From Limosilactobacillus reuteri (GTDB taxonomy: Bacteria > Bacillota > Bacilli > Lactobacillales > Lactobacillaceae): a stretch of DNA of 64,000 bases. The position numbers were made by a program, and so were the translations under genes. Shown here in pieces: positions 1 to 64,000 of the stretch. The notes beneath the pieces were generated by a model. That model saw nothing but the letters and a program-made list of their open reading frames with translations, was not told where the DNA came from and ran no database searches. The stretch is taken from positions 1-64,000 of the forward strand of contig NZ_JAJGTZ010000025.1 of assembly GCF_020784725.1 (NCBI RefSeq), written 5' to 3'. Within the stretch, counting starts at the first letter, position 1. Each line of letters starts with the position of its first letter.

Positions 1-206
1 ACATGAGTTTTGCGAAAGCCATCCTTATTAACTGTGGGAAAGCCACAGTTACGACAACGATTAATCGGATAAGAAAGAGTAGCTGTTATTAGCGTTATAT
101 ACTCTTTAACAGAATCATCGTTATGTTCAGCTTCTTCAACAGAAATGATTTTAATATTTTTATCTTTAATTCCAAGAATATTTAAGATAGAATCATTATG
201 GGACAT
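1..206 (-). CDS. ISL3-family transposase, N-terminal fragment (runs off the left edge)
   Basis: Read on the minus strand from an ATG at 206, the frame begins MSHNDSILNILGIKDKN and stays open to the window edge (about 68 residues). It contains a CRNCG pair of cysteines, as in the N-terminal zinc-binding domain of ISL3 (IS1165-like) transposases. A good ribosome binding site (AAGAAGG) lies just upstream of the ATG. Only the N-terminus is visible, so whether the transposase is intact cannot be judged. The family call rests on the zinc-finger-type start and the overall N-terminal resemblance. Confidence 0.75.
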   Translation of the reverse strand, partial: MSHNDSILNILGIKDKNIKIISVEEAEHNDDSVKEYITLITATLSYPINRCRNCGFPTVNKDGFRKTH

Positions 207-340
207 TTGTTTAACCTTCTTTCATGATTTTTGTGGTGAATTGATTGTATAACGAGGGAACAGCAAATGTCCTCTTTTTTGTATAAAAAAATCTGGCATG
301 GAATCTCTATCCATACCAGAAAGTGTATACCCTTTTTACC
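1..340. mobile_element. ISL3-type insertion sequence, one end (partial)
   Basis: The transposase fragment is followed by about 130 bp of noncoding DNA ending in an 11-bp inverted repeat with one mismatch (292-302 and 310-320, TCTGGCATGGA / TCCATACCAGA). Immediately to the right begins half of a MITE-like repeat found complete at 35143-35295. The element boundary is therefore somewhere between about 320 and 345. The exact terminal inverted repeat and target duplication cannot be fixed because the other end is outside the window. Confidence 0.55.
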
Positions 341-344
341 GAGT

Positions 345-413
345 GTTGGAGGCCTATTGTTGTACTGCGCTGTTTATCTTTTCTGAAAGTAACCTAACTT
401 ATGTCACGGTCCT
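345..413. repeat. MITE-like intergenic repeat, right half only
   Basis: From GTTGGAGGCC to GTCACGGTCCT this stretch matches the right half of the complete element at 35143-35295 with only a few mismatches and small gaps. The left half, which should pair with it in a long hairpin, is missing. The IS end lies where it should be, which suggests truncation by IS insertion or recombination. Confidence 0.7.
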
Positions 414-495
414 ATTTTATTTTAAAATTAATTTCGTCTCACTAAGCTCATGTAGTACAATGACATGTAGAATTTTAATAAATTGGAGAAGGCTA

Positions 496-2046
496 ATGGA
501 GAGTAGAAAAGAGGCATTTCATCGATATAGTCAGTTTAACCAACTAATTCGAGCGATCATTATTGGAATCTTGACGGGTTTAGTAGTTAGTGTATTTAGA
601 CTCATAATTCAACACTTTTTACGATTAGTAACAACAAGTTTTGCATATTTTCATTCTCATCCATTATGGTTAATACCATGGACGATTGGATCGATTATTT
701 TAGCATTATTGCTGGGATGGTTAGCCCAATCTTATCCTGATATAAAAGGATCGGGAATTCCGCAGGTTGAAGGTCAGTTAACTAACCAGTTTGATGAAAA
801 ATGGTGGCCAGTGTTATGGCGGAAATTTCTCGGCGGGATTTTCGCTATTGGATCCGGATTATATCTCGGACGTGAGGGACCGTCAATTCAGCTTGGCGCA
901 ACAATTGGTCAAGGAGTAGAGGAAAAGGCCAAAGTGGGGCATCTTAATCGCCAAATAGGGATCGCAAGTGGAGCAGCAGCAGGACTATCCGCAGCCTTTA
1001 ATGCGCCGATCGCTGCGACTATCTTTATTTTAGAAGAAGTGTATCATAATTTTTCACCAGTAATTTGGTTGGCAACATTTGTGAGTTCACTTTGTTCTAA
1101 TATGGTTTCAATGCAGTTTTTTGGTTTACGACCAGTTTTGAATGTTCCTTATAATCATATGCTTCCTAATAATCTTTATTGGCACCTAATTGCACTTGGT
1201 ATTTTATTAGGTATTTTAGGGCGTCTTTATCAAATTATTATTTTGCATTTGAATAGTTGGACGGCACGAATTCCTAAACTATCTCCTATTGCTTATCCAA
1301 TTATTCCATTTTTGCTGGTTATTCCCATTGCTTGGTATTTTCCAATCACATTGGGTGGAGGAAATGAATTAATTATTATTTTACGTTCCTTACCATTTTC
1401 TTTAGCACTTTTTGTTGGGCTTTTTATCCTTCGTTTTGTATTTTCAATGATTAGTTATGGTTCGCAATTACCAGGTGGGATATTCTTGCCAATTTTAACT
1501 CTTGGTGCTATTTTAGGCGCAGTCTATTGTGCATTAATGGTTTGTTTGGGATTAATGCCAGTTCGATATTTACCTAATTTTATTATCTATGGAATGGCAG
1601 GTTACTTTGCATGTATTAGCAAAGCGCCGTTTACTGCTATTTTATTAATTACTGAAATGGTTGGCTCACTTGCACATTTAATGCCATTAGCCTTGGTAGC
1701 AGTAGTAGCTTATCTTGTTGTGGACGCGTTACACGGTGAACCGGTATATACAGCAATGTTTAACGCCTTTATTGGAAATAATCCGCAACCAGCACGCCAT
1801 AAAGAGGATGTTACGATGTCGATTACCATTTATGCTGGCGCCCAGTTGGATGGTTGTAAAATTAAAGATTTCCCATGGCCAACTGATTGTATTGTGATGG
1901 TTGTCTATCGGGGGGAAGAAAAGATCATTCCGAATGGTCAAACAAAGCTGCAAGCGGGTGATACGTTAATCTTACGGGCTAATTCAGCAACTACTAGACA
2001 AGCTTACCATGAGATAAGTCGGGCTGCGCATTATGCACAAGGATAG
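496..2046 (+). CDS. ClC-family chloride channel or H+/Cl- antiporter with C-terminal TrkA-C-like domain
   Basis: An integral membrane protein of 516 aa. It carries the ClC selectivity-filter motifs GSGIPQVEG, GREGPSIQLGA and LPGGIFLPILTLG. The glutamate of GREGP is the external gating residue, which suggests H+/Cl- exchange rather than a passive channel. About 75 C-terminal residues resemble a TrkA-C/RCK-C regulatory domain. I place the start at the ATG at 496 (MESRKEAFHRYSQF) because it follows GGAGAAGG at a good distance. The open frame continues upstream to 298, but that part runs through the repeat and IS end. Its role is probably acid resistance or anion homeostasis; the substrate is not proven. 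Confidence 0.9.
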   Translation: MESRKEAFHRYSQFNQLIRAIIIGILTGLVVSVFRLIIQHFLRLVTTSFAYFHSHPLWLIPWTIGSIILALLLGWLAQSYPDIKGSGIPQVEGQLTNQFDEKWWPVLWRKFLGGIFAIGSGLYLGREGPSIQLGATIGQGVEEKAKVGHLNRQIGIASGAAAGLSAAFNAPIAATIFILEEVYHNFSPVIWLATFVSSLCSNMVSMQFFGLRPVLNVPYNHMLPNNLYWHLIALGILLGILGRLYQIIILHLNSWTARIPKLSPIAYPIIPFLLVIPIAWYFPITLGGGNELIIILRSLPFSLALFVGLFILRFVFSMISYGSQLPGGIFLPILTLGAILGAVYCALMVCLGLMPVRYLPNFIIYGMAGYFACISKAPFTAILLITEMVGSLAHLMPLALVAVVAYLVVDALHGEPVYTAMFNAFIGNNPQPARHKEDVTMSITIYAGAQLDGCKIKDFPWPTDCIVMVVYRGEEKIIPNGQTKLQAGDTLILRANSATTRQAYHEISRAAHYAQG

Positions 2047-2112
2047 CAATAGAACAATAAATATGATATGATAATTAAGATAAAAGCGTGAAAGTATTAG
2101 GAGGAAAAATCC

Positions 2113-2352
2113 TTGTATAACACATTAATGACTTTATTCTTAATTGATTGCGTTGTATTAATTGCTTGTGTAATGATGCAGCCAGCAAAAAACGATAATG
2201 ATGCAATGTCAGCTTTGACAGGTGGTGCGGGTGACTTATTCTCACGTCGTAAAGCGCGGGGATTTGAAGCTGTTATGCAGATTGTTACAACAATTTGTGG
2301 AGCACTCTTCTTTATTCTGGCATTAGCGATGATTTACGTTTCGTCACATTAA
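2113..2352 (+). CDS. secG: Protein translocase subunit SecG
   Basis: A 79-aa protein with two hydrophobic segments (about residues 3-22 and 55-76) around a short polar loop containing SALTGGAGDLFSRRKARG, typical of SecG. It is the small accessory subunit of the SecYEG channel. It starts with TTG at 2113, 5 nt after a strong AGGAGG. It is first in the order secG, esterase, rnr, smpB, which is the arrangement seen in Bacillus and lactobacilli. A terminator-like hairpin follows, so read-through or a second promoter would be needed for the downstream genes. Confidence 0.93.
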   Translation: MYNTLMTLFLIDCVVLIACVMMQPAKNDNDAMSALTGGAGDLFSRRKARGFEAVMQIVTTICGALFFILALAMIYVSSH

Positions 2353-2361
2353 ATTTAAAGT

Positions 2362-2398
2362 GCCTCCTGAAATTATTGTGATTCCAGGGGGCTTTTTT
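2362..2398 (+). terminator. Rho-independent terminator after secG
   Basis: GCCTCCTG (2362-2369) pairs with CAGGGGGC (2385-2392) and is followed by TTTTTT. It may act as a partial terminator inside the secG-rnr-smpB cluster. Confidence 0.7.
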
Positions 2399-2430
2399 GA
2401 CGCTACGGTTGGAGTGCAGGGGATGATGTA

Positions 2431-3207
2431 GTGATAACGTATACTGGTGAGTCTTTTTTCTTTCCCCATAGTGGACGTCGTGGAGTTATTTTGCTTCATG
2501 CATATACAGGAAATACGAATGATGTTCGAATGCTGGGACGTCAACTCAATTGGCAAGGATATACAGTCTTCGCACCGCTTTTGCATGGTCATGGTGGTGA
2601 TCCGCAAAAGGTGCTGGAAAGCAATGGTCCAGATGATTGGTGGGATGATACCCGGATGGCAATTTTTCGTTTACGAGATGCTGGAGTTGATCAAATTGCA
2701 ATTTTTGGTTTATCGCTCGGCGGTTTACTTGCAACAAGAGCTCTTGAGAATGATCCGCAATTATTAGGCGGTGGTGTTTTTGCATCCCCAATTACCACCT
2801 GGGGACAATCGAATGTTCCGGAATACTTCCCTAAGATTGCGGCAAAGTATTATCGTCAGCAAAAAATCAACCCATTAATTACTAAGGAAAAGGTTGCTAA
2901 ATTGACTGAACGACTCCCCAAACAACTAGCACAAATTCAAACAATGGCGCATCAAATTTGTGACCAATTAGATCAGATTCATCAGCCATTCTTTATTGCA
3001 CAAGGAGGCGCAGATGAAATGATTGATCCAGCGTCTGGACTGCAATTAAAAACAAAATTACAGGAGAATGGGGTTGCAGTTGATTATCATTACTACCCAA
3101 CCGCTACTCACTTATTAACAGTTAATACCGCTCATCGTCAACTATTTGCCGATGTAGAAAAATATTTACAAAATTTATTCGAGGTGTCTTCTAATGACAA
3201 CAAATAA
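2431..3207 (+). CDS. Carboxylesterase, alpha/beta hydrolase (YvaK/Est30-like)
   Basis: A cytoplasmic serine hydrolase of 258 aa. The nucleophile elbow is GLSLGG (about residue 95), an HAYTG oxyanion-type motif lies near the N-terminus, and the likely acid and His are in GGADEMIDP and ATHLLTV. Length and gene position match the Bacillus Est30/YvaK carboxylesterase located between secG and rnr. Starts at GTG 2431 after AGGGGATG. It overlaps rnr by 14 nt, so translation is probably coupled. The physiological ester substrate is unknown. Confidence 0.88.
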   Translation: MITYTGESFFFPHSGRRGVILLHAYTGNTNDVRMLGRQLNWQGYTVFAPLLHGHGGDPQKVLESNGPDDWWDDTRMAIFRLRDAGVDQIAIFGLSLGGLLATRALENDPQLLGGGVFASPITTWGQSNVPEYFPKIAAKYYRQQKINPLITKEKVAKLTERLPKQLAQIQTMAHQICDQLDQIHQPFFIAQGGADEMIDPASGLQLKTKLQENGVAVDYHYYPTATHLLTVNTAHRQLFADVEKYLQNLFEVSSNDNK

Positions 3208-5599
3208 TTTAAAAGAAAAAATATTAACACATTTAACAGATAATGCAGGTGTGAGTTACTCAGCAGAAAAACTTGCTCATCAATTAGGGATGGACGATGC
3301 TGAGCAGTTTACACCGATTGTTCAATCTCTTGCTCAATTGGAAAGAGAGAAAAAGGTTCAAGTAACTGATCGTGGTGAATTCGAAGCAGTTATTAAACAG
3401 CAACCACTTATTGGAACTTTCCATGGTAATGATAAGGGATTTGGTTTTGTAGACTATGACCCGGATCTTCCAGACATGTATATTAATCCTGATCACACTT
3501 TGCATGCATTAAATGGGGACCAGGTAGAAGTTAAAGTATTACGTCCAGCAAAAGCAGGTAGTGATCAGGGTCCAGAAGGTCAAGTAACCCGGATTGTTGA
3601 ACATAAATATGAAAATGTAGTTGGTGAATTTAAGCAAGCGACTATCGGCGATGATTACATTGGTGAAATTTTGCTTAAAGATAAGAAATTATCGCAGTAT
3701 CATTTCTATGTAACGGACAAGGGATTAAAACCACTTGACGGCCAAGTAGTAACAGCTACTGTTGAGACTTATCCTAGTGATGAGGCACCGGAAGTAATGA
3801 CGGGTGCCGTTACTGAAGTGATTGGTGATAAGGATGAGCCGGGTATTGATATTATGTCAGTAATCTATGCTCACGACGTCCCTCATGAATTCCCTAAAGA
3901 AGTGATGGAACAAGCTAATAAGATTCCGCTTCATGTTCTCCCAGAAGAAAAAAAGGGTCGGGTGGATATTACTGACCAACCACTTGTTACCATTGATGCA
4001 ATTGAATCAAAAGACTTGGATGATGCGGTGGTAGCTTGGAAGATGGATAATGGGCACTACCACCTTGGGGTTCATATTGCTGATGTTACTCACTATGTAA
4101 AGCCAGGTACACCGCTTGATCAAGAAGCATTTAAGCGTGGTACATCTGTTTATCTAACTGATCGGGTAGTTCCAATGCTTCCTAAGCGGCTTTCTAATGG
4201 AATTTGCTCTTTAAATCCGAATGAAGAACGTCTTGCTATGAGTTGCGAAATGGAAATTGATGAACAAGGGAAAATTGTTAATCACCGAATCTTCCAAAGT
4301 GTTATGAAATCACATGCTCGAATGACTTATAAAGCAGTTAATAAGATTCTAGAGTCTCATGATGCTAAAACGATGAAGCAATACGAAGATCTCGTTCCAA
4401 TGTTTGAAACAATGGGTGAGATTCACAAATTACTGCTTAAGAATCGGAAAAAACGTGGTGCTATTGACTTTGAAGCTCCTGAAGCAAAGATTATTGTGGA
4501 TGAAAAGGGGCACCCAACAGATATTCAACTACGGGATCGGGGACTTTCGGAACGGATGATTGAATCCTTTATGTTAGCTGCTAATGAAACGGTTGCTGAA
4601 CACTACTTTAAGGAACATGTCCCATTCCTTTACCGGATCCATGAAACACCAGATAGTGAACGGATTAAGTCATTTGTGGACTTTTTAGCTGTGTTTGGAA
4701 TTGATGTTCATGGTGATATTAAGAATGTTAAACCAGGGATGCTTCAAAAAGTATTAAAGGATGTGGCTGGTACTCCTGAAGAGCAAATGGTTCAAGTGAT
4801 GATGTTACGTAGTATGCAACAAGCTAAATATTCTGATGAAGAACTAGGTCACTTTGGTTTGGGCGCTAAATACTATACCCACTTTACTTCACCAATTCGG
4901 CGATACCCAGATGATACAGTTCACCGTTTGATTAAGTGGTACGAAGAACATGGTAAAAACGAACCAGCTAAGGATCATTGGCGTGACAAGCTTCCAGAAA
5001 TTGCTGAACATACTTCGGTTACCGAACGTCGGGGAATTGATACAGAGCGTGATGTTGATAGTATGAAGAAAGCCGAATACATGGAAGACCATGTTGGCGA
5101 AACATTTGATGCTGTCGTAAGTTCAGTAATGAAGTTTGGTTTGTTTGTCGAATTGCCAAATACAGTTGAAGGGTTAGTTCATATTAGCGTCATGAATGAT
5201 GATTATTATGAATATTCAGAAAAACACATGGCCTTGATTGGGCGAAAATCTCATCGAATTTTCCAAATGGGACAACCTATTAAGGTTAAGTTAGTTCGGG
5301 CAGATAAAGATCTTCGTGAAGTTGATTTTGAAATTGTTAACCCTGAGGAAGCACCAAAGACAAAGATTCGGGTTCCGCGTAATGATGAGTATCGGGGTCG
5401 AGGTCGTGGTCGCAAGGGACGTGCCAATAATAAGTCCCGTCATGAGAATACTAGCGGTAACCATTACCGTAATACTCAAGGAAAATGGCGTCGAACTCAC
5501 CAAGAAAATGGACATCAAAATAATCGTCAAATAAATCGAGGACAAACTCGTCACCACAATAATTCACGTGATCATGAAGGCGTTCGTCGCCACCATTAA
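3194..5599 (+). CDS. rnr: Ribonuclease R
   Basis: 3'-5' exoribonuclease of the RNB (RNase II) family, 801 aa. Domain order is an N-terminal winged-helix-like segment (about 1-70), cold-shock domains, the RNB catalytic domain with the ESKDLDDAV aspartate cluster (about residues 272-280), the second catalytic signature [10 protein letters not shown], and an S1 domain (about 640-720). The last 75 or so residues are low-complexity and very basic, rich in R, G, N, H and Q. RNase R degrades structured RNA and nonstop mRNAs released by trans-translation, which fits the adjacent smpB and the ssrA gene at 24905. Confidence 0.96.
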
Positions 5600-5616
5600 G
5601 AGCGGGGAGGGATATT

Positions 5617-6090
5617 ATGACAAAAAAATCCCATCAAGAAAATAATGACAATTTAATTGCACAAAATAAAAAAGCACGTCATGATTATTTTGTAACGGAT
5701 ACTGTTGAAGCAGGGTTAGTCTTAACAGGAACCGAGATAAAATCAGTTCGTGCTCACCGGGTTAATTTGAAAGACGGATTTGCCCAAGTTCGTAATGGTG
5801 AAGCTTGGTTAATGAATGTGCATATTAGTGAGTATGATAATGGGACTTACTTCAATCAAGATCCATTAAGAAATCGTAAGTTGCTATTGCACAAAAAGGA
5901 AATTAATAAGCTTGTAGGAGCCTTACAGGATAAGGGAGTTACGCTTATTCCATTAAAAATGTATATTAAACATGGCTATGCAAAAGTTTTATTAGGACTA
6001 GCTAAAGGTAAACACCAATACGATAAACGTGAAGCAATTAAGCGTCGTGAACAAAACCGTGAAATTGAACGAGTTATGAAACATTATTAA
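5617..6090 (+). CDS. smpB: SsrA-binding protein SmpB
   Basis: A 157-aa small basic protein with family signatures [19 protein letters not shown] and a C-terminal [19 protein letters not shown]. It binds tmRNA and brings it to stalled ribosomes. It lies 17 nt downstream of rnr with its own GGGGAGGG binding site and ends the cluster at a strong terminator. All motifs are intact. Confidence 0.97.
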
Positions 6091-6096
6091 AACGAA

Positions 6097-6137
6097 AAAG
6101 CCTAGGAGAAAATTTATGGTTTTCTCCTAGGCTTTCT
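6097..6137. terminator. Bidirectional terminator between smpB and the LURP-like gene
   Basis: A 16-bp perfect stem (AAAGCCTAGGAGAAAA with its complement at 6120-6135) with flanking A and T runs can terminate both converging transcripts. Confidence 0.85.
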
Positions 6138-6146
6138 CTTTAAAAT

Positions 6147-6731
6147 CTATTTGTTTCTGCGTCCTTTACAGTTAAAGTTTAACTGATTGCTAATGGAAAA
6201 TGACATACTGGTATTAAGAGTAGGGAAACGTTTCATCAACCGTGCTAGTAATGGTTCTTGTTCGCTTCGTCGAGCCCAATGGTTGAGAATGCTAGCGATT
6301 AGAATTGCTAAAGGTTCATCTTCTTTTTTATTTATCTTTAATTCATGACAATATCCGCTTGACAGTTTAACAGGCTGGATTGAAAAAACTAAGTGACTAC
6401 CGGAAAAAACACGGTATCGGCTTGTTAATGGCGAACCAACAACGATCCAGTTAATACCGCGAATATAAATAACCTGTTGAACAAAACCAAGACCCTTCCC
6501 GATTGTTCCAACGCGTTGCCGATTAACATATAATGCAAATTTGGGTAATAATCCAAGAGTTAATTGCTTTACTTCAGCTAATAAGGCTCCATCAATTGCA
6601 TATAATGATAGGGCATCGTACCTCATTCCCCACTTACCGACAAGAAGATAGCACGATTTACCATTCTTATCGCGAATGACGGTCGTTCCATGTAAATCAC
6701 TTGAACGATCGCGAATATATAATTGTCGCAC
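6147..6731 (-). CDS. LURP-one-related (YxjI/Tubby-like fold) protein
   Basis: A 194-aa protein beginning MRQLYIRDRSSDLHGTTVIRDKNGKSCYLLVG. The repeating beta-strand pattern (RDKNGKSCYLLVGKW, LYAIDGALLAEVKQ, KFALYVNRQRVG, YRVFSGSHLVFSIQP) fits the LURP-one-related/YxjI family. No enzymatic residues are evident. The last 25 or so residues are unstructured and basic. It is a single gene convergent with smpB. The family's function in bacteria is unknown. Confidence 0.7.
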   Translation of the reverse strand: MRQLYIRDRSSDLHGTTVIRDKNGKSCYLLVGKWGMRYDALSLYAIDGALLAEVKQLTLGLLPKFALYVNRQRVGTIGKGLGFVQQVIYIRGINWIVVGSPLTSRYRVFSGSHLVFSIQPVKLSSGYCHELKINKKEDEPLAILIASILNHWARRSEQEPLLARLMKRFPTLNTSMSFSISNQLNFNCKGRRNK

Positions 6732-6881
6732 TTTGCCACCACCATTCTTTGATAATCTACCTTTTATTTTACCAGCTTCTTAGCAAATTTGGTGAAGAAA
6801 CTTCTAAGTTAAAAAACGCTTCCAATTTATCCCATGATGATGTTTAATTATGCTAAAATAGTAGGCGAGGTGCTAATAATC

Positions 6882-7571
6882 GTGAAACAATTAATTCATA
6901 ACGACTGGTGGGAAGTTTTAAAGCCCCAGTTTGAAAGTGCGTATTATGCGCAATTGCATAATTTCCTAAAAGAAGAATATACCCATCAAACGATCTATCC
7001 AGAAATGCATCATATTTTCGAGGCATTTGAATGGACTCCTTTTAGTAAGGTTAAAGTTGTTATCCTTGGTCAAGATCCTTACCATGGACCAAACCAAGCT
7101 CATGGGTGTAGTTTTTCAGTACTGCCTGGGGTCCCAGTCCCACCTTCATTACAGAATATTTACAAAGAATTGCAAAGTGATTTAGGTTGTACACCGGTAA
7201 ATCATGGCTATTTGAAGAAGTGGGCTGATCAAGGTGTTCTTTTATTAAATTCAGTTTTGACAGTGCGAGCAGGTCAAGCATATTCTCACCGTGGACATGG
7301 CTGGGAACAATTAACAGATGCGGCGATCCATGCTTTATCTGAACGTCCTAAACCAGTTGTGTTCATCTTATGGGGACGGGCTGCTCGAAATAAAAAACAA
7401 TTAATTAATACAAAGACAAATATCGTTCTTGAATCTGCTCACCCAAGTCCATTATCTGCTAATCGTGGATTCTTTGGGTCTCGACCATTTTCTAAAACAA
7501 ACGAAGCACTTCAGGCAATGGGAGAACAGCCAATTGATTGGCAACTGCCAGCCGAACCAAATTATCGTTAA
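6882..7571 (+). CDS. ung: Uracil-DNA glycosylase (family 1)
   Basis: Removes uracil from DNA in base excision repair. 229 aa from the GTG at 6882. The water-activating motif GQDPYHG and the DNA-intercalation motif [13 protein letters not shown] are both present. An upstream in-frame ATG exists at 6834, but GTG 6882 follows GGCGAGGTG at the right distance, and the protein from there (KQLIHNDWW) matches the usual Ung N-terminus. It lies about 60 nt upstream of pta with no clear terminator between, so the two may be cotranscribed. Confidence 0.96.
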
Positions 7572-7631
7572 AGATGTGATTAGCAGTCACAACTTTAAAA
7601 TGTTTAGTGACCATAAGGAGGTACTTGCATT

Positions 7632-8606
7632 ATGGAATTATTTGATGAGATTGCTGCAAAGATTAAGGGTCAAAACAAGACAATTGTTTTCCCTGAAGGT
7701 GAAGATAAGCGGATTTTAGGAGCTGCTGTCCGCTTAAAGAAAGATAATTTAGTAGAGCCAATTTTACTTGGTGATGAAGAAGCGATTAAAGAAGTTGCAA
7801 GTAAAAATGATTTCGATCTCGCTGGCCTTCAAATTATCGATCCAGCAACTTATCCAGAAGACGATAAGCAAGCAATGTTTGACTCATTAATGGAACGGCG
7901 TAAGGGAAAGAATACTCCTGAAGAAATTCAAAAGATGCTTGAAGATGTTAGCTACTTTGGGACAATGCTTGTTTATATGGGAAAGGCTGATGGAATGGTT
8001 TCTGGTGCTATTCATTCAACTGGGGCAACTGTTCGACCTGCATTACAGATCATTAAGACTAAGCCCGGTGCCCATCGAATTAGTGGAGCTTTCCTTATGA
8101 TTAAAGGAGATCAACGCTACATCTTCGCTGATTGTGCAATTAATATTGAATTGGATGCTCCAACAATGGCTGAAGTGGCAATTCAAAGTGCAGAAACAGC
8201 TCGCCTATTTGAAATTGATCCTAAGGTTGCACTTCTTAGTTTTTCAACCAAGGGTTCTGCTAAGGGCGAAATGGTTACCAAAGTTGCGGATGCTGCTAAG
8301 CTAGTTCATGAATTGGACCCTGACTTACCAGCTGATGGTGAACTACAATTTGATGCTGCTGTTGTTCCATCAGTAGGTGAACTTAAAGCCCCCGATTCAA
8401 AAGTTGCTGGTCATGCCAATGTCTTTATTTTCCCAAGTCTAGAAGCAGGTAATATTGGCTACAAGATTGCACAACGATTTGGCGGTTTTACAGCAGTTGG
8501 TCCTATCCTTCAAGGACTTAACGCACCGATTGCAGATCTTTCACGGGGATGCAGTGAGGATGATGCTTATAAGGTTGCAATGATTACCGCAGCACAAGCA
8601 TTATAG
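7632..8606 (+). CDS. pta: Phosphate acetyltransferase
   Basis: Interconverts acetyl-CoA and acetyl phosphate. 324 aa, the single-domain (short) Pta form. Family sequences are clear: MVSGAIHSTGATVRPALQ, LSFSTKGSAKGEM and FPSLEAGNIGYKIAQR. A strong AAGGAGG precedes the ATG. In heterofermentative lactobacilli it links phosphoketolase-derived acetyl phosphate to acetyl-CoA and ethanol formation. Confidence 0.96.
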   Translation: MELFDEIAAKIKGQNKTIVFPEGEDKRILGAAVRLKKDNLVEPILLGDEEAIKEVASKNDFDLAGLQIIDPATYPEDDKQAMFDSLMERRKGKNTPEEIQKMLEDVSYFGTMLVYMGKADGMVSGAIHSTGATVRPALQIIKTKPGAHRISGAFLMIKGDQRYIFADCAINIELDAPTMAEVAIQSAETARLFEIDPKVALLSFSTKGSAKGEMVTKVADAAKLVHELDPDLPADGELQFDAAVVPSVGELKAPDSKVAGHANVFIFPSLEAGNIGYKIAQRFGGFTAVGPILQGLNAPIADLSRGCSEDDAYKVAMITAAQAL

Positions 8607-8616
8607 ACATTGATGA

Positions 8617-8654
8617 GTAGAGGCTGGAAATTAATCCAACCTCTTTACTATTTT
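8617..8654 (+). terminator. Probable terminator after pta
   Basis: AGAGGCTGG (8619-8627) pairs with CCAACCTCT (8636-8644), 8 of 9 positions, followed by an interrupted T-rich tail. Confidence 0.5.
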
Positions 8655-8692
8655 AAAGTGTAAACTGTCAAAACGATGCCTAGTCACTCCCT

Positions 8693-8721
8693 TTGCTTTT
8701 TAAACACGAGATGGGTACAAT
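8693..8721 (+). promoter_or_regulatory. Probable sigma-A promoter of tsaE
   Basis: A -35-like TTGCTT (8693-8698) and a -10 TACAAT (8716-8721) are separated by 17 bp, about 33 bp upstream of the tsaE ATG. Confidence 0.55.
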
Positions 8722-8753
8722 AGGGCTAGTATTTTAAACTTGGAGAGAGTACT

Positions 8754-9212
8754 ATGGAGAGCTTAACGTTAACGAATCGTGACGCAACAATTGCCCTTGG
8801 AAAGAAAATTGGTCAGCAATTAGTTGCCGGGGATGTATTAGTCTTAGACGGTGATTTAGGAGCAGGCAAGACTACTTTTACTAAGGGATTAGCTGCAGGG
8901 TTAGAAATTCCTGATATCATTAAAAGTCCTACTTTTACAATTATTCATGAATACCAAGATGGCCGTCTCCCCTTATATCATATGGATGCATATCGCTTAG
9001 AAAATGGGGGAGCAGAAGATCTCGGACTTGAAGAATACTTTGATGGGGATGGAGTTTCAGTTGTTGAATGGGCTGAATTTGTTGCAGATGAATTGCCAGC
9101 TGACTTTTTAGCTATTCACTTTAAGCGAACAGATGATGATAATACTCGGATTCTGGAATTTGAACCCCATGGACAGCATTTTGAACAGATTGTAAAAAGC
9201 GTGGTGGAATAA
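8754..9212 (+). CDS. tsaE: tRNA t6A37 biosynthesis ATPase TsaE
   Basis: A 152-aa P-loop protein with GDLGAGKTTFTKG (Walker A, about residues 39-51), SPTFTIIHEY and VEWAE, all typical of TsaE/YjeE. It works with TsaB, TsaC and TsaD to make N6-threonylcarbamoyladenosine on ANN-decoding tRNAs; tsaC is also in this window at 57906. The stop codon overlaps the next start (TAATG at 9210-9214), so translation is probably coupled to the GNAT gene. Confidence 0.95.
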   Translation: MESLTLTNRDATIALGKKIGQQLVAGDVLVLDGDLGAGKTTFTKGLAAGLEIPDIIKSPTFTIIHEYQDGRLPLYHMDAYRLENGGAEDLGLEEYFDGDGVSVVEWAEFVADELPADFLAIHFKRTDDDNTRILEFEPHGQHFEQIVKSVVE

Positions 9213-9721
9213 TGGCAGATGATATTTCGATAAAGTTAGCAACGAGTGAGGATGCTGGAGCTATTTTGCAATTTTTACGGGCAACTGCAACTGAAAGTGA
9301 TGCGGTATTAGTTCCGCATCTAAATGAGATTAGTGAAAAGACAGAAGCCAAAAATATCGATTTAATAAATCAATTTGATGATTGTGTTATTTTACTTGCT
9401 ATGCTTGACGAAGAGATTGTGGGGATGGTTACTGTAATGGTATTAGATCACCAACCGACAACCGGTGAATTAGGAGTCGTGGTACGGAAAAAGTATTGGC
9501 GAAACGGAATCGGTCGTTTATTAGTTGATGAAGCAGAATATTGGTTTGATACTTATAGTAGTTTAGAAAATTTGGTCCTGACAGTTTTTGAGGATAATAT
9601 TCCAGCAATTAAGCTTTATCAGCAATTACACTTTGTTACAACAGGAAAAACGGTTGAGCAGGGCCGTAATGTTCTGCAAATGCAATACGATAATAAAAAA
9701 GAGGAAACAATGGAAAAGTAA
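9212..9721 (+). CDS. GNAT-family N-acetyltransferase
   Basis: A 169-aa acetyl-CoA-dependent acetyltransferase. The core motif is VVVRKKYWRNGIGRLLVDEAEYWF (acetyl-CoA binding, about residues 90-113), followed by the ENIPAIKLYQQLHF pattern of motif B. Its coupling to tsaE resembles the tsaE-tsaB-rimI neighbourhood of other bacteria, but it is not a clear RimI. The substrate is unknown. The 3' end of the reading frame itself forms the left arm of a terminator hairpin. Confidence 0.85.
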   Translation: MADDISIKLATSEDAGAILQFLRATATESDAVLVPHLNEISEKTEAKNIDLINQFDDCVILLAMLDEEIVGMVTVMVLDHQPTTGELGVVVRKKYWRNGIGRLLVDEAEYWFDTYSSLENLVLTVFEDNIPAIKLYQQLHFVTTGKTVEQGRNVLQMQYDNKKEETMEK

Positions 9722-9742
9722 GCCATTATTTCCTCTTTTCTT
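9697..9742. terminator. Bidirectional terminator overlapping the 3' end of the GNAT gene
   Basis: A 17-nt arm ending in ACAATGG (9697-9713, inside the coding sequence) pairs with 9723-9739 with one mismatch and is followed by T-rich DNA. The minus-strand gene at 9759 converges on it. Confidence 0.8.
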
Positions 9743-9758
9743 TGTACATAATTGATGA

Positions 9759-10181
9759 TTATTTTTTATGTAGTACTTGCATGATGTTTCGCCAGAGGGA
9801 TCCCTTTGTTTGCTGTTTACTAACGTCTTGTGTTACCTCTACACATCCGAGGTATTTATTTTGATCATCACGTAAGGCGTAAAAGGCAATATTTACAGGT
9901 TGACCATGATACTTGATCATAATGCTAATTGAATCACGGTCTCCGCTATGCATATCGTGCAGTACTTGCTTAACATGGCCTTGACTATGCCCGGGATGAA
10001 CCTCAAGCACATGTTTACCTAGGTCTGTATCCGTTCGCTGGAATAAACGATGCCGATTAGCTGATGACCAGCGAATGATATCATTTTCATCAATAAAATC
10101 GAATTCTACGGGGATGGTTTCAAAAATAGTATTAAGTTGTTCAATACTTAGTTTTCCACCTTTAAGATTAATATCTGTCAT
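9759..10181 (-). CDS. Small PAS-domain protein
   Basis: A 140-aa protein that is essentially one PAS domain: FETIPVEFDFIDENDIIRW, LGKHVLEVHPGHSQGHVKQVL and FYALRDDQNKYLGCVEVTQDV. This resembles the PAS part of DUF438-type proteins, which carry a conserved His-Pro in the same place. No output domain is fused, so it is probably a stand-alone sensor or ligand-binding module. Start MTDINLKGGKLS follows GGAGAAAATC. It lies just downstream of the DnaQ-like gene in the same orientation, so the two probably form one transcript. Confidence 0.75.
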   Translation of the reverse strand: MTDINLKGGKLSIEQLNTIFETIPVEFDFIDENDIIRWSSANRHRLFQRTDTDLGKHVLEVHPGHSQGHVKQVLHDMHSGDRDSISIMIKYHGQPVNIAFYALRDDQNKYLGCVEVTQDVSKQQTKGSLWRNIMQVLHKK

Positions 10182-10192
10182 GATTTTCTCCT

Positions 10193-10729
10193 TTAGCCGA
10201 TTAAATTAATAAAGGGCTGAATCTGTTGCGGGGTAAAATGCTTGCTTTGATAAAGCAGAATATTAGCGCAAGCCTGAGCATCATCAAGAGCATTATGGTG
10301 GTGATGAAGGTCAATATTTAACGCGTTACAAACAGTATTAAGTTTATAATTTGTTAATCCTGGAATCAACTGGCGACTTGAAGCAACGGTATCGAGCGTC
10401 TGGTAGGCAGGGACTTCGATATTGTAATGTTCTAGCGTATTCTTTAAAACACTATTATCAAACCGATTATTATGGGCAATAACCAGTTTATCAGGCGTGT
10501 AGAATTGGTTGATATGCTCCCATACGGCTGGAAAATCAGGCGCATTTTGGACGTCACGTTCATGGATGCCATGGATCTGTGTATTGCGCCAAAAGAATTT
10601 AGTATGAGGATTAATTAGGGTGTAAAATTCATCGGCAATTTGTCCATTCCGAACGATTGTGAGTGCAAGTGAACATGCACTGTAACGCTTACCATTAGCA
10701 GTCTCAAAGTCCATTGCTATAAAATTCAT
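10193..10729 (-). CDS. DnaQ-like 3'-5' exonuclease (DEDDh family)
   Basis: About 178 aa. Exonuclease motif I is MDFETAN, motif II is IAHNNRFDNSVL and motif III contains HNALDDAQACANI (DEDDh type). It is a single catalytic domain of the polymerase III epsilon-like family, not fused to a polymerase, so it is probably a proofreading or repair accessory nuclease. I chose the ATG at 10729 because it sits 7 nt after AGGAGG; the in-frame ATG at 10732 is also possible. Confidence 0.88.
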   Translation of the reverse strand: MNFIAMDFETANGKRYSACSLALTIVRNGQIADEFYTLINPHTKFFWRNTQIHGIHERDVQNAPDFPAVWEHINQFYTPDKLVIAHNNRFDNSVLKNTLEHYNIEVPAYQTLDTVASSRQLIPGLTNYKLNTVCNALNIDLHHHHNALDDAQACANILLYQSKHFTPQQIQPFINLIG

Positions 10730-10779
10730 CATACATCCTCCTTGCAAAGGTCGATAATTTTATTTTACAATCAACTAAT

Positions 10780-10817
10780 CATTTTTCAAAACTTTTACTT
10801 TTGAAAAATGATACAAT
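10780..10817 (+). promoter_or_regulatory. Perfect 11-bp inverted repeat next to the murB -10 region
   Basis: CATTTTTCAAA (10780-10790) and TTTGAAAAATG (10800-10810) are perfect inverted copies separated by 9 bp. A -10 hexamer TACAAT (10812-10817) follows at once, so the right arm lies where the spacer would be. It sits in the divergent region between the DnaQ-like gene and murB. It could be an operator; no regulator is identified. Confidence 0.45.
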
Positions 10818-10856
10818 AGCTCTTGAAAGTAAATATAAAAAAGGAAGAAATAGAGA

Positions 10857-11753
10857 ATGGCTAATTTGATGAACGAATTTCCTGATATTGAAATTAAACA
10901 AGATGAACCATTAATGAATTACACCTATACTAAAACAGGAGGTCCAGCTGACTGGTTGGCTTTTCCCGAAACGATTGACCAGGTAAAAGAATTGGTTGAT
11001 TATGTTCGTAAGCATGAAATGGGCTTAACGGTTTTAGGAAACGCTAGTAATTTAATTGTTGGCGATGGCGGTATAGACGATTTAACTATTATTCTTACAA
11101 GACTTAATAAAATTGAAGTTCATGATAATAAGGTAACGGCGCAGGCAGGGGCATCTTATATTGCAACAACCGAGGCGGCTCGTGATGGTGAGCTTACTGG
11201 ATTAGAATTTGCTGCTGGTATTCCGGGTAGTATTGGCGGAGCTGTCTTCATGAATGCCGGAGCATATGGTGGTGAAACTAAAAATGTTGTTTCTGAGGCA
11301 ACCGTAATGCTTCCTGATGGGACAATCAAACACCTCACCAATGAAGAATTGGACTTTGGTTATCGGCATAGCAGTATTCAAGATAATAATGGTGTCGTGT
11401 TAGATGCTACATTTGCTTTGAAACCAGGCAAGTATGATGATATCAAAGCAAGGATGGATGACCTGAATGAACGACGAGAAGCTAAGCAACCGTTAGATCT
11501 ACCATCTTGTGGAAGTGTTTTTAAACGGCCAGAAGGATATTATGCCGGAAAGTTGATTCATGATGCTGGATTGCAAGGATATACTTCAGGGGGGGCGCAA
11601 GTTTCGACTAAGCATGCTGGATTTATCGTTAATATTAACCATGGAACCGCAGCAGACTACGTAAATGTTATCCACCATGTTCAAAAGACGGTTAAAGAAA
11701 AATTTGGCGTTGATCTTGAAACCGAAGTAAGGATCATCGGTCGGCAAGATTAA
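10857..11753 (+). CDS. murB: UDP-N-acetylmuramate dehydrogenase (UDP-N-acetylenolpyruvoylglucosamine reductase)
   Basis: FAD- and NADPH-dependent enzyme that makes UDP-MurNAc in peptidoglycan synthesis. 298 aa, type II MurB length. FAD-binding sequences are [23 protein letters not shown] and [20 protein letters not shown]. The catalytic serine lies in SCGSVFKRP. The ATG follows AAGGAAG. Monocistronic between the inverted repeat and a terminator. Confidence 0.97.
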
Positions 11754-11760
11754 TATTATA

Positions 11761-11804
11761 AAGTGCGAGTTTATTAAAAGATTATTAATGAACTTGCATT
11801 TTTA
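11761..11804 (+). terminator. Terminator after murB
   Basis: AAGTGCGAGTTTAT (11761-11774) pairs with ATGAACTTGCATT (11788-11800) with G-U wobbles, followed by TTTTT. Confidence 0.6.
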
Positions 11805-12085
11805 TTATTTTAAAGATAGTGAAGTAATGAATGAATTTAGTTTAATAGTTAGGTGCCGCCAAAAAGGAGAAAAGTAATTTGATTGATCTTATTATTTGTT
11901 AATTATGAAAAAATCTCACAAAATGCTCATTGAAAAATTATTATTCTGGACAAAAAGCGATTTCAAAGGGTTTTGGAGTATACCGATTCACTGGCTGATA
12001 AAAACAGCTTTGTAATCACTTTCAAAATGTGATAGGATGTTTAAGTCTCATTCTTGAAAAAATTCACAAAGTAAGGAGTATATTT
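11805..12085 (+). promoter_or_regulatory. Regulatory region of the ribose operon: promoter and two cre-like sites
   Basis: The murB-rbsK gap is about 330 bp. A promoter is visible: TTGTAA (12010-12015), 17 bp, TAGGAT (12033-12038). TGTAATCACTTTCA (12011-12024) resembles the CcpA-binding cre consensus and overlaps the -35. AAAAAGCGATTTCA (11952-11965) is a second cre-like site. An orphan ribosome binding site (AAAAAGGAGAAAAG, about 11861-11874) is followed only by a very short TTG-started frame. No other gene is seen. Confidence 0.55.
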
Positions 12086-13009
12086 ATGAGCAATAATGTA
12101 GTTGTTTTAGGAAGTATTAACGTTGATACTACTTATCATGTTGATCGCTTCCCTCAACCTGGTGAAACCATTTCAGCAGTAAGTAAGAGTTCTGCTCCTG
12201 GTGGTAAAGGTGCCAATCAAGCAGTTGCAGCAGCCCGCTCTGGTGCAAGGACTGCCTTTATTGGGGCAGTTGGCTCTGATAAAGAAGGAGCCTACATGCT
12301 TGAATCATTGGCTGATGATCATATTGATACACATCACATCATGACTGATGAGTTACATGGTACTGGTAGTGCTGCGATTACTTTAGATGCTAATGGCCAA
12401 AATGACATTATGGTATATGGCGGTGCCAATCAAGCAATGACCACTGATGTTCTTGCAGGTATTGATGATGTTTTAGAAAATGCTGACTTTTTAATTAGTC
12501 AATTTGAAACACCACAAGAAGTTGCTTTAGATGCATTTAAGCAAGCTAAAAAACACGGTGTTACTACTCTTTTAAATCCAGCACCAGCTCATGAGATTTT
12601 ACCAGAGTTATTAAAATATACAGATGTTATCACGCCTAATGAAAGTGAATGCGCCTTACTAACTGGCATTGAAATTACTGATGAAGAATCAATGTTAAAG
12701 AGTGCTGATTACTTCCGTGAACGGGGAGTTAAGCACCTTTTGATTACTTTAGGCTCAAAAGGAGTATTTTACTCCACACCTACAGCTCATGGATTAGTTC
12801 CAGCATTTAAGGTTAAGGCAGTTGATACTACTGCAGCTGGTGATACATTCCTTGGTGCATTAAGTTCACAATTAGAAAAAGACTTATCAAATGTTGACAA
12901 GGCACTTGTCTACGCACAACGAGCATCTAGTTTGACTGTTCAACAAATGGGCGCAATGCCTTCTATTCCAAACCATGATGCGGTTATAAAAGCATTAGCA
13001 GAAAATTAA
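12086..13009 (+). CDS. rbsK: Ribokinase
   Basis: PfkB-family kinase that phosphorylates D-ribose to ribose-5-phosphate. 307 aa from the ATG at 12086, which follows AAGGAG. It begins [25 protein letters not shown] and has the [14 protein letters not shown] signature. The catalytic base lies in [13 protein letters not shown] near the C-terminus. Cotranscribed with rbsD and a permease. The cre-like sites upstream suggest CcpA repression. Confidence 0.95.
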
Positions 13010-13020
13010 GGAGTATTGTC

Positions 13021-13416
13021 ATGAAGAAAACAGGGATTATTAATTCAGAAGTTTCAGCTGTCGTAGCTAATATGGGACATATGGATTGGTTATCAATTGG
13101 TGATGCAGGAATGCCCGTTCCATTTGGTACTAAGAAGATTGATTTGGCTGTTGATAAGGAATTGCCAAGCTTTATGGATGTATTAAATAATGTTCTCAAG
13201 GAAATGAAGGTTCAAAAGATTTACTTAGCTGAAGAAATCAAGGATCAAAATCCAGAACAACTTGAAAATATTCAGAAGGCATTACCAGATGTTGAGGTTG
13301 CATTTATGCCTCATAGTGAGCTTAAGAAGAGTCTTGCTAAGACGCATGCCTTTATTCGGACAGGGGAAATGACGCCATACTCAAACATTATCCTTGAATC
13401 AGGCGTAACATTTTAA
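13021..13416 (+). CDS. rbsD: D-ribose pyranase
   Basis: A 131-aa protein that interconverts the pyran and furan forms of ribose before phosphorylation. The N-terminal [31 protein letters not shown] holds the catalytic His region, and the C-terminus [18 protein letters not shown] is typical. It lies 11 nt after rbsK. Confidence 0.96.
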
Positions 13417-13435
13417 TATTAGGGGTTAGTTTTTT

Positions 13436-14791
13436 ATGGAAAATGAAGTAAAAAAAGAAAATGGACAAAGTTGGGTTCAACTTTCAGACGGTTATTTAAG
13501 TCGGACACCAATGTTCCAGTTTGTTATTTTATGTTTGATCTTCCCATTATGGGGAGCAGCGGCCAGTCTTAATGATATTTTGATTACACAATTTAAGACG
13601 GTTTTTACCTTAAATGATACTGCGACGGCCTTTGTGCAAAGTGCCTTTTACGGTGGCTATTTCTTAATGGCAATTCCAGCATCAATTCTTATTAAGAAGA
13701 CCTCATATAAGTTAGCAATTCTTATTGGGCTATTATTTTATATTATTGGTTGTGGAATGTTTTTCCCAGCTTCACATGTTGCTACTTATAGTATGTTTTT
13801 AGTTGCTATTTTTGCTATTGCTATTGGTTTGAGTTTTCTTGAGACTAGTTGTGATACATATGCAACGATGTTTGGACCCAAAGAAACTGCTAACAAACGG
13901 TTGAACGTTGCTAATGTTTTGATTCCTCTTGGTGATATCATGGGAATCGTTCTTGGTAAGTACCTTATTTTTGGTGAAGGTGGAAATATTGCGGACAAAG
14001 TTGCTAAGATGTCAAAATCTGAAGCAGAAGCCTACAATGAACACTTGCTTCAATTAACCTTGCAGCCTTATAAGTACATCTTGATTGTTTTAATCATTAT
14101 CTTTATTGTTTTAGCAGTTACTAAGATGCCTCGTGCTAAGGCATTCTCAACTGGCTCTGAAACTAAGGAAGATCAACCATCTCTTGGTGAAACTTTCAAC
14201 TACTTATTCCACAATAAGCGGTATATGAAAGGGGTTCTCTGTCAGTTTATTTATGCTGGTATGCAAACGACTGTATGGTCATTTACTATTCGGTTAGCAT
14301 TGCGGCTCGATTCTCATATTTCTGATGCAGCCGCTTCAACTTTCATGATTTACAGTTACATTGCTTGGTTCTTTGGTAAATTAGTTGCAAACTGGTTCCT
14401 TGACCGCTATTCAATTACTAAGGTATTGACTTGGTTCTCATTACTTGGAACAATTTCATTGGTAATTACCTTTACTGTTCCTAACATTACAGCGGTAATT
14501 GCGGCAATCGCAACTAGTTTCTTCTTTGGACCAGAATGGCCAACGATCTATGCTCATACTCTTGATCAAATTCACGAAAAGAAGTACACCGAAACTGGTG
14601 GTGCATTTATCGTTATGTCCTTAATTGGTGGTGCAATTGTTCCAACGATTCAAGGACGGGTATCAGACTTAACTGGTTCAATGCAGTTATCATTCATCGT
14701 TCCAGCAATCTGTTTTGCACTTATCACTATTTACTTCTGGACAGAGCATCGTTGGGAAAAGGCGCATCCAAATGAAGTTCAAGAACACTAA
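13436..14791 (+). CDS. FHS-family (fucose/glucose-type) MFS sugar permease, probable ribose importer
   Basis: A 451-aa protein with about 12 membrane segments. It resembles the FHS (L-fucose:H+ symporter) branch of the major facilitator superfamily: SLNDILITQFKTVF, FVQSAFYGGYFLMAIPASILIKK, ETSCDTYATMFGP and FFFGPEWPTIYAHTLDQI. Its place 19 nt after rbsD makes ribose the likely substrate, replacing the ABC or RbsU systems seen elsewhere. That substrate is inferred from context only. A terminator follows. Confidence 0.85.
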   Translation: MENEVKKENGQSWVQLSDGYLSRTPMFQFVILCLIFPLWGAAASLNDILITQFKTVFTLNDTATAFVQSAFYGGYFLMAIPASILIKKTSYKLAILIGLLFYIIGCGMFFPASHVATYSMFLVAIFAIAIGLSFLETSCDTYATMFGPKETANKRLNVANVLIPLGDIMGIVLGKYLIFGEGGNIADKVAKMSKSEAEAYNEHLLQLTLQPYKYILIVLIIIFIVLAVTKMPRAKAFSTGSETKEDQPSLGETFNYLFHNKRYMKGVLCQFIYAGMQTTVWSFTIRLALRLDSHISDAAASTFMIYSYIAWFFGKLVANWFLDRYSITKVLTWFSLLGTISLVITFTVPNITAVIAAIATSFFFGPEWPTIYAHTLDQIHEKKYTETGGAFIVMSLIGGAIVPTIQGRVSDLTGSMQLSFIVPAICFALITIYFWTEHRWEKAHPNEVQEH

Positions 14792-14820
14792 AATTTCCCG
14801 GGAAATAATTTAATATTAAG

Positions 14821-14860
14821 GGCCCAGCAGTTATTTAATCAGCTGAGCCTTTATTTATTT
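14821..14860 (+). terminator. Terminator after the ribose operon
   Basis: GGCCCAGC (14821-14828) pairs with GCTGAGCC (14842-14849), one mismatch, followed by a T-rich stretch. Confidence 0.65.
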
Positions 14861-14949
14861 CCAAAACTTTAAAGTAATTTTTTCTAGATTAAGCTAAACA
14901 CGAAATGAAATGATATAATATGAACGTGATTTAGAGGATGGTGAATGCG

Positions 14950-15801
14950 ATGCAATTTATAATTTCGCTTCTAACATGGCAGAATCTGATTCACTTAATT
15001 GATATCTTAGTAATTTGGTTCTTAATCTACGAGTTATTAATGTTAATTCGTGGTACAAGAGCTGTCCAACTATTTCGTGGTATTCTGATCATTATCTTGG
15101 TTAAGATTGTCAGTTGGTATGTTGGCTTGAGTACTGTTTCGTGGGTAATGGACCAGATTATCAACTGGGGTGTTATTGCAATTGTTATTATCTTCCAGCC
15201 TGAAATTCGGCGCGGATTGGAACACCTTGGTCGAGGAACATTCTTCACTCATAATCAAACAGCAAATGAGAAAGAAGAAGATATGATTAAGCAATTAGAC
15301 CAAGCGATTCAGTACATGTCAAAGCGAAGAATTGGTGCTTTAATGAGTATTCAAATGAAAACTGGTCTAGAAGAGTATATTGAAACTGGTATTCCTCTCG
15401 ATGCTGATATTTCGGGTGCGTTGCTTATTAATACTTTTATTCCTAATACGCCTTTACATGATGGAGCAGTGATTATAAAAAATAATCGAATTGCAGTAGC
15501 GGCTGCCTATCTTCCTTTGTCTGATAGTAAATTGATTCCTAAAGAATTAGGAACACGTCATCGGGCGGCAGTTGGAATTAGTGAAGTGACAGATGCATTG
15601 ACGATTGTTATCTCAGAAGAAACCGGTGAAGTTTCAATTACGAAGGATAATGAATTAATTCGAAACATGTCGCGTGATGAATACCTAAAGTTCTTGCGTG
15701 CTCAATTGTATACGCATGAGCCTCAACACGAAAACTTGGTAACAGAACTTTATGCTAAGTTTCAACGTAAAGGAGGTGGCCGACATGGGCAAAGACACTA
15801 A
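14950..15801 (+). CDS. cdaA: Diadenylate cyclase CdaA
   Basis: Makes c-di-AMP from two ATP. About 283 aa from the ATG at 14950 (MQFIISLLTWQNLIHLIDI). Three N-terminal membrane helices are followed by a DAC domain with the catalytic DGAVII and RHRAAVGISE motifs. An ATG at 14938 and a GTG at 14941 are in frame, but they overlap the ribosome binding site AGAGGATGG. Operon order cdaA-cdaR-glmM is the standard Firmicutes arrangement. Confidence 0.96.
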   Translation: MQFIISLLTWQNLIHLIDILVIWFLIYELLMLIRGTRAVQLFRGILIIILVKIVSWYVGLSTVSWVMDQIINWGVIAIVIIFQPEIRRGLEHLGRGTFFTHNQTANEKEEDMIKQLDQAIQYMSKRRIGALMSIQMKTGLEEYIETGIPLDADISGALLINTFIPNTPLHDGAVIIKNNRIAVAAAYLPLSDSKLIPKELGTRHRAAVGISEVTDALTIVISEETGEVSITKDNELIRNMSRDEYLKFLRAQLYTHEPQHENLVTELYAKFQRKGGGRHGQRH

Positions 15802-16684
15802 AGGCTTCTTTCGCCGGAAATGGTTTTTGCGAATTATTTCATTAATCTTAGCACTCTTTTTATTCATGTATGTAAATGGGAGCAAAAGCGGCTTCCTTCG
15901 TCAAAATACTCGGAATAATAACCAGAGTAGTGCATTAATGTCAAATAAATCAATTACCCTTCGAATGCCTCTTGATGTAACAATTGATAATAATAAGTAT
16001 ATTGTCAGCGGGTATCCTCAATATGTTAAGGTTAAGGTAACCGGGCCTTCCGCATTGGTTACAACCACCTCTAATACTCAAAATTTTAAGGTGTATGCGG
16101 ATTTGTCTGACTTGACTCCTGGTAAACACCGAGTAAAGTTAAAAACGAGTGGGTTAAACTCAGAATTAACTTCTAAAATTGATCCACAATATATTAATGT
16201 TAATATTCAGCCACGCAAGACAATTACAATGAAAGTAACTATTCGTTTGAGCACTAGAGATTTGGATAATGGCAATAAACTTGGACGTCCACATAGCGAT
16301 ATTCAGACTGTCCAAGTTACTGGTTCACGAGATGAAGTTAATAAAGTAAACCGAATTGTTGCTTTTGTAGCAATTCCGCACAATGCAAAGGATAATATTG
16401 CACGACAGGTAACGTTACAAGCAATTGATCGAAATGGTCAGACGCTTAATGTTGTGATTTCACCAACTACTACTAATGTTTCTATTCCTATTTCTGCGGG
16501 CTCACAGAGCAGTAGTTCGAGTGATAGTTCATCAAGTAGCAGTGGTAGTGAGGAGAGTGAAGAAGTAAAGAGCAGTTCGAGAGCAACATCGCGAAATGAC
16601 TCTTCAGATTCTTCATCTGAAACATCTCAATCTTCAAGTAGCATAAGCAATGAAGATTCAAGTTCAAATAGTCGAAATCAATAA
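15785..16684 (+). CDS. cdaR: CdaA regulatory protein CdaR (YbbR-domain protein)
   Basis: About 299 aa from the ATG at 15785 (GKDTKGFFRRKWFLRI), which follows AAAGGAGGTGG. It overlaps cdaA by 17 nt. One N-terminal membrane anchor (about residues 15-33) is followed by YbbR domains (YPQYVKVKVTGPSALV, LGRPHSDIQTVQVTGSRDEV). The last 60 or so residues are almost all Ser, Asp, Glu and Asn, probably an extracellular tail in the wall. CdaR modulates CdaA activity in other Firmicutes. Confidence 0.93.
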   Translation: MGKDTKGFFRRKWFLRIISLILALFLFMYVNGSKSGFLRQNTRNNNQSSALMSNKSITLRMPLDVTIDNNKYIVSGYPQYVKVKVTGPSALVTTTSNTQNFKVYADLSDLTPGKHRVKLKTSGLNSELTSKIDPQYINVNIQPRKTITMKVTIRLSTRDLDNGNKLGRPHSDIQTVQVTGSRDEVNKVNRIVAFVAIPHNAKDNIARQVTLQAIDRNGQTLNVVISPTTTNVSIPISAGSQSSSSSDSSSSSSGSEESEEVKSSSRATSRNDSSDSSSETSQSSSSISNEDSSSNSRNQ

Positions 16685-16712
16685 TAAAGATAATACATAG
16701 AGGAGAAGTGAA

Positions 16713-18068
16713 ATGAAGTTAAAATATTTTGGAACTGATGGAGTTCGTGGTGTTGCAAATCAAGATTTAAGTCCAGAATTGGCATTCCGTGTTGGTCGTG
16801 CAGGCGGATATGTTCTTACTCGGCATTCAGAACGGAAACAACCTCAAGTATTAGTTGCTCGTGATACACGAATTTCAGGTGAAATGCTCGAAAATGCATT
16901 GATTGCTGGATTATTATCCGTTGGTATTGAAGTTTTACGGCTAGGTATAGTCACTACTCCTGGGGTTGCTTACCTTGTTCGGGCACAAGAAGCTGATGCT
17001 GGAGTTATGATTACTGCTAGTCATAACCCAATTAAATACAATGGGATTAAATATTTTGGTGGTAATGGATTTAAATTGTCCGATGAACTGGAATATGAAA
17101 TTGAACAATTACTAGATGCTAAAGAAGATACGTTGCCACGACCATCTGATACTGGCTTAGGAACAGTTGCTGATTATCATGAGGGAGCATTAAAATACAC
17201 TTCCTTCTTGGAACAAACTGTTTCAAATGATCTTGAAGGATTAAAAGTAGTAGTTGATGCTGCTAATGGTGCAACAAGTGGTTTTATCTCTAATCTTTTT
17301 GCTGATATGAATGTGGACTTTATTCCAATTAATGATCAACCAGATGGCTTAAATACTAACCTAAAGTGTGGATCAACTCACCCAGAGAGCCTCCAAAAAG
17401 CAGTTGTGGAAAATAATGCTGATCTTGGAGTAGCATTTGATGGTGATGGTGACCGTTGTATTGCTGTTGATAATGAGGGAAATATTGTTGACGGTGATAA
17501 GATTATGTATATCTGTGGTAAGTACATGGATAAGAAAGGATTACTTAAGAAAGATACAGTGGTTACCACTGTGATGAGTAATTTGGGAATGTACAAAGCC
17601 TTAGAAGCACACAACTTAAAGAGTGTTAAGACTAAGGTTGGTGACCGTTACGTTGTTGAAGAAATGCTGAAAAATGGTTATAACCTTGGTGGTGAACAAT
17701 CGGGACATATTATTTTCTTAGATCACAATACCACTGGGGATGGAATGCTTACCGCACTTCAACTTTTGTCTGTAGTTAAAGACTCTGGGAAGACACTCGC
17801 TGAATTAGCAAATGATGTAACAACTTATCCACAAGAGTTGTTGAATATTAAAGTAGCAGATAAAACTACTGCAATGGAGAATCAAAAATTAAAGGGAATC
17901 ATTGCGCAAGTCGAAAAAGAAATGAATGGGGATGGACGGGTGCTTGTTCGTCCTAGTGGGACAGAACCTCTTTTGCGAATTATGGCTGAAGCAGCTACAC
18001 CAGAATTAGTTCATGAATACGTTGAACGGATCGGTGATGTTGCCCGCGCGGAACTAGAAGTAGAATAA
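16713..18068 (+). CDS. glmM: Phosphoglucosamine mutase
   Basis: Converts glucosamine-6-P to glucosamine-1-P for UDP-GlcNAc. 451 aa. The phosphoserine motif is TASHNP (about residues 98-103), the metal site DGDGDR (about 241-246) and the phosphate-binding [10 protein letters not shown] near the C-terminus. A GGAGAAG site precedes the ATG, 28 nt after cdaR. It closes the cdaA-cdaR-glmM operon. Confidence 0.97.
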
Positions 18069-18079
18069 CGTGATGAATT

Positions 18080-18125
18080 AAAAAGTGGGGATAGAAGAAA
18101 TTTATTCTTCTATCCCCACTTTTTA
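18080..18125 (+). terminator. Strong terminator after glmM
   Basis: A 20-bp perfect stem (18080-18099 with 18105-18124), loop ATTTA, ending in a T run. Confidence 0.9.
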
Positions 18126-18143
18126 ATCTTTTAACAAATTTTA

Positions 18144-18250
18144 AACCATATAGACCAATCTAATAAAATAATTGACAAGATAATCTAAAAACTGTACTAT
18201 ACAATACAGTTGATTAGATTTAGTGATAATCACTAGTTATCTATACCAAT
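18144..18250 (+). promoter_or_regulatory. glmS promoter flanked by NagR/dre-like sites
   Basis: The promoter is TTGACA (18172-18177), 17 bp, TACTAT (18195-18200). AACCATATAGACCAAT (18144-18159) and AGTTATCTATACCAAT (18235-18250), read on the minus strand, both contain ATTGGTNTA. This resembles operators of GntR/HutC regulators such as NagR (YvoA). A palindrome AACTGTA-N8-TACAGTT (18190-18211) covers the -10. In Streptococcus mutans NagR controls glmS; control here is inference. Confidence 0.45.
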
Positions 18251-18275
18251 TTTATTTAAAGGATGGAATTTAATT

Positions 18276-20096
18276 ATGTGTGGAATTGTTGGAGTTACAG
18301 GAACTGACAAGAGTTTGTCAATTCTAATTGATGGATTAAAGCGTCTTGAATATCGTGGATATGACTCTGCAGGAGTTTATGTTAATGATCAACAAGGACA
18401 TGATTACCTTGTAAAGCGACCAGGGCGGATTGCCAATCTAGAAGCGGCCCTCGGGGAAGAAGTTCATGGTTTAGCCGGAATTGGTCATACCCGGTGGGCT
18501 ACTCATGGTGAACCAAATGAAGCTAATGCTCACCCTCAATACTCTCAAGACGAACGGTTCTACTTAGTTCACAACGGTGTAATTGAAAATTATGCTGATT
18601 TAAAGAAAGAATACTTATCTGACGTTAAATTTGTTAGTCAAACTGATACAGAAGTAATTGTTCAATTAGTTGATAAATTTGTAGTTGAATCTGGAATGTC
18701 AACAGAAGCAGCTCTCCTTAAGGTTCTTCGTTTAATCAGCCCTGATTCCTCATATGCGTTTGTATTGATGGATAAAGAACAACCAGATACATTATTTGTT
18801 GCTAAAAATAAGAGTCCATTACTAGTCGGTATTGCTGATGGTTATAACATGGTTGGTTCTGATGCAATGTCAATGATTAAGGAAACTAATACCTTTATGG
18901 AAATCGGTGACCACGAATTGGTAATTGTTAAGCCAGATCATGTTACTGTTAAAAACTTTGATGGTAATGAGATTGACCGGTCAACATTTAAGGTTGATAT
19001 GGATGCTAATGCCGCAGATAAAGGCGCCTACCCATACTACATGTTAAAGGAAATTGATGAACAACCAGCTGTTATGCGGAAGTTAGTTCAAGAATACTTT
19101 GGTGATAATGATGTAGCACAAATTAATGAAGAGATGCTAAAAGATATGGCAAATGCCGACCACCTTTACATTGTTGGTGCCGGTACAAGCTATCACGCTG
19201 GCTTAGTAGGTGCGCGCATTTTTGAAAAACTTTGTGGAATTCCTACATCTGTTCATATTTCATCAGAATTTGCTTACGAGCAACCACTTCTTTCTAAGAA
19301 GCCGTTCTTTATCTTCTTAAGTCAAAGTGGGGAAACGGCTGATAGTCGGGAAGTACTTGTTAATGTTAATAAGCATAACTGGCCAAGCTTAACAATTACT
19401 AATGTTGACAAGTCAACGCTTTCTCGTGAAGCAACTTATACGGAATTACTTTACGCTGGGCCAGAGATTGCCGTGGCTTCAACAAAAGCCTACACTGCCC
19501 AAATTGCTGTAGAAGCTATTCTTGCTCAAGCATTAGGTGTCTACATGGATAAGCAAGCAGCTAAAGACTTTGATGTTAAGCACCAATTAGGATTAGTTGC
19601 TAATGGTATGCAATCAATTACTGACAGCAAGAAGAAAGTAGAAGAAATTGCCTCTCGTTATCTCTCTAAATCTCCAAGTGCCTTCTACATTGGCCGGGGA
19701 ATGGATTGGTCAGTTTCACTTGAAGCTGCTTTGAAGTTAAAGGAAATTTCATATGTTCAAGCGGAAGGTTTTGCATCTGGTGAATTGAAGCATGGAACAA
19801 TTGCTTTAATTGAAGATCAGACTCCAGTAATTGGAATTATTACCCAAGATCGGACTGCTGGCTTAACACGGAGCAATCTTGAAGAAACGCAGGCTCGTGG
19901 CGCCAATGCAATTACAATTGTTTCACGGCACCTTGCAAAAGAAGACGATACATTCGTTCTTCCAGATGTAGATGAGGTGTTGACGCCACTTCTTAGCGTA
20001 ATTCCAGCCCAATTGTTGGCTTACTACACTAGTCTTGGTAAGGGACTCGATGTTGATAAGCCACGTAATCTCGCAAAATCTGTTACAGTTCAATAA
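18276..20096 (+). CDS. glmS: Glutamine-fructose-6-phosphate aminotransferase
   Basis: Makes glucosamine-6-P from fructose-6-P and glutamine. 606 aa. The N-terminal MCGIVGVTGT has the catalytic Cys2 of the glutamine amidotransferase domain, with GHTRWATHGEPN and VHNGVIENY. Two SIS isomerase domains follow (VGAGTSYHAGLVGAR, LSQSGETADS, IGRGMDWSVSLEAALKLKE), and the C-terminus is KPRNLAKSVTVQ. No glmS ribozyme is recognisable in the 5' region. Possible NagR-like sites flank the promoter. Confidence 0.97.
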   Translation: MCGIVGVTGTDKSLSILIDGLKRLEYRGYDSAGVYVNDQQGHDYLVKRPGRIANLEAALGEEVHGLAGIGHTRWATHGEPNEANAHPQYSQDERFYLVHNGVIENYADLKKEYLSDVKFVSQTDTEVIVQLVDKFVVESGMSTEAALLKVLRLISPDSSYAFVLMDKEQPDTLFVAKNKSPLLVGIADGYNMVGSDAMSMIKETNTFMEIGDHELVIVKPDHVTVKNFDGNEIDRSTFKVDMDANAADKGAYPYYMLKEIDEQPAVMRKLVQEYFGDNDVAQINEEMLKDMANADHLYIVGAGTSYHAGLVGARIFEKLCGIPTSVHISSEFAYEQPLLSKKPFFIFLSQSGETADSREVLVNVNKHNWPSLTITNVDKSTLSREATYTELLYAGPEIAVASTKAYTAQIAVEAILAQALGVYMDKQAAKDFDVKHQLGLVANGMQSITDSKKKVEEIASRYLSKSPSAFYIGRGMDWSVSLEAALKLKEISYVQAEGFASGELKHGTIALIEDQTPVIGIITQDRTAGLTRSNLEETQARGANAITIVSRHLAKEDDTFVLPDVDEVLTPLLSVIPAQLLAYYTSLGKGLDVDKPRNLAKSVTVQ

Positions 20097-20102
20097 AATT
20101 AT

Positions 20103-20148
20103 AAAAGAAGTTAGAAATGCTTTAGTTGGTTTCTCAACTTCTTTTTAT
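20103..20148 (+). terminator. Terminator after glmS
   Basis: AAGAAGTT (20105-20112) pairs with AACTTCTT (20136-20143), extended by GAAA/TTTC, followed by TTTTT. Confidence 0.75.
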
Positions 20149-20195
20149 TTTTAAAAGTAATTTGATGTTTTATTTGAATTTGTTTAATAAAAGGG

Positions 20196-20224
20196 TTGAC
20201 TTACATTTATGGAAACGCTATCAT
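20196..20224 (+). promoter_or_regulatory. Strong promoter with overlapping cre site, ahead of the candidate sRNA
   Basis: TTGACT (20196-20201), 17 bp, TATCAT (20219-20224). TGGAAACGCTATCA (20210-20223) fits the CcpA cre consensus at nearly every position and covers the spacer and -10. That is the classic place for carbon catabolite repression. Confidence 0.65.
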
Positions 20225-20230
20225 AATAGT

Positions 20231-20312
20231 TGCAAGGTATAAAGTAATTACCTTCTAATCAATTCTCTTTCTCTCTTATGCCGATCATCGTCTTTTAGGC
20301 GGTGATTTTTTT
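20231..20312 (+). ncRNA. Candidate small regulatory RNA of about 80 nt
   Basis: A promoter upstream and an intrinsic terminator (ATCATCG 20284-20290 with CGGTGAT 20300-20306, then T7) bound a short transcript with no credible reading frame. It would have a 5' stem (AAGGTA ... TACCTT, about 20234-20261), a pyrimidine-rich single-stranded stretch containing TTCTCTTTCTCTCTT (20263-20277), and the 3' terminator hairpin. That layout is typical of base-pairing sRNAs. The alternative is a leader attenuator of the 20358 gene, but that gene has its own TATAAT at 20325-20330. Existence is inferred from sequence signals only. Confidence 0.5.
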
Positions 20313-20357
20313 ATTTAAACTCGCTATAATAATAAGGATTGAAAGGGGAAGAACAAC

Positions 20358-20669
20358 GTGGAAGAACAACACGAAACGTTAACATTAATTGAAGAAATTA
20401 CCCGTAATGACGGCTCGAAATATTATGAAATTGGTAATATGGTTCAAAATGGCCGTGCAGAATTAGCAGCTGAACGGAATTTTATTAAAGAGGTTCGTAT
20501 TTTAGAATTAAATATTCCTCATTCTAAAAATGTTATTAAATATGAACACTTTATAAATACTCACTATAAGATGCAAACCGAAGCAATGGATCATTGGGAA
20601 GAATGGAAACGTCCCGCAGAGATTGAAGAGGTTGTTCAAACGATATTAAAAGAAAATCATATTGGATAA
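20358..20669 (+). CDS. Conserved hypothetical protein, 103 aa
   Basis: I do not recognise a family. The protein is acidic and soluble (MEEQHETLTLIEEITRND...), with no signal peptide or membrane segment and a probable alpha/beta N-terminal half followed by a helical, acidic C-terminus. It starts with GTG at 20358, 8 nt after GAAAGGGGAAG, and has a TATAAT at 20325-20330. Codon usage looks native. It stands alone ahead of the oatA-like gene. Confidence 0.7.
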   Translation: MEEQHETLTLIEEITRNDGSKYYEIGNMVQNGRAELAAERNFIKEVRILELNIPHSKNVIKYEHFINTHYKMQTEAMDHWEEWKRPAEIEEVVQTILKENHIG

Positions 20670-20718
20670 ACCAGGAAGCTGAGTTATTTGGTAGTACTAA
20701 AAATGTGGAGGGTAGGCA

Positions 20719-22584
20719 ATGAAGCCAAATTTTAATCCATCACAGGGGATGAAGTCGCACTATTTTGTTACAGGGATAGACGGCTTACGAACATTAGCTG
20801 TCTTAGGAGTTATTATTTACCACCTATTGCCCAATATTTTGATGGGTGGTTATTTAGGAGTGCCGCTTTTTCTATTAGTCTCTGGATATTTTGTAACCTA
20901 TCAGTTTAGTCGGCAACTTAAATATGGCGGTCATATTAGTTTAGGACATTTCTATCTAAAGAGATTTCGGAGACTATATCCGACATTAATTGCGATGTTA
21001 ATTTTAACGACAGCGTATATTACATTATTTGCACGAGAATTACTCCATAATATTCGGGCGGTAATTGTTACTAATTTAACGTGGGTATATAATTGGTGGG
21101 AAATAAGTCATGGGCAGTCCTACTTTGATCAATTTGGTGGCGTTTCACCTTTTACCCATCTTTGGACATTAGGGGTTGAAGCACAATTTTATCTTCTGTG
21201 GCCCCTGATTATTACGTTGTTATTTGTGGTTTTTAAGAAGCTACAGAATGTACGGCGGGTAGTTTTTATATTGGCTGTATTGTCAGCAATAGAAATGGCT
21301 GTTCTTTACGACCCGGCGAATATCAATCGGGTTTATTATGGAACTGATACACGGGCCTTTTCACTTTTGCTTGGATCGTGGTTAGGGCTTGCGTGGCCAT
21401 TAAATCGACTTCGGCCTAACTTACAGGCAAATAGTCGCCGTTTACTTAATACTATAGGAATTATTGCAACAGTATTGACCATTGTTGGCTTTTTTTCTTT
21501 GAATGGACAGTCATCTTTTACTTACCGCGGGGGAATGTTTCTCTATAGCTTTATTGGAATGATATTAATGGCTACTATTATTCACCCAGGTGCGGGGATG
21601 AATAAATGGTTTACAAATCCTGTCTTTCATTGGGTTGGTCAGCGTTCTTATGGAATTTATGTTTATCAATATCCCGTTATGGTCTTTTATGAACGATTAA
21701 TCAAAGTCGGCAATCATCCACTTCTCAATGCATTAGTAGAAATCATTATTATTTTAGTAGTAAGTGAAGTTTCTTACCGGTTAATTGAACGCCCATTTGC
21801 TCAGTATCAGTGGTCAAAATTACCGGCTGATCTTCAACATGTGTTAGAAACGCATCACTTTAGTTGGCAAAGCGGGGCTAAAATGATGGTAAGTGTATTA
21901 GTTGTTGTTATTGCATTTATCGGTTTGTGCCAACCAAACCGTGCACCAAAGAAAACAGCGGTTCAACAACGGATAGAGCAAAACCACCAGGCTGCTGAAG
22001 AACACAATAAGAAGATTGCAAAGGGGGATAATGTTGCGGAAGCTAGTGGTAATACTTCTAAGCTTCAGAAACAGTATGATTTAACCCCTGCACAAATAAA
22101 GGCTGCCCAAAAGTTAAAAGTGACTGCTATTGGTGATTCGGTAATGGCCGATGCTGCAGATAGTATTCAGAAATTAATGCCGAATGCCTATGTTGATGCA
22201 CAAGTTGGACGTCAAGGTTCTGCCGCTCCTGATGTTATCAAACAATTAAAGGCAGATGGGCATTTAAATAAGATTGTTGTCTTGAATTTGGGAACGAACG
22301 GCCCTATGACGCAAGATACGTTAGACGATATTTTAAGTGCGATTGGCTCTGGGCACCAGATCTATTGGGTAACTGCCCATGTCCCAACAAAGCCATGGCA
22401 GCAAACGGTAAATAACGAAATTAAAGATTTAGCAAAGAAACATAAGAATATCCATGTGGTCGATTGGAATAAGGCAAGTCAAGGGCACCCTGATTGGTTT
22501 GCAAGTGACAATGTGCATATGGGACCAAGTGGAAATGATCATTTTGCACGGTTAATTGCAAAAGAGATTTTGACAAAAAAATAG
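20719..22584 (+). CDS. Membrane acyltransferase with SGNH domain (OatA-type peptidoglycan O-acetyltransferase)
   Basis: A 621-aa two-part protein. The N-terminal acyltransferase-3 domain has about 10-11 membrane helices (GIDGLRTLAVLGVIIYHLLP with the catalytic His, RFRRLYPTLIA, LWTLGVEAQFYLLWP). After a linker of about 60 residues, an extracellular SGNH esterase domain follows with AIGDSVMADAA (nucleophile Ser) and DNVHMGPSGNDH (Asp and His). OatA acetylates MurNAc at O-6 and gives lysozyme resistance. The peptidoglycan substrate is inferred from architecture. Confidence 0.88.
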   Translation: MKPNFNPSQGMKSHYFVTGIDGLRTLAVLGVIIYHLLPNILMGGYLGVPLFLLVSGYFVTYQFSRQLKYGGHISLGHFYLKRFRRLYPTLIAMLILTTAYITLFARELLHNIRAVIVTNLTWVYNWWEISHGQSYFDQFGGVSPFTHLWTLGVEAQFYLLWPLIITLLFVVFKKLQNVRRVVFILAVLSAIEMAVLYDPANINRVYYGTDTRAFSLLLGSWLGLAWPLNRLRPNLQANSRRLLNTIGIIATVLTIVGFFSLNGQSSFTYRGGMFLYSFIGMILMATIIHPGAGMNKWFTNPVFHWVGQRSYGIYVYQYPVMVFYERLIKVGNHPLLNALVEIIIILVVSEVSYRLIERPFAQYQWSKLPADLQHVLETHHFSWQSGAKMMVSVLVVVIAFIGLCQPNRAPKKTAVQQRIEQNHQAAEEHNKKIAKGDNVAEASGNTSKLQKQYDLTPAQIKAAQKLKVTAIGDSVMADAADSIQKLMPNAYVDAQVGRQGSAAPDVIKQLKADGHLNKIVVLNLGTNGPMTQDTLDDILSAIGSGHQIYWVTAHVPTKPWQQTVNNEIKDLAKKHKNIHVVDWNKASQGHPDWFASDNVHMGPSGNDHFARLIAKEILTKK

Positions 22585-22594
22585 GAGATTAGTA

Positions 22595-23050
22595 ATGACA
22601 CACGAAGATCAATTATTAGACAAAGCTATCAATATTTACTTAACAGGCTTAAAGGGCATCGAAAGCTTTATTTCCGAACCGGCTAGTGAATATAATTTAT
22701 CTTTTGAACAATTCTTGATTTTACGAAAAATCATTAACCATCCTAATATCAAACTAATGGATATCGCCGAGCAACGGCAAGTAACAAGGAGTGCCGTCTC
22801 TCGCCAATTAAAGGTCCTTTTTCAGCAAAAATATGTTGAACAAAAAGCTGATCCAGCTGATCGACGCCGGATGTTTTTGGTTGCAACAAAAAAAGGTAAA
22901 AATGCTGAAAGTGAGATTTGGCAAAGGATTAATCACCGCTTTGCCAATTGGGTTCAAATTTATGGTGAGGATCGTGCTGATAAGTTTTTAACACTTTTTG
23001 AAGACTTTAATCAACAAATAATTCAGGGAAAAATCCGAAAGAGGGAATAA
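22595..23050 (+). CDS. MarR-family transcriptional regulator
   Basis: A 151-aa winged-helix DNA-binding protein. The core is MDIAEQRQVTRSAVSRQLKVLFQQKYVEQKADPADRR..., the MarR helix-turn-helix with the wing DPADRRRMFLVATKKG. It lies 10 nt after the oatA-like gene and 3 nt before a HAD hydrolase gene, so it is probably one operon. Its ligand and targets are unknown; autoregulation of this cluster is plausible. Confidence 0.9.
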   Translation: MTHEDQLLDKAINIYLTGLKGIESFISEPASEYNLSFEQFLILRKIINHPNIKLMDIAEQRQVTRSAVSRQLKVLFQQKYVEQKADPADRRRMFLVATKKGKNAESEIWQRINHRFANWVQIYGEDRADKFLTLFEDFNQQIIQGKIRKRE

Positions 23051-23053
23051 AAA

Positions 23054-23860
23054 ATGATTAAAATGGTTGCGTTAGACCTAGATAATACGCTATTAAATAG
23101 TAATAAAGAAATTAGTCAACGTAATGAATGTGTTCTAAAGCAATTACATCAAGAGGGAATTAAGGTAGTGCTTTGTACGGGTCGGCCTATCAATGCAATT
23201 TGGCCATATATTGAACAGCTTGGCTTAACTGATCCAGACGATTACACAATTACATTTAATGGCGGACTAGTTATTAACAATGAATCGCGCGAACATCTTT
23301 TTGAATTAGGAATGAAGAAGAGTGATTTACTGCCATTATTTTCTTATGTTAAAAGGAAAAAGATTCCCCTCAATATTTTAGACTTTGAACGAGTATACGA
23401 ATTGAATGATTATTCAGGCTCCATTTATCGGACAGTGTTAAAGAATATTGAATTCCAATCTTTGTCAATGAGCGATGTGCCGGAAACAACTTATAGTAAA
23501 GCTGTAATGGCGATTACACCTGAAAAATTATCCCCTCTTATAAAAGAACTTCCAGCTGAGCTTAAAGCACATTATCACGCAGTTCAATCCCAACCAATGA
23601 TAATGGAATTCTTACCTAAAAAATTAAATAAGGCGGTTGGATTGAAGGCCTTACTGGATCATTTTGGTGATGACTTTAGTAATTTAATGACATTTGGGGA
23701 TGCTGATAATGATCTTGAAATGATCGAAGCCGCGGCTCAAGGAATTGTAATGGAAAATGGTCTTCCTAACGTTAAGGCAGTGGCGACAGCAATCACAGAT
23801 ACAAATGATAATGATGGAGTTGCAAGGTATTGTGAACGTTATTTTGCAACACTTTTGTAA
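23054..23860 (+). CDS. Cof-type HAD-superfamily sugar phosphatase
   Basis: A 268-aa HAD hydrolase of the Cof (IIB) subfamily. Motif I is ALDLDNTLLNSNKEIS (nucleophile Asp), motif II is VLCTGRP, the Lys is in LNKAVGLKALL and motif IV is FGDADNDLEMIEAA. Members dephosphorylate sugar phosphates or flavin precursors; the substrate here cannot be told. Last gene of the probable oatA-marR-cof operon, before a terminator. Confidence 0.92.
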   Translation: MIKMVALDLDNTLLNSNKEISQRNECVLKQLHQEGIKVVLCTGRPINAIWPYIEQLGLTDPDDYTITFNGGLVINNESREHLFELGMKKSDLLPLFSYVKRKKIPLNILDFERVYELNDYSGSIYRTVLKNIEFQSLSMSDVPETTYSKAVMAITPEKLSPLIKELPAELKAHYHAVQSQPMIMEFLPKKLNKAVGLKALLDHFGDDFSNLMTFGDADNDLEMIEAAAQGIVMENGLPNVKAVATAITDTNDNDGVARYCERYFATLL

Positions 23861-23885
23861 TAAAGATTGTTATAAAAAGTAAAAT

Positions 23886-23940
23886 AAAGAGTATTTTTGG
23901 TGCAAATATGAATTTTTTGCTAAAAAAATACTCTTTTTTA
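23886..23940 (+). terminator. Terminator after the Cof-type hydrolase
   Basis: AAAGAGTATTTTT (23886-23898) pairs with AAAAATACTCTTT (24-nt loop, 23923-23936), followed by T6. Confidence 0.75.
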
Positions 23941-24182
23941 TTTATTATTTAATGAATTTTCGATAAAAGTTATGGCTCCCTAAAAGCTAACTAGCACAAG
24001 GGATTGCAAATTTTATAATCATATTAATTGACAACTTATATTACAAAATATTACAAAAAGCCAACGGAGAGTAGTAAATAGAAATGGTGCTGTTACAGCT
24101 TAGTAATATTAAGAGTGTAATATATAGGGTGTTGAAACGGAAAAGATAATTTGCTAAATAATAAAGGATGGTTGTTTAATTT
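23941..24182 (+). promoter_or_regulatory. Long leader region of the Apf-like gene
   Basis: About 240 bp with no reading frame of note. A TTGACA lies at 24028-24033, directly followed by a 10-bp direct repeat, ATTACAAAAT / ATTACAAAAA (24040-24059). On the minus strand this reads TGTAAT-N4-TGTAAT, close to but not equal to the WalR box TGTWAH-N5-TGTWAH. AAGGATGG precedes the ATG. A long 5' leader is usual for highly expressed wall proteins; nothing here is proven. Confidence 0.35.
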
Positions 24183-24800
24183 ATGATTTCTAAGAAAAAC
24201 TTTGCTAAAGTATCTGCTACTCTTGGTGCAGTGGCCTTAGGTGTTAGTGCAACGGCTACTGCTGCTAATGCCGACACTATCTACACCGTACAAAGTGGTG
24301 ACACACTTTCAGGTATTTCTTACAAATTCGCAAAAGACAACAGTATGGTCAATGATCTTGCTAAGAAGAATAATATTCAAGATATTAACAAGATTTACGT
24401 TGGTCAAAAGTTAATCATCAAGAGCGATGGTGAAATTCAAGAATACAACGCTCAAAACGCAGCTAATGCAAATGTAGCTGACAACAATACTCAAGCTACT
24501 CAACAACAAGCTGCACAAGCACAACCTCAACAAGCTCAAAGTCAAGCTAGCCAAAGCTATACTTCAAATGCTTCAGGTTCAGAAGCTGCTGCTAAGGCTT
24601 GGATTGCTGCTCGTGAATCTGGTGGTAACTACGGTGCTACTAACGGTCAATACATTGGTAAGTACCAATTATCAGCATCATACCTTAACGGTGACTACTC
24701 AGCAGCTAATCAAGAACGGGTTGCTGACCAATATGTTGCAAGTCGTTACGGTTCATGGCAAAATGCTCAGGCTCACTGGCAAGCAAATGGTTGGTACTAA
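24183..24800 (+). CDS. Secreted LysM protein of the aggregation-promoting-factor (Apf) type
   Basis: A 205-aa exported protein. The signal peptide covers about residues 1-30 (KKNFAKVSATLGAVALGV...ANA), followed by a LysM domain (IYTVQSGDTLSGISYKF...VGQKLIIK, about 33-78) and a Gln/Ala-rich linker. The conserved C-terminus has AWIAARESGGNYGATNGQYIGKYQLS and ends QANGWY, as in lactobacillar Apf proteins. It binds peptidoglycan through LysM. The C-terminal domain is lysozyme-like, though activity is uncertain. Strong codon bias suggests high expression. Confidence 0.9.
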   Translation: MISKKNFAKVSATLGAVALGVSATATAANADTIYTVQSGDTLSGISYKFAKDNSMVNDLAKKNNIQDINKIYVGQKLIIKSDGEIQEYNAQNAANANVADNNTQATQQQAAQAQPQQAQSQASQSYTSNASGSEAAAKAWIAARESGGNYGATNGQYIGKYQLSASYLNGDYSAANQERVADQYVASRYGSWQNAQAHWQANGWY

Positions 24801-24828
24801 AATTTAAATTGAATTATTAGGACAAAGC

Positions 24829-24871
24829 AAAAGCGAGACTAAGAAGGTAATCTTCATAGTCTCGCTTTTTT
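24829..24871 (+). terminator. Terminator after the Apf-like gene
   Basis: AAGCGAGACTA (24831-24841) pairs perfectly with TAGTCTCGCTT (24857-24867), followed by T residues. Confidence 0.85.
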
Positions 24872-24904
24872 GTACAAATGTGGTATAATAAGGATATCTC
24901 TTAT

Positions 24905-25275
24905 GGGGATGTTTATGGATTCGACAGGTATAGGTCGAGTTTCAATTGCGTTTCGAAGGTTGCGTCTTCGTAAAAACGCTCAGTTTTAAATTATAACTGC
25001 AAACAATAATTCAAACTCTTACGCATACGCTGCCTAACAAGTAGCGCGCGTAGATCCATTCCGGGTTCGTCCATGATGCGGCAATGGGTTTTATAATTAG
25101 TGGACTACGCTTGTTACTCCCGTTTGAAGTAATAAGAAGAGATTAATCAAGCTAGCTAACCATGTTTGCCCTGATCAACGGCGTTTTGGTTAGTGAAATC
25201 TAAATAGTTGAGATACGAACGTAGAGATTGAAATGGCGATATGCTTGGACACGGGTTCGACTCCCGTCATCTCCA
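24905..25275 (+). ncRNA. ssrA: Transfer-messenger RNA (tmRNA)
   Basis: The 5' end GGGGATGTTTATGGATTCGA and the 3' end GGGTTCGACTCCCGTCATCTCCA pair as the tRNA-like acceptor and T arm. CCA is not encoded. The tag frame 24999-25037 reads GCA AAC AAT AAT TCA AAC TCT TAC GCA TAC GCT GCC TAA, giving tag ANNNSNSYAYAA. An extended -10 (TGGTATAAT, 24881-24889) lies upstream. It rescues stalled ribosomes together with SmpB (5617) and RNase R (3194). Confidence 0.97.
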
Positions 25276-25290
25276 CTATATGCCTATAAG

Positions 25291-25320
25291 GACTGCCATT
25301 GGTTTATGGCAGTCTTTTTT
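25291..25320 (+). terminator. Terminator after ssrA
   Basis: GACTGCCAT (25291-25299) pairs with ATGGCAGTC (25306-25314), followed by T6. Confidence 0.9.
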
Positions 25321-25422
25321 AATGCTAAGAATATTAGGATAATTAGTGGGGGTTCATAAGAAGGGATTCCCATGTAAAAATTAGTAAATAGTGTTCAGAT
25401 AAAATATAAAGGAATGAATTAA

Positions 25423-26142
25423 ATGGAAATATTAATGATTGAGGATAACCATTCTGTCTGTGAAATGATGGCAATGTTTTTCAAGAAAGAAAAATGGCAA
25501 TATGAATTTGCTTATGATGGCGTTGAAGCAGAAGAAAAGTTTAATGCTGATCCTCATAAATGGGATATTATTTTGCTAGACCTTAATCTTCCTAAGAAGG
25601 ATGGGATGCAAGTAGCAGCTGATATTCGGCGCGTATCACCAACAGTTCCTTTAATTATGTTAACAGCTCGTGATACTGAAAGTGATCAGGTATTAGGATT
25701 AGAAATTGGTGCTGATGATTATGTAACCAAACCATTTAGTACAATTACTTTGATTGCGCGGATCAAGGCTCTTTATCGGCGAACACATTTAAACAAGCTT
25801 GAGGATGTTCAAGATACCGATAGTGATGATACATTCGATATTCAAACAAAGAACTTTAAGATGAATACTAAGACAAGAGAAGTATTCTTATACGGAAAAC
25901 TTGTCGGCGACTTGACACCTAAAGAATTTGACTTATTAAAGACACTTGCTTCTAAACCACGTCAAGTATTCACCCGTTCACAACTTTTACAATTAGTATG
26001 GGATTATGAATATTATGGTGATGAACGAACTGTTGATGCTCATATTAAAAAGTTACGGCAAAAGTTAGAAAATATTGGACCTCAAGTAATTAAGACTGTA
26101 TGGGGGGTCGGCTATAAGTTTGATGACGAGGGTAACGACTAA
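25423..26142 (+). CDS. OmpR-family response regulator
   Basis: A 239-aa two-domain regulator. The receiver domain has the acidic pair in IEDNH, the phosphoacceptor Asp53 (ILLDLNLPKKDGM) and the conserved Lys in VTKPFS. A winged-helix DNA-binding domain follows (GDLTPKEFDLLKTLAS, RTVDAHIKKLRQKL, VWGVGYKF). It overlaps the kinase gene by one base (TAATG). It resembles lactobacillar envelope- or acid-stress systems, but I cannot name the stimulus. Confidence 0.93.
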   Translation: MEILMIEDNHSVCEMMAMFFKKEKWQYEFAYDGVEAEEKFNADPHKWDIILLDLNLPKKDGMQVAADIRRVSPTVPLIMLTARDTESDQVLGLEIGADDYVTKPFSTITLIARIKALYRRTHLNKLEDVQDTDSDDTFDIQTKNFKMNTKTREVFLYGKLVGDLTPKEFDLLKTLASKPRQVFTRSQLLQLVWDYEYYGDERTVDAHIKKLRQKLENIGPQVIKTVWGVGYKFDDEGND

Positions 26143-27629
26143 TGAAATTAATGTATCGGTTGATGCTTTCATTTTTTGCGATTATTCTGACGCTAATGGT
26201 GATTGTTAGTATTTCATTTATAAATGTAACTAATAACACTATGTATCATAATACGTGGCAACAATTGAAAAGTTATTCTGATAGTTTAATTCAGGATTCT
26301 ATTCGTTACAATATGGCAACCCAAAGTTTTGAAGGGTTTGCTACAGAATCGTTAAATAGCAATGCCAATCTTTTAACACGTCAAAATGTTCACTTTGCAA
26401 TTTATGATACAACTCACCGGAAAATCTTTGCCAGTAACGGCTTTGCTCCGAGTATGAGTAAAAGTGATTGGAAAAAGTTAAAAAAGGGAGAAACCGTTTG
26501 TACTAAACTAATTACTCCTAAAATTAATTCACGAGTATCAAAGGGTGTCTCTCCAAGAATGACCGAAGTTTCACGACCATATTTCTATAAAGGGAAGATG
26601 ATTGCGGTAGTTTCAATTGCAACCTTTGTCTCGACGATTGAGCAAAATATGCATCAAATAAAGATTAACTTAATAATGGCATTACTGACTGCTAGCCTTG
26701 TAACACTTGCGGTTAGCTACTTCTTGGCACGGTCGATTACCAAACGAATTGATCGATTGCGAATGGCCACTCACCAAATTGCGCAAGGAAATTACAATGT
26801 TGAAGTGGACGATAATGGGCGTGATGAAGTGGCCGATCTTGGTCGAAGTTTTAACCAAATGACCGCTTCATTACGTGAATCACAACAAGAAATTCGCCGG
26901 CAAGAAGAGCGAAGACGCCAATTTATGGCCAATGCAGCTCATGAAATGCGGACGCCATTAACAACTATTAATGGAATTCTTGAAGGGTTACAGTATGATG
27001 CGATTCCAGAAGAGGATAAAAAGCATAGTATTCAATTAATGCAGAACGATACTCGTCGTTTAATTCGTTTAGTTAATGATAATTTGGATTATGAAAAGAT
27101 TCGCACTAACCAAATTGCGATGGAACGGAAAGTATTTGATGCATCAGCAGTACTCGAAAACTTACGAGAGCAGTTAGCGAAAAAGGCAAAAGAAAAGAAG
27201 GATATTTTGCACTTGGATGTAGAAAAGAATTTACGAGTATATGCAGACTATGATCGGTTTGTGCAGATTATGTTCAATATTATTCAAAACGCTATCCAAT
27301 TCACTGATAACGGAATTATTGATATTCGAGGAAGACGTGTGGAAAAGGGAAGTAAATTTGAAGTTCAAGATAACGGGATTGGGATGACTCCCGAACAGCT
27401 TGAAAATATCTGGGAACGATACTATAAGGCTGATCGTTCACGGATGAATACTAAGTACGGGGAATCCGGCTTAGGGCTAGCGATTGTGCGGCAGTTAGTT
27501 CTCCTTCATGGAGGAAAAATTGACGTAAAAAGTCAGTATGGCAAGGGGACGACATTTACAATCTTTTTCCCTGATCGGGAATATGCTCCTCACAATATTC
27601 AACCTACAAATAGTAAAGATAAAAAGTAA
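26142..27629 (+). CDS. Membrane sensor histidine kinase
   Basis: A 495-aa protein with two membrane helices (about residues 8-30 and 175-195) around an extracellular sensor of about 145 residues. A HAMP domain follows (RSITKRIDRLRMATHQIAQGNY), then a HisKA dimerisation domain with phospho-acceptor His267 in AAHEMRTPLTT. The ATPase domain has NIIQNAIQFT (N box), DNGIGM and GESGLGLAI (G boxes). It pairs with the preceding response regulator. The sensor domain matches nothing I recognise. Confidence 0.93.
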   Translation: MKLMYRLMLSFFAIILTLMVIVSISFINVTNNTMYHNTWQQLKSYSDSLIQDSIRYNMATQSFEGFATESLNSNANLLTRQNVHFAIYDTTHRKIFASNGFAPSMSKSDWKKLKKGETVCTKLITPKINSRVSKGVSPRMTEVSRPYFYKGKMIAVVSIATFVSTIEQNMHQIKINLIMALLTASLVTLAVSYFLARSITKRIDRLRMATHQIAQGNYNVEVDDNGRDEVADLGRSFNQMTASLRESQQEIRRQEERRRQFMANAAHEMRTPLTTINGILEGLQYDAIPEEDKKHSIQLMQNDTRRLIRLVNDNLDYEKIRTNQIAMERKVFDASAVLENLREQLAKKAKEKKDILHLDVEKNLRVYADYDRFVQIMFNIIQNAIQFTDNGIIDIRGRRVEKGSKFEVQDNGIGMTPEQLENIWERYYKADRSRMNTKYGESGLGLAIVRQLVLLHGGKIDVKSQYGKGTTFTIFFPDREYAPHNIQPTNSKDKK

Positions 27630-27644
27630 ACCAATGTTTTAAGT

Positions 27645-27682
27645 GAAACGCTTTAACTGTGATAGTGAAGCGTTTCTTTTTT
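27645..27682 (+). terminator. Terminator after the two-component operon
   Basis: GAAACGCTT (27645-27653) pairs perfectly with AAGCGTTTC (27668-27676), followed by T6. Confidence 0.85.
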
Positions 27683-27724
27683 GTAGATCAATTTTTATAA
27701 TCCAAATAAATTTAAAGAAAGCGC

Positions 27725-27753
27725 TTGTGGAAGCGTTTACCATATGATACACT
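27725..27753 (+). promoter_or_regulatory. Promoter with overlapping cre site, GRP-family sugar porter
   Basis: TTGTGG (27725-27730), 17 bp, TACACT (27748-27753). TGGAAGCGTTTACC (27728-27741) matches the CcpA cre consensus well and covers the -35 and spacer, so catabolite repression is likely. Confidence 0.6.
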
Positions 27754-27797
27754 TATATCTCGTAATAATATTACGGATTGATAGGAGAGAATTTTTT

Positions 27798-28658
27798 ATG
27801 AACTACTTACTTGCTTTAATCCCTGCGATTGGTTGGGGAATTATGCCACTGATCACTGGTAAGATTGGTGGTTCAACGATTAACCAAATGTTTGGTATTG
27901 GTGCCGGTGCTACGATTGTTGGGTTGGTTGCATTTATTATTGGTCATCCAACTGTTACAACGACTGGATTCTGGTTCTCTGTATTGTGTGGTGCTTTATG
28001 GACAATTGGTCAAATTGGACAATTTGTTTCATTTAAGCGGATGGGTGTTTCAAATACGATTCCCCTATCAACAGTACTTCAATTAGTTGGTAATTCTTTG
28101 ATTGGGGTTATTATCTTTGGAGAATGGCGTGGAGCACGTGCTCTTACTATTGGTTTCATCGCCTTAGCAATTGTTATTGTTGGTGCTTTGATGACCTCTG
28201 TTACTGATCAGAGCAGCGGAAAGAAAATTACTGTTCAGAATTTCCTTTTTCTATTAATTACTTCTATTGGTTACTGGGTTTACTCAGCGTTCCCAAAGAT
28301 GCCAATGGTTGCTAATGATAGTTCTTTAGGTATCTTCCTTCCAGAAATGCTTGGTATTTTACTTGGATCTGTTATTTATGCTATTTGTTCAGGAAATATT
28401 GACTCCTTTAAGCAAAAGAAGCAATACCTCAATATCTGGGGTGGTATTTCTTGGGGGATTGCTGCTTTAGCTTATATCTTTGCTGGACGAGCATTAGGAA
28501 TTAATACAGCCTTTGTCTTCACGCAAATGAACGTTATTATTGCAACAATTGGTGGTATCTTAGTTCTTCATGAACACAAGACTCGGCGGGAAATGTCATT
28601 TACAATTGCCGGAATCATCTTTATTGTTGCCGGAAGTATTTTAACTATTTTTGCTTAA
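27798..28658 (+). CDS. GRP-family glucose/ribose uptake protein (GlcU/RbsU type)
   Basis: A 286-aa protein with 10 predicted membrane helices, starting NYLLALIPAIGWGIMPLITGKIGGS after AGGAGAG. The GRP (glucose/ribose porter) family signatures are clear: GALWTIGQIGQFVSFKRMGVSNTIPLST, GNSLIGVIIFGEW and GGIFLVLHEHKT-like sequence near the end. Known members carry glucose (GlcU) or ribose (RbsU), and the sequence alone does not separate them. An upstream in-frame start at 27744 overlaps the promoter and was rejected. Confidence 0.88.
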   Translation: MNYLLALIPAIGWGIMPLITGKIGGSTINQMFGIGAGATIVGLVAFIIGHPTVTTTGFWFSVLCGALWTIGQIGQFVSFKRMGVSNTIPLSTVLQLVGNSLIGVIIFGEWRGARALTIGFIALAIVIVGALMTSVTDQSSGKKITVQNFLFLLITSIGYWVYSAFPKMPMVANDSSLGIFLPEMLGILLGSVIYAICSGNIDSFKQKKQYLNIWGGISWGIAALAYIFAGRALGINTAFVFTQMNVIIATIGGILVLHEHKTRREMSFTIAGIIFIVAGSILTIFA

Positions 28659-28674
28659 ATTATATTAAAACTAA

Positions 28675-28710
28675 AAAAGACCTTCATCGGATTTTTGATG
28701 AAGGTCTTTT
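28675..28710. terminator. Bidirectional terminator
   Basis: AAAAGACCTTCATC (28675-28688) pairs perfectly with GATGAAGGTCTTTT (28697-28710). It lies between the GRP porter gene and the convergent acetyltransferase gene. Confidence 0.9.
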
Positions 28711-28727
28711 AATGTATGAATTATTAT

Positions 28728-29342
28728 TTAATAAGGGAAATTTTCCAAGCGGTCTTTTTCAGTAATAGGACGAATTACTTTGCCTGGGACACCAAGAACA
28801 AGGGAGTTATCAGGAATATCTTTAGTAACGACAGTACCTGCTCCGATAACGCAACCATTGCCGATTGTTACGCCTGGACAAACTGTTACATTGCTTGCAA
28901 GCCAACAGTTATCGCCAATTGTAACTGGTTTGCCATATTCAACGTCATCGAACTGACCGTCTGCTTGTTGACGAATATTACGTTGCTGATACATGAGAGG
29001 ATGCATGGCTGTAATGATCGAGACGTTTGGGCCGCACATTACATTATCTCCAATAGTAACAGGACATGTATCTAAAATGGTAAAGTTAAAATTAGCATAG
29101 AAATTCTTACCTATTTTAGTAAACCGACCGTAATCAATATGAATAGGTCCTTGAAGATATATTCCGTCAGCATGATGAGGAAATAGGCGATCAATAATCA
29201 TTCCTCGTTCAACAGTATCTTCATCAGTTGTTAAGTTATAGTCACGACAAAGACGATGAGCAAGGTGAGAAAACTTATTCAGTTCCGGTGTTCCAGGACG
29301 ATAAGACTTTCCAGCTAACATATTTTCAGTATTTTTATCCAT
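28728..29342 (-). CDS. Sugar O-acetyltransferase (maltose/galactoside acetyltransferase family)
   Basis: A 204-aa protein. The N-terminal Mac domain (MLAGKSYRPGTPELNKFSHLAHRLCRDYN) is followed by left-handed beta-helix hexapeptide repeats (ITIGDNVMCGPNVSI, VTIGDNCWLASNVTV, VTIGNGCVIGAGTVVTKD). The catalytic His lies in AMHPLM. It acetylates sugars using acetyl-CoA, perhaps to detoxify surplus sugar; the true substrate is unknown. Promoter on the minus strand is TTGACA (29420-29415), 17 bp, CATACT (29397-29392). Confidence 0.93.
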   Translation of the reverse strand: MDKNTENMLAGKSYRPGTPELNKFSHLAHRLCRDYNLTTDEDTVERGMIIDRLFPHHADGIYLQGPIHIDYGRFTKIGKNFYANFNFTILDTCPVTIGDNVMCGPNVSIITAMHPLMYQQRNIRQQADGQFDDVEYGKPVTIGDNCWLASNVTVCPGVTIGNGCVIGAGTVVTKDIPDNSLVLGVPGKVIRPITEKDRLENFPY

Positions 29343-29365
29343 GAATAATTCTTCCTTTCAAATTA

Positions 29366-29420
29366 TGTAAGCGGATACGCTGCGTGTTTCCAGTATGCTT
29401 AATTAACCTTAAATTGTCAA
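29366..29420 (-). promoter_or_regulatory. Acetyltransferase promoter with downstream cre-like site
   Basis: TTGACA (29420-29415), 17 bp, CATACT (29397-29392) on the minus strand. TGTAAGCGGATACG (29366-29379, plus strand) resembles cre and lies just after the expected transcription start, where CcpA could act as a roadblock. Confidence 0.45.
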
Positions 29421-29453
29421 TTTTCATTAATGAGAAAAATTTGCTAGTTCTGA

Positions 29454-29482
29454 TTGAAACCGACTTCATTATCCGCTATCAT
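29454..29482 (+). promoter_or_regulatory. Promoter of pgi
   Basis: TTGAAA (29454-29459), 17 bp, TATCAT (29477-29482), about 40 bp upstream of the pgi start. Confidence 0.6.
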
Positions 29483-29522
29483 TTAAATGTCTAAAAAATA
29501 AAAATAGAAAGAAGCTATTGGA

Positions 29523-30881
29523 ATGACACACATTAAATTTGACAGTAGCGCATTAAAGCAATTTGTTCATGAAAACGAACTTGGCGAAATGCAAGCAATG
29601 GTTAACGCCGCTAATGATGAATTACGGAATGGAACTGGTGCTGGTGCCGACTTCCGTGATTGGCTCCATTTACCAACCGAATATGACAAAGAAGAATTTA
29701 CTCGTATTAAAAAGGCCGCTGATAAGATTCAACGTGATTCAGATGTCTTAGTTGTTATTGGAATTGGTGGTTCTTACCTTGGTGCCCAAATGGCGATCGA
29801 CTTCTTACACAATACTTTCTATCAAGCTCAAAAGGCAAAAGACCGGAAAGCTCCATTGGTCGTCTTTGCTGGTAACTCCTTGAGTTCAACCTATGTTCAC
29901 GACTTGATCCAATTAATTGGTGATAAAGACTTTTCCATCAATGTTGTTTCAAAGTCAGGAACAACCACTGAACCATCAATTGCCTTCCGAATCTTTAAGG
30001 ACCTTTTAATTAAGAAGTATGGTGAAAATGAAGCTAATAAGCGGATTTATGCTACTACTGATAAGGCTAAGGGTGCCTTAAAGACTGAAGCAGATGCTCA
30101 TGGCTATGAAACCTTTGTTATTCCTGATGGGGTTGGAGGACGTTATTCAGTTCTTTCTGCGGTAGGTCTTTTGCCAATCGCTGCTTCTGGTGCGGACATT
30201 GATAAGCTGATGGAAGGAGCTGCACAAGCGGAAAAGGATTATGTTGATCCTGATCTAACCAAGAACGAAGCCTACCAATACGCTGCTTACCGGAACATTC
30301 TTTATCGTAAGGGCTATGAAACAGAATTACTCGAAAACTACGAGCCTAACATGCGGATGTTTGCGGAATGGTGGAAACAATTAGCTGGGGAATCAGAAGG
30401 AAAAGATCAAAAAGGAATATATCCTTCTTCAGCTAACTTCACAACCGACCTTCACTCACTTGGTCAATACATCCAAGAAGGTCGCCGTTTCTTAATGGAA
30501 ACCGTTGTTAAGCTTGATAAGCCAAATTATGACATGGAAATTCCAACTGAGCCAGATAATCTTGATGGTTTAGGCTACTTGGAAGGTAAGACAATGGATT
30601 ACGTTAACACCAAGGCTTATGAAGCAGTGGTTGCTGCTCATACTGATGGTGGAGTACCAGTGATGACTGTTCATATCCCACAAGAAGATGAATATACGTT
30701 AGGTTACCTTATTTACTTCTTTGAGGTTGCGATGGGAATTTCAGGTTACTTAAACGGTATTAATCCATTTAACCAACCGGGTGTTGAAGCTTATAAGACT
30801 AACATGTTTGGATTGCTTGGTAAGCCAGGCTATGAAGAAATTGGTAAAGAATTACGAGCTAAGATGGATAAGAATGATTAG
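29523..30881 (+). CDS. pgi: Glucose-6-phosphate isomerase
   Basis: Interconverts glucose-6-P and fructose-6-P. 452 aa, the usual Firmicutes length. Signatures are [51 protein letters not shown] (catalytic region) and [18 protein letters not shown]. Monocistronic, with a promoter upstream and a terminator after. Confidence 0.97.
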
Positions 30882-30902
30882 TATAAATTAAATATAATCA
30901 AG

Positions 30903-30944
30903 AAGGGGAATAGCTGTTACGACATAGCTATTCTCTCCTTTTAT
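30903..30944 (+). terminator. Terminator after pgi
   Basis: GAATAGCT (30909-30916) pairs with AGCTATTC (30927-30934), extended by flanking partial pairs, ending in TTTT. Confidence 0.7.
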
Positions 30945-30957
30945 CTGGAGTATTTTT

Positions 30958-31164
30958 ATGAAAAAAGAAGAATTAATTGAACATCGGGATCGGGTAAAAG
31001 ATCATTTAGTAGTATGGATTGTTTTAACGATTTGTCTGCAAATATTAACTGTTTTTCATATCTTGGCATTTTTAAAATATGTAGTATGGCTTTCTGCCGC
31101 TTATAGTATTTTACTAATTATCTTGTGGTGTTATTTAGAATTTAAAATTTTACATTTAAAATAA
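30958..31164 (+). CDS. Small membrane protein of unknown function, 68 aa
   Basis: A charged N-terminus (KKEELIEHRDRVKDH) is followed by two hydrophobic segments (about residues 16-36 and 42-64). No known family is recognised. It starts with ATG at 30958 after CTGGAG, right behind the pgi terminator, and is closed by its own terminator. It looks like a real gene from its spacing and initiation signals, but the function is unknown. Confidence 0.6.
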   Translation: MKKEELIEHRDRVKDHLVVWIVLTICLQILTVFHILAFLKYVVWLSAAYSILLIILWCYLEFKILHLK

Positions 31165-31171
31165 TTTAATA

Positions 31172-31204
31172 AAAAAGAAGGACCGATGCCTTCTTCCTTT
31201 TTAT
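31172..31204. terminator. Terminator between two small genes
   Basis: AAGAAGG (31175-31181) pairs with CCTTCTT (31189-31195), flanked by A5 and T5, so it could serve both strands. Confidence 0.65.
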
Positions 31205-31503
31205 TAAATAAGACCAAAACGATTTCTTACAGCTGTATTAATACAGTTTGCTAATTTCTCTTTAACCTTTTTATTTATATCTAAATTATTAGTATCATCT
31301 TTAAGATAGGCATTAATTATGATTGAAGCCATTACATGTTTAGGAACAGAAAATATTTTAATGTTCATATATTTAGGATTTTTGGCGGGAACATCTTTAA
31401 AAGTGAGAACAATATCCTTACCATTAACACGAATTGTTGTTTTACCACCCTTACCAACTGTGTAGTCAAGGTCGTTAGGAATACAATTTTTATATGCAAT
31501 CAT
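31204..31503 (-). CDS. Hypothetical protein, 99 aa
   Basis: No family recognised. The protein (IAYKNCIPNDLDYTVGKGGKTTIRVNG...) looks soluble, basic and rich in Asn and Lys, with beta-strand-like N-terminal and helical C-terminal halves. I choose the ATG at 31503 because it is 7-8 nt after AAAGGA; the upstream ATG at 31512 overlaps that binding site. AT-rich codon use differs slightly from its neighbours, which hints at acquisition, but weakly. Confidence 0.6.
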   Translation of the reverse strand: MIAYKNCIPNDLDYTVGKGGKTTIRVNGKDIVLTFKDVPAKNPKYMNIKIFSVPKHVMASIIINAYLKDDTNNLDINKKVKEKLANCINTAVRNRFGLI

Positions 31504-31647
31504 AATGGTCATCCTTTCTTATTATTAATATTATTGTTAGTATAACATAATTTAAGTTATACTCGATGATTGTAAATTATGAAGAGAAGAATGGTAAGAA
31601 AAAAGATACTTAAAAATAAAATTGGTTAAGAAGGGAATGAAATTATA

Positions 31648-32028
31648 ATGAACGAATATGTAATTGGGGTCGACCTAGGGACAAGTGCAGTTAAGGTTTC
31701 AGCGATGGATCGTGATGGCAAGATTGTTGCGCAACAAAGCTAGGGCTATGATCTCCATCAGCCTCGTCCTGGCTACAGCGAACAAGACCCGCGAGATTGG
31801 CTTTGTGGAACAACGATTACAGCGGATACCTACATTGGCGAAGTTTGGAATAGTAATAATCCTAAAATTCAAGAAGCACTTAAACAATCTGGCTTATATG
31901 ATGCTTTAAAACCAATGATGGCTGATGCCGCATGGGTAGTGATTTCTGCGAATATGCCATTGCGATCGCTAACTGCTGCAGGGGTAGATGAAGAGAAGTG
32001 TGAAGCCTTTTTACAAGAACTTAGATAA
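31648..32028 (+). pseudogene. Xylulokinase-type (FGGY) gene remnant with in-frame TAG and a foreign 3' part
   Basis: The frame from 31648 reads [20 protein letters not shown], the ATP-binding start of a xylulokinase or gluconate-kinase type enzyme. It meets a TAG at 31741 (codon 32) and continues in frame with GYDLHQPRPGYSEQDPRDW, still FGGY-like. About 9 residues later it turns into roughly 70 residues (ADTYIGEVWNSNNPKIQEAL...) that do not look like the kinase, ending at 32028. A full kinase is about 500 aa, so a large internal deletion has joined the 5' end to another gene's 3' end. The ribosome binding site AAGGGA is intact. Confidence 0.8.
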
Positions 32029-32035
32029 TGTAAAT

Positions 32036-32078
32036 AACGGAGAAAACAACCGTCTTAAGGTCATTTTCTCCGTTATTT
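32036..32078. terminator. Bidirectional terminator
   Basis: AACGGAGAAAA (32036-32046) pairs perfectly with TTTTCTCCGTT (32064-32074), then ATTTTA. It lies between the pseudogene and the convergent regulator gene. Confidence 0.8.
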
Positions 32079-32083
32079 TATTG

Positions 32084-32923
32084 TTAATTTATTTCTTGAA
32101 TCAATCCATTAAAGAAGTGTTTTAGTGACACTTGACCACCATTAGTACGTTCGCCTTTGAGAAATGAAATTTCATTGTGGACATTTTTATATTCATATAA
32201 GTTATTTGCATATTCCAGAATAATATCGTTTTCTGGATAATCCATACACATATGGGCGAGATTATTAAGACCAGTTTTTATATCGCGCCGAATTCGTTGG
32301 AAAATTATCTTTTTACCATGTTCATCACATTGGAAAAATTCTTCAAAATTAACTTCATCAAAACTAATCTCTCGTTCAATCATTGTATTAATAAGTTTGT
32401 TAATTGCAGGGGCGCCATTTCCAGCTGTAATACCGAGAAAACGTAAGATAGATTGGGCGTTTTCTTTTTTCTTGTTTTTTCCACTAATCGTAACCGTATT
32501 ATTGTTCGTAGCAGCACCACTCACAAGGTCCAAAACTTGAAGAAGGCGGTTAGACATATTAATATTTTGTGCTGCTAGTTTAATAACGGACTTAACTTCT
32601 GCAATGTTTAATGGTTTTTCAATAAAAAAATCAATCCCATGTTGATATGCACTTGTTTTTACAGAAGGCAGAATTGCTTGAGCAGTCATAATGAAGTGTG
32701 GATAATGATGACTGTCCTGAATTTTTTGAATAAGTTGAACTCCATCCATTGCTGGCATTGCATAATCAATAAACATGATGTCAATTCCTAGGCGCATTGC
32801 ATCATCATAGGCCTGTTGCGGATTAGAGGTTGTTCCGACGACGGTATTGTTGAAATCATTTTCAATAATATTGGATAATAAATGAATAATTTTACTATCA
32901 TTATCTAAAATATAAAAATTCAT
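32084..32923 (-). CDS. Orphan response regulator of the YcbB/GlnL family
   Basis: A 279-aa protein. The N-terminal receiver domain (about 1-118) has phosphoacceptor Asp53 (MFIDYAMPAMDGVQL) and the conserved Lys in FIEKPL. The C-terminal half (about 150-279: QSILRFLGITAGNGAPAINKLINTMI, RIRRDIKTGLNNLAHM) matches the YcbB DNA-binding region of Bacillus subtilis GlnL. GlnL normally sits with kinase GlnK and glutamine genes, but no kinase is adjacent here. It is divergent from arcB-arcC. A triple 10-bp-period repeat lies just upstream of its own start and upstream of arcB and arcA, so it may control arginine catabolism (inference). Confidence 0.85.
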   Translation of the reverse strand: MNFYILDNDSKIIHLLSNIIENDFNNTVVGTTSNPQQAYDDAMRLGIDIMFIDYAMPAMDGVQLIQKIQDSHHYPHFIMTAQAILPSVKTSAYQHGIDFFIEKPLNIAEVKSVIKLAAQNINMSNRLLQVLDLVSGAATNNNTVTISGKNKKKENAQSILRFLGITAGNGAPAINKLINTMIEREISFDEVNFEEFFQCDEHGKKIIFQRIRRDIKTGLNNLAHMCMDYPENDIILEYANNLYEYKNVHNEISFLKGERTNGGQVSLKHFFNGLIQEIN

Positions 32924-32940
32924 GTATTTTCACCGATTTC

Positions 32941-32965
32941 TTGATGTTGTTTGAAGTATCTTGAA
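32941..32965 (-). promoter_or_regulatory. Triple 10-bp-period repeat ahead of the YcbB/GlnL-type gene
   Basis: TTGAT (32941), TTGAA (32951) and TTGAA (32961) repeat at exactly 10 bp, written on the plus strand. The array is 18 bp upstream of the regulator's start codon, next to its ribosome binding site. It may be an autoregulatory site or a distal part of the arcB control region. Confidence 0.5.
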
Positions 32966-33032
32966 ACACTATTTAATTTTACTCTTTGTGAAGATAATAG
33001 ACAATAGAGCTGCTGTTTTACAAATGTGTAGC

Positions 33033-33046
33033 TGTTTCCGCTTACA
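33033..33046 (+). promoter_or_regulatory. cre-like site upstream of arcB
   Basis: TGTTTCCGCTTACA, read on the minus strand as TGTAAGCGGAAACA, fits the CcpA cre consensus with one clear mismatch. It lies about 100 bp upstream of the probable arcB -10. Confidence 0.5.
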
Positions 33047-33104
33047 TCCTTGTGAATAAAGAAATTGTTGCAAAAAAAATAGTTGAATTTTTTTCTGTTA
33101 TTTA

Positions 33105-33147
33105 TGGAATTTATTTGAAGTATTGTGAAACTTCATCCTATTATAGT
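33105..33147 (+). promoter_or_regulatory. arcB promoter region with triple 10-bp-period repeat
   Basis: TGGAA (33105), TTGAA (33115) and GTGAA (33125) repeat at exactly 10 bp. A -10 TATAGT (33142-33147) follows, with no good -35 at the right distance, as expected for an activated promoter. TTTGAAGTATTGTGAAAC (33114-33131) matches TTTGAAGTATCTTGAAAC at 32950-32967 in 16 of 18 positions. Confidence 0.5.
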
Positions 33148-33178
33148 ACTTGTATTAAGACCTTAGGAGGAAATAAAA

Positions 33179-34186
33179 ATGGCTTTTAATTTACGTAATC
33201 GTAGTTTCTTAACTCTTGCCGATTTTAACACTCGGGAAATGGAATATATGCTTGATCTTGCTGAAGATTTAAAGAAGGCAAAATATGCTGGTTATGAAGG
33301 TAAGAATCTTGAAGGTAAGAACATTGCTTTAATTTTTGAAAAGAGTTCTACTCGTACTCGTTGTTCTTTTGAAGTTGGTGCTAAGGATGAAGGAGCTCAT
33401 GTAACTTACCTTGGCCCATCAGGTTCACACATCGGTCACAAAGAATCTGTTAAGGATACTGCACGAGTTCTTGGTGGAATGTTTGATGGTATCGAATACC
33501 GTGGATTCTCACAACGCAATGTTGAAATTTTAGCTAAGTACTCTGGTGTACCGGTTTGGAATGGTTTGACTGACGAAGACCACCCAACACAAGTACTTGC
33601 TGACTTCTTAACAGCTCACGAAGTATTGAAGAAGCCTTACAAGGATATCAAGTTTGCCTTTGTCGGTGACGGTCAAGACAATGTTTCAAATGCATTAATG
33701 CTTGGTGCCGCTGTAATGGGGATGGAATACCACGTTGTTACTCCTAAGGAATTGGAACCAACTAAGGAAACCCTAGATAAGGCTAATGAAATTGCTGCCA
33801 AGACTGGTGCTAAGATTGTTGTTACTAATGACATCAAAGAAGGTGTCAAAGGTATGGACGTAATCTATGCTGATGTTTGGGTATCAATGGGTGAATCTGA
33901 TGATATGTGGGAAAAGCGGATTAACCTTCTTAAGCCTTACCAAGTAACAATGGATGTTATGAAGGCTACTGAAAACCCTAATGTTCTCTTTGAACACTGT
34001 CTTCCTGCATTCCACAACCTCGATACTGAAGTTGGTAAGGAAATTGAAAAGAAGTTTGGCTTAAAGGAAATGGAAGTTACTGACGAAGTATTCGAAAGTG
34101 AACATTCAGTTGTCTTCCGTGAAGCCGAAAACCGGATGCACACTATCAAGGCTGTAATGGTTGCAACTTTGGGTGAACAAAACTAA
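33179..34186 (+). CDS. arcB: Ornithine carbamoyltransferase (catabolic)
   Basis: Second step of the arginine deiminase pathway: citrulline plus phosphate to ornithine and carbamoyl phosphate. 335 aa. The carbamoyl-phosphate motif is [10 protein letters not shown] (about residues 56-65), ornithine binding is DHPTQVLAD, and HCLPAFHN is near the C-terminus. The N-terminus [15 protein letters not shown] matches catabolic OTCs. AGGAGG precedes the ATG. arcC follows at 16 nt, which argues for the catabolic rather than biosynthetic (argF) enzyme. Confidence 0.95.
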
Positions 34187-34202
34187 TTAGGAGGCATTTG
34201 CC

Positions 34203-35135
34203 ATGGCTAAAGTAGTCGTTGCTTTAGGGGGAAATGCATTAGGCAAATCACCTGAAGAACAATTAAAGTTAGTAAAAAATACTGCTTCCTCATTAATTGG
34301 GTTAATTGCTGCAGGAAACCAAGTGGTTATTAGTCACGGTAATGGTCCACAAGTGGGTGCCATTAATTTAGGGATGAATTTTGCTGCTGAACACGGCAAA
34401 ACTGCTGCTTTTCCTTTCCCAGAGTGTGGTGCAATGAGTCAAGGTTATATTGGCTACCATTTACAACAAAGTTTAGAAAATGAATTACACCACCGTTGGA
34501 TGAATAAGAGTGTGGCAACAATTGTAACGCAAATTGCAGTTGACCCTAACGATCCAGCTTTTGAAAATCCATCAAAGCCAGTTGGTGACTTCTACACTAA
34601 AGAACAAGCTGATGAAATTGCCAAAGAAAAGGGCTACACTTTTAAAGAAGATGCGGGACGTGGATATCGTCAAGTCGTTCCTTCTCCACTACCAATGAAG
34701 ATTATGGAACTTGATAGCATTAAAACATTGATTGATGCTGACAAGCTTGTTATTGCCGGTGGTGGTGGTGGTGTACCTGTAATCATCACTGATAAGGGAC
34801 TTGAAGGAGTTCCAGCGGTTATTGATAAGGACCGTTCAAGTGCATTGTTAGCCGACAAGATTGATGCCGATAAGTTGATTATTTTAACTGCCGTTGATCA
34901 TGTTTATGTTAACTATGGAAAGCCAGATGAAAAAGCCCTTAAGACATTAAACGTTACAGAAGCTCAGAAATACATGAAAGAAGGGCAATTTGCTGCTGGT
35001 AGTATGCTACCTAAGATTGAAGCATGTCTTTCCTTTGTTGAAGGTCATCCAGAACGAGAAGCATTAATTACTTCTTTAGATGGTCTTGATGACGCTCTCG
35101 CTGGTAAAGTCGGGACAGTTATTCGTGATAACTAA
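34203..35135 (+). CDS. arcC: Carbamate kinase
   Basis: Transfers phosphate from carbamoyl phosphate to ADP, the ATP-yielding step of the ADI pathway. 310 aa. Amino acid kinase fold: [37 protein letters not shown] and [13 protein letters not shown]. It lies 16 nt behind arcB with its own AGGAGG and shares its transcript. The transcript would run into the MITE-like hairpin at 35143. Confidence 0.96.
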
Positions 35136-35142
35136 AAAGAAG

Positions 35143-35295
35143 AGGGAGCGAGACAGAAGTCGCTTGTGACTTCGTTTTCGAGCCCCCGCAAGCAACAATA
35201 GGCCTCCAATGTTCGGTTTTGCCGGACGTTGGAGGCCATTGTTGTACTGCGTATTTGCTTTTTATGAAAGTAACTTAACTTATGTCACAGTCCCT
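35143..35295. repeat. Complete 153-bp MITE-like element with long central hairpin
   Basis: The ends are imperfect inverted repeats: AGGGAGCGAGACAGAAGT at 35143 and, read on the minus strand from 35295, AGGGACTGTGACATAAGT. The middle folds as a stem of about 23 bp (CAACAATAGGCCTCC... with GGAGGCCATTGTTG). No reading frame. It lies between convergent arcC and the DMT transporter gene, where the hairpin could act as terminator. Its right half recurs at 345-413. The mobility class is inferred; no target duplication was established. Confidence 0.7.
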
Positions 35296-35310
35296 ACCTT
35301 CTTTTTTTAG

Positions 35311-36222
35311 TTACTCTTTAATTTTTTTCTGTGGAATGCGAATATTAATCGCAAGCACCGCAACGATAACTAAAATCGACCCAAGAATGTCTGCCCCCGT
35401 CATTTGTAAATGAAAAATCAAGACTGAACCAATTGTCGCTGATAAAGGTTCAAATGCGTCCATTAAACTAAATGTAGTTGCATCGATATATTTTAATGAA
35501 TTATTAGCTAGTTGAAAGGGAATTAGGGTCCCAATTACTAGAATACCTAACACATATAACCAAACTGAGGGAACATTTGGAATATGTGGCTGACTAGGAT
35601 GAATAAGCACTAAGGTTAATCCGGCAAATAATAGACCCCACCCCGTAATAATTAACGAGGGAACTCGACCCTCGCGAAGCATATTTTGTGGAATTAATGT
35701 ATTCGTTGCAACGCCAATCGCAGAAATTAGTCCCCATATTAAAACACTAAGCGTCATTGCTAAATGATTAAATTGACCATGAGTTGCGATAATAAAAACC
35801 CCTAAAAAGGCGATAATTGCACTAATAATTTCAATTCGTCGTGGTGGCAAGTGTCGAAACATAGCTTGATAAGCAATGATAAAAAAGGGACCGATGAATT
35901 GAAGAATGGTTGCGATCGAAGCATTCCCATATTGGACAGCCATAAAATAAGCATACTGAACTGGAACTAACCCAAAAACACCATATGCAAAGATAATCCA
36001 TGCAGAATGAAGGTCCTTAAAAATTTGAAAGGGATGCTCGCCACGAATTTGACTTAATAAGACTAAAATAATTCCAGCTGAAACCATTCGAACCTGCGTT
36101 AACCACATCGATGTAATCGAACTACTAACATTAAAAAGAGCTTTCGCAAAAAGCCCTGAAATACCCCAAAAGGTACAGGCGGTAATAATCATCGCTGTAC
36201 CTAAAACTTTTTTATTTGACAT
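35311..36222 (-). CDS. DMT-superfamily (EamA) transporter
   Basis: A 303-aa protein with 10 predicted membrane helices and the two EamA repeats (TFWGISGLFAKALFN in the first, IWGLISAIGVATNTLIPQNM in the second; SATIGSVLIFHLQMTGADILGSILVIVAV at the end). It is a drug/metabolite-type exporter; the substrate cannot be told from the sequence. Promoter region lies between it and the metalloprotease gene; it is a single gene. Confidence 0.9.
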   Translation of the reverse strand: MSNKKVLGTAMIITACTFWGISGLFAKALFNVSSSITSMWLTQVRMVSAGIILVLLSQIRGEHPFQIFKDLHSAWIIFAYGVFGLVPVQYAYFMAVQYGNASIATILQFIGPFFIIAYQAMFRHLPPRRIEIISAIIAFLGVFIIATHGQFNHLAMTLSVLIWGLISAIGVATNTLIPQNMLREGRVPSLIITGWGLLFAGLTLVLIHPSQPHIPNVPSVWLYVLGILVIGTLIPFQLANNSLKYIDATTFSLMDAFEPLSATIGSVLIFHLQMTGADILGSILVIVAVLAINIRIPQKKIKE

Positions 36223-36305
36223 AAAAATACTCTTTCCAATTAGATTTGCTACTTTATTTTACCATACCAATTTTGTGAAGCGTGAGCTCGTCCTTTTAAT
36301 TATGA

Positions 36306-37010
36306 CTATCTGTTGGAATTATCTTCAGTGATGATTGGTTGTGGAGTTCGTGAATATAAAGCCTTCACAGCCTGTATGTCTCGTGATTGAATGGGATAAT
36401 ATGATCCAGCTGGCTGCATCACAGAAATCTTGTTCGTGTGCTGTAGACCAATTGCATGCCCTAATTCATGCTCAGCAGTATTTACGATTCGTTCTTGTGA
36501 GTAGCCAAAGGCAGGATTTAATAGGTAATAAGAATTTAGCTCTACTGTTGCGTGCAGATAATATCCAGTTGCGGAATTCATACTTGTATTGGTGAGCCCT
36601 GCTGCCCCGTTGTTTGGATCGTTAACAGCGGAAACACTAATATTTGCATTCTTATCATTAACGATTTTAAATGTGAATGCCTTCGTGCTATTCCATTGGG
36701 TAATTGCGGTTTCTGTTGCATTCTTTAATACTGGATTGCTGATATTAATATAGATCGTTGCAGAGTTTTGTTCCCAGCGTGCATCAGCAGGTGTATCTCG
36801 TGTTCCAGTTTGCTGGTCAGCGTTTTGTTTAGTTGGGGTTGTAATCTCTTTACCGGTTATTCGGTGTAGCCACGATTGAGTAAGCACCTGAGCATTATGA
36901 ATGCCAATATTAAATTGTTCTTGAAAGGTAGAATTATTTTGATAAAACCAAATAATTCCGCCAAAGAGTAATAAATAAAATAAGGTTAATAAGAAATTGG
37001 ACTTCTTAAT
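36306..37010 (-). CDS. Membrane-anchored matrixin-like zinc metalloprotease, probable ATT start
   Basis: The catalytic zinc motif HELGHAIGLQH and a Met-turn (ISVM) mark a metzincin of the M10 (matrixin) type. The nearest standard start is GTG at 36887 (193 aa), which leaves no export signal and has no good ribosome binding site. The frame stays open 41 codons further and begins IKKSNFLLTLFYLLLFGGIIWFYQ, a textbook signal anchor. An ATT codon at 37010-37008 sits 6-7 nt after AGGGGGTG. I therefore propose an ATT start and 234 aa, with HExxH at about residue 181. A frameshift or sequence error upstream is the alternative. The substrate is unknown. Confidence 0.7.
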   Translation of the reverse strand: MKKSNFLLTLFYLLLFGGIIWFYQNNSTFQEQFNIGIHNAQVLTQSWLHRITGKEITTPTKQNADQQTGTRDTPADARWEQNSATIYINISNPVLKNATETAITQWNSTKAFTFKIVNDKNANISVSAVNDPNNGAAGLTNTSMNSATGYYLHATVELNSYYLLNPAFGYSQERIVNTAEHELGHAIGLQHTNKISVMQPAGSYYPIQSRDIQAVKALYSRTPQPIITEDNSNR

Positions 37011-37085
37011 CGGTCACACCCCCTAATATTCAAATTCTAATTAAAAAAGAGTAAAACGTCCATTATTTAATATTTTTCTTTATTG

Positions 37086-37140
37086 TTGACAACTGTAAAC
37101 TTTGATAGTATGCTGTACCTATAATATGATTACAGTTGTA
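37086..37140 (+). promoter_or_regulatory. Copper-operon promoter with two cop boxes
   Basis: TTGACA (37086-37091), 17 bp, TATGCT (37109-37114). GACAACTGTA (37088-37097) overlaps the -35 and TACAGTTGTA (37131-37140) follows the start region. Both fit the CopY operator KACANNTGTA. The operon is thus expected to be copper-induced by loss of CopY binding. No copY gene lies nearby. Confidence 0.8.
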
Positions 37141-37161
37141 AACTAAAAGAAGGTGGAAATA

Positions 37162-37530
37162 TTGAGAATTGCCGTTATAATTATTGCCCTGCTTTTGATT
37201 GCATTTATTGTTTGGTGGTTCTTCGGAAAGCATACAGAGGCGGCGGGAAAATCAACTATTGTTAATGATGAACAAACTGCAACGATTGTCGTTAATGGTG
37301 GTTATTCTCCATCAACAGTTATCTTGAAAAAGGGAATTCCGGCTCAAGTTAACTTTGATATGCATGACTCGACGGCTTGTTTATCACATGTAGTATTTGA
37401 ACAGCTAGGAGTTAATAAGGACTTAACAAAGCAAAAGATTACGACGATTAATATTCCAACAGATAAAGCCCAGACTTTTAATTTTGCTTGTGGAATGGAT
37501 ATGTTTCATGGAAAGGTGATTGTTAAATAA
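37162..37530 (+). CDS. Membrane-anchored cupredoxin-domain protein
   Basis: 122 aa from a TTG at 37162, 5 nt after AAGGTGG; GTG 37153 is inside the binding site. An N-terminal anchor (about residues 3-22, IAVIIIALLLIAFIVWWFFG) is followed by one cupredoxin-like domain with candidate copper ligands in STACLSHV and the C-terminal [10 protein letters not shown]. It probably binds copper outside the membrane. First gene of the copper operon behind two cop boxes. It is the exported partner of the next gene, whose domain is clearly related. Confidence 0.8.
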   Translation: MRIAVIIIALLLIAFIVWWFFGKHTEAAGKSTIVNDEQTATIVVNGGYSPSTVILKKGIPAQVNFDMHDSTACLSHVVFEQLGVNKDLTKQKITTINIPTDKAQTFNFACGMDMFHGKVIVK

Positions 37531-37817
37531 TGAGTATTTTTTCAAAAGATCAAACTAAAAAAGTTGTTGTTAATGCAGAAAATCATGGCTACAAACCAGA
37601 AATGGTTACTTTCAAACAAGGAAAGCCAGCGCAATTAAAATTTATCCCCTCTGATAATATGGGGTGTATGAATGAAGTCGTATTTAAGGAACTTGGTATT
37701 GATGAGAAGCTAGACGGTAAAAAAGAAGTTACTGTTGATATTCCAACTGACAAGCCGGGAACTTATAACTATGCTTGTGGAATGGATATGTTTCATGGAA
37801 AGGTTGTTGTAAAGTAA
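37530..37817 (+). CDS. Cupredoxin-domain protein without signal peptide
   Basis: A 95-aa protein with the same cupredoxin fold as the preceding gene (shared YxPxxVxxKxGxPAQ, ...[13 protein letters not shown]). It lacks any export signal, so it should be cytoplasmic. Possible ligands are the Cys of GCMNEV and the Cys, Met and His of CGMDMFH. Its start overlaps the previous stop by one base (TAATG), and its stop overlaps the next gene's ATG in the same way. It may be a copper chaperone for the ATPase, or an N-terminal domain that has split off. Confidence 0.8.
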
Positions 37818-39754
37818 TGAAGCTTACAAACATTCAGCGATTTTGGATTTCATTTGTATTATCAGTTCCGATGTTAATACAAATGTTTGCGATGCCTTTT
37901 CACTGGATGATGCCTGCCTATAATTGGATAGCATTAATTACTACTACTATTATTATGGCAATTTCAGCATTTCCATATTGGAAAAGTGCGATCGCTGCAT
38001 TTAAAAAACATAGTGCAAATATGAATACCCTAGTCGCTACAGGAACAGCTGTCGCTTATTTTTATAGTATTTTTGCAATGATAACTGATAGGGCAGTTTA
38101 TTTTGAAAGTGCTGCCTTTGTTACTGTCTTTGTTTTACTGGGGGATGCGATGGAAGAGAAAATGCATAACAATGCTTCCAATGCTCTTGGTAAGTTGATG
38201 GGACTTCAAGCAAAAGATGCTGAAGTCTTAAAAGATGGCAAATTTGTCAAAGTACCACTCGATCAAGTTCAAGTTGGCGACCTTATTCGGGTCAAGCCGG
38301 GTGAAAAAGTACCTGTAGACGGAACAATTCTGGAAGGGGTAACTTCTCTGGATGAGTCGATGGTTACTGGTGAAAGTATGCCGGTAATGAAAAAAGTTGG
38401 CGATACTGTTGTTGGTTCAACAATTAATAATAATGGGACGATTACTTTTAAAGCCACAAAGGTTGGAGCGGATACAATGCTTGCCCAAATTGTTGACCTA
38501 GTAAAAAAAGCGCAAACCAGTCATGCTCCTATCCAGAACTTAACAGATAAGATTTCAAATGTGTTTGTCCCAGCAGTAATGATTATTGCTATTTTGACAT
38601 TTATGATTTGGTATTCCTTTGTTGGCGCAACATTTGTTCAAGCATTATTATTTGCTGTTTCAGTAATTGTTATTGCTTGTCCGTGCGCATTAGGTTTAGC
38701 AACTCCAACAGCATTAATGGTTGGTACTGCAAGAAGTGCTAAGATGGGTGTCCTTATTAAGAATGGTGAAGTCCTTCAAGAAGTAAGTAATATTGATACT
38801 GTTGTGTTTGATAAAACAGGGACAATTACGGTCGGCAAACCAGTTGTAACTGATATTGTTGGCGATGCTAAAAAAGTATTAACAATAGCTGCTAGTCTTG
38901 AGGAATCGTCTGAGCATCCATTGGCATCCGCAATCCTTCAAAAGGCGAAAGATAAAGGGACCTCACCAGTAAAGGTAGATAAATTTAAAGCAATTGAAGG
39001 TAAGGGTGTGCGTGCAGATTATAATGGGCAAGTAGCATTTGTTGGTAGCAATCGGCTTCTGGTTGATGTAAATATTTCCCGGGAAATGGCATCACGTGCG
39101 GAAAAATTACAGAATGAAGCTAAAACAGTTGTTTATGTTGGTCTTGATGGGGAAGTAATCGGCTTAGTTGCCATTCAAGATGTTCCGAAGTCGAGTTCCA
39201 AAGATGCAATTACGGAGTTAAAAGCACGTGGATTAATGACTGTGATGTTAACTGGTGATAATAAACGGGTAGCTCAAGCAATAGCTGATGAAGTCGGTAT
39301 CGATAGGGTAATTGCTGAAGTGATGCCAAATGACAAAGCTCAACAAATTAAAAAACTTCAAGACAATGGTAAGAAAGTTGCCTTTGTTGGTGATGGAATT
39401 AATGATGCCCCTGCTTTGTCGACAGCTGATGTTGGAATTGCGATGGGATCTGGAACCGATATCGCAATTGACTCTGGTGGAATTGTTCTCGTTCAAAATG
39501 ATTTGCGAGGAGTTGTCCGGGCACTTGATATTTCTAAGAAGACCTTTAACAGGATTAAATTAAATCTTTTCTGGGCGCTCATTTACAATGTCATTGGTAT
39601 TCCAATCGCTGCAGGATTATTTGCATTTGTGGGCTTTACTCTTAGTCCTGAGCTTGCCGGCCTAGCAATGGCCTTTAGTTCTGTCTCTGTTGTTAGTTCT
39701 TCTTTGCTGTTAAATAAAACTAAGATTGCGGGAGAGCATGTTGTTCAAGTTTAA
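37817..39754 (+). CDS. copB: Copper-translocating P1B-type ATPase (CopB type)
   Basis: Exports copper using ATP. 645 aa from the ATG at 37817. The membrane CPC motif ([12 protein letters not shown], Cys288 and Cys290), phosphorylation Asp332 in [22 protein letters not shown] and the TGES actuator motif are all present. There is no N-terminal heavy-metal (HMA) domain and no His-rich tail. That role may be taken by the cupredoxin proteins upstream. The first predicted residues ([19 protein letters not shown]) lead straight into membrane helix 1. Confidence 0.92.
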
Positions 39755-39764
39755 ATAAGATGAT

Positions 39765-39800
39765 AAGGAGTTAAGAAATATAATCCTTAGCTTCTTTTTT
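39765..39800 (+). terminator. Terminator after the copper operon
   Basis: AAGGAGTTAAG (39765-39775) pairs with CTTAGCTTCTT (39786-39796) with two G-U pairs, followed by T residues. Confidence 0.7.
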
Positions 39801-39870
39801 GTTATATTTTGCACAAAGTGAAAGGGTTTTGCGGTAAAATATTAATAAAAATGATGGAGGAGTATTTAAA

Positions 39871-40347
39871 ATGGCAACAGCATTTTTAGTTCATACTCAA
39901 CTAAGCTGGGGAAAAACGTGCGATTATTTAATCGCTAATGATGTTGAGCAGGGGTTAATGCATCGTTATGAGACACGAGAAGATTGGCAAGAAGTCATTC
40001 TTGATGCATTGATCAATGTTCCCTTAGCTCCATATTTGCCAAGTGGTCAGCCCATTCCGCCAATTGGAACGGCAAAAGTACTAGGGGTGGAAGCAGTTGA
40101 TCCGGCACAGGTTAAAAAAACTGTGCAACGGACACGAAGTCAATTTATAATGGCAACCATCTGGAAAAAGCAGTCAGTCTTAAAAAACTATAATTTCTTA
40201 CATCATGATTATGACAAATGGACGCAAAAGCAAATTTGGGCCGATGTTGATTATTGGTGTGACTCTAAAAAACATCCTGTTATCGATTTGATTACAAAAT
40301 GGCGTTGCGCCCGTCAATACCAACGATTACGTGCTGAAGAGAAATGA
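39871..40347 (+). CDS. Conserved hypothetical protein, 158 aa
   Basis: No family recognised. A Trp- and Lys-rich, soluble protein (ATAFLVHTQLSWGKTCDYLIANDVEQGL...) with no signal peptide. The middle has a Pro-rich loop (PSGQPIPPIG) and the C-terminal third is basic and helical. It starts at ATG 39871 after ATGGAGGAG and ends just before the tRNA-Gln promoter. The well-placed start and codon usage support a real gene. Confidence 0.65.
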   Translation: MATAFLVHTQLSWGKTCDYLIANDVEQGLMHRYETREDWQEVILDALINVPLAPYLPSGQPIPPIGTAKVLGVEAVDPAQVKKTVQRTRSQFIMATIWKKQSVLKNYNFLHHDYDKWTQKQIWADVDYWCDSKKHPVIDLITKWRCARQYQRLRAEEK

Positions 40348-40357
40348 TAAAAAAGAG

Positions 40358-40386
40358 TTGACTATTAAGTCACTTCCATGTATAGT
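40358..40386 (+). promoter_or_regulatory. Promoter of tRNA-Gln
   Basis: TTGACT (40358-40363), 17 bp, TATAGT (40381-40386), 25 bp upstream of the tRNA. Confidence 0.7.
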
Positions 40387-40411
40387 ATATATCGTTGTAA
40401 GTTTATTTTAT

Positions 40412-40484
40412 TGGGCATTCGCCAAACTGGTAAGGCAGTGGACTCTGAATCCATAATTTACTGGTTCGAGACCAGTATGCCCAA
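40412..40484 (+). tRNA. tRNA-Gln (anticodon CTG)
   Basis: The acceptor arms TGGGCAT and ATGCCCA pair, and the T arm is CTGGTTCGAGACCAG. The anticodon loop CTCTGAA places CTG at positions 34-36, which decodes CAG. CCA is not encoded. It has its own promoter and terminator. Confidence 0.93.
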
Positions 40485-40492
40485 CTTCTAAC

Positions 40493-40526
40493 AAAAGACC
40501 TGCTAGCTAATCTAGCAGGTCTTTTG
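40493..40526 (+). terminator. Terminator after tRNA-Gln
   Basis: AAAAGACCTGCTAG (40493-40506) pairs perfectly with CTAGCAGGTCTTTT (40512-40525). Confidence 0.9.
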
Positions 40527-40575
40527 TTGATAAGAAAGTTATTTGTTATAATTACAGTCAAGTGAGGGGACGAAT

Positions 40576-40905
40576 ATGGCTAGTAATTCTGATTCAATTT
40601 ATTATGTTTTAACAAAACTAAAGCATCATCCATCGTTAATCAAAAGTATTAGACCACGTTATACTAATACGGTTCTGATTCTTTTTGCTGACTCCTTAAA
40701 AATAGCTGATGCTTCATTTTATTTTCCGGTTGATCGTTTTATGGTCAATCGTTTGTCAAATGATTTTGTGGCAAAGAATGGTGATCTTCTTGATAGTTAT
40801 TTTTTAATGACCAATGGAACGAAGAAAAATTACCATGATGTTTGGGCAACGACCTGTCATATTCCAGAAAAGAAAGTATATTTATTAGAATTATCATTTG
40901 AATAA
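40576..40905 (+). CDS. Hypothetical protein, 109 aa
   Basis: No family recognised. A soluble protein (ASNSDSIYYVLTKLKHHPSLIKSIRP...) with alternating strands (TNTVLILFADSLKIADASFYFP). It starts at ATG 40576 after GAGGGG and is flanked by a tRNA gene and a decayed antiporter gene, so it sits in a small accessory island. Confidence 0.6.
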   Translation: MASNSDSIYYVLTKLKHHPSLIKSIRPRYTNTVLILFADSLKIADASFYFPVDRFMVNRLSNDFVAKNGDLLDSYFLMTNGTKKNYHDVWATTCHIPEKKVYLLELSFE

Positions 40906-40966
40906 CACAATTTAAGCTGCGACAAAAGGTGCCAAAGCTTATTTGCTATAAAGGAAGAGTTTTGGA

Positions 40967-41384
40967 GTGCTGGTTTCAACGATTACTTTAATGGTAGCGG
41001 CAGTTTTAAGTAGTATTCTTTCCAGCTTCTTTCTGCACTTCTGAATTGATTATGTTAGGCTTTTCGTCGGCTTAATTATTGGCTTAGTTCCTTTTTTTGA
41101 ATGGTCATATTGCTCCCTTCCACACAGAGATATTTATGTATATAGTAGCTCCGTTGATTTATTTTGAGGGGCAAGCAACGAGAATTAATCTGATTGGAAA
41201 AAGATTACGACAAATCCTTGAAATGGCTGTTCTTTTAGTAATTGTCGGAACGGTATTTGCAGATTTTAGTGTATCGCTTTTGGTAATTCCACTAGCCCTG
41301 GCATTTCTGATGGACGCTTTAAGCACACCAACTGATGCTACTGCAACTGAGTCAATTTTACTTGACATTGAAAATGAATATTAA
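40967..41384 (+). pseudogene. Decayed CPA1-type Na+/H+ antiporter (NhaP-like), N-terminal remnant
   Basis: From GTG 40967 the frame reads VLVSTITLMVAAVLSSILSSFF, meets a TGA at about 41042, and continues with VRLFVGLIIGLVPFFEW. A frame change near 41103 is then needed to continue into HTEIFMYIVAPLIYFEGQATRINLIG...LSTPTDATATES. These pieces in order are the first 150 or so residues of a CPA1 sodium:proton antiporter. The remaining roughly 450 residues are missing, replaced by ILLDIENEY and a stop. The gene is dead through at least a nonsense codon, a frameshift and a 3' deletion. Confidence 0.85.
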
Positions 41385-41401
41385 ATTAATTTGATTTTAA
41401 G

Positions 41402-41430
41402 TTGACGAAAAATTGAAATTAACGTATACT
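41402..41430 (+). promoter_or_regulatory. Promoter of tRNA-Glu
   Basis: TTGACG (41402-41407), 17 bp, TATACT (41425-41430), 16 bp upstream of the tRNA. Confidence 0.7.
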
Positions 41431-41446
41431 TTTACTTGTACGTTAT

Positions 41447-41519
41447 TGCCCGCTGGTCAAATTGGTTAAGACGTCGCCCTCTCAAGGCGGAGTTACGGGT
41501 TCGATCCCCGTGCGGGTGA
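41447..41519 (+). tRNA. tRNA-Glu (anticodon CTC)
   Basis: The anticodon loop CTCTCAA with stem CGCC/GGCG gives anticodon CTC, decoding GAG. The D arm (TGGTCAAATTGGTTAAGA) and the T arm (ACGGGTTCGATCCCCGT) are tRNA-Glu-like. The acceptor 1-72 pair is a weak U-G, so the exact ends are uncertain by one base. CCA is not encoded. Confidence 0.88.
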
Positions 41520-41528
41520 ATATGATTG

Positions 41529-41561
41529 AGTCTGTTACTCATTTAGTAACAGACTTTTTTA
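41529..41561 (+). terminator. Terminator after tRNA-Glu
   Basis: AGTCTGTTACT (41529-41539) pairs perfectly with AGTAACAGACT (41545-41555), followed by T6. Confidence 0.9.
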
Positions 41562-41664
41562 TTTATATTACAAATTTAGTAAAAGCGTTAAGAAAAGGCT
41601 TAATTGATGCTATGATGGATTTATGTAGATAGAAAAAGAATAGGATGGATTTGGTGAGTTAATT

Positions 41665-42525
41665 ATGCGAGTAATGAATTTAATGATAGTATTAGCAGTT
41701 ATTGTGATTATTATTTTAGCTGCTCAATATTTTTCTCAGTTACGGAAAAACCGCAACGGTAATAATTTCGTAAGTGGGGGCCGTGTCTTTTTTAACTGGA
41801 CGTTGGTCGCTATCTTGGTAATTTGTGTTGGGGGAATAATTTTTGGTAGCATTCATTCACATCGCCAAGAAGCAAAGCCAGCCCAAACTGATAAGACCGA
41901 AAATGTTGAATATACTGCTTCTGACAGTGATAATTTGGGAAAAGTCTCAGTTCAGTTTGATCGGAAAGTTACTTTAAATGATAATGGAGAAGCGAAAGTT
42001 AAGTTTAAGGTTTCTCCACAAACTACTTTGACAATCCGGGGACATAAGAGCAAAGAGATTGTTAAGATGTTCAAAGCAAGTAAGGGCGAATCATTAGTTA
42101 ACCATACTTATACATTTGATGTAGCGGGCACTTATGATATTATTGCAGAACGTGGTGATCAAAAGGTAACTAAGCAGTTAAAGGTTAAGGACAATGATAA
42201 TACCCAAGAAAGTTCATCAAGTAGCAGTTCAGTAAGTTCTAGTTCTTCTTCAGTCGCTTCCTCAGCAAGTAGTAGTACAGTTTCCTCGTCTTCAAGCTCG
42301 ACTGCTTCCACGGTGCAAAGTAACAGCGCAAGTTCAAGCAGCACGACAGCAGCTTCATCGAATAATGGAGGAAGCTCAAGAAACTACAATACTTCTCGTC
42401 CACGATATAGTGGCAATGGCGGTGGAAATAGGACCTCTGGTAGCAGTACGCCAACTGCTCCTGCGCAAGAACCAAGTACTCCTGCCTATAGTCAAGAAAA
42501 CGATGGTGATAGTCCGCAATATTAA
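41665..42525 (+). CDS. Membrane protein with Ser-rich extracellular tail, unknown function
   Basis: A 286-aa protein. Two N-terminal membrane helices (about 5-24 and 45-66) are followed by a beta-rich domain (about 85-170: KVSVQFDRKVTLNDNGEAKVKFKV...AGTYDIIAERGDQKVTKQLKV) that looks like an Ig-like or pre-albumin-type fold. About 55 residues of almost pure Ser/Ala/Thr/Val follow, then a Gly/Asn/Ser/Pro tail. There is no LPXTG motif. I do not recognise a family; it may be a wall-associated membrane protein. The start has a modest GGTGAG binding site. Confidence 0.7.
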   Translation: MRVMNLMIVLAVIVIIILAAQYFSQLRKNRNGNNFVSGGRVFFNWTLVAILVICVGGIIFGSIHSHRQEAKPAQTDKTENVEYTASDSDNLGKVSVQFDRKVTLNDNGEAKVKFKVSPQTTLTIRGHKSKEIVKMFKASKGESLVNHTYTFDVAGTYDIIAERGDQKVTKQLKVKDNDNTQESSSSSSSVSSSSSSVASSASSSTVSSSSSSTASTVQSNSASSSSTTAASSNNGGSSRNYNTSRPRYSGNGGGNRTSGSSTPTAPAQEPSTPAYSQENDGDSPQY

Positions 42526-42575
42526 TTTCTAATCATAATCAAATATCTAATGATAAAAGAATAAACTATTTTTAA

Positions 42576-42626
42576 AGGAACAAAAGATAATTTTTTCATA
42601 TGAAAAATTATTCTTTTGTTCTTTTT
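42576..42626 (+). terminator. Terminator after the Ser-rich membrane protein
   Basis: A stem of about 17 bp (GAACAAAAGATAATTTTT with its complement, one bulge) is followed by T5. Confidence 0.8.
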
Positions 42627-42694
42627 CTATTATCATCAACGGCGAAAAATTATTGATATATCAAGGATGAAAAGCGAAAAATATTAAAAAAGAT

Positions 42695-42758
42695 ATTACT
42701 AAATAATTTATCAGTATTGAAATAAGAATGAAGTATATTATACTCATTACTAAATAAT
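42695..42758. repeat. 13-bp direct repeat upstream of the Mub-like gene
   Basis: ATTACTAAATAAT occurs at 42695-42707 and 42746-42758, exactly 51 bp apart, on either side of AT-rich promoter-like sequence (TATTATACT at 42737-42745). It may be regulatory or chance in AT-rich DNA. Confidence 0.4.
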
Positions 42759-42799
42759 AGTTATCGAATTATAAAAGTCTTTAAGGGGGAGAAAAAAAG

Positions 42800-45700
42800 A
42801 TGCTTGATACAGATGAGATCAAAAAAAATGAGGTACTTGGTGTTGAGCTTGCCCCAGTTGAAACTGTTGGCGGACAAGTAAAATTAGGGGGGGAATCTGC
42901 TTCAAGCGTTGCTTCACTCAATAGAACGCCATTATTGGAAAAAATGCTTAAAGCAGCGCCCAATTTTGCGGCTCAACAACAAAAATTGAACGGCCAAGAA
43001 CCGGTAATAAAAAATAATCCAGCATTAGGTGAATATCAACTAATTGATGATTTAGGTGGCTTAATGCATGGGACTTACTTACAGGCAACTAATAGTGATA
43101 GTCAGGATAAAGGTCGTTCGATTGTAAGTCGTAATTCAATGAGTGAAACGGCATCATTAGTTAATTATCGCGCAGCTACTGACTTTAGTGGATATGGTCA
43201 TTTGAAAAATAATACAGAAACTACCAAATCAGTTGAAGTTGTCTATACGCTGCCTACATTTGAAGTGAAGCAAGGTACAGCACAAATTGTACTTGATGGG
43301 GCGCGGATTAATGAATTTGACGGCCTTGAATATAAGGATGAAAAGGGAAATGTAATTCCTGGATTTGATATTACCTATAGTTATCAAGGACACGAAGGAG
43401 AGTATTCGACGATTGATACTCTTAAGCAGCGTGATGATTTTAGTTGGGAAAAGGTAACAGCGGTTATGGTATTTGGTTCTTTATTGCCAAACAGTTCTTA
43501 CCGTGTTGAATTTCCTTTTAAGATTACAAATCTAGAAAACATTAATACTCAAGAGCAATTTAATTTAAATGAATATGCCTTTTACGATTTAACAGTTAAT
43601 AAGCACACAACGTCACAATTAAACTTCCGCTTAAGTACGCCTATTTTTGCTCATGATGCCTATCAAAATATCCCATTTATGGCACTTAACCGGACTGAAG
43701 ATGGTGATCAAGTATTTTCAGAAGATGTTCAAGCAATGATGCCAACGTTGGGTGAAGTACCGTATGCAATCAGTAACTTTAATAATGATGTTTCATTTGA
43801 CGTTGATGGGGATAAGGTAATGTGGCAGGGCGGTCAATACTTCTTTAAGCTGGCCACTATTCAAAGTGCAATTCAGGAAAAGGGCTTTTCAGTAAATGTT
43901 GATATAACAGGACGAAAGTTAATGGGTGCTTCCGCATTCATGGTTCAACCTACTTATCTTGATTTTGAAAGCTTTGACTTTGTTCCCTATGTCGTTATTC
44001 ATCAACTCCTTATTACTAAATCATTTACTCTTAAGGCAGAGGCAAAAGATGATTGGACTTCATTTGGCGGAATTGAAAAAGTTTGTGGTCTCTCTTCAAC
44101 TAATGAGGAGCTTCCGGTTAGTCCTGAGCAAACATTTATTGTTGATGATTCTGAATTAGTAGGTGCAACACCTGGTGATTATAATGTTATTATTGGTTAT
44201 TTTCTTAACGGGAGTGAGGATAATGATATGTTAATCACCTCACCAGCAAAGGTAAGGATAGTTGAAAATAAACAGACAATTAATGTTTACTATGTTGACT
44301 TGATTAATATCCCCGATAAAGCCAAAGATGATTTACAACCAAGTGACGGAAAAATTCTCGAAAATCAAACCCAAACTTTTACCGGTAAAGGTGATGAAGA
44401 TTATCATAACCAACTCTGGGGTGAAGAAAATGGTTTTGAGATTTATAAATATGAACAAGGCGCTAAATTAGGAACATATGTGGGTGGACAGCCAACTAAA
44501 GATTACTATGTTTATCTTATTCATAAAATTGAAAAAATCGATGAAGATCACCAAGTAACCAGAACTATTACTTTTAATATGCCAGATGGCTCTAAGCAGG
44601 TCATTAAGCAAACTGGAAAAATTCAGCGTTTTGGAATTATAGATAACACAACCGATGAAAAAACATGGAGTGATTGGAGTAAAGCTACTCTCCCCGCAGT
44701 TGCCGCACCACGTATTCCCGGATATACGGGTAAAAATGTTGATGCTGAAGCAATTTCATTAACTTCAAAAGATAGCAATATTAACGTTATCTACCATCCC
44801 AAGCAAGTTAGTGTCAAGATTAAATACGTCGATGAAGCTGGAAATGAAATTGATGAACAAATAATTTCTGGACTTGCTGGCGATTTGATCAGTCATAAAC
44901 CAACGGTTGAAACGGATCGGCTTGCTGATGAAGGTTATGTGATTATTGACAATGAACTACCGCAAAATGCCCGCTTAATGGCTGAAGACGGTGATCAAGA
45001 AAAAGAATACAAGATTATTGTTAGTAAACAAGATCTACAAACCCAACAAATTACTGTTTTTTATGTTGATGTCCCTGATAATCGATTACCAATTGTCAAA
45101 CCTTCTTCTGGGCGGATTATTGATAATCAGACCCAAAGATTAAATGTTACAGAAGGACAAACGTATAGTAATGAACTATGGGATTTTGCAGATGCCGGGT
45201 ATGAATTGTTTAAGGCTGACAAAGGGGCATTAAAGGGGGAGTACTTTGCTGGTAGTCCAGAACAACAATATTATGTTTATCTTACACACCAAACTACTCC
45301 TCTAAAGAAGGAGCATCATGTAACGCGAACTATTCAGATTACTATGCCTGATAAAACCCAACAAGTTGTAACTCAAGAAGCAATTGTTACTCGTTTTGGT
45401 GTTCATGACGAGGTGCTTGGGAGCGATATTTGGCAAGCATGGAGCAAGGGAGTGATCCCTGAATATATTCCAGCACCCATCGCGGGGTATGATGCACCTG
45501 CTATTCCTGCTGAACAGGTTGATGAAAATGCGAGCGCTCGAAATGAAAAGATCAGTTACACTCCACAACCAGCTAAAATTCTAGTTAAATTTATTGACCA
45601 AACTGGTGCAGAATTAACATCCGAGGAGCTTACTGGGGTAACCGGTGAAGAATTTAACTATGATCCAACTCTTCAAATTAAATCATTTGAGGATGAGGGC

Positions 45701-45910
45701 TATGTCCTTGATGAGAATAGTTTTCCAGCTGATCATCATTTTGCAGCCGGGACACAAACCTATACTATTACCTTAAAGAAATTAATGGCAGTGACTCCTC
45801 ATGGTAATAGTAAGACGGAATCATCAATTGAACAAATTAAGTCGATCGATGATGATACAACTGGAGATAAAAGGGGAATCTTTGCTGCATTTAAAGGCTA
45901 TTTTAAATAA
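42800..45910 (+). CDS. Large Mub-repeat (MucBP-type) protein lacking signal peptide and anchor
   Basis: A 1036-aa protein. The first 460 or so residues form a beta-rich region that resembles adhesin N-terminal modules. After it come two mucus-binding-type repeats: about 490-740 (INVYYVDLINIPDKAK ... ITFNMPDGSKQVI ... VSVKIKYVDEAGNEID) and about 750-1000 (ITVFYVDVPDNRLP ... IQITMPDKTQQVV ... ILVKFIDQTGAELTSEEL). Unusually there is no signal peptide at the N-terminus (MLDTDEIKKNEVLG) and no LPXTG, membrane segment or anchor at the end (GIFAAFKGYFK). The ATG follows GGGGGAG, so initiation looks normal. Mucus binding is inferred from the repeats only. Confidence 0.8.
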   Translation: MLDTDEIKKNEVLGVELAPVETVGGQVKLGGESASSVASLNRTPLLEKMLKAAPNFAAQQQKLNGQEPVIKNNPALGEYQLIDDLGGLMHGTYLQATNSDSQDKGRSIVSRNSMSETASLVNYRAATDFSGYGHLKNNTETTKSVEVVYTLPTFEVKQGTAQIVLDGARINEFDGLEYKDEKGNVIPGFDITYSYQGHEGEYSTIDTLKQRDDFSWEKVTAVMVFGSLLPNSSYRVEFPFKITNLENINTQEQFNLNEYAFYDLTVNKHTTSQLNFRLSTPIFAHDAYQNIPFMALNRTEDGDQVFSEDVQAMMPTLGEVPYAISNFNNDVSFDVDGDKVMWQGGQYFFKLATIQSAIQEKGFSVNVDITGRKLMGASAFMVQPTYLDFESFDFVPYVVIHQLLITKSFTLKAEAKDDWTSFGGIEKVCGLSSTNEELPVSPEQTFIVDDSELVGATPGDYNVIIGYFLNGSEDNDMLITSPAKVRIVENKQTINVYYVDLINIPDKAKDDLQPSDGKILENQTQTFTGKGDEDYHNQLWGEENGFEIYKYEQGAKLGTYVGGQPTKDYYVYLIHKIEKIDEDHQVTRTITFNMPDGSKQVIKQTGKIQRFGIIDNTTDEKTWSDWSKATLPAVAAPRIPGYTGKNVDAEAISLTSKDSNINVIYHPKQVSVKIKYVDEAGNEIDEQIISGLAGDLISHKPTVETDRLADEGYVIIDNELPQNARLMAEDGDQEKEYKIIVSKQDLQTQQITVFYVDVPDNRLPIVKPSSGRIIDNQTQRLNVTEGQTYSNELWDFADAGYELFKADKGALKGEYFAGSPEQQYYVYLTHQTTPLKKEHHVTRTIQITMPDKTQQVVTQEAIVTRFGVHDEVLGSDIWQAWSKGVIPEYIPAPIAGYDAPAIPAEQVDENASARNEKISYTPQPAKILVKFIDQTGAELTSEELTGVTGEEFNYDPTLQIKSFEDEGYVLDENSFPADHHFAAGTQTYTITLKKLMAVTPHGNSKTESSIEQIKSIDDDTTGDKRGIFAAFKGYFK

Positions 45911-45921
45911 ATGAAATTAAT

Positions 45922-45977
45922 AAAGGAGTACAGAAGGAATAAACCACTAATGGTAAATTTCTTCTGTACTCCTTTTT
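45922..45977. terminator. Bidirectional terminator
   Basis: AAAGGAGTACAGAAG (45922-45936) pairs perfectly with CTTCTGTACTCCTTT (45961-45975), followed by T residues. The lipoprotein gene converges on it. Confidence 0.85.
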
Positions 45978-45989
45978 GAGTTAAAAATA

Positions 45990-46589
45990 TTAATTATCAT
46001 AATTGCCAGTGATTGGGTTCATTTCATGGATTTGATTTGTAGCGGGATCATATTGATAGGTACCAGTAAGATGAGCTACATTTGGATCGCCGCCTTGATT
46101 ATTGCGAACTTCAATTTGATAATTATTATTTTGATTATTCTTAGTCATGTAATAATGATTGCCATCTTGTTGAACGCCACTTGTCTTGACAAAACTCGTT
46201 AGGACTTGTTGATCGTTTTGTGATGAGGAAGTGGAATTAGTAGTTGCTAATTGGCTGCTAGAACTACTAGTTATGGATGAACTAGGAGCTTTTATCGTTT
46301 GATTAGTTGGCTTTTCTGAACTGTTAGCTGCTGTGGCCTTTGAACTTGCAATTGTTGGGTTTGTATTTATTGAAGAAGTAGATTGTACACTAGTAGATGT
46401 GGAGGCTTGATCCTTTGCTTTTTCGCTACTAGTAGAGGAGACTGCCTTCTTGCCTGTTTGTTGACTTACTTTTGTCGCGGAAGTAGATGTTTTTGTTGGA
46501 GCTGCTGCACTATTCGTACACCCGGCTAGTCCTAGGGCGGCTAAAATTACTAACGAACTTGCTAAAACTTTATTTGTCATCTTCATCAT
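45990..46589 (-). CDS. Secreted lipoprotein, Ser/Thr-rich
   Basis: A 199-aa protein. The N-terminus MKMTNKVLASSLVILAALGLAGC is a type II signal peptide with lipobox LAGC (Cys at about residue 24). About 95 residues rich in Ser, Thr, Ala and Lys follow, then a small C-terminal domain (VLTSFVKTSGVQQDGNHYYMTKN...YQYDPATNQIHEMNPITG) similar to lactobacillar DUF4767-type lipoproteins. It is probably tethered to the membrane with a wall-spanning stalk. Function unknown. The minus-strand start follows GGGGGTC. Confidence 0.8.
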   Translation of the reverse strand: MMKMTNKVLASSLVILAALGLAGCTNSAAAPTKTSTSATKVSQQTGKKAVSSTSSEKAKDQASTSTSVQSTSSINTNPTIASSKATAANSSEKPTNQTIKAPSSSITSSSSSQLATTNSTSSSQNDQQVLTSFVKTSGVQQDGNHYYMTKNNQNNNYQIEVRNNQGGDPNVAHLTGTYQYDPATNQIHEMNPITGNYDN

Positions 46590-46779
46590 TTTAATGACCC
46601 CCTCAACTTCTCTTTTTTATAAAATTCTTATAACTATATTATACCGTCTTTTGAAATGATTTTGTAATATTTTTAACTTATTTGTCATAATCAACCAATT
46701 ATGTTTAATAATTTCTTAGATATTTTTCCTTTGCCTGAGTTACGTTAAAATAAACTTTATTGAGGAAGTGAATTAAACG

Positions 46780-47799
46780 ATGAATAAATACGATTTAACA
46801 ATTACCAAATTACATCAAATGGTTAAAGAAGGGATTGTTCCGGGAGTTAGCTATTTGATTTTTGACCGTCAACATACAATTAAAGAAGTAACAGGGATGG
46901 CTCAAGTGTACCCTGAAACTGAAAGATTAAAACCCGACATGCTCTATGATGTTGCTTCATTAACAAAAGTAATAGGAACAGTTCCAGTTATTGCCATGCT
47001 TATTCAGAAAGGAGCATTGGCTTTAGATGATCCGATAAAGAAGTTTTTGCCAAAATTTAATGATGACCGACCAACTATTCGCAATCTTCTTACCCATACT
47101 TCTGGGATTGCTGGTTATATTCCACATCGTAATGAGTTGGATGCCGTTGAGCTAAAGAAGGCTTTTTTGACGAAAATGCATGTGGAGGATAGTTTGAATC
47201 GTCAAATCAAATATGCGGATGTAAACTATTTATATTTAGGATGGATTATCGAACGAATTTATAATCAACCAGTTCAAAAGGTTATTGCAGAACAGGTTCT
47301 TAAACCATTAAAAATGCCAACTGCGACATTTAGGCCTCAACCAGCTAACTGTGTCCCAACAGAAGTACAAGAAAAACGGGGCTTAATTAGAGGAGAAACT
47401 CACGATCCTAAAGGGTATATTTTGGGAGAAAATTGTGGATGTGCTGGCCTCTTTGCATCATTAAAAGATTTAGAGATTTTTAGTCATGCGCTTATTGAAA
47501 ATAATTTAAATGGCCTTCTTACTTCTGAAACAACTAAGCTTCTTTTTACAGACCAAACACGAATTTCTGGTCCACATAGTCGCTCTCTTGGATGGAAACT
47601 GTTTCACGCTAAAGATCGTCATCTTTTGATTAGTCACACTGGGTTTACAGGAACTTGGATGGTGTTAGATCGTCAAACTGACCAAGGTTTTATTGTATTG
47701 ACAAATCGTGTTCATCCCAGTGCTAAAAATCAAGAATATTTAGATGCTCGTGATCAACTTTTTGCAATTTATTTAAAAGAAAAAGAAAAAACTTTGTGA
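46780..47799 (+). CDS. Serine beta-lactamase-fold hydrolase (class C / penicillin-binding-protein-like)
   Basis: A 339-aa protein. The active-site SxxK is SLTK in LYDVASLTKVIG (about residue 64), the YxN motif is YADVN, and the third motif is HTG (LISHTGFTGTW). There is no signal peptide, so it is probably a cytoplasmic esterase or peptidase-like enzyme rather than an antibiotic-resistance enzyme. Family members of this length often hydrolyse esters or D-amino peptides. Single gene with a weak promoter upstream. Confidence 0.9.
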   Translation: MNKYDLTITKLHQMVKEGIVPGVSYLIFDRQHTIKEVTGMAQVYPETERLKPDMLYDVASLTKVIGTVPVIAMLIQKGALALDDPIKKFLPKFNDDRPTIRNLLTHTSGIAGYIPHRNELDAVELKKAFLTKMHVEDSLNRQIKYADVNYLYLGWIIERIYNQPVQKVIAEQVLKPLKMPTATFRPQPANCVPTEVQEKRGLIRGETHDPKGYILGENCGCAGLFASLKDLEIFSHALIENNLNGLLTSETTKLLFTDQTRISGPHSRSLGWKLFHAKDRHLLISHTGFTGTWMVLDRQTDQGFIVLTNRVHPSAKNQEYLDARDQLFAIYLKEKEKTL

Positions 47800-47819
47800 A
47801 ATTTATATGCAATTAATTG

Positions 47820-47963
47820 AATAACCGCTTTCACAGAATATGCGCTTTATGGGTGAAAAATGTATAAAAACTGTTGATAATTTATATTAATAACTTCTTT
47901 TTATATAATTCACTAAATATTGATTTGACGGCATTTGACAACGTTTACATAAACTAATATGAT
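47820..47963 (+). promoter_or_regulatory. arcA promoter with cre sites and triple 10-bp-period repeat
   Basis: TTGACA (47935-47940), 17 bp, TATGAT (47958-47963). TGACAACGTTTACA (47936-47949) fits the cre consensus at 13 of 14 positions and overlaps the -35. AATAACCGCTTTCA (47820-47833) is a second, weaker cre. TTTGAC (47924), TTTGAC (47934) and TTTACA (47944) repeat at exactly 10 bp, as upstream of arcB. TTTGAAGTATC recurs on the minus strand near 47992-47982. Confidence 0.65.
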
Positions 47964-48005
47964 GTAGTTGTAGTCAAGTGATACTTCAAAAAGGAGTGAT
48001 ATTGT

Positions 48006-49238
48006 ATGCAAAGTCCAATTCACGTTACATCAGAAATTGGAAAGCTTAAGACAGTTATGTTGCATCGACCAGGTAAGGAAATTGAAAATGTTTATCCTGA
48101 AATTCTTCACCGGATGCTCGTAGATGACATTCCATACTTACCGATCGCTCAAGAAGAACATGACCTTTTCGCCCAAACGTTACGCGATAACGGCGCTGAG
48201 GTATTGTATCTTGAAGATTTATTAACAGACGCACTAGCAGATGATAATATCAAAGATGAATTCCTTGAAAAGATCATTGCTGAATCTGGTTATGCTGCTG
48301 GAGCAATCCATGACGGCTTAAAGGAATTCTTGCTTAGTTTCAGTACTAAGGACATGGTTAATAAGATTATTGCCGGTGTACGTAAAGATGAGATTAAAAC
48401 TAAGTATGCTTCTCTTGCAGAATTAGCAGAAGACAAGGATTACCCGTTCTATATGGATCCAATGCCAAATGCATACTTTACTCGTGACCAACAAGCATGT
48501 ATCGGGGATGGAATTACCATTAATCGCATGACTTTTAAGGCACGTCAACGTGAATCTCTCTTTACTGAGTACATCATTAAGCACAATAAGCGTTTTGCTG
48601 ACAAGGGTGTTGAAGTATGGCGAAACCGTTATCCTGAAGGCCGGATTGAAGGTGGAGACGAATTAGTTCTCAGTGATCATGTATTAGCAATTGGTATTTC
48701 TCAACGAACATCTGCAAAGGCTATTACAGAATTAGCTGAAAGTCTCTTCGAAAAGTCTGATTATGATACAGTAATTGCTATCCATATTCCTCACAATCAC
48801 GCAATGATGCACCTTGATACTGTATTTACAATGATTAACTATGATCAATTTACAGTTCATCCAGCAATCTTACGTGATGGTGGACATGTTGATGCATATA
48901 TTATGCACCCAGGTAATAATGGTGAAATTTCAATTACCCATGAAACAAATCTTAAAGAAATTTTGAAGAAGGCACTTGATAAGCCGGAAATTGATTTGAT
49001 TCCTACTGGTGGCGGTGACCCAATTATTGCCCCACGTGAACAGTGGAATGACGGTTCTAACACGCTAGCAATTGCCCCTGGTGTAGTTGTAACTTATGAT
49101 CGGAACTATGTCTCAAACGATTTGCTGCGTAAGCATGGTATTCTCGTTCACGAGGTTCGTTCAAGCGAATTATCACGGGGTCGTGGTGGTCCACGGTGCA
49201 TGTCATGTCCAATTGTTCGTGAAGATCTCAAGAAATAA
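48006..49238 (+). CDS. arcA: Arginine deiminase
   Basis: Hydrolyses arginine to citrulline and ammonia, the first step of the ADI pathway. 410 aa. Motifs are [36 protein letters not shown] and the C-terminal [16 protein letters not shown] with the catalytic Cys. AAAGGAG precedes the ATG. It heads arcA-argR-permease-permease, while arcB and arcC are at 33-35 kb. Confidence 0.97.
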
Positions 49239-49248
49239 ATAAGCTAAT

Positions 49249-49303
49249 AAAAGCAGCAAATTTATCTGAGTAATCTAGAAAGGGTATAATTTTGCTGCTT
49301 TTT
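49249..49303 (+). terminator. Probable terminator after arcA
   Basis: AAGCAGCAAA (49251-49260) pairs with TTTGCTGCTT (49291-49300), with a 30-nt loop, followed by TTTC. The long loop makes it less certain. Confidence 0.5.
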
Positions 49304-49348
49304 CTTGTATCATTTTAGTGTAATTAACATGATAAGAAGGGAACACGA

Positions 49349-49810
49349 ATGGATCGAAAGGCAAGAAGAAAATATATTGAGCAAGTGGTTAATGATCGTA
49401 AAATTGAGACACAAGAAGAATTGCTTAAGTTGTTAACTGAGGCGGGTTTCGAAACAACACAAGCAACAATTTCAAGAGATATTCATGCGTTGAATATTGT
49501 TAAAGCAAATGATGGCGATGGTCATACCCATTATGTTCAACTTCATGTGACACCCGAACATAATTTTGAGCGATTATATCAGGGGATTCATGATAATGTG
49601 CGAACAATTGAAACTGTTCAATTTATGAACGTAATTAAAACTGCACTAAATTCTAGTTATGCGACGATTTTAGCTGGAATGTTTGATGAACTTGATATTC
49701 CGGAAGTTGTGGGCACACTTGCTGGAAACGACACCTTGATTATCATTAGTAAAGATAATGATGATGCTAAAATGATCTATGATTTAATCATTCAACACAT
49801 GCATTCATAA
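49349..49810 (+). CDS. argR: ArgR-family arginine-responsive regulator
   Basis: A 153-aa protein. The N-terminal winged helix (RRKYIEQVVNDRKIETQEELLKLL, GFETTQATISRDIHALNI) carries the conserved SRD motif. The C-terminal oligomerisation and arginine-binding domain ends GTLAGNDTLIIISKDNDDAKMIYDLI. Position between arcA and the permease genes suggests it controls the ADI pathway. Lactobacilli often have two ArgR-type proteins; the paralogue would be outside the window. Confidence 0.94.
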   Translation: MDRKARRKYIEQVVNDRKIETQEELLKLLTEAGFETTQATISRDIHALNIVKANDGDGHTHYVQLHVTPEHNFERLYQGIHDNVRTIETVQFMNVIKTALNSSYATILAGMFDELDIPEVVGTLAGNDTLIIISKDNDDAKMIYDLIIQHMHS

Positions 49811-49830
49811 ACTGCATAGGAGGGATATTT

Positions 49831-51252
49831 ATGGATGAACAAAAGAAAGGTATCGGTAGAGGCGAATTAATCGCCTTAATTGTAAGTTCATGTATCGGTA
49901 CCGGGATATTTGGTATTACTAGTGATGTAGCAGCGGCAGCGGCCCCAGGTCCTGCACTATTAGCCTGGATCTTTGTTGGAATCGGCTTTTTAATGCTGGT
50001 TCTCTCACTAAATAATCTATCTGAAAAGCGACCAGATCTTACTTCAGGTATTTTTGCTTATGCAGAAGCTGGTTTTGGGCCATTAGGTGAATTTATTTCT
50101 GGCTGGTCTTACTGGCTATCGGCCTGGTTAGGGAATATTGCCTTTGCTACAATGTTAATGAGTTCGATTGGTACCTTTTTCCCGACATTTAAAGGGGGAC
50201 AAAATTTACCATCAATTCTAGTTGCGGTTGTCTTTTGTTGGCTATTAACAATCCTAGTTAATAATGGTGTTGAAAGCGCATCTTTTGTTAACATGATTGG
50301 AACAATTTGCAAGGTCTTACCATTAGTTATCTTTATTATTATGATGATTGTATGCTTTAAGGCCGGCATGTTCACTGCAGATTTCTGGGGCCGGGTTGCT
50401 AATAATGCCTCTCGCGGTACTGCAACTGGTTCTGTCTGGGAACAAATGAAAGGTACCCTTATGACACTAATTTGGGTATTTATCGGTGTTGAAGGTGCTT
50501 CAGTTATGGCAAGTCGGGCAAAGTCACTTACAGCCGCTCGGGAAGCTTCTCTTATTAGTTTTGGCCTTTTAGTAGTTATTTATGTATTAATTTCGATTTT
50601 GCCTTATGGTGCATTAACTCGGGCAGAATTAGCTAGCATGGGTCAACCAGCTATTGGTCATGTTCTTCAAGCAACAGTTGGTAATTGGGGCTCAATTTTA
50701 ATCAATGTTGGTTTAATCATTTCAACCATTGTTTCCTGGCTTTCTTGGACAATGCTTCCAGCCGAAACAACAATGTTAGTTGCCGATGATAAAGCAATGC
50801 CAAAGATCTGGGGAAAAGTTAATGCTAAAAAGGCTCCAACTGCTTCCTTGATGATTACGGCCGTATTGCAAACCATCTTCTTGTTCTCATTGCTTTTCAC
50901 TGATAAAGCCTATGAATTTGCATATTCCTTATGTAGTGCAGCAATTTTATTCTCATACTTATTTGTTGGACTTTACCAAATGAAATACAGTTCTGCACAC
51001 CAAGAATGGGGACAATTTACAATTGGTTTGCTTTCTGCTGCATTCATGTTCGCATGTATGTTCCTTGCTGGATGGCAAGAAGTATTATTAGTTTCAATTA
51101 GTTTTATTCCTGGATTCTACATTTACTACTTAGCATGTAAAGAAAATGATCGTAAAGTTACAACTGCTGAAAAGTGGACAATGGCGTTGATTTTAATCTT
51201 AAGTATCATTGCAATTTGGCTTGTTGTTAATGGAACTATTGCCATTGGCTAG
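49831..51252 (+). CDS. APC-family amino acid antiporter, probable arginine/ornithine exchanger ArcD
   Basis: A 473-aa protein with 12-13 membrane helices. It belongs to the basic amino acid/polyamine antiporter branch: IALIVSSCIGTGIFGITSDVAAAAAPGPALLAW, FIGVEGASVMASRAK and LSWTMLPAETTM. It lies 20 nt behind argR with AGGAGG. Exchange of arginine for ornithine is inferred from family and context. Confidence 0.88.
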   Translation: MDEQKKGIGRGELIALIVSSCIGTGIFGITSDVAAAAAPGPALLAWIFVGIGFLMLVLSLNNLSEKRPDLTSGIFAYAEAGFGPLGEFISGWSYWLSAWLGNIAFATMLMSSIGTFFPTFKGGQNLPSILVAVVFCWLLTILVNNGVESASFVNMIGTICKVLPLVIFIIMMIVCFKAGMFTADFWGRVANNASRGTATGSVWEQMKGTLMTLIWVFIGVEGASVMASRAKSLTAAREASLISFGLLVVIYVLISILPYGALTRAELASMGQPAIGHVLQATVGNWGSILINVGLIISTIVSWLSWTMLPAETTMLVADDKAMPKIWGKVNAKKAPTASLMITAVLQTIFLFSLLFTDKAYEFAYSLCSAAILFSYLFVGLYQMKYSSAHQEWGQFTIGLLSAAFMFACMFLAGWQEVLLVSISFIPGFYIYYLACKENDRKVTTAEKWTMALILILSIIAIWLVVNGTIAIG

Positions 51253-51309
51253 GTAAATAATGTATAATTATTCCACATTTTAAGAATATTTATAAGTGAG
51301 GTGATTAAG

Positions 51310-52707
51310 GTGAAGGAAAAGAAGTTAAATCTCTTCCTCTTAATCACCTTAATTGTAGGAACGATTATTGGTGGTGGGATTTTTAATAGTCCAACCGATT
51401 TGATTTTGAAAGCAAATCCAATGGCTGCATTAATTGCATGGTTAATTGGTGGATTCGGAATTTTGATGTTAGTATTAGTCTTTTACAAGCTCTCTATTAT
51501 CAAACCGGAGATGAACGGTGGGATTTATACTTATGCAAAGGAAGGCTTTGGCAACTATATTGGTTTTAATTCCTTTTGGGGATATTGGATGGGAGCAGTC
51601 TTTGGTAATATTGCCTTTATCTCGCTCTTCTTTAAGACCTTAAATAGTATGCTTGGGACGCATCAACTTTCGCCATTAATGTGCTTTATTGGAGGTTCAA
51701 TTATTCTGTGGGGATACACCGCAATTACATGGTTTGGTGTCCGTGAGGCAAGTATTCTTAATGCCGTCATTACGATTATTAAGATCTTACCGCTTCTATT
51801 AGTTGTTATTGTTGGTGTTTTTGCATTTCAGCCACATATTTTTAATGTTCCTGATTGGACAAGCATTCTTGCTGTTAATCAAACGCACGTAGCCTTTAAA
51901 GACCAAATTAGTGGTGCAATGAGTACTATTGTGTGGTGCTTTGTTGGAATTGAAGCAGCTGTTTCTATGTCACGCCGGGCAAAGCAACCACGTGATGTTG
52001 GATTAGCAACGATTATTAGCTTTGTAATTGTATTAGTTCTCTATATTTCAATCTCTATTATTCCAATGGGGATTCTACCTGCTAAAGAACTTAGTCTGAC
52101 TTCGGTTCCGCTGGCAGCAGCTCTTAGTCATACGGCATTAGGAATAGTAGGAAGTCTTATTATTAAAATTGGTCTACTGATCTCTCTATTAGGGGCGTTA
52201 TTGAGTTGGTTTATGATTGGGCCAGAAATTGCATACGTAACCGGTTATGATCGGGATATGCCGCGAGCATTTAAAATCGTTAACCGCCATGGTGTTCCTG
52301 GTTTTGCATTAATTGTATATACAATTATTATGCAAGTATGTTTACTTGTTTTACTGCTTCCACAGCTTCAAATGGCCTATACAATTGCATATACTTTGGC
52401 TGCGACGATGACCTTAGTTGCTTATTTGCTCTCTGCGTTATATGGATTAAAATTAGCAATTAGTGAAAAAATGGGCCTTGGCTTTAAGATTATTGCTACG
52501 TTAGCCTCCCTTTATTCTGTCTATATGTTAGTTGCTTCGGGCCTTGAATATGTATTTGCCAGTGCGATTATTTTTGCACTAGGAATACCATTATTTGCCG
52601 GAGCTCCTAATAAAATGAGTAAGAAAGAGAAATGGTTAGCAAAGATTATCGCCTTAGCAGCTGTAATTGCGCTTGTGTTGATTATTACTGGCAAGATTAA
52701 TTTTTAA
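51310..52707 (+). CDS. Second ArcD-type APC-family permease
   Basis: 465 aa from the GTG at 51310, 5 nt after GAGGTGA; the GTG at 51301 is inside that site. It is clearly a paralogue of the preceding gene: LNLFLLITLIVGTIIGGGIFNSPTDL, FVGIEAAVSMSRRAK and LSWFMIGPEIAYV occupy the same places. Two ArcD-like genes in tandem suggest different substrates, such as arginine, ornithine or citrulline. Substrate is unproven. Confidence 0.86.
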   Translation: MKEKKLNLFLLITLIVGTIIGGGIFNSPTDLILKANPMAALIAWLIGGFGILMLVLVFYKLSIIKPEMNGGIYTYAKEGFGNYIGFNSFWGYWMGAVFGNIAFISLFFKTLNSMLGTHQLSPLMCFIGGSIILWGYTAITWFGVREASILNAVITIIKILPLLLVVIVGVFAFQPHIFNVPDWTSILAVNQTHVAFKDQISGAMSTIVWCFVGIEAAVSMSRRAKQPRDVGLATIISFVIVLVLYISISIIPMGILPAKELSLTSVPLAAALSHTALGIVGSLIIKIGLLISLLGALLSWFMIGPEIAYVTGYDRDMPRAFKIVNRHGVPGFALIVYTIIMQVCLLVLLLPQLQMAYTIAYTLAATMTLVAYLLSALYGLKLAISEKMGLGFKIIATLASLYSVYMLVASGLEYVFASAIIFALGIPLFAGAPNKMSKKEKWLAKIIALAAVIALVLIITGKINF

Positions 52708-52712
52708 AAATT

Positions 52713-52764
52713 AAAAGGGATGAGGTTAGAAGGAATTTACTTTCCTTCAATCTCATCCCTTTTT
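52713..52764. terminator. Bidirectional terminator
   Basis: A near-perfect stem from AAAAGGGATGAG (52714) to CTCATCCCTTTT, with one mismatch pair, flanked by A and T runs. It ends the arc operon and faces the minus-strand genes. Confidence 0.85.
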
Positions 52765-52769
52765 ACATC

Positions 52770-53072
52770 CTAGTCTTCACTAGTCATTTTGCTTTTCATG
52801 TTATCCATTCGCCAGACAACATAGGTTTCAATCAACGTGATTAGACTTACCCATAAAATCGTGAAATTCGATGAGGTAAGAAACAATAAGATGATTAAGA
52901 TCCAGGATATCCAGTTCCAACGACGCTCCAGACGGATAACTTTTACAAAGCGTGGTGGGATCCTAGTTGGATTTTGAATGGCTAGTGCTTGAAGTTGGGA
53001 GAACAGACGAACTTCCCAAAAACTTTCCAGTAAAAAAATAATGGTAAATACAAATGTTATAGTTTGATCCAC
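52770..53072 (-). CDS. Small membrane protein, 100 aa, unknown function
   Basis: Two or three hydrophobic segments (about residues 5-22, 52-70 and 72-88) around a basic cytoplasmic loop (RIPPRFVKVIRLERRW). No family recognised. It lies 15 nt downstream of gatD in the same orientation, so it is probably the last gene of a murT-gatD transcript. A role in the wall is only a guess from context. Confidence 0.65.
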   Translation of the reverse strand: MDQTITFVFTIIFLLESFWEVRLFSQLQALAIQNPTRIPPRFVKVIRLERRWNWISWILIILLFLTSSNFTILWVSLITLIETYVVWRMDNMKSKMTSED

Positions 53073-53087
53073 TGTTTGTCACCTTAA

Positions 53088-53795
53088 TTAAAATGTAGGC
53101 TTAATTTTTAGTGCTTTTTGACTGCTTAAGTCGGCATCGGGATACTTATGTTCAAGAGCTGCTAAAAGAATCTTTTTAGCAATCTCACCATTTCTTGTAA
53201 GAATGGGACCGTGGAAATAAGAGCAATAAGTGTTTTTATAGATTGCTCCTTCAGTATGGTCTTCACCGTTATTCCCATTACCAGAAATCACTTTACCAAG
53301 CGGACGCTCACCTTTTCCTAAGAATGTGCGGCCATTGTGGTTTTCAAAGCCATGATACTCTTGATTGCTTTCTTCATTTTTGATGGTAATATCCCCAATG
53401 AAGCGGTGATTATCCTGACTTAAAGTATAGTGATCAAGGATTCCAAGTCCCGGAATCTTTTCACCATCAGCACCAATATAGTAGTGACCAAGAAGCTGGT
53501 ATCCTCCACAAATAGCAAGAAGCGGTTTGCCATCGTTAATAAATTGGTCAATCCCCGCTTTTTTGTTTGGAAGATCTTTGGAAACGACAAGTTGTTCGTA
53601 ATCTTGACCACCGCCAAAAAGAGCTAAGTCAAACTCTTGTGGATTAAAGTCGTTGTCGATACTAATGACTTTTACATCAATATCGGCATCCATTTGCTTA
53701 GCGTAATATTGGAGGGCAATAATATTACCGACATCACTGTAAGTATTTAATAAATCGCCGTAGAGGTGGGCGAGGTGTAAGTGATATTTTGCCAT
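53088..53795 (-). CDS. gatD: Lipid II isoglutaminyl synthase, glutaminase subunit GatD
   Basis: A 235-aa class I glutamine amidotransferase of the CobB/CobQ type. The catalytic Cys lies in LLAICGGYQLLGHYY, with ENHNGRTFLG and the His in CSYFHGPIL. With MurT it amidates the D-Glu of lipid II to D-isoglutamine. Its start overlaps the murT stop by one base, so translation is coupled. Confidence 0.95.
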   Translation of the reverse strand: MAKYHLHLAHLYGDLLNTYSDVGNIIALQYYAKQMDADIDVKVISIDNDFNPQEFDLALFGGGQDYEQLVVSKDLPNKKAGIDQFINDGKPLLAICGGYQLLGHYYIGADGEKIPGLGILDHYTLSQDNHRFIGDITIKNEESNQEYHGFENHNGRTFLGKGERPLGKVISGNGNNGEDHTEGAIYKNTYCSYFHGPILTRNGEIAKKILLAALEHKYPDADLSSQKALKIKPTF

Positions 53796-55132
53796 TAGTC
53801 CATTCCTCCTTTAATATAGCCCTTTTCTGCTAGTTGTTTCCGCAATTGCAGAACGGCTGTATATGTTGCCAGAATATAGACATGTTCAGTTGGCATTTCC
53901 TTAATTTTATCAATTACCTGAGTAAGGTCTGGTTCATGCCACATATCTTTTACGCCGGCCATTGTTAATCTGGTGGTAATATCTTTATAGCGTTCTCCTC
54001 CAGTCATATATTGTGGAATTTGATGTTGGGTAAGTTTTTCAAAGTCACCGTCCCAGATCCAGCTGGTATCAATTCCATCAGCATAGTTAGCATTTAGCAA
54101 AAAGGCAAAGCTAAAGGGCTTGTCATCCGTCTCAATCATATCTAAAACTTGATTAAGGCCAACTGGATTTTTAACTAAGATCAAAGTAACCTGTTTTCCA
54201 TCGATACTAATGACTTCTTGGCGACCAAATACTCGTTCGTCTGATTCAAAAGCATCTTTAATTTGTGCTTGGCTCACGCCGAGAAAACGGCCAAGAGAGT
54301 ATGCAGCAAGAGCATTATAGATGTTATATAACCCACCAATTCCGATGGTGTATTTTTGCCCATCAATTTCAAAAGTTGAGTGTGTTGGGGTAAGTTTATC
54401 AATTTTAGTAACAGCATACGTTAATTCTGGACGATGGAAACCACAATTTGGACAGAAGTAGTTACCTAAACCTGCATAAGTTCGCATTCGATACTTTAGA
54501 ATGTGTTGACATTTAGGACAAAGGAGACCATCAGTGTTAGCTGGGGCATTAAATGGTTCATTTTCTTCGTGATTAAAGCCATAATAGATAATTGGATTAG
54601 GCAAGTCTTTGCTATTAAATAGCTGTTCATCTCCGTTCGCAATGATGGTTGCTTTCGGCGCTAATTTAATTCCCTTTAAGATCTTGTTATAGGTGGTGTA
54701 AATTTCACCATAACGATCCATTTGGTCACGGAAAATGTTGGTGAAGACAAAGGCAATTGGTGTGATGTATTTACATACTTTAACTACATTTGCTTCATCG
54801 ACTTCGAGGACGGCCAGCCCTTTTTTCTTTGGACGGGGAGCCGTAATAAAGGTGGTTACGATTCCCTGCTCCATGTTGGAACCAGTTGGATTAGTAAGAA
54901 CTTGGTCATACTTTTCCCGTAAAACTCGTACGCTTAATGCGGTGGTTAATGTTTTCCCATTAGTCCCTGTTACAATAACAAGGTCGTACTTTTTGCTAAA
55001 GGCTTGGAGAATATTTGGATCAAGCTTTAAGGTTAATTTTCCTGGAAGGGAACTTCCTCCGTTCATAAAAGTATGGAGGAACCAATAACTTGATCGCCCG
55101 GCAAATTCGGCAAATGAACTTCGAACTGTCAT
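53795..55132 (-). CDS. murT: Lipid II isoglutaminyl synthase, MurT subunit
   Basis: A 445-aa Mur-ligase-fold protein. The ATP loop is VTGTNGKTLTT (about residues 58-68). A MurT-specific zinc ribbon with four Cys is present (CPKCQHIL...CPNCGFH, about 205-230), and the C-terminal DUF1727-type region follows (HVYILATYTAVLQLRKQLAEKG). It activates D-Glu of lipid II for amidation by GatD. First gene of the minus-strand murT-gatD transcript, divergent from tdk. Confidence 0.96.
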   Translation of the reverse strand: MTVRSSFAEFAGRSSYWFLHTFMNGGSSLPGKLTLKLDPNILQAFSKKYDLVIVTGTNGKTLTTALSVRVLREKYDQVLTNPTGSNMEQGIVTTFITAPRPKKKGLAVLEVDEANVVKVCKYITPIAFVFTNIFRDQMDRYGEIYTTYNKILKGIKLAPKATIIANGDEQLFNSKDLPNPIIYYGFNHEENEPFNAPANTDGLLCPKCQHILKYRMRTYAGLGNYFCPNCGFHRPELTYAVTKIDKLTPTHSTFEIDGQKYTIGIGGLYNIYNALAAYSLGRFLGVSQAQIKDAFESDERVFGRQEVISIDGKQVTLILVKNPVGLNQVLDMIETDDKPFSFAFLLNANYADGIDTSWIWDGDFEKLTQHQIPQYMTGGERYKDITTRLTMAGVKDMWHEPDLTQVIDKIKEMPTEHVYILATYTAVLQLRKQLAEKGYIKGGMD

Positions 55133-55361
55133 GAATATATGTATTCCTTTCGTGTCAATTGTAAGTGATACAATAGTGATGATTAAAATTACCGTTTAAT
55201 TCTAAACTTTACGGTAACAAAAAGAAAGTTATTAAACTGAAATTATTATAAGATTAAAATTATTCAATGTAAAAAACTCTTTCCTAATGTGGAAGTATTT
55301 AAATGACACAAATTTTTGGATATAATGAAGAGTACTATGCAAACAAAAAGGAGCAATTGTA

Positions 55362-55937
55362 GTGGCACAACTATTCTTTAAATATGGCGCGATGAATTCT
55401 GGTAAGTCAATCGATATTTTGAAGGTTGCTCATAACTATGAAGAACAAGGGAAACCGGTTGTCTTAATGACGAGTGGTGTTGACGATCGTTCTGGTCGAG
55501 GCATCATTGCTAGTCGGATCGGCCTAGAGCGTAAGGTAAAACCAATTATGGATGATACCAACATTTACGATTACGTTAATAAGATGGACCGTAAGATATA
55601 TTGTGTATTGATCGACGAAGCACAGTTTTTAAAGAAAGAGCATGTCTTACAATTAATCAAAATTGTTGATGAGCTAAATATTCCGGTAATGGCTTTTGGC
55701 CTAAAAAATGATTTTCGGAATGAATTATTTGAAGGTTCAAAGTATTTACTAATCTATGCTGACAAAATTGAAGAAATGAAGACAATTTGTTGGTTCTGCC
55801 CTCATAAAGCTACGATGAATTTACGGATTCATAATGGCAAGCCAGTATATGAGGGAGAACAAGTCCAGATAGGGGGAAATGAATCATATTACCCAGTATG
55901 CCGGAAGCACTATTTTCATCCCAAATTAAAACAATAG
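55362..55937 (+). CDS. tdk: Thymidine kinase
   Basis: Type II thymidine kinase, 191 aa. The P-loop is [13 protein letters not shown], the catalytic region is [13 protein letters not shown], and the zinc site is CWFCPHKA with CRKH. It starts with GTG at 55362 after AAGGAG. A TATAAT is at 55321-55326. It heads tdk-prfA-prmC-tsaC-glyA-upp, the standard Firmicutes order. Confidence 0.96.
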
Positions 55938-55952
55938 GAGGAATAATTAAGA

Positions 55953-57041
55953 ATGGAAATGGAAGAAATTTTCGATAAACTTCAAGCAGTTGCTGATCGT
56001 TACGATGAATTAAACGAATTAATCAGTGATCCAGAAGTAATTGCCGACTCGCAACGTTTTATGAAGCTTTCAAAAGAAGAAGGAAGCTTACGTGAAACAG
56101 TTGAAAAATATAATCAATATAAAAAAGTCACACAAACGATTAGCGATGATGAAGAACTATTACGGGAAACGAATGATGATGACTTAACAGCCTTAACTAA
56201 GGAAGAGTTAGCGGAAGCGCGGGAAGAACAAGCGCAGTTAGAAAAAGAGCTTGAAGTTCTATTAATTCCTAAAGACCCTAATGATGATAAAAATATTATC
56301 ATGGAAATCCGTGGAGCTGCCGGAGGGGATGAAGCAAGCCTATTTGCTGCTGATCTGTATAACATGTACCTTCGCTATGCTGAAAAGCAAGGCTGGAAAG
56401 TAGAAGTTGTGGATCGAAATGAAACTGAAGTTGGTGGCTTTAAGGAAATTGCCTTAATGATTACTGGGGATAAAGTTTATTCCAAGCTTAAGTTTGAGAA
56501 CGGTGCGCATCGTGTTCAACGGGTTCCTGTTACTGAATCTGCTGGCCGTGTTCATACGTCAACAGCGACTGTTGGGGTAATGCCAGAAGCTGAAGATGTA
56601 GATGTAGATATCGATCCTAAAGATATCCGGGTTGATGTTTACCGTTCAAGTGGTGCTGGTGGTCAGCACGTTAACAAGACTTCATCAGCTGTTCGAATGA
56701 CCCACTTACCAACAGGAATTGTTGTTGCAATGCAAGATGAACGGTCACAACAGCAGAACCGGGCTAAGGCAATGCGGATTTTGAAGTCACGGGTTTATGA
56801 TTATTACCAACAACAAGAACAGAGCGCGTATGACCAAAAGCGGAAAGATGCGATTGGGACAGGTGATCGGTCAGAACGGATTCGTACCTACAATTACCCA
56901 CAAAACCGGGTAACAGATCACCGAATTGGGTTAACATTAAATAAGCTTGATAAGATTATGGCTGGTGACCTTGATGAAATTATTGAAGCATTGATTGTTG
57001 CCGACCAAACACAAAAGTTGGAGCAATTACGGAATGAGTAG
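55953..57041 (+). CDS. prfA: Peptide chain release factor 1
   Basis: Terminates translation at UAA and UAG. 362 aa. The GGQ loop is [17 protein letters not shown] (about residues 229-245) and the codon-recognition domain lies before it. It starts at ATG 55953 or the in-frame ATG six bases on, after AGGAGG. It overlaps prmC by 8 nt. Confidence 0.97.
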
Positions 57042-57900
57042 TTTCGTACCGACCAATTATTTTATGGCACAGCGATGGGCAAAAGAACAATTACAAGGAA
57101 CAGATATTGATCCAAGTGCCCCTCAGTTTTTACTTCAGCAAACACATGGTTGGGATGCGACTCACTTACTTTTACATAATCGTGATGAGATGCCAACTGA
57201 CGAAGTAGACTGGTGGAAGGATGCCATAACAAGATTGCTTAATCATGAGCCTGCTCAATATATTGTTGGGCAGGCCCCATTTTATGGACGAACTTTTAAG
57301 GTTAATAAAAATGTTTTGATTCCAGAAGCTGAGACAGCAGAGTTAATTGATTGGGTATTGCAAGAAATGCCAGCTCGCCCATTAAAGGTCCTTGATTTAG
57401 GAACGGGGAGTGGGGTAATAGGCATTACACTTGCACTTGAACGGCCAGCCTGGAATGTAAGTTTAAGTGACATTTCAACCACTGCGCTTGCTGTTGCTCA
57501 GGAAAATATGGCTAAGTTTAATCTGGAGTTACCGTTAATTAAAAGTGATTTATTTGAAAAGATTGATCAGCAATATGATTTAATTGTGACTAATCCGCCT
57601 TATATTGACCCAGACGATACTGATAAAATTGATCAAGCAGTCCTTGAAAATGAACCATCCCAGGCTTTATTTGCTAGTGAACATGGTTTAGGATTCTATC
57701 ATCGTTTATTTAAGCAAGCAGGGCAGTATCTAACTACGACTGGTCAAATATTTGGAGAAACTGGCTATGATCAAGAAGAGTCAATTCAAGAATTACTACA
57801 TCAAACCGATAAACACGCACAGATATGCCCACGACATGATGTGGCAGGAAAAATGAGGATGATACACGCATGGGATTTTTCAAACGCAGGAGGAAGATAG
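57034..57900 (+). CDS. prmC: Release-factor glutamine methyltransferase
   Basis: Methylates the Gln of the GGQ motif in release factors. 288 aa from the ATG at 57034; the upstream in-frame start at 56995 lies inside prfA. The SAM-binding motif is [16 protein letters not shown] and the catalytic NPPY is in [13 protein letters not shown]. The N-terminal PrmC helical domain is present. It overlaps prfA, whose product it modifies. Confidence 0.95.
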
Positions 57901-57905
57901 TAAGA

Positions 57906-58934
57906 ATGGATACGAAGATTTTTCGACATGGTGAGATTGCCCAAGCAGCAGCTGCGATTAAGCGCGGTGAATTAGTGGCTTTTCCAACCGAAACTGTTTA
58001 TGGATTAGGGGCTGATGCAACCAATGAAAAAGCCGTTAAGAATGTTTATTTAGCAAAAGGACGGCCAAGTGATAATCCATTAATTGTTCATGTTAATTCT
58101 ATCGCAATGGTTGAAAAATATGCTGCCGAGATTCCTGATAATGCCCGAAAGTTGATGGATGCATTTTGGCCTGGTTCTTTAACTATTATCTTGAAGATTA
58201 AGAAGAATGCACTTTCCAAAACCGTTACAGGTGGTTTGAAAACTGTCGCCTTTCGTTATCCAGACTGTCAACCAACTCTTAATTTAATTGAAGAAGCTGG
58301 TGTTCCGATGGTGGGACCATCTGCTAATACTTCTGGAAAACCGAGTCCGACTACTGCTCAACACGTTTATCATGACTTGCATGGTAAGATTGCTGGAATT
58401 ATAGATAATGGTCCAACCCGAGTAGGAGTTGAATCAACTGTCCTTGACATGTCAACAGATCACCCTGTAATTTTACGTCCTGGTGCTGTTACGAAGAAAG
58501 ACATTGAAGGGGTAATTGGGTCAATTGACCTTAATCATCATAAAGTAGGCAAAAATGAAACTCCTAAAGCTCCTGGAATGAAATACAAGCACTATGCACC
58601 TAAGGCCCAAGTATATATTGTTGATGAAGATACGGATTGGGATAAAGTTGTTGAATGGATACGGCAACAGCCATTTGATGTTGGAATGATGGCTGAAGAA
58701 AAGGTCCTCCAACGAGAAGTATTGCCAATGAACGCTATTCAATTTTCATTAGGAAAAAATGTTCAAGATGCCAGTGCTCGCCTATTTGATGGCTTGCGAC
58801 AATTTGATGATCAGCCTAATGTTAAAGCAATTGTCACTCAAGCGTTTCCAGCTCATGATTTAGGGGGCGCATACATGAATCGGTTAAATAAGTCGGCCGG
58901 TGGTATGCACTTTGATAGTAATGCGGTAAAATAA
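57906..58934 (+). CDS. tsaC: L-threonylcarbamoyladenylate synthase
   Basis: First enzyme of t6A tRNA modification. About 342 aa from the ATG at 57906. The YrdC domain (about 1-200) has FPTETVYGLGADATN, KGRPSDNPLIVH and MVGPSANTSGKPSP. A C-terminal Sua5 extension (about 215-340) follows a linker containing APGMKYKHYAPKAQ. This is the long Sua5/YwlC form. The frame is open upstream to 57870 inside prmC, but those codons are less likely. The binding site AGGAGG is 12 nt away, a little far. tsaE is at 8754. Confidence 0.94.
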   Translation: MDTKIFRHGEIAQAAAAIKRGELVAFPTETVYGLGADATNEKAVKNVYLAKGRPSDNPLIVHVNSIAMVEKYAAEIPDNARKLMDAFWPGSLTIILKIKKNALSKTVTGGLKTVAFRYPDCQPTLNLIEEAGVPMVGPSANTSGKPSPTTAQHVYHDLHGKIAGIIDNGPTRVGVESTVLDMSTDHPVILRPGAVTKKDIEGVIGSIDLNHHKVGKNETPKAPGMKYKHYAPKAQVYIVDEDTDWDKVVEWIRQQPFDVGMMAEEKVLQREVLPMNAIQFSLGKNVQDASARLFDGLRQFDDQPNVKAIVTQAFPAHDLGGAYMNRLNKSAGGMHFDSNAVK

Positions 58935-58986
58935 TAAGGGAACGTAGTGGATGAGGTACCACTCCCTAATTAAAATCTCAATAAAA

Positions 58987-59025
58987 TAATAAAGAGACTG
59001 AGTAGATTCCCAGCCTCTTTATTTA
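58987..59025 (+). terminator. Terminator upstream of glyA
   Basis: AATAAAGAG (58988-58996) pairs with CTCTTTATT (59015-59023), with an inner CTG/CAG pair. It ends just before the glyA ribosome binding site, so it may also attenuate glyA. Confidence 0.6.
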
Positions 59026-59046
59026 TAACCAGAGGAGATGTTGTAA

Positions 59047-60282
59047 ATGAACTATGGTAAAAAATCACCCCAATTATGGGCAGCCATTGAAAATGAAGAG
59101 CAACGCCAACAAGATACGATTGAGCTAATTGCCTCCGAGAATATCGTTTCTGATGCTGTTCGTGAAGCTCAAGGGTCAGTTCTAACAAATAAATATGCTG
59201 AAGGATATCCAGATAAGCGGTATTACGGTGGGTGTGAGTTTATAGATCAAGTTGAACAATTGGCAATTGATTATGCTAAAAAGTTATTTAATGCAGCATA
59301 TGTTAATGTTCAACCTCATTCTGGATCGCAGGCGAACATGGCAGTTTATCAAGCACTCCTCAAACCTGGAGATGTAATTTTAGGAATGGGGATGGATGCT
59401 GGAGGGCACCTAACTCACGGAGCAACAGTTAATTTTAGCGGAAAATTATATAAGACGTATGGCTATGGCCTAAGTCCAGATACTGAAGAGCTTGATTATG
59501 ATGAAATTATGGCTCTAGCTAAAAAAGTAAAACCGCAATTAATCGTTGCGGGAGCTTCTGCTTATAGTCGGATTATTGATTGGCAGGCATTTCGTAAGAT
59601 TGCTGATGAAGTTGGAGCTTACTTGATGGTTGATATGGCCCATATTGCCGGATTAGTAGCAACTGGTGCCCATCCAAGTCCCCTTCCAATTGCTGATGTC
59701 GTTACTACTACTACTCATAAAACTCTTCGGGGCCCACGGGGAGGAATGATCCTCTCTAAATCAACTGAGTTAGGGCGGAAAATTAATTCAGCAGTTTTCC
59801 CTGGAATCCAAGGTGGACCACTGGAACATGTAATTGCGGGGAAAGCTCAAGCATTTTATGAAGATTTGCAACCAGAATATTCGGAATATATCCAACAAGT
59901 TGTAAAAAATGCTCAAGCAATGGAAAAAGTATTTAATACTAGTAAACAAATTCGGGTGGTTTCAGGAAAGACCGAAAATCACCTTCTTGTTCTGGACCTT
60001 ACTAAGACTGGTTTAACAGGAAAAGATGCGCAAAATCTCCTTGACCGTGTCCACATTACAACCAATAAGGAGGCCATTCCAAATGACCCACGAAGTCCAT
60101 TTATCACAAGTGGTTTACGGATTGGAACTCCTGCTATTACCAGCCGAGGATTTAAGGAAGAGGATGCGCAAAAAGTTGCGGAATTAATCAGGACAGCTTT
60201 AATTAATCCAACTGATGAAAAGTGTCTACAAGAAGTAGCAAAAGGTGTGCATGAACTAACTACAAAATATCCGATTAACTAA
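59047..60282 (+). CDS. glyA: Serine hydroxymethyltransferase
   Basis: PLP enzyme that makes glycine and 5,10-methylene-THF from serine. 411 aa. The PLP-Lys is in [15 protein letters not shown] (about residue 226). Other motifs are [34 protein letters not shown] and [24 protein letters not shown] precedes the ATG. Confidence 0.97.
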
Positions 60283-60314
60283 AAAATTAGAACATAAAAA
60301 GTTGTTAAGATCCT

Positions 60315-60343
60315 TTGTCATGACTTGATTTTTTTGGTAGAAT
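60315..60343 (+). promoter_or_regulatory. Promoter of upp
   Basis: TTGTCA (60315-60320), 17 bp, TAGAAT (60338-60343), about 30 bp upstream of the upp ATG. Confidence 0.65.
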
Positions 60344-60374
60344 AGTGAAGAAATTTAAAGGAGTGTATATAGGC

Positions 60375-61010
60375 ATGGGTAAATTTGAAGTGTTAGATCA
60401 TCCATTGATTCAGCACAAGCTAACAATGATTCGGGACAAAAATGTTGGGACAAAGTTTTTCCGGGAAACCGTCAAGGAAATTTCAACTTTAATGGCTTAT
60501 GAAGTTGCACGTGATATGCCATTAAAGGATGTTGAAATTGAAACGCCGATTGCTAAAACGACCCAGAAAGAATTGGCTGGTAAAAAGGTAGCGATTATTC
60601 CAATTCTTCGGGCAGGAATTGGAATGGTTGATGGGATGACTGATCTTATCCCAGCAGCTAAAATTGGTTTTATCGGAATGTACCGGGATGAAGAAACCTT
60701 AAAGCCACATGAATACTTTGTTAAGTTACCTAATGATATTACAGAACGGCAATTATTCATCGTTGATCCAATGCTGGCCACTGGTGGTTCAGCAATGATG
60801 GCAATCGAAGCCTTAAAGAAGCGTGGTTGCTCAGAAAAGAATATGAAATTTGCTTGCTTAGTTGCAGCCCCTGAAGGAGTTAAAGCTGTGCGCGACGCTT
60901 ATCCAGATGTCGATATTTATACAGCAGGACTTGATGATCATCTTAATGAAGATGGATACATTGTTCCTGGATTAGGTGATGCTGGTGACCGTCTTTTTGG
61001 TACTAAGTAG
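60375..61010 (+). CDS. upp: Uracil phosphoribosyltransferase
   Basis: Salvages uracil to UMP with PRPP. About 211 aa from the ATG at 60375, which is 8-9 nt after AAAGGAGTG. The upstream in-frame start at 60345 overlaps the promoter and was rejected. The N-terminus is [20 protein letters not shown]. The PRPP loop is [16 protein letters not shown] and the uracil-binding region is [13 protein letters not shown]. Confidence 0.96.
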
Positions 61011-61017
61011 GTTATTA

Positions 61018-61080
61018 AAAAATAAAAGCATGATCTGCAGAACTTTTTAGCTTTCGCAAATCTTGCTTTTATTTTTTTTG
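61018..61080 (+). terminator. Terminator after upp
   Basis: AATAAAAGCA (61021-61030) pairs perfectly with TGCTTTTATT (61064-61073), with inner partial pairs, followed by T8. Confidence 0.75.
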
Positions 61081-61109
61081 TTTGTGTTGAAAAGGCTTTC
61101 GCTTATAAT
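61081..61109 (+). promoter_or_regulatory. Promoter of ptsI
   Basis: TTTGTG (61081-61086), 17 bp, TATAAT (61104-61109). TGAAAAGGCTTTCG (61088-61101) is weakly cre-like within the spacer. Confidence 0.5.
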
Positions 61110-61140
61110 AGGTACTATACCAGAAAAGGGGAATTGATTA

Positions 61141-62868
61141 ATGGAGACCCAAATTAATGGAATCGCAGCTAGTGATGGAGTGGGAATTGCACCTGCTTAC
61201 TTATTAACGAAGCCTAATCTTAGTTTTGAAAAGTATCATATTAGTGACCCCGATAGTGAAAAAGCAAGATTACACCGTGCTTTTGAGAAGATCATTCAGA
61301 AACTAAAGGAGACCCAAAAGAAGCTTGTTGATAAACTTAATGCAGAAGATTTGGCAATTTTTGATACTCACATTGCAATCTTAAATGATCCTGAAATGAT
61401 TAAACAAGTTGAAAACCGGATTACTAATCAACGCTTAAATGCAGAATCGGCTTTTGCAGAAGTAATTACTAAGATGATCAAAACTCTTCAGGCGATGACC
61501 GGAAATGAATATATGCAAGAGCGAGCAACTGATTTTCAAAATATTCAAGATCAGGTTTTAGCGGAGTTAGAAGGGAAGAAGCTCCCTAATTTGCGTGAAT
61601 TAGATCACCCTGTCATTGTGGTTGCCCATTCGATTGGCCCAGCCGATACTTCACAGATGGATGGCCGCTTTGTTAAGGGAATTATTACCGATTTGGGTGG
61701 GCGAACTAGTCACGCAGCGATTATGGCTCGTTCTTTACAGATTCCAGCAATTGTTGGGTGTAACGACATAACCAAAAAGGTGCAGAATGGCCAACGAGTA
61801 ATTGTTGATGGTTTTGAAGGCAGTGCAATTGTTAAACCGTCAACAATTGATGTTAAACAATACCAAAAAATTGCTGATAAGTTTATGAATGTTCGTCAGC
61901 AATGGAAAAAAATGATTAATCAGCCCTCAGTAACCGCTGATGGTCAGCGGTATAAGATTTCAGCTAATATTGGTTCTTCAGTGGATCTTTCGTCAGCAAT
62001 AGAAAATGGTGCTGATGGTGTTGGTCTATTTCGAACTGAATTTCTTTATATGAAAAGCGACCATCTCCCAACCGAAGAAGAGCAGTTTAATGCTTATCGC
62101 CGAGCTGTTGAACAGTTAAATGGGGAACGATTAGTAGTTCGGACCTTAGATATAGGTGGAGATAAACCACTTCAATTTATGCCTTTACCTAAAGAAATGA
62201 ATCCATTCCTTGGGTATCGGGCTATTCGGATTGCTCTTGATCGGCCAGAAATGTTTAGGACTCAATTGCGAGCCTTACTCCGAGCATCCGAGTTTGGGAA
62301 GATTAATATTATGTTTCCAATGATTACCACGCTTGAAGAATTACAAGCAGCTAAGAAAATTTATTATGAGGAGCAACAAAAATTAGCTGTTGATCATCCA
62401 GAAATTGGCAGCGATGTCCATCTTGGGATAATGATTGAAGTTCCATTAGCTGCGTTAAATGCTGATCGCTTAGCTGCAGAAGTTGATTTCTTTAGCATTG
62501 GAACTAATGACCTAATTCAATATTGTTTTGCGGCTGACCGTGGTAATGATTCAGTTTCGTACCTTTACCAGCCGCTAAATCCAACTTTTTTAAAATTAAT
62601 TAAGCACATTATCGATGCTGGGCATGCTCATGACACAACTGTGGCGATGTGTGGAGAAATGGCAGGGGATCGTTATGCCTTGCCACTATTAATCGGGATG
62701 GGATTAGATGTCTATTCGATGAGTGCCAGTTCTATTTTACGGACACGTTTAATGATGAAGCAATTAGACAGTAAGAAATGTCAGGAACTTTATCAACAGG
62801 CTGTTACAGCTTGTGATTCAATGATTGATGTGCAAAAGTTAGTTCAAGATTGGCTAGTAGCAAATTAA
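61141..62868 (+). CDS. ptsI: Phosphoenolpyruvate-protein phosphotransferase (PTS enzyme I)
   Basis: Transfers phosphate from PEP to HPr. 575 aa. The N-terminal HPr-binding helical domain is followed by the phospho-His region TDLGGRTSHAAIMARSLQIPAIVG (about residues 182-205), then the PEP-binding barrel with GLFRTEFLYM, VRTLDIGGDKPL, FSIGTNDLIQYCFAADR and MCGEMAGD. In most Firmicutes ptsH precedes ptsI, but here the gene upstream is upp and no HPr gene is visible in the window. Confidence 0.96.
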   Translation: METQINGIAASDGVGIAPAYLLTKPNLSFEKYHISDPDSEKARLHRAFEKIIQKLKETQKKLVDKLNAEDLAIFDTHIAILNDPEMIKQVENRITNQRLNAESAFAEVITKMIKTLQAMTGNEYMQERATDFQNIQDQVLAELEGKKLPNLRELDHPVIVVAHSIGPADTSQMDGRFVKGIITDLGGRTSHAAIMARSLQIPAIVGCNDITKKVQNGQRVIVDGFEGSAIVKPSTIDVKQYQKIADKFMNVRQQWKKMINQPSVTADGQRYKISANIGSSVDLSSAIENGADGVGLFRTEFLYMKSDHLPTEEEQFNAYRRAVEQLNGERLVVRTLDIGGDKPLQFMPLPKEMNPFLGYRAIRIALDRPEMFRTQLRALLRASEFGKINIMFPMITTLEELQAAKKIYYEEQQKLAVDHPEIGSDVHLGIMIEVPLAALNADRLAAEVDFFSIGTNDLIQYCFAADRGNDSVSYLYQPLNPTFLKLIKHIIDAGHAHDTTVAMCGEMAGDRYALPLLIGMGLDVYSMSASSILRTRLMMKQLDSKKCQELYQQAVTACDSMIDVQKLVQDWLVAN

Positions 62869-62913
62869 AAAGGATTTAGGAAAAGTAAAGATTTTTCTTA
62901 AATCCTTTTTTTG
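62866..62913 (+). terminator. Terminator after ptsI
   Basis: AAAAAGGATTTAGGAAAA pairs with its partner at 62892-62910, one mismatch region, followed by T7. Confidence 0.85.
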
Positions 62914-62969
62914 TCTCTTGTTAAGAGTAAAATGGCAATAGTTTTGTTGTACTAAGGGGATGTAAAGTT

Positions 62970-64000
62970 GTGATTAAGCAATACTGGACAAAGCAAAGAA
63001 TCTGGTTGTTAATTTTTTTAGTAGTCGTCGGGATTGGTGTTCTATTGTTTACTAGCCACAATGAACATTTCTATCAACAACCAATCGCTAAAGTAATCAG
63101 CGAAAAAACGGTGAATAAGCAAAGAGTGAAAGACCAGTTTGATAATATTGACCATCAATATTATCAACAACTCCAAGTAAAACTAATGAATGGTAAATAT
63201 CGCGGGCAAGAATTAACAGTCCAAAATACATATAGTGATTCGCAACCGATGGATCAACGTTATCGGGTAGGAAATGAGGTCTTTTTAACCCAACTTCGTA
63301 AACGAGGCGGAAAACTAACCGCCAATGTTAACGGTTATAAGCGGGACACAGTAATCGTCTTTTTACTTTGGCTTGTTGTCTTGATGTTGCTTCTCCTGAT
63401 GGGACGTTCAGGGCTGTTGGCATTCTTGAGCGTAGTTATTAATGCTCTTTTGTTTATAATTGCAATTGAAATCGACTTAAAACAAAATGGTCAGCATATC
63501 ATGCTGCTTTTTAGTATTCTTGCCATAATTTTTACGTTTATTAGCCTATTATTAGTTCTTGGTTTTAGTAAAAAGATGCTGGCCACTTTTGCAGCAACAG
63601 TTATTGGGACATTTGTTGCCTTGGGAGTAAGTATGCTTGTATTTATGTGGACGCATGAACGGGGGATTTACTATGAATCAATGGAATATGTTACGCAAGT
63701 TCCTCGAGCGCTTTTTTTAGCCGAAACGTTGTTAGGGTCTTTAGGAGCAGTAATGGATGAATCAAGCGATATTATTGCCACTCTTTTTGAGCTAAAACAA
63801 TTGAATCCAGCTGTTACCCGCAAACAGTTATTTATCTCGGGACGCAATGTTGGTAAATCAATTATGGGACCATTAATAAATGTTTTGTTTTTAATTTTTA
63901 TGGTAGATACTTTTACCGGTAGTCTTTTGTATATCAAAAATGGTAACTCGTGGGGTTATACCTATGCAATGAATATGAGCTTGGGGACCATTCAAAGCCT
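62970..64000 (+). CDS. YibE/F-family membrane protein, N-terminal part (runs off the right edge)
   Basis: An open frame from GTG 62970 (IKQYWTKQRIWLLIFLVVVGIGVLLF) runs to the window end, 343 codons. One N-terminal helix is followed by an extracellular domain of about 95 residues (YRVGNEVFLTQLRKRGG), then several helices (DTVIVFLLWLVVLMLLLLMG ...). The cytoplasmic motif LGSLGAVMDESSDIIATLFEL is characteristic of YibE/F proteins. The second, related gene usually follows. AGGGGATG precedes the start. Function in the family is not established. Confidence 0.85.
   Translation, partial: MIKQYWTKQRIWLLIFLVVVGIGVLLFTSHNEHFYQQPIAKVISEKTVNKQRVKDQFDNIDHQYYQQLQVKLMNGKYRGQELTVQNTYSDSQPMDQRYRVGNEVFLTQLRKRGGKLTANVNGYKRDTVIVFLLWLVVLMLLLLMGRSGLLAFLSVVINALLFIIAIEIDLKQNGQHIMLLFSILAIIFTFISLLLVLGFSKKMLATFAATVIGTFVALGVSMLVFMWTHERGIYYESMEYVTQVPRALFLAETLLGSLGAVMDESSDIIATLFELKQLNPAVTRKQLFISGRNVGKSIMGPLINVLFLIFMVDTFTGSLLYIKNGNSWGYTYAMNMSLGTIQS

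Follow-up and report, generated by a model that had tools for sequence, protein, structure and literature searches.

The operator of Bacillus GlnL reads TTTTGT-N4-TTTTGT, i.e., it has a 10-bp period. According to the accessible parts of the respective reports, glnT induction on glutamine has been ascribed to the GlnK-GlnL pair of B. subtilis (PMC2743287), a GlnK-GlnL-like pair of Bacillus cereus (BC1742-BC1743) adjoins an amino-acid operon that has a putative cre site (PMC2358912), and the kinase-YcbB pair K710_1925/1926 of Streptococcus iniae SF1 is labelled glutamine utilization (PMC3951389). The tags neighbouring the latter pair, K710_1923/1922, stand for ornithine carbamoyltransferase and carbamate kinase genes, and the accessible text of that paper draws no link between the pair and these arc-type genes (PMC3951389). 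YcbB effector domains were found to be enriched among receivers without the phosphorylated aspartate (Maule et al. 2015; PMC4395418, accessible part); 'lactobacill' is absent from the main text of this paper, and the accessible section names no arc genes. In an expression study of L. reuteri, as far as accessible, arcA, arcC and argF belong to one ArgR set (R = 0.89 each; PMC10949432), and the main text never uses the term 'response regulator'. Searches of open-access literature, from which subscription journals are largely missing, gave no statement that ties arc genes to YcbB or GlnL.

The window, i.e., the whole stretch of 64,000 nt of Limosilactobacillus reuteri DNA analyzed here, carries a gene for an orphan response regulator divergent from arcB (Table 1). 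The protein consists of a receiver (residues 5-114; PF00072, 63 bits) followed by a YcbB DNA-binding domain (residues 156-274; PF08664, 103.3 bits), which is the domain order of the YcbB/GlnL type. It is the only YcbB-domain protein of the genome, and an earlier note on this DNA was thus right that the sole regulator of this type adjoins arcB. The receiver possesses D7, D53 and K103, with N8 in the second position of the acidic pair (D7-N8); as D53 is kept, the protein is not one of the aspartate-less receivers. The dN/dS values (0.00-0.10 where computable, 10 pairs) indicate purifying selection on the receiver and YcbB domains alike. No frame for a kinase is present beside the regulator gene, and no match to a GlnK-type kinase was obtained at E 1e-10 across the genome of the window. 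Because Spo0A uses 10-bp tandem boxes, a Spo0A-like DNA-binding fold was tried as well; it was unsupported, as the C-terminal model (pLDDT 95.3) found no PDB chain in Foldseek at E <=0.001. The best 50 Foldseek matches of the full-length model were receivers or receiver-containing proteins, judged by titles, and the best 60 of 222 PDB matches by sequence span the receiver, with at most some further residues.

Table 1. Features of the regulator-arcB region and of arcA (positions are those of the window; promoters, cre-type sites and operators are predicted).
Feature	Position	Strand	Remarks
Regulator gene	32084..32923	-	orphan response regulator; Pfam PF08664 and PF00072 matches
Site R	32941..32967	+	three TTGAA-like units, 10 bp; between the regulator's predicted transcript start and ATG
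Regulator promoter, TTGTCT-17-TAAAAT	32976..33004	-	9/12 matches
cre-type site (CcpA), ATGTAAGCGGAAACA	33033..33047	-	between R and B; exact match to WTGNAANCGNWNNCW
Site B	33105..33131	+	three units, 10 bp; they cover arcB promoter positions of about -45/-35/-25
arcB promoter, TTGAAG-18-TATTAT	33115..33144	+	-35 position is B's middle repeat unit
arcB, catabolic-type ornithine carbamoyltransferase	33179..34186	+	
arcC, carbamate kinase	34203..35135	+	TIGR00746, 392 bits
arcA promoter, TTGACA-17-TATGAT	47935..47963	+	11/12 matches; the earlier note's second repeat unit is its -35 box
cre-type site, ATGTAAACGTTGTCA	47936..47950	-	exact match; overlaps the arcA -35 box
arcA, arginine deiminase	48006..49238	+	upstream region without operator match; unsupported as target here

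The earlier note had proposed one kind of repeat, three TTGAA-like copies at 10 bp, in three control regions. The letters are indeed present: TTGAT, TTGAA and TTGAA at 32941, 32951 and 32961 (site R), TGGAA, TTGAA and GTGAA at 33105, 33115 and 33125 (site B), and TTTGAC, TTTGAC and TTTACA at 47924, 47934 and 47944 upstream of arcA; R and B are of one kind, whereas the arcA copies belong to another element. A 27-column operator matrix was trained on 19 of 25 candidate sites, all from other genera; kinase-linked loci supplied 18 of them, and the kinase-less locus L155 the remaining one. The kinase-less L149, L150, L152, L153 and L165 were left out, as was L154, whose site is outside the cut region, and the seed for gathering the training sites was chosen after the motif had been seen. 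Over both strands of the window, the matrix ranks site R first (23.6 bits) and site B second (21.5 bits), the next position having 7.3 bits. The best of 200 shuffles reached 19.7 bits, so by this score both sites are above chance, whereas self-similarity alone is not exceptional, because 13 window positions reach the 10-bp score of the first triple and 141 that of the other two. The exact pattern TGRW-N6-TGAAG-N5-TGAAAC matches site R only, as the first unit of B (TGGAA) is imperfect. With a second model (R1, built from 24 sites including R and B), site R was the best match in the 2.0-Mb genome (E 3.3e-4) and 33107-33131 of site B had E 7.2e-4; R and B alone stand out in G000 (next match E 0.068), and this site search revealed no glutaminase or glutamine transporter target there. 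Judged by comparison, the regulator very probably binds the repeats by its own start and at arcB.

Both sites are conserved in relatives. At a threshold of 5 bits, the matrix recognized the regulator-side half in 27/29 intergenic regions of the genus (window included) and the arcB-side half in 22/29, compared with 0.38% of shuffled intergenics; for the arcA upstream regions, the count was 0/30. Site R is better kept than B, because seven of the 29 B halves are below 5 bits, five of them (L067-L071) in arcB-arcC-arcA clusters. Site R is below this threshold in L066 and L071, and since the nearest 1.5 kb of L066 contain no regulator gene, its 'regulator half' is mere upstream DNA. (L044 from G324 was dropped from the intergenic alignment, yet L080, its arcA region, counts among the 30.) Across 62 intergenic stretches from the family, [TC]GAA pairs 10, 20 and 30 bp apart occur 102, 59 and 19 times on the arcB-sense strand and 0, 3 and 0 times on the opposite one. 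The operator consists of three TTGAAG-like units at 10 bp that end 7-8 nt before the -10 box, with about 13 nt from the third unit to the -10 box in the comparison of arcB-side promoters across rows, and the distance from site B to arcB is 44-49 nt in most kinase-linked training loci. At E 0.1, R1 matched the arc locus in 17/32 genus genomes having the YcbB gene and gave a weak match away from arc in 2/18 genomes without it; an unrelated-looking match in G335 (E 7.5e-4) was as good as site B. Two off-arc matches in sister genomes (L209 and L195) were considered as further regulon members; on inspection, they do not precede a frame in a promoter-like place and were taken as chance.

The regulator promoter is weak when taken alone (3 promoter-like sites in the stretch vs 1.9 in shuffles); a similar one is visible by eye in reuteri-group rows. 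The arcB -35 hexamer mostly has 2-4/6 matches, vs 6/6 at arcA. The promoter script missed seven rows (L133-L136, L147, L153, L155) and anchored a shifted hexamer in several others, so the -10 distances were partly read by eye. The cre consensus is WTGNAANCGNWNNCW, and its exact matches in the window number 3 vs 1.22 expected (9/100 shuffles gave 3 or more).

Upstream of arcA, the apparent repeat is a predicted -35 box, TTGACA, overlapping a cre-type site, which accounts for most of it. The operator matrix gives -25 for 47915-47960 and -14 for the minus-strand copy of TTTGAAGTATC, which exists as the earlier note had claimed, and not one of the 30 genus arcA upstream regions attains 5 bits. Nearly all of these rows keep about TTTGACAACGnTTnCA (exceptions are L080, an artefact record, and L102, with arcA inside a cluster). 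The first TTTGAC copy is unconserved even within the reuteri group and may be due to chance, and the TTTGAAGTATC copy, which adjoins the ribosome-binding site, is kept in this group only. With a -35 box, a cre-type site and 0/30 matrix matches, arcA was rejected as third target. The suggested control of the arginine deiminase genes by the orphan regulator thus finds support for arcB (operator, co-occurrence) and none, as direct control, for arcA in this genome. A possible reach of the regulator to arcA is confined to five other genomes (G005, G154, G306, G311, G332), in which arcB-arcC beside the regulator is followed by arcA. An ArgR-type gene is located behind arcA; an ArgR-box-like reading was withdrawn, as the pattern had 11 matches vs 9.77 expected, none of them at arcA or arcB.

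The regulator and arcB are closely linked. The two are divergent in 28/30 fetched arcB loci (window included), and 31 of 50 Limosilactobacillus genomes have both YcbB and arcB, 17 neither and two are discordant (raw counts, kinship ignored). Among 26 YcbB loci of other Lactobacillaceae (all matches better than E 1e-25; the partial G221, E 1.9e-13, was not taken), 22 face arcB directly or via a kinase gene; in 16 a kinase is encoded and the locus faces arcB together with a yfcC-type gene. A GlnK-type kinase is present in 9/50 genus genomes; all eight fetched kinase loci lie beside a YcbB-type gene, which is the only one of the genome in G303 and G330. In L158, a second YcbB gene is at the contig end, so the absence of a kinase there is uncertain. 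In the tree, the window's regulator was placed in a kinase-less branch (support 100/99). The phospho-aspartate was lost in 19/35 proteins of this branch vs 0/26 kinase-linked ones, all 26 of which have an intact receiver (tree and counts leave out L044, duplicate entries (L043, L166-L171) and broken genes, i.e., that of G230 and the second of G231).

Against this background, shown by sequence comparison, of operators, their geometry and conservation, the missing GlnK-type kinase and receiver decay in sister lineages, the best explanation is probably that a YcbB/GlnL-type response regulator that has lost its sensor kinase controls arcB-arcC locally. At each of two operators, R and B, in the shared upstream DNA of the regulator-arcB pair, it would bind head-to-tail to three 10-bp units (about TTGAAG-N4). 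Binding at B would most likely recruit RNA polymerase and activate arcB, because B covers about -45, -35 and -25 and arcB's own -35 box is poor. Binding at R would most likely block the regulator's own synthesis, because R is just downstream of its predicted transcription start, and the cre site between R and B would add sugar repression by CcpA. We consider this explanation probable as a whole, with binding, arcB activation, autorepression and CcpA control as its putative parts. More speculative, and rather doubtful, is an extension according to which the kinase-free regulator reads the arginine deiminase pathway directly, with carbamoyl phosphate (the ArcB product) as phosphate donor where D53 is present and metabolite binding where it is missing; after kinase loss the receiver would have been kept under selection, and the phosphorylation site would have decayed several times.

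The third unit of B in the -35/-10 spacer of arcB would fit repression, too. The regulator might accordingly repress both genes, with B blocking the polymerase at arcB until an inducer releases it; the third unit of B as well as R, downstream of the regulator's predicted start, are in usual repressor places. Nevertheless, most rows have a poor arcB -35 box, which suits an activator, and glnT induction on glutamine has been ascribed to B. subtilis GlnK-GlnL (PMC2743287, accessible part). We regard this possibility as unlikely. Still less likely, control of arc could be exerted solely by ArgR, by CcpA or by some other nitrogen regulator, YcbB being a passenger whose sites are only autoregulatory. 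The cre matches at arcB and arcA, the ArgR-type gene behind arcA and the better conservation of R would fit, as would, in the accessible parts of the papers, the co-variation of arcA, arcC and argF in one L. reuteri ArgR set (PMC10949432) and the GlnR sites that have been predicted for S. pneumoniae arcA,B (PMC3412718). However, B is conserved over genera with its spacing to arcB and the -10 box, and YcbB is co-inherited with arcB; the ArgR-box pattern, a weak test, matched neither arcB nor arcA. Chance, i.e., A+T-rich intergenic DNA with TGAA runs, can be practically dismissed for R and B: although 13 to 141 window positions equal the self-similarity, 0/200 shuffles reach either matrix score, and 0.38% of shuffled intergenics compare with 27/29 and 22/29 real halves.

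The preferred reading, a YcbB-type regulator acting on tandem 10-bp units, can be compared with loci beyond the family. The same operator, with the same -10 distance, is found next to kinase-YcbB pairs in L212, L267 and L272, the only ones among 30 distinct other-group loci to reach 5 bits (L213 and L214 fail, L216-L246 are unscored). It stands before a Na+/alanine symporter gene in L267 and L272 and before a hydrolase gene followed by a symporter gene in L212; this symporter-type layout occurs in two other Bacillota loci and on one Fusobacteria plasmid. The 10-bp tandem layout is consistent with the YcbB family, given its recurrence at symporter genes by kinase-YcbB pairs. A generic triple-repeat search of 61 other-group loci gave 12 at 10 bp, whereas for the periods 7-9 and 11-14 the same threshold yielded between 1 and 5; this excess is suggestive only, four loci being near-copies from one genus.

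A likely dedicated regulator of arginine/citrulline breakdown is hereby named in a probiotic genus for which ArgR has been credited (PMC10949432, accessible part). The YcbB/GlnL family gains a defined operator across genera of one family, with single cases in other Bacillota and on a Fusobacteria plasmid. Moreover, kinase-linked intact, kinase-less with aspartate and kinase-less without aspartate proteins form a natural series with one target gene and one operator, which is usable for testing how a response regulator becomes kinase-independent.

The locus resembles ArgR/CcpA control of arc genes in lactic acid bacteria in its cre sites at arcB and arcA and the ArgR-type gene after arcA, but neither regulator accounts for sites R and B; to our knowledge, neither family has a receiver or a YcbB domain. 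With B. subtilis GlnK-GlnL (YcbA-YcbB) it shares the receiver plus YcbB domain and the 10-bp tandem operator, and the operator found here also stands before Na+/alanine symporter genes in two Bacillota kinase-YcbB loci. It differs from GlnK-GlnL in that no GlnK-type kinase was found here, the unit reads TTGAAG, the apparent targets are arcB-arcC and the regulator itself rather than glutamine genes, and the receiver is partly or wholly degenerate in the branch of the window's regulator. BC1742-BC1743 is different in having a kinase and in the suggested role in aspartate metabolism (PMC2358912, accessible part). As among the aspartate-less receivers (PMC4395418, accessible part), the aspartate is lacking in 19/35 kinase-less relatives, whereas the window protein has D53. 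S. iniae SF1 is apparently similar in its kinase-YcbB pair near carbamoyltransferase/carbamate kinase tags (PMC3951389, accessible part). The kinase-YcbB systems of other Lactobacillaceae, unlike the window, have a kinase, a YfcC-type antiporter gene and mostly no adjacent arcA, but they carry the same operator at arcB in the same divergent placing.

The gene divergent from arcB and arcC encodes a GlnL-type response regulator that stands without a kinase. This is the sole YcbB-domain gene found in the window genome, and a search of that genome for the GlnK-type sensor kinase, the usual partner of YcbB, gave no match at an E value of 1e-10. The genome, one of Limosilactobacillus, is close to the reuteri group, its named relatives being L. 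balticus, L. agrestis, L. rudii and L. caviae.

Features of the arc region discussed in the text
Feature	Position	Strand	Remarks
Small frame	31204-31512	minus	near the regulator gene; 102 aa; Pfam search without match
Receiver-YcbB protein gene (regulator)	32084-32923	minus	divergent from arcB and arcC
R, triple repeat	32941-32967		regulator side
cre site	33033-33047		between R and B
B, triple repeat	33105-33131		arcB side
arcB	starts 33179		divergent from the regulator gene
arcC	starts 34203		with arcB, divergent from the regulator gene
arcA	48006		~14 kb from the regulator-arcB locus; behind it, an ArgR-type gene and two genes of antiporter type

The repeat letters reported for all three control regions are present. 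Judged as bare self-similarity, the repeats are nothing exceptional in the window; upstream regions from relatives were therefore collected. Most of 29 regulator-arcB regions of the genus align with two blocks of TTGAAG-like units at a 10-bp period, R at the regulator end and B at the arcB end, separated by poorly conserved DNA. In 62 family regions, pairs of the core [TC]GAA at 10, 20 and 30 bp number 102, 59 and 19 on one strand versus 0, 3 and 0 on the other. A 27-column operator weight matrix was trained on 19 sites from other genera, located with a seed picked after the motif had been seen; as no genus site was among them, the genus served as a held-out test. Scanned over both strands of the window, the matrix gave 23.6 bits at 32941, 21.5 bits at 33105 and 7.3 bits at the third-ranked position (200 dinucleotide shuffles of the window: best single score 19.7, mean best 7.7). 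Scores above 5 bits were reached by 27/29 regulator halves and 22/29 arcB halves of the genus regions, versus 0.38% of shuffled intergenics. A second model, which includes the window's own two sites, ranks R and B above all other matches of the 2.0-Mb genome (E values of 3.3e-4 and 7.2e-4, the next having 0.068), so that the regulon looks local here. Elsewhere this model is weaker: by our own count, at an E value of 0.1, the arc locus is matched in 17 of the 32 genomes that carry YcbB, and 2 of 18 genomes without YcbB match weakly, at other places in the genome.

Of 50 genus genomes, 31 have a YcbB-type gene together with arcB and 17 have neither (raw counts, ignoring kinship). The discordant genomes are G310, with only a 48% identical arcB, and G330, which is 86% complete; the sole YcbB of G303 is of the kinase-linked kind. 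The regulator gene is divergent from arcB in 28/30 arcB loci fetched, the window included. Across these loci, arcB is 88-100% identical to that of the window and the regulator falls to 37%; the pairing has thus persisted in spite of the fast evolution of the regulator. Genome G154 has two nearby arc clusters with a YcbB gene in each (L166, G154:C1:403000-422000, and G154:C1:422046-423267), one with a stop in the regulator, stops in arcB and an unbroken arcA, the other with an unbroken arcB and a broken arcA. Locus L044 (G324:C1 around 505325-509329), where the regulator gene directly precedes arcB on the same strand, has no intergenic DNA between genes and looks like a record of concatenated coding sequences, unfit for promoter work.

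From sequence comparison, the regulator most likely activates arcBC and represses its own gene. Binding to R and B is well supported by the comparison and highly probable; activation of arcBC, less well supported than binding, is moderately probable. At the arcB promoter, the B units occupy positions of about -45, -35 and -25; in most rows, the third starts 13 nt 5' of the -10 box (partly by eye, as some rows were missed or shifted by the script). The -35 position falls in the middle unit, the spacer is 18 bp long, and mostly 2 to 4 of 6 letters match TTGACA there; this geometry would suit the need for an activator. R lies directly downstream of the predicted regulator promoter TTGTCT-17-TAAAAT and before the ATG, a placement that would suit autorepression. 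By eye, the third operator unit of several kinase-linked loci runs into a cre-like TGAAACCGCTTnC.

The extension of this control to arcA, proposed in the earlier note, was not supported: 0/30 arcA upstream regions exceed 5 bits, and the first arcA repeat unit is not conserved in relatives. The conserved upstream element, about TTTGACAACGnTTnCA, is the -35 box within a good arcA promoter (TTGACA-17-TATGAT) and also matches the cre (CcpA-type) consensus exactly, as does 33033-33047. Therefore, arcA is probably under CcpA and not under the regulator. Where arcA follows arcB-arcC beside the regulator, as it does in five other genomes of the genus (G005, G154, G306, G311, G332), the regulator could reach it. 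A published analysis puts arcA under ArgR and reports that arcA, arcC and argF, perhaps the same gene as arcB, co-vary (R = 0.89 each; PMC10949432). This co-variation suggests a share of ArgR or CcpA in the control of the arc genes and is the chief argument against the regulator playing the leading part.

The kinase is found in 9/50 genus genomes. One branch (100/99) of a tree of 61 regulators separates the kinase-linked from the kinase-less proteins. The two acidic residues of the receiver are kept, together with D53 and K103, in 26/26 kinase-linked proteins; among 35 kinase-less ones, D53 is kept in 16, K103 in 24 and the full set in only 3. D53 requires at least 4 changes on the tree, but as the kinase split happened only once, kinase loss and D53 decay do not form a repeated correlation. 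Both domains are under purifying selection (dN/dS 0.00 to 0.10 wherever it could be computed among 10 pairs, with dS saturated in several), including the two computable aspartate-less pairs (L067-L068, L069-L070). In the branch to which the window protein belongs, D53 and K103 are retained, but the acidic pair has N8.

In other genera of the family, arcB is faced by 22 of 26 YcbB loci, either directly or with the kinase gene in between; 3 loci face only a yfcC-type antiporter gene and 1 faces neither. In 16/26, the kinase is present and the facing arcB has the yfcC-type gene behind it, with arcC between in 14/16; arcA is mostly not beside these loci (nearby in L143 and L144). For the antiporter, the closest model is 'putative basic amino acid antiporter YfcC', whose cut-off it does not reach (274 of 500 bits), and the cluster may be a citrulline or ornithine/arginine exchange system. 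Further YcbB copies of the genus itself (L157-L163) are a parallel system, in which kinase-YcbB pairs face the yfcC-type antiporter alone, without arc genes; the YcbB gene of L160 (G231) looks interrupted, with matches to residues 1-82 and 90-276 ~1 kb apart.

Locus tags reported for Streptococcus iniae SF1 (K710_1922-K710_1926; PMC3951389) place a carbamate kinase and an ornithine carbamoyltransferase, the second carbamoyltransferase there, adjacent to a GlnK-GlnL-type pair labelled in that paper as glutamine utilization, which suggests that the kinase-YcbB-arc cluster also occurs outside Lactobacillaceae. The kinase of the arcB systems is similar (34% over 232 residues) to that of a symporter-linked system of another Bacillota genome. 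In the symporter-linked loci L267 and L272 (Pfam Na_Ala_symp), the symporter gene is preceded by the same operator as arcB. On plasmid pZRK30-3 of Fusobacteria bacterium ZRK30, of a phylum other than the window's, the same triple TGAAG operator (L212:5828-5968) precedes a metallo-hydrolase gene followed by a symporter gene, and these two genes adjoin a kinase-YcbB pair. In all three loci, the distance between the first operator base and the -10 box is 34-35 nt, equal to that at arcB. Thus, an ancestral GlnL-type system seems to have been rewired, together with its operator, to arcB.
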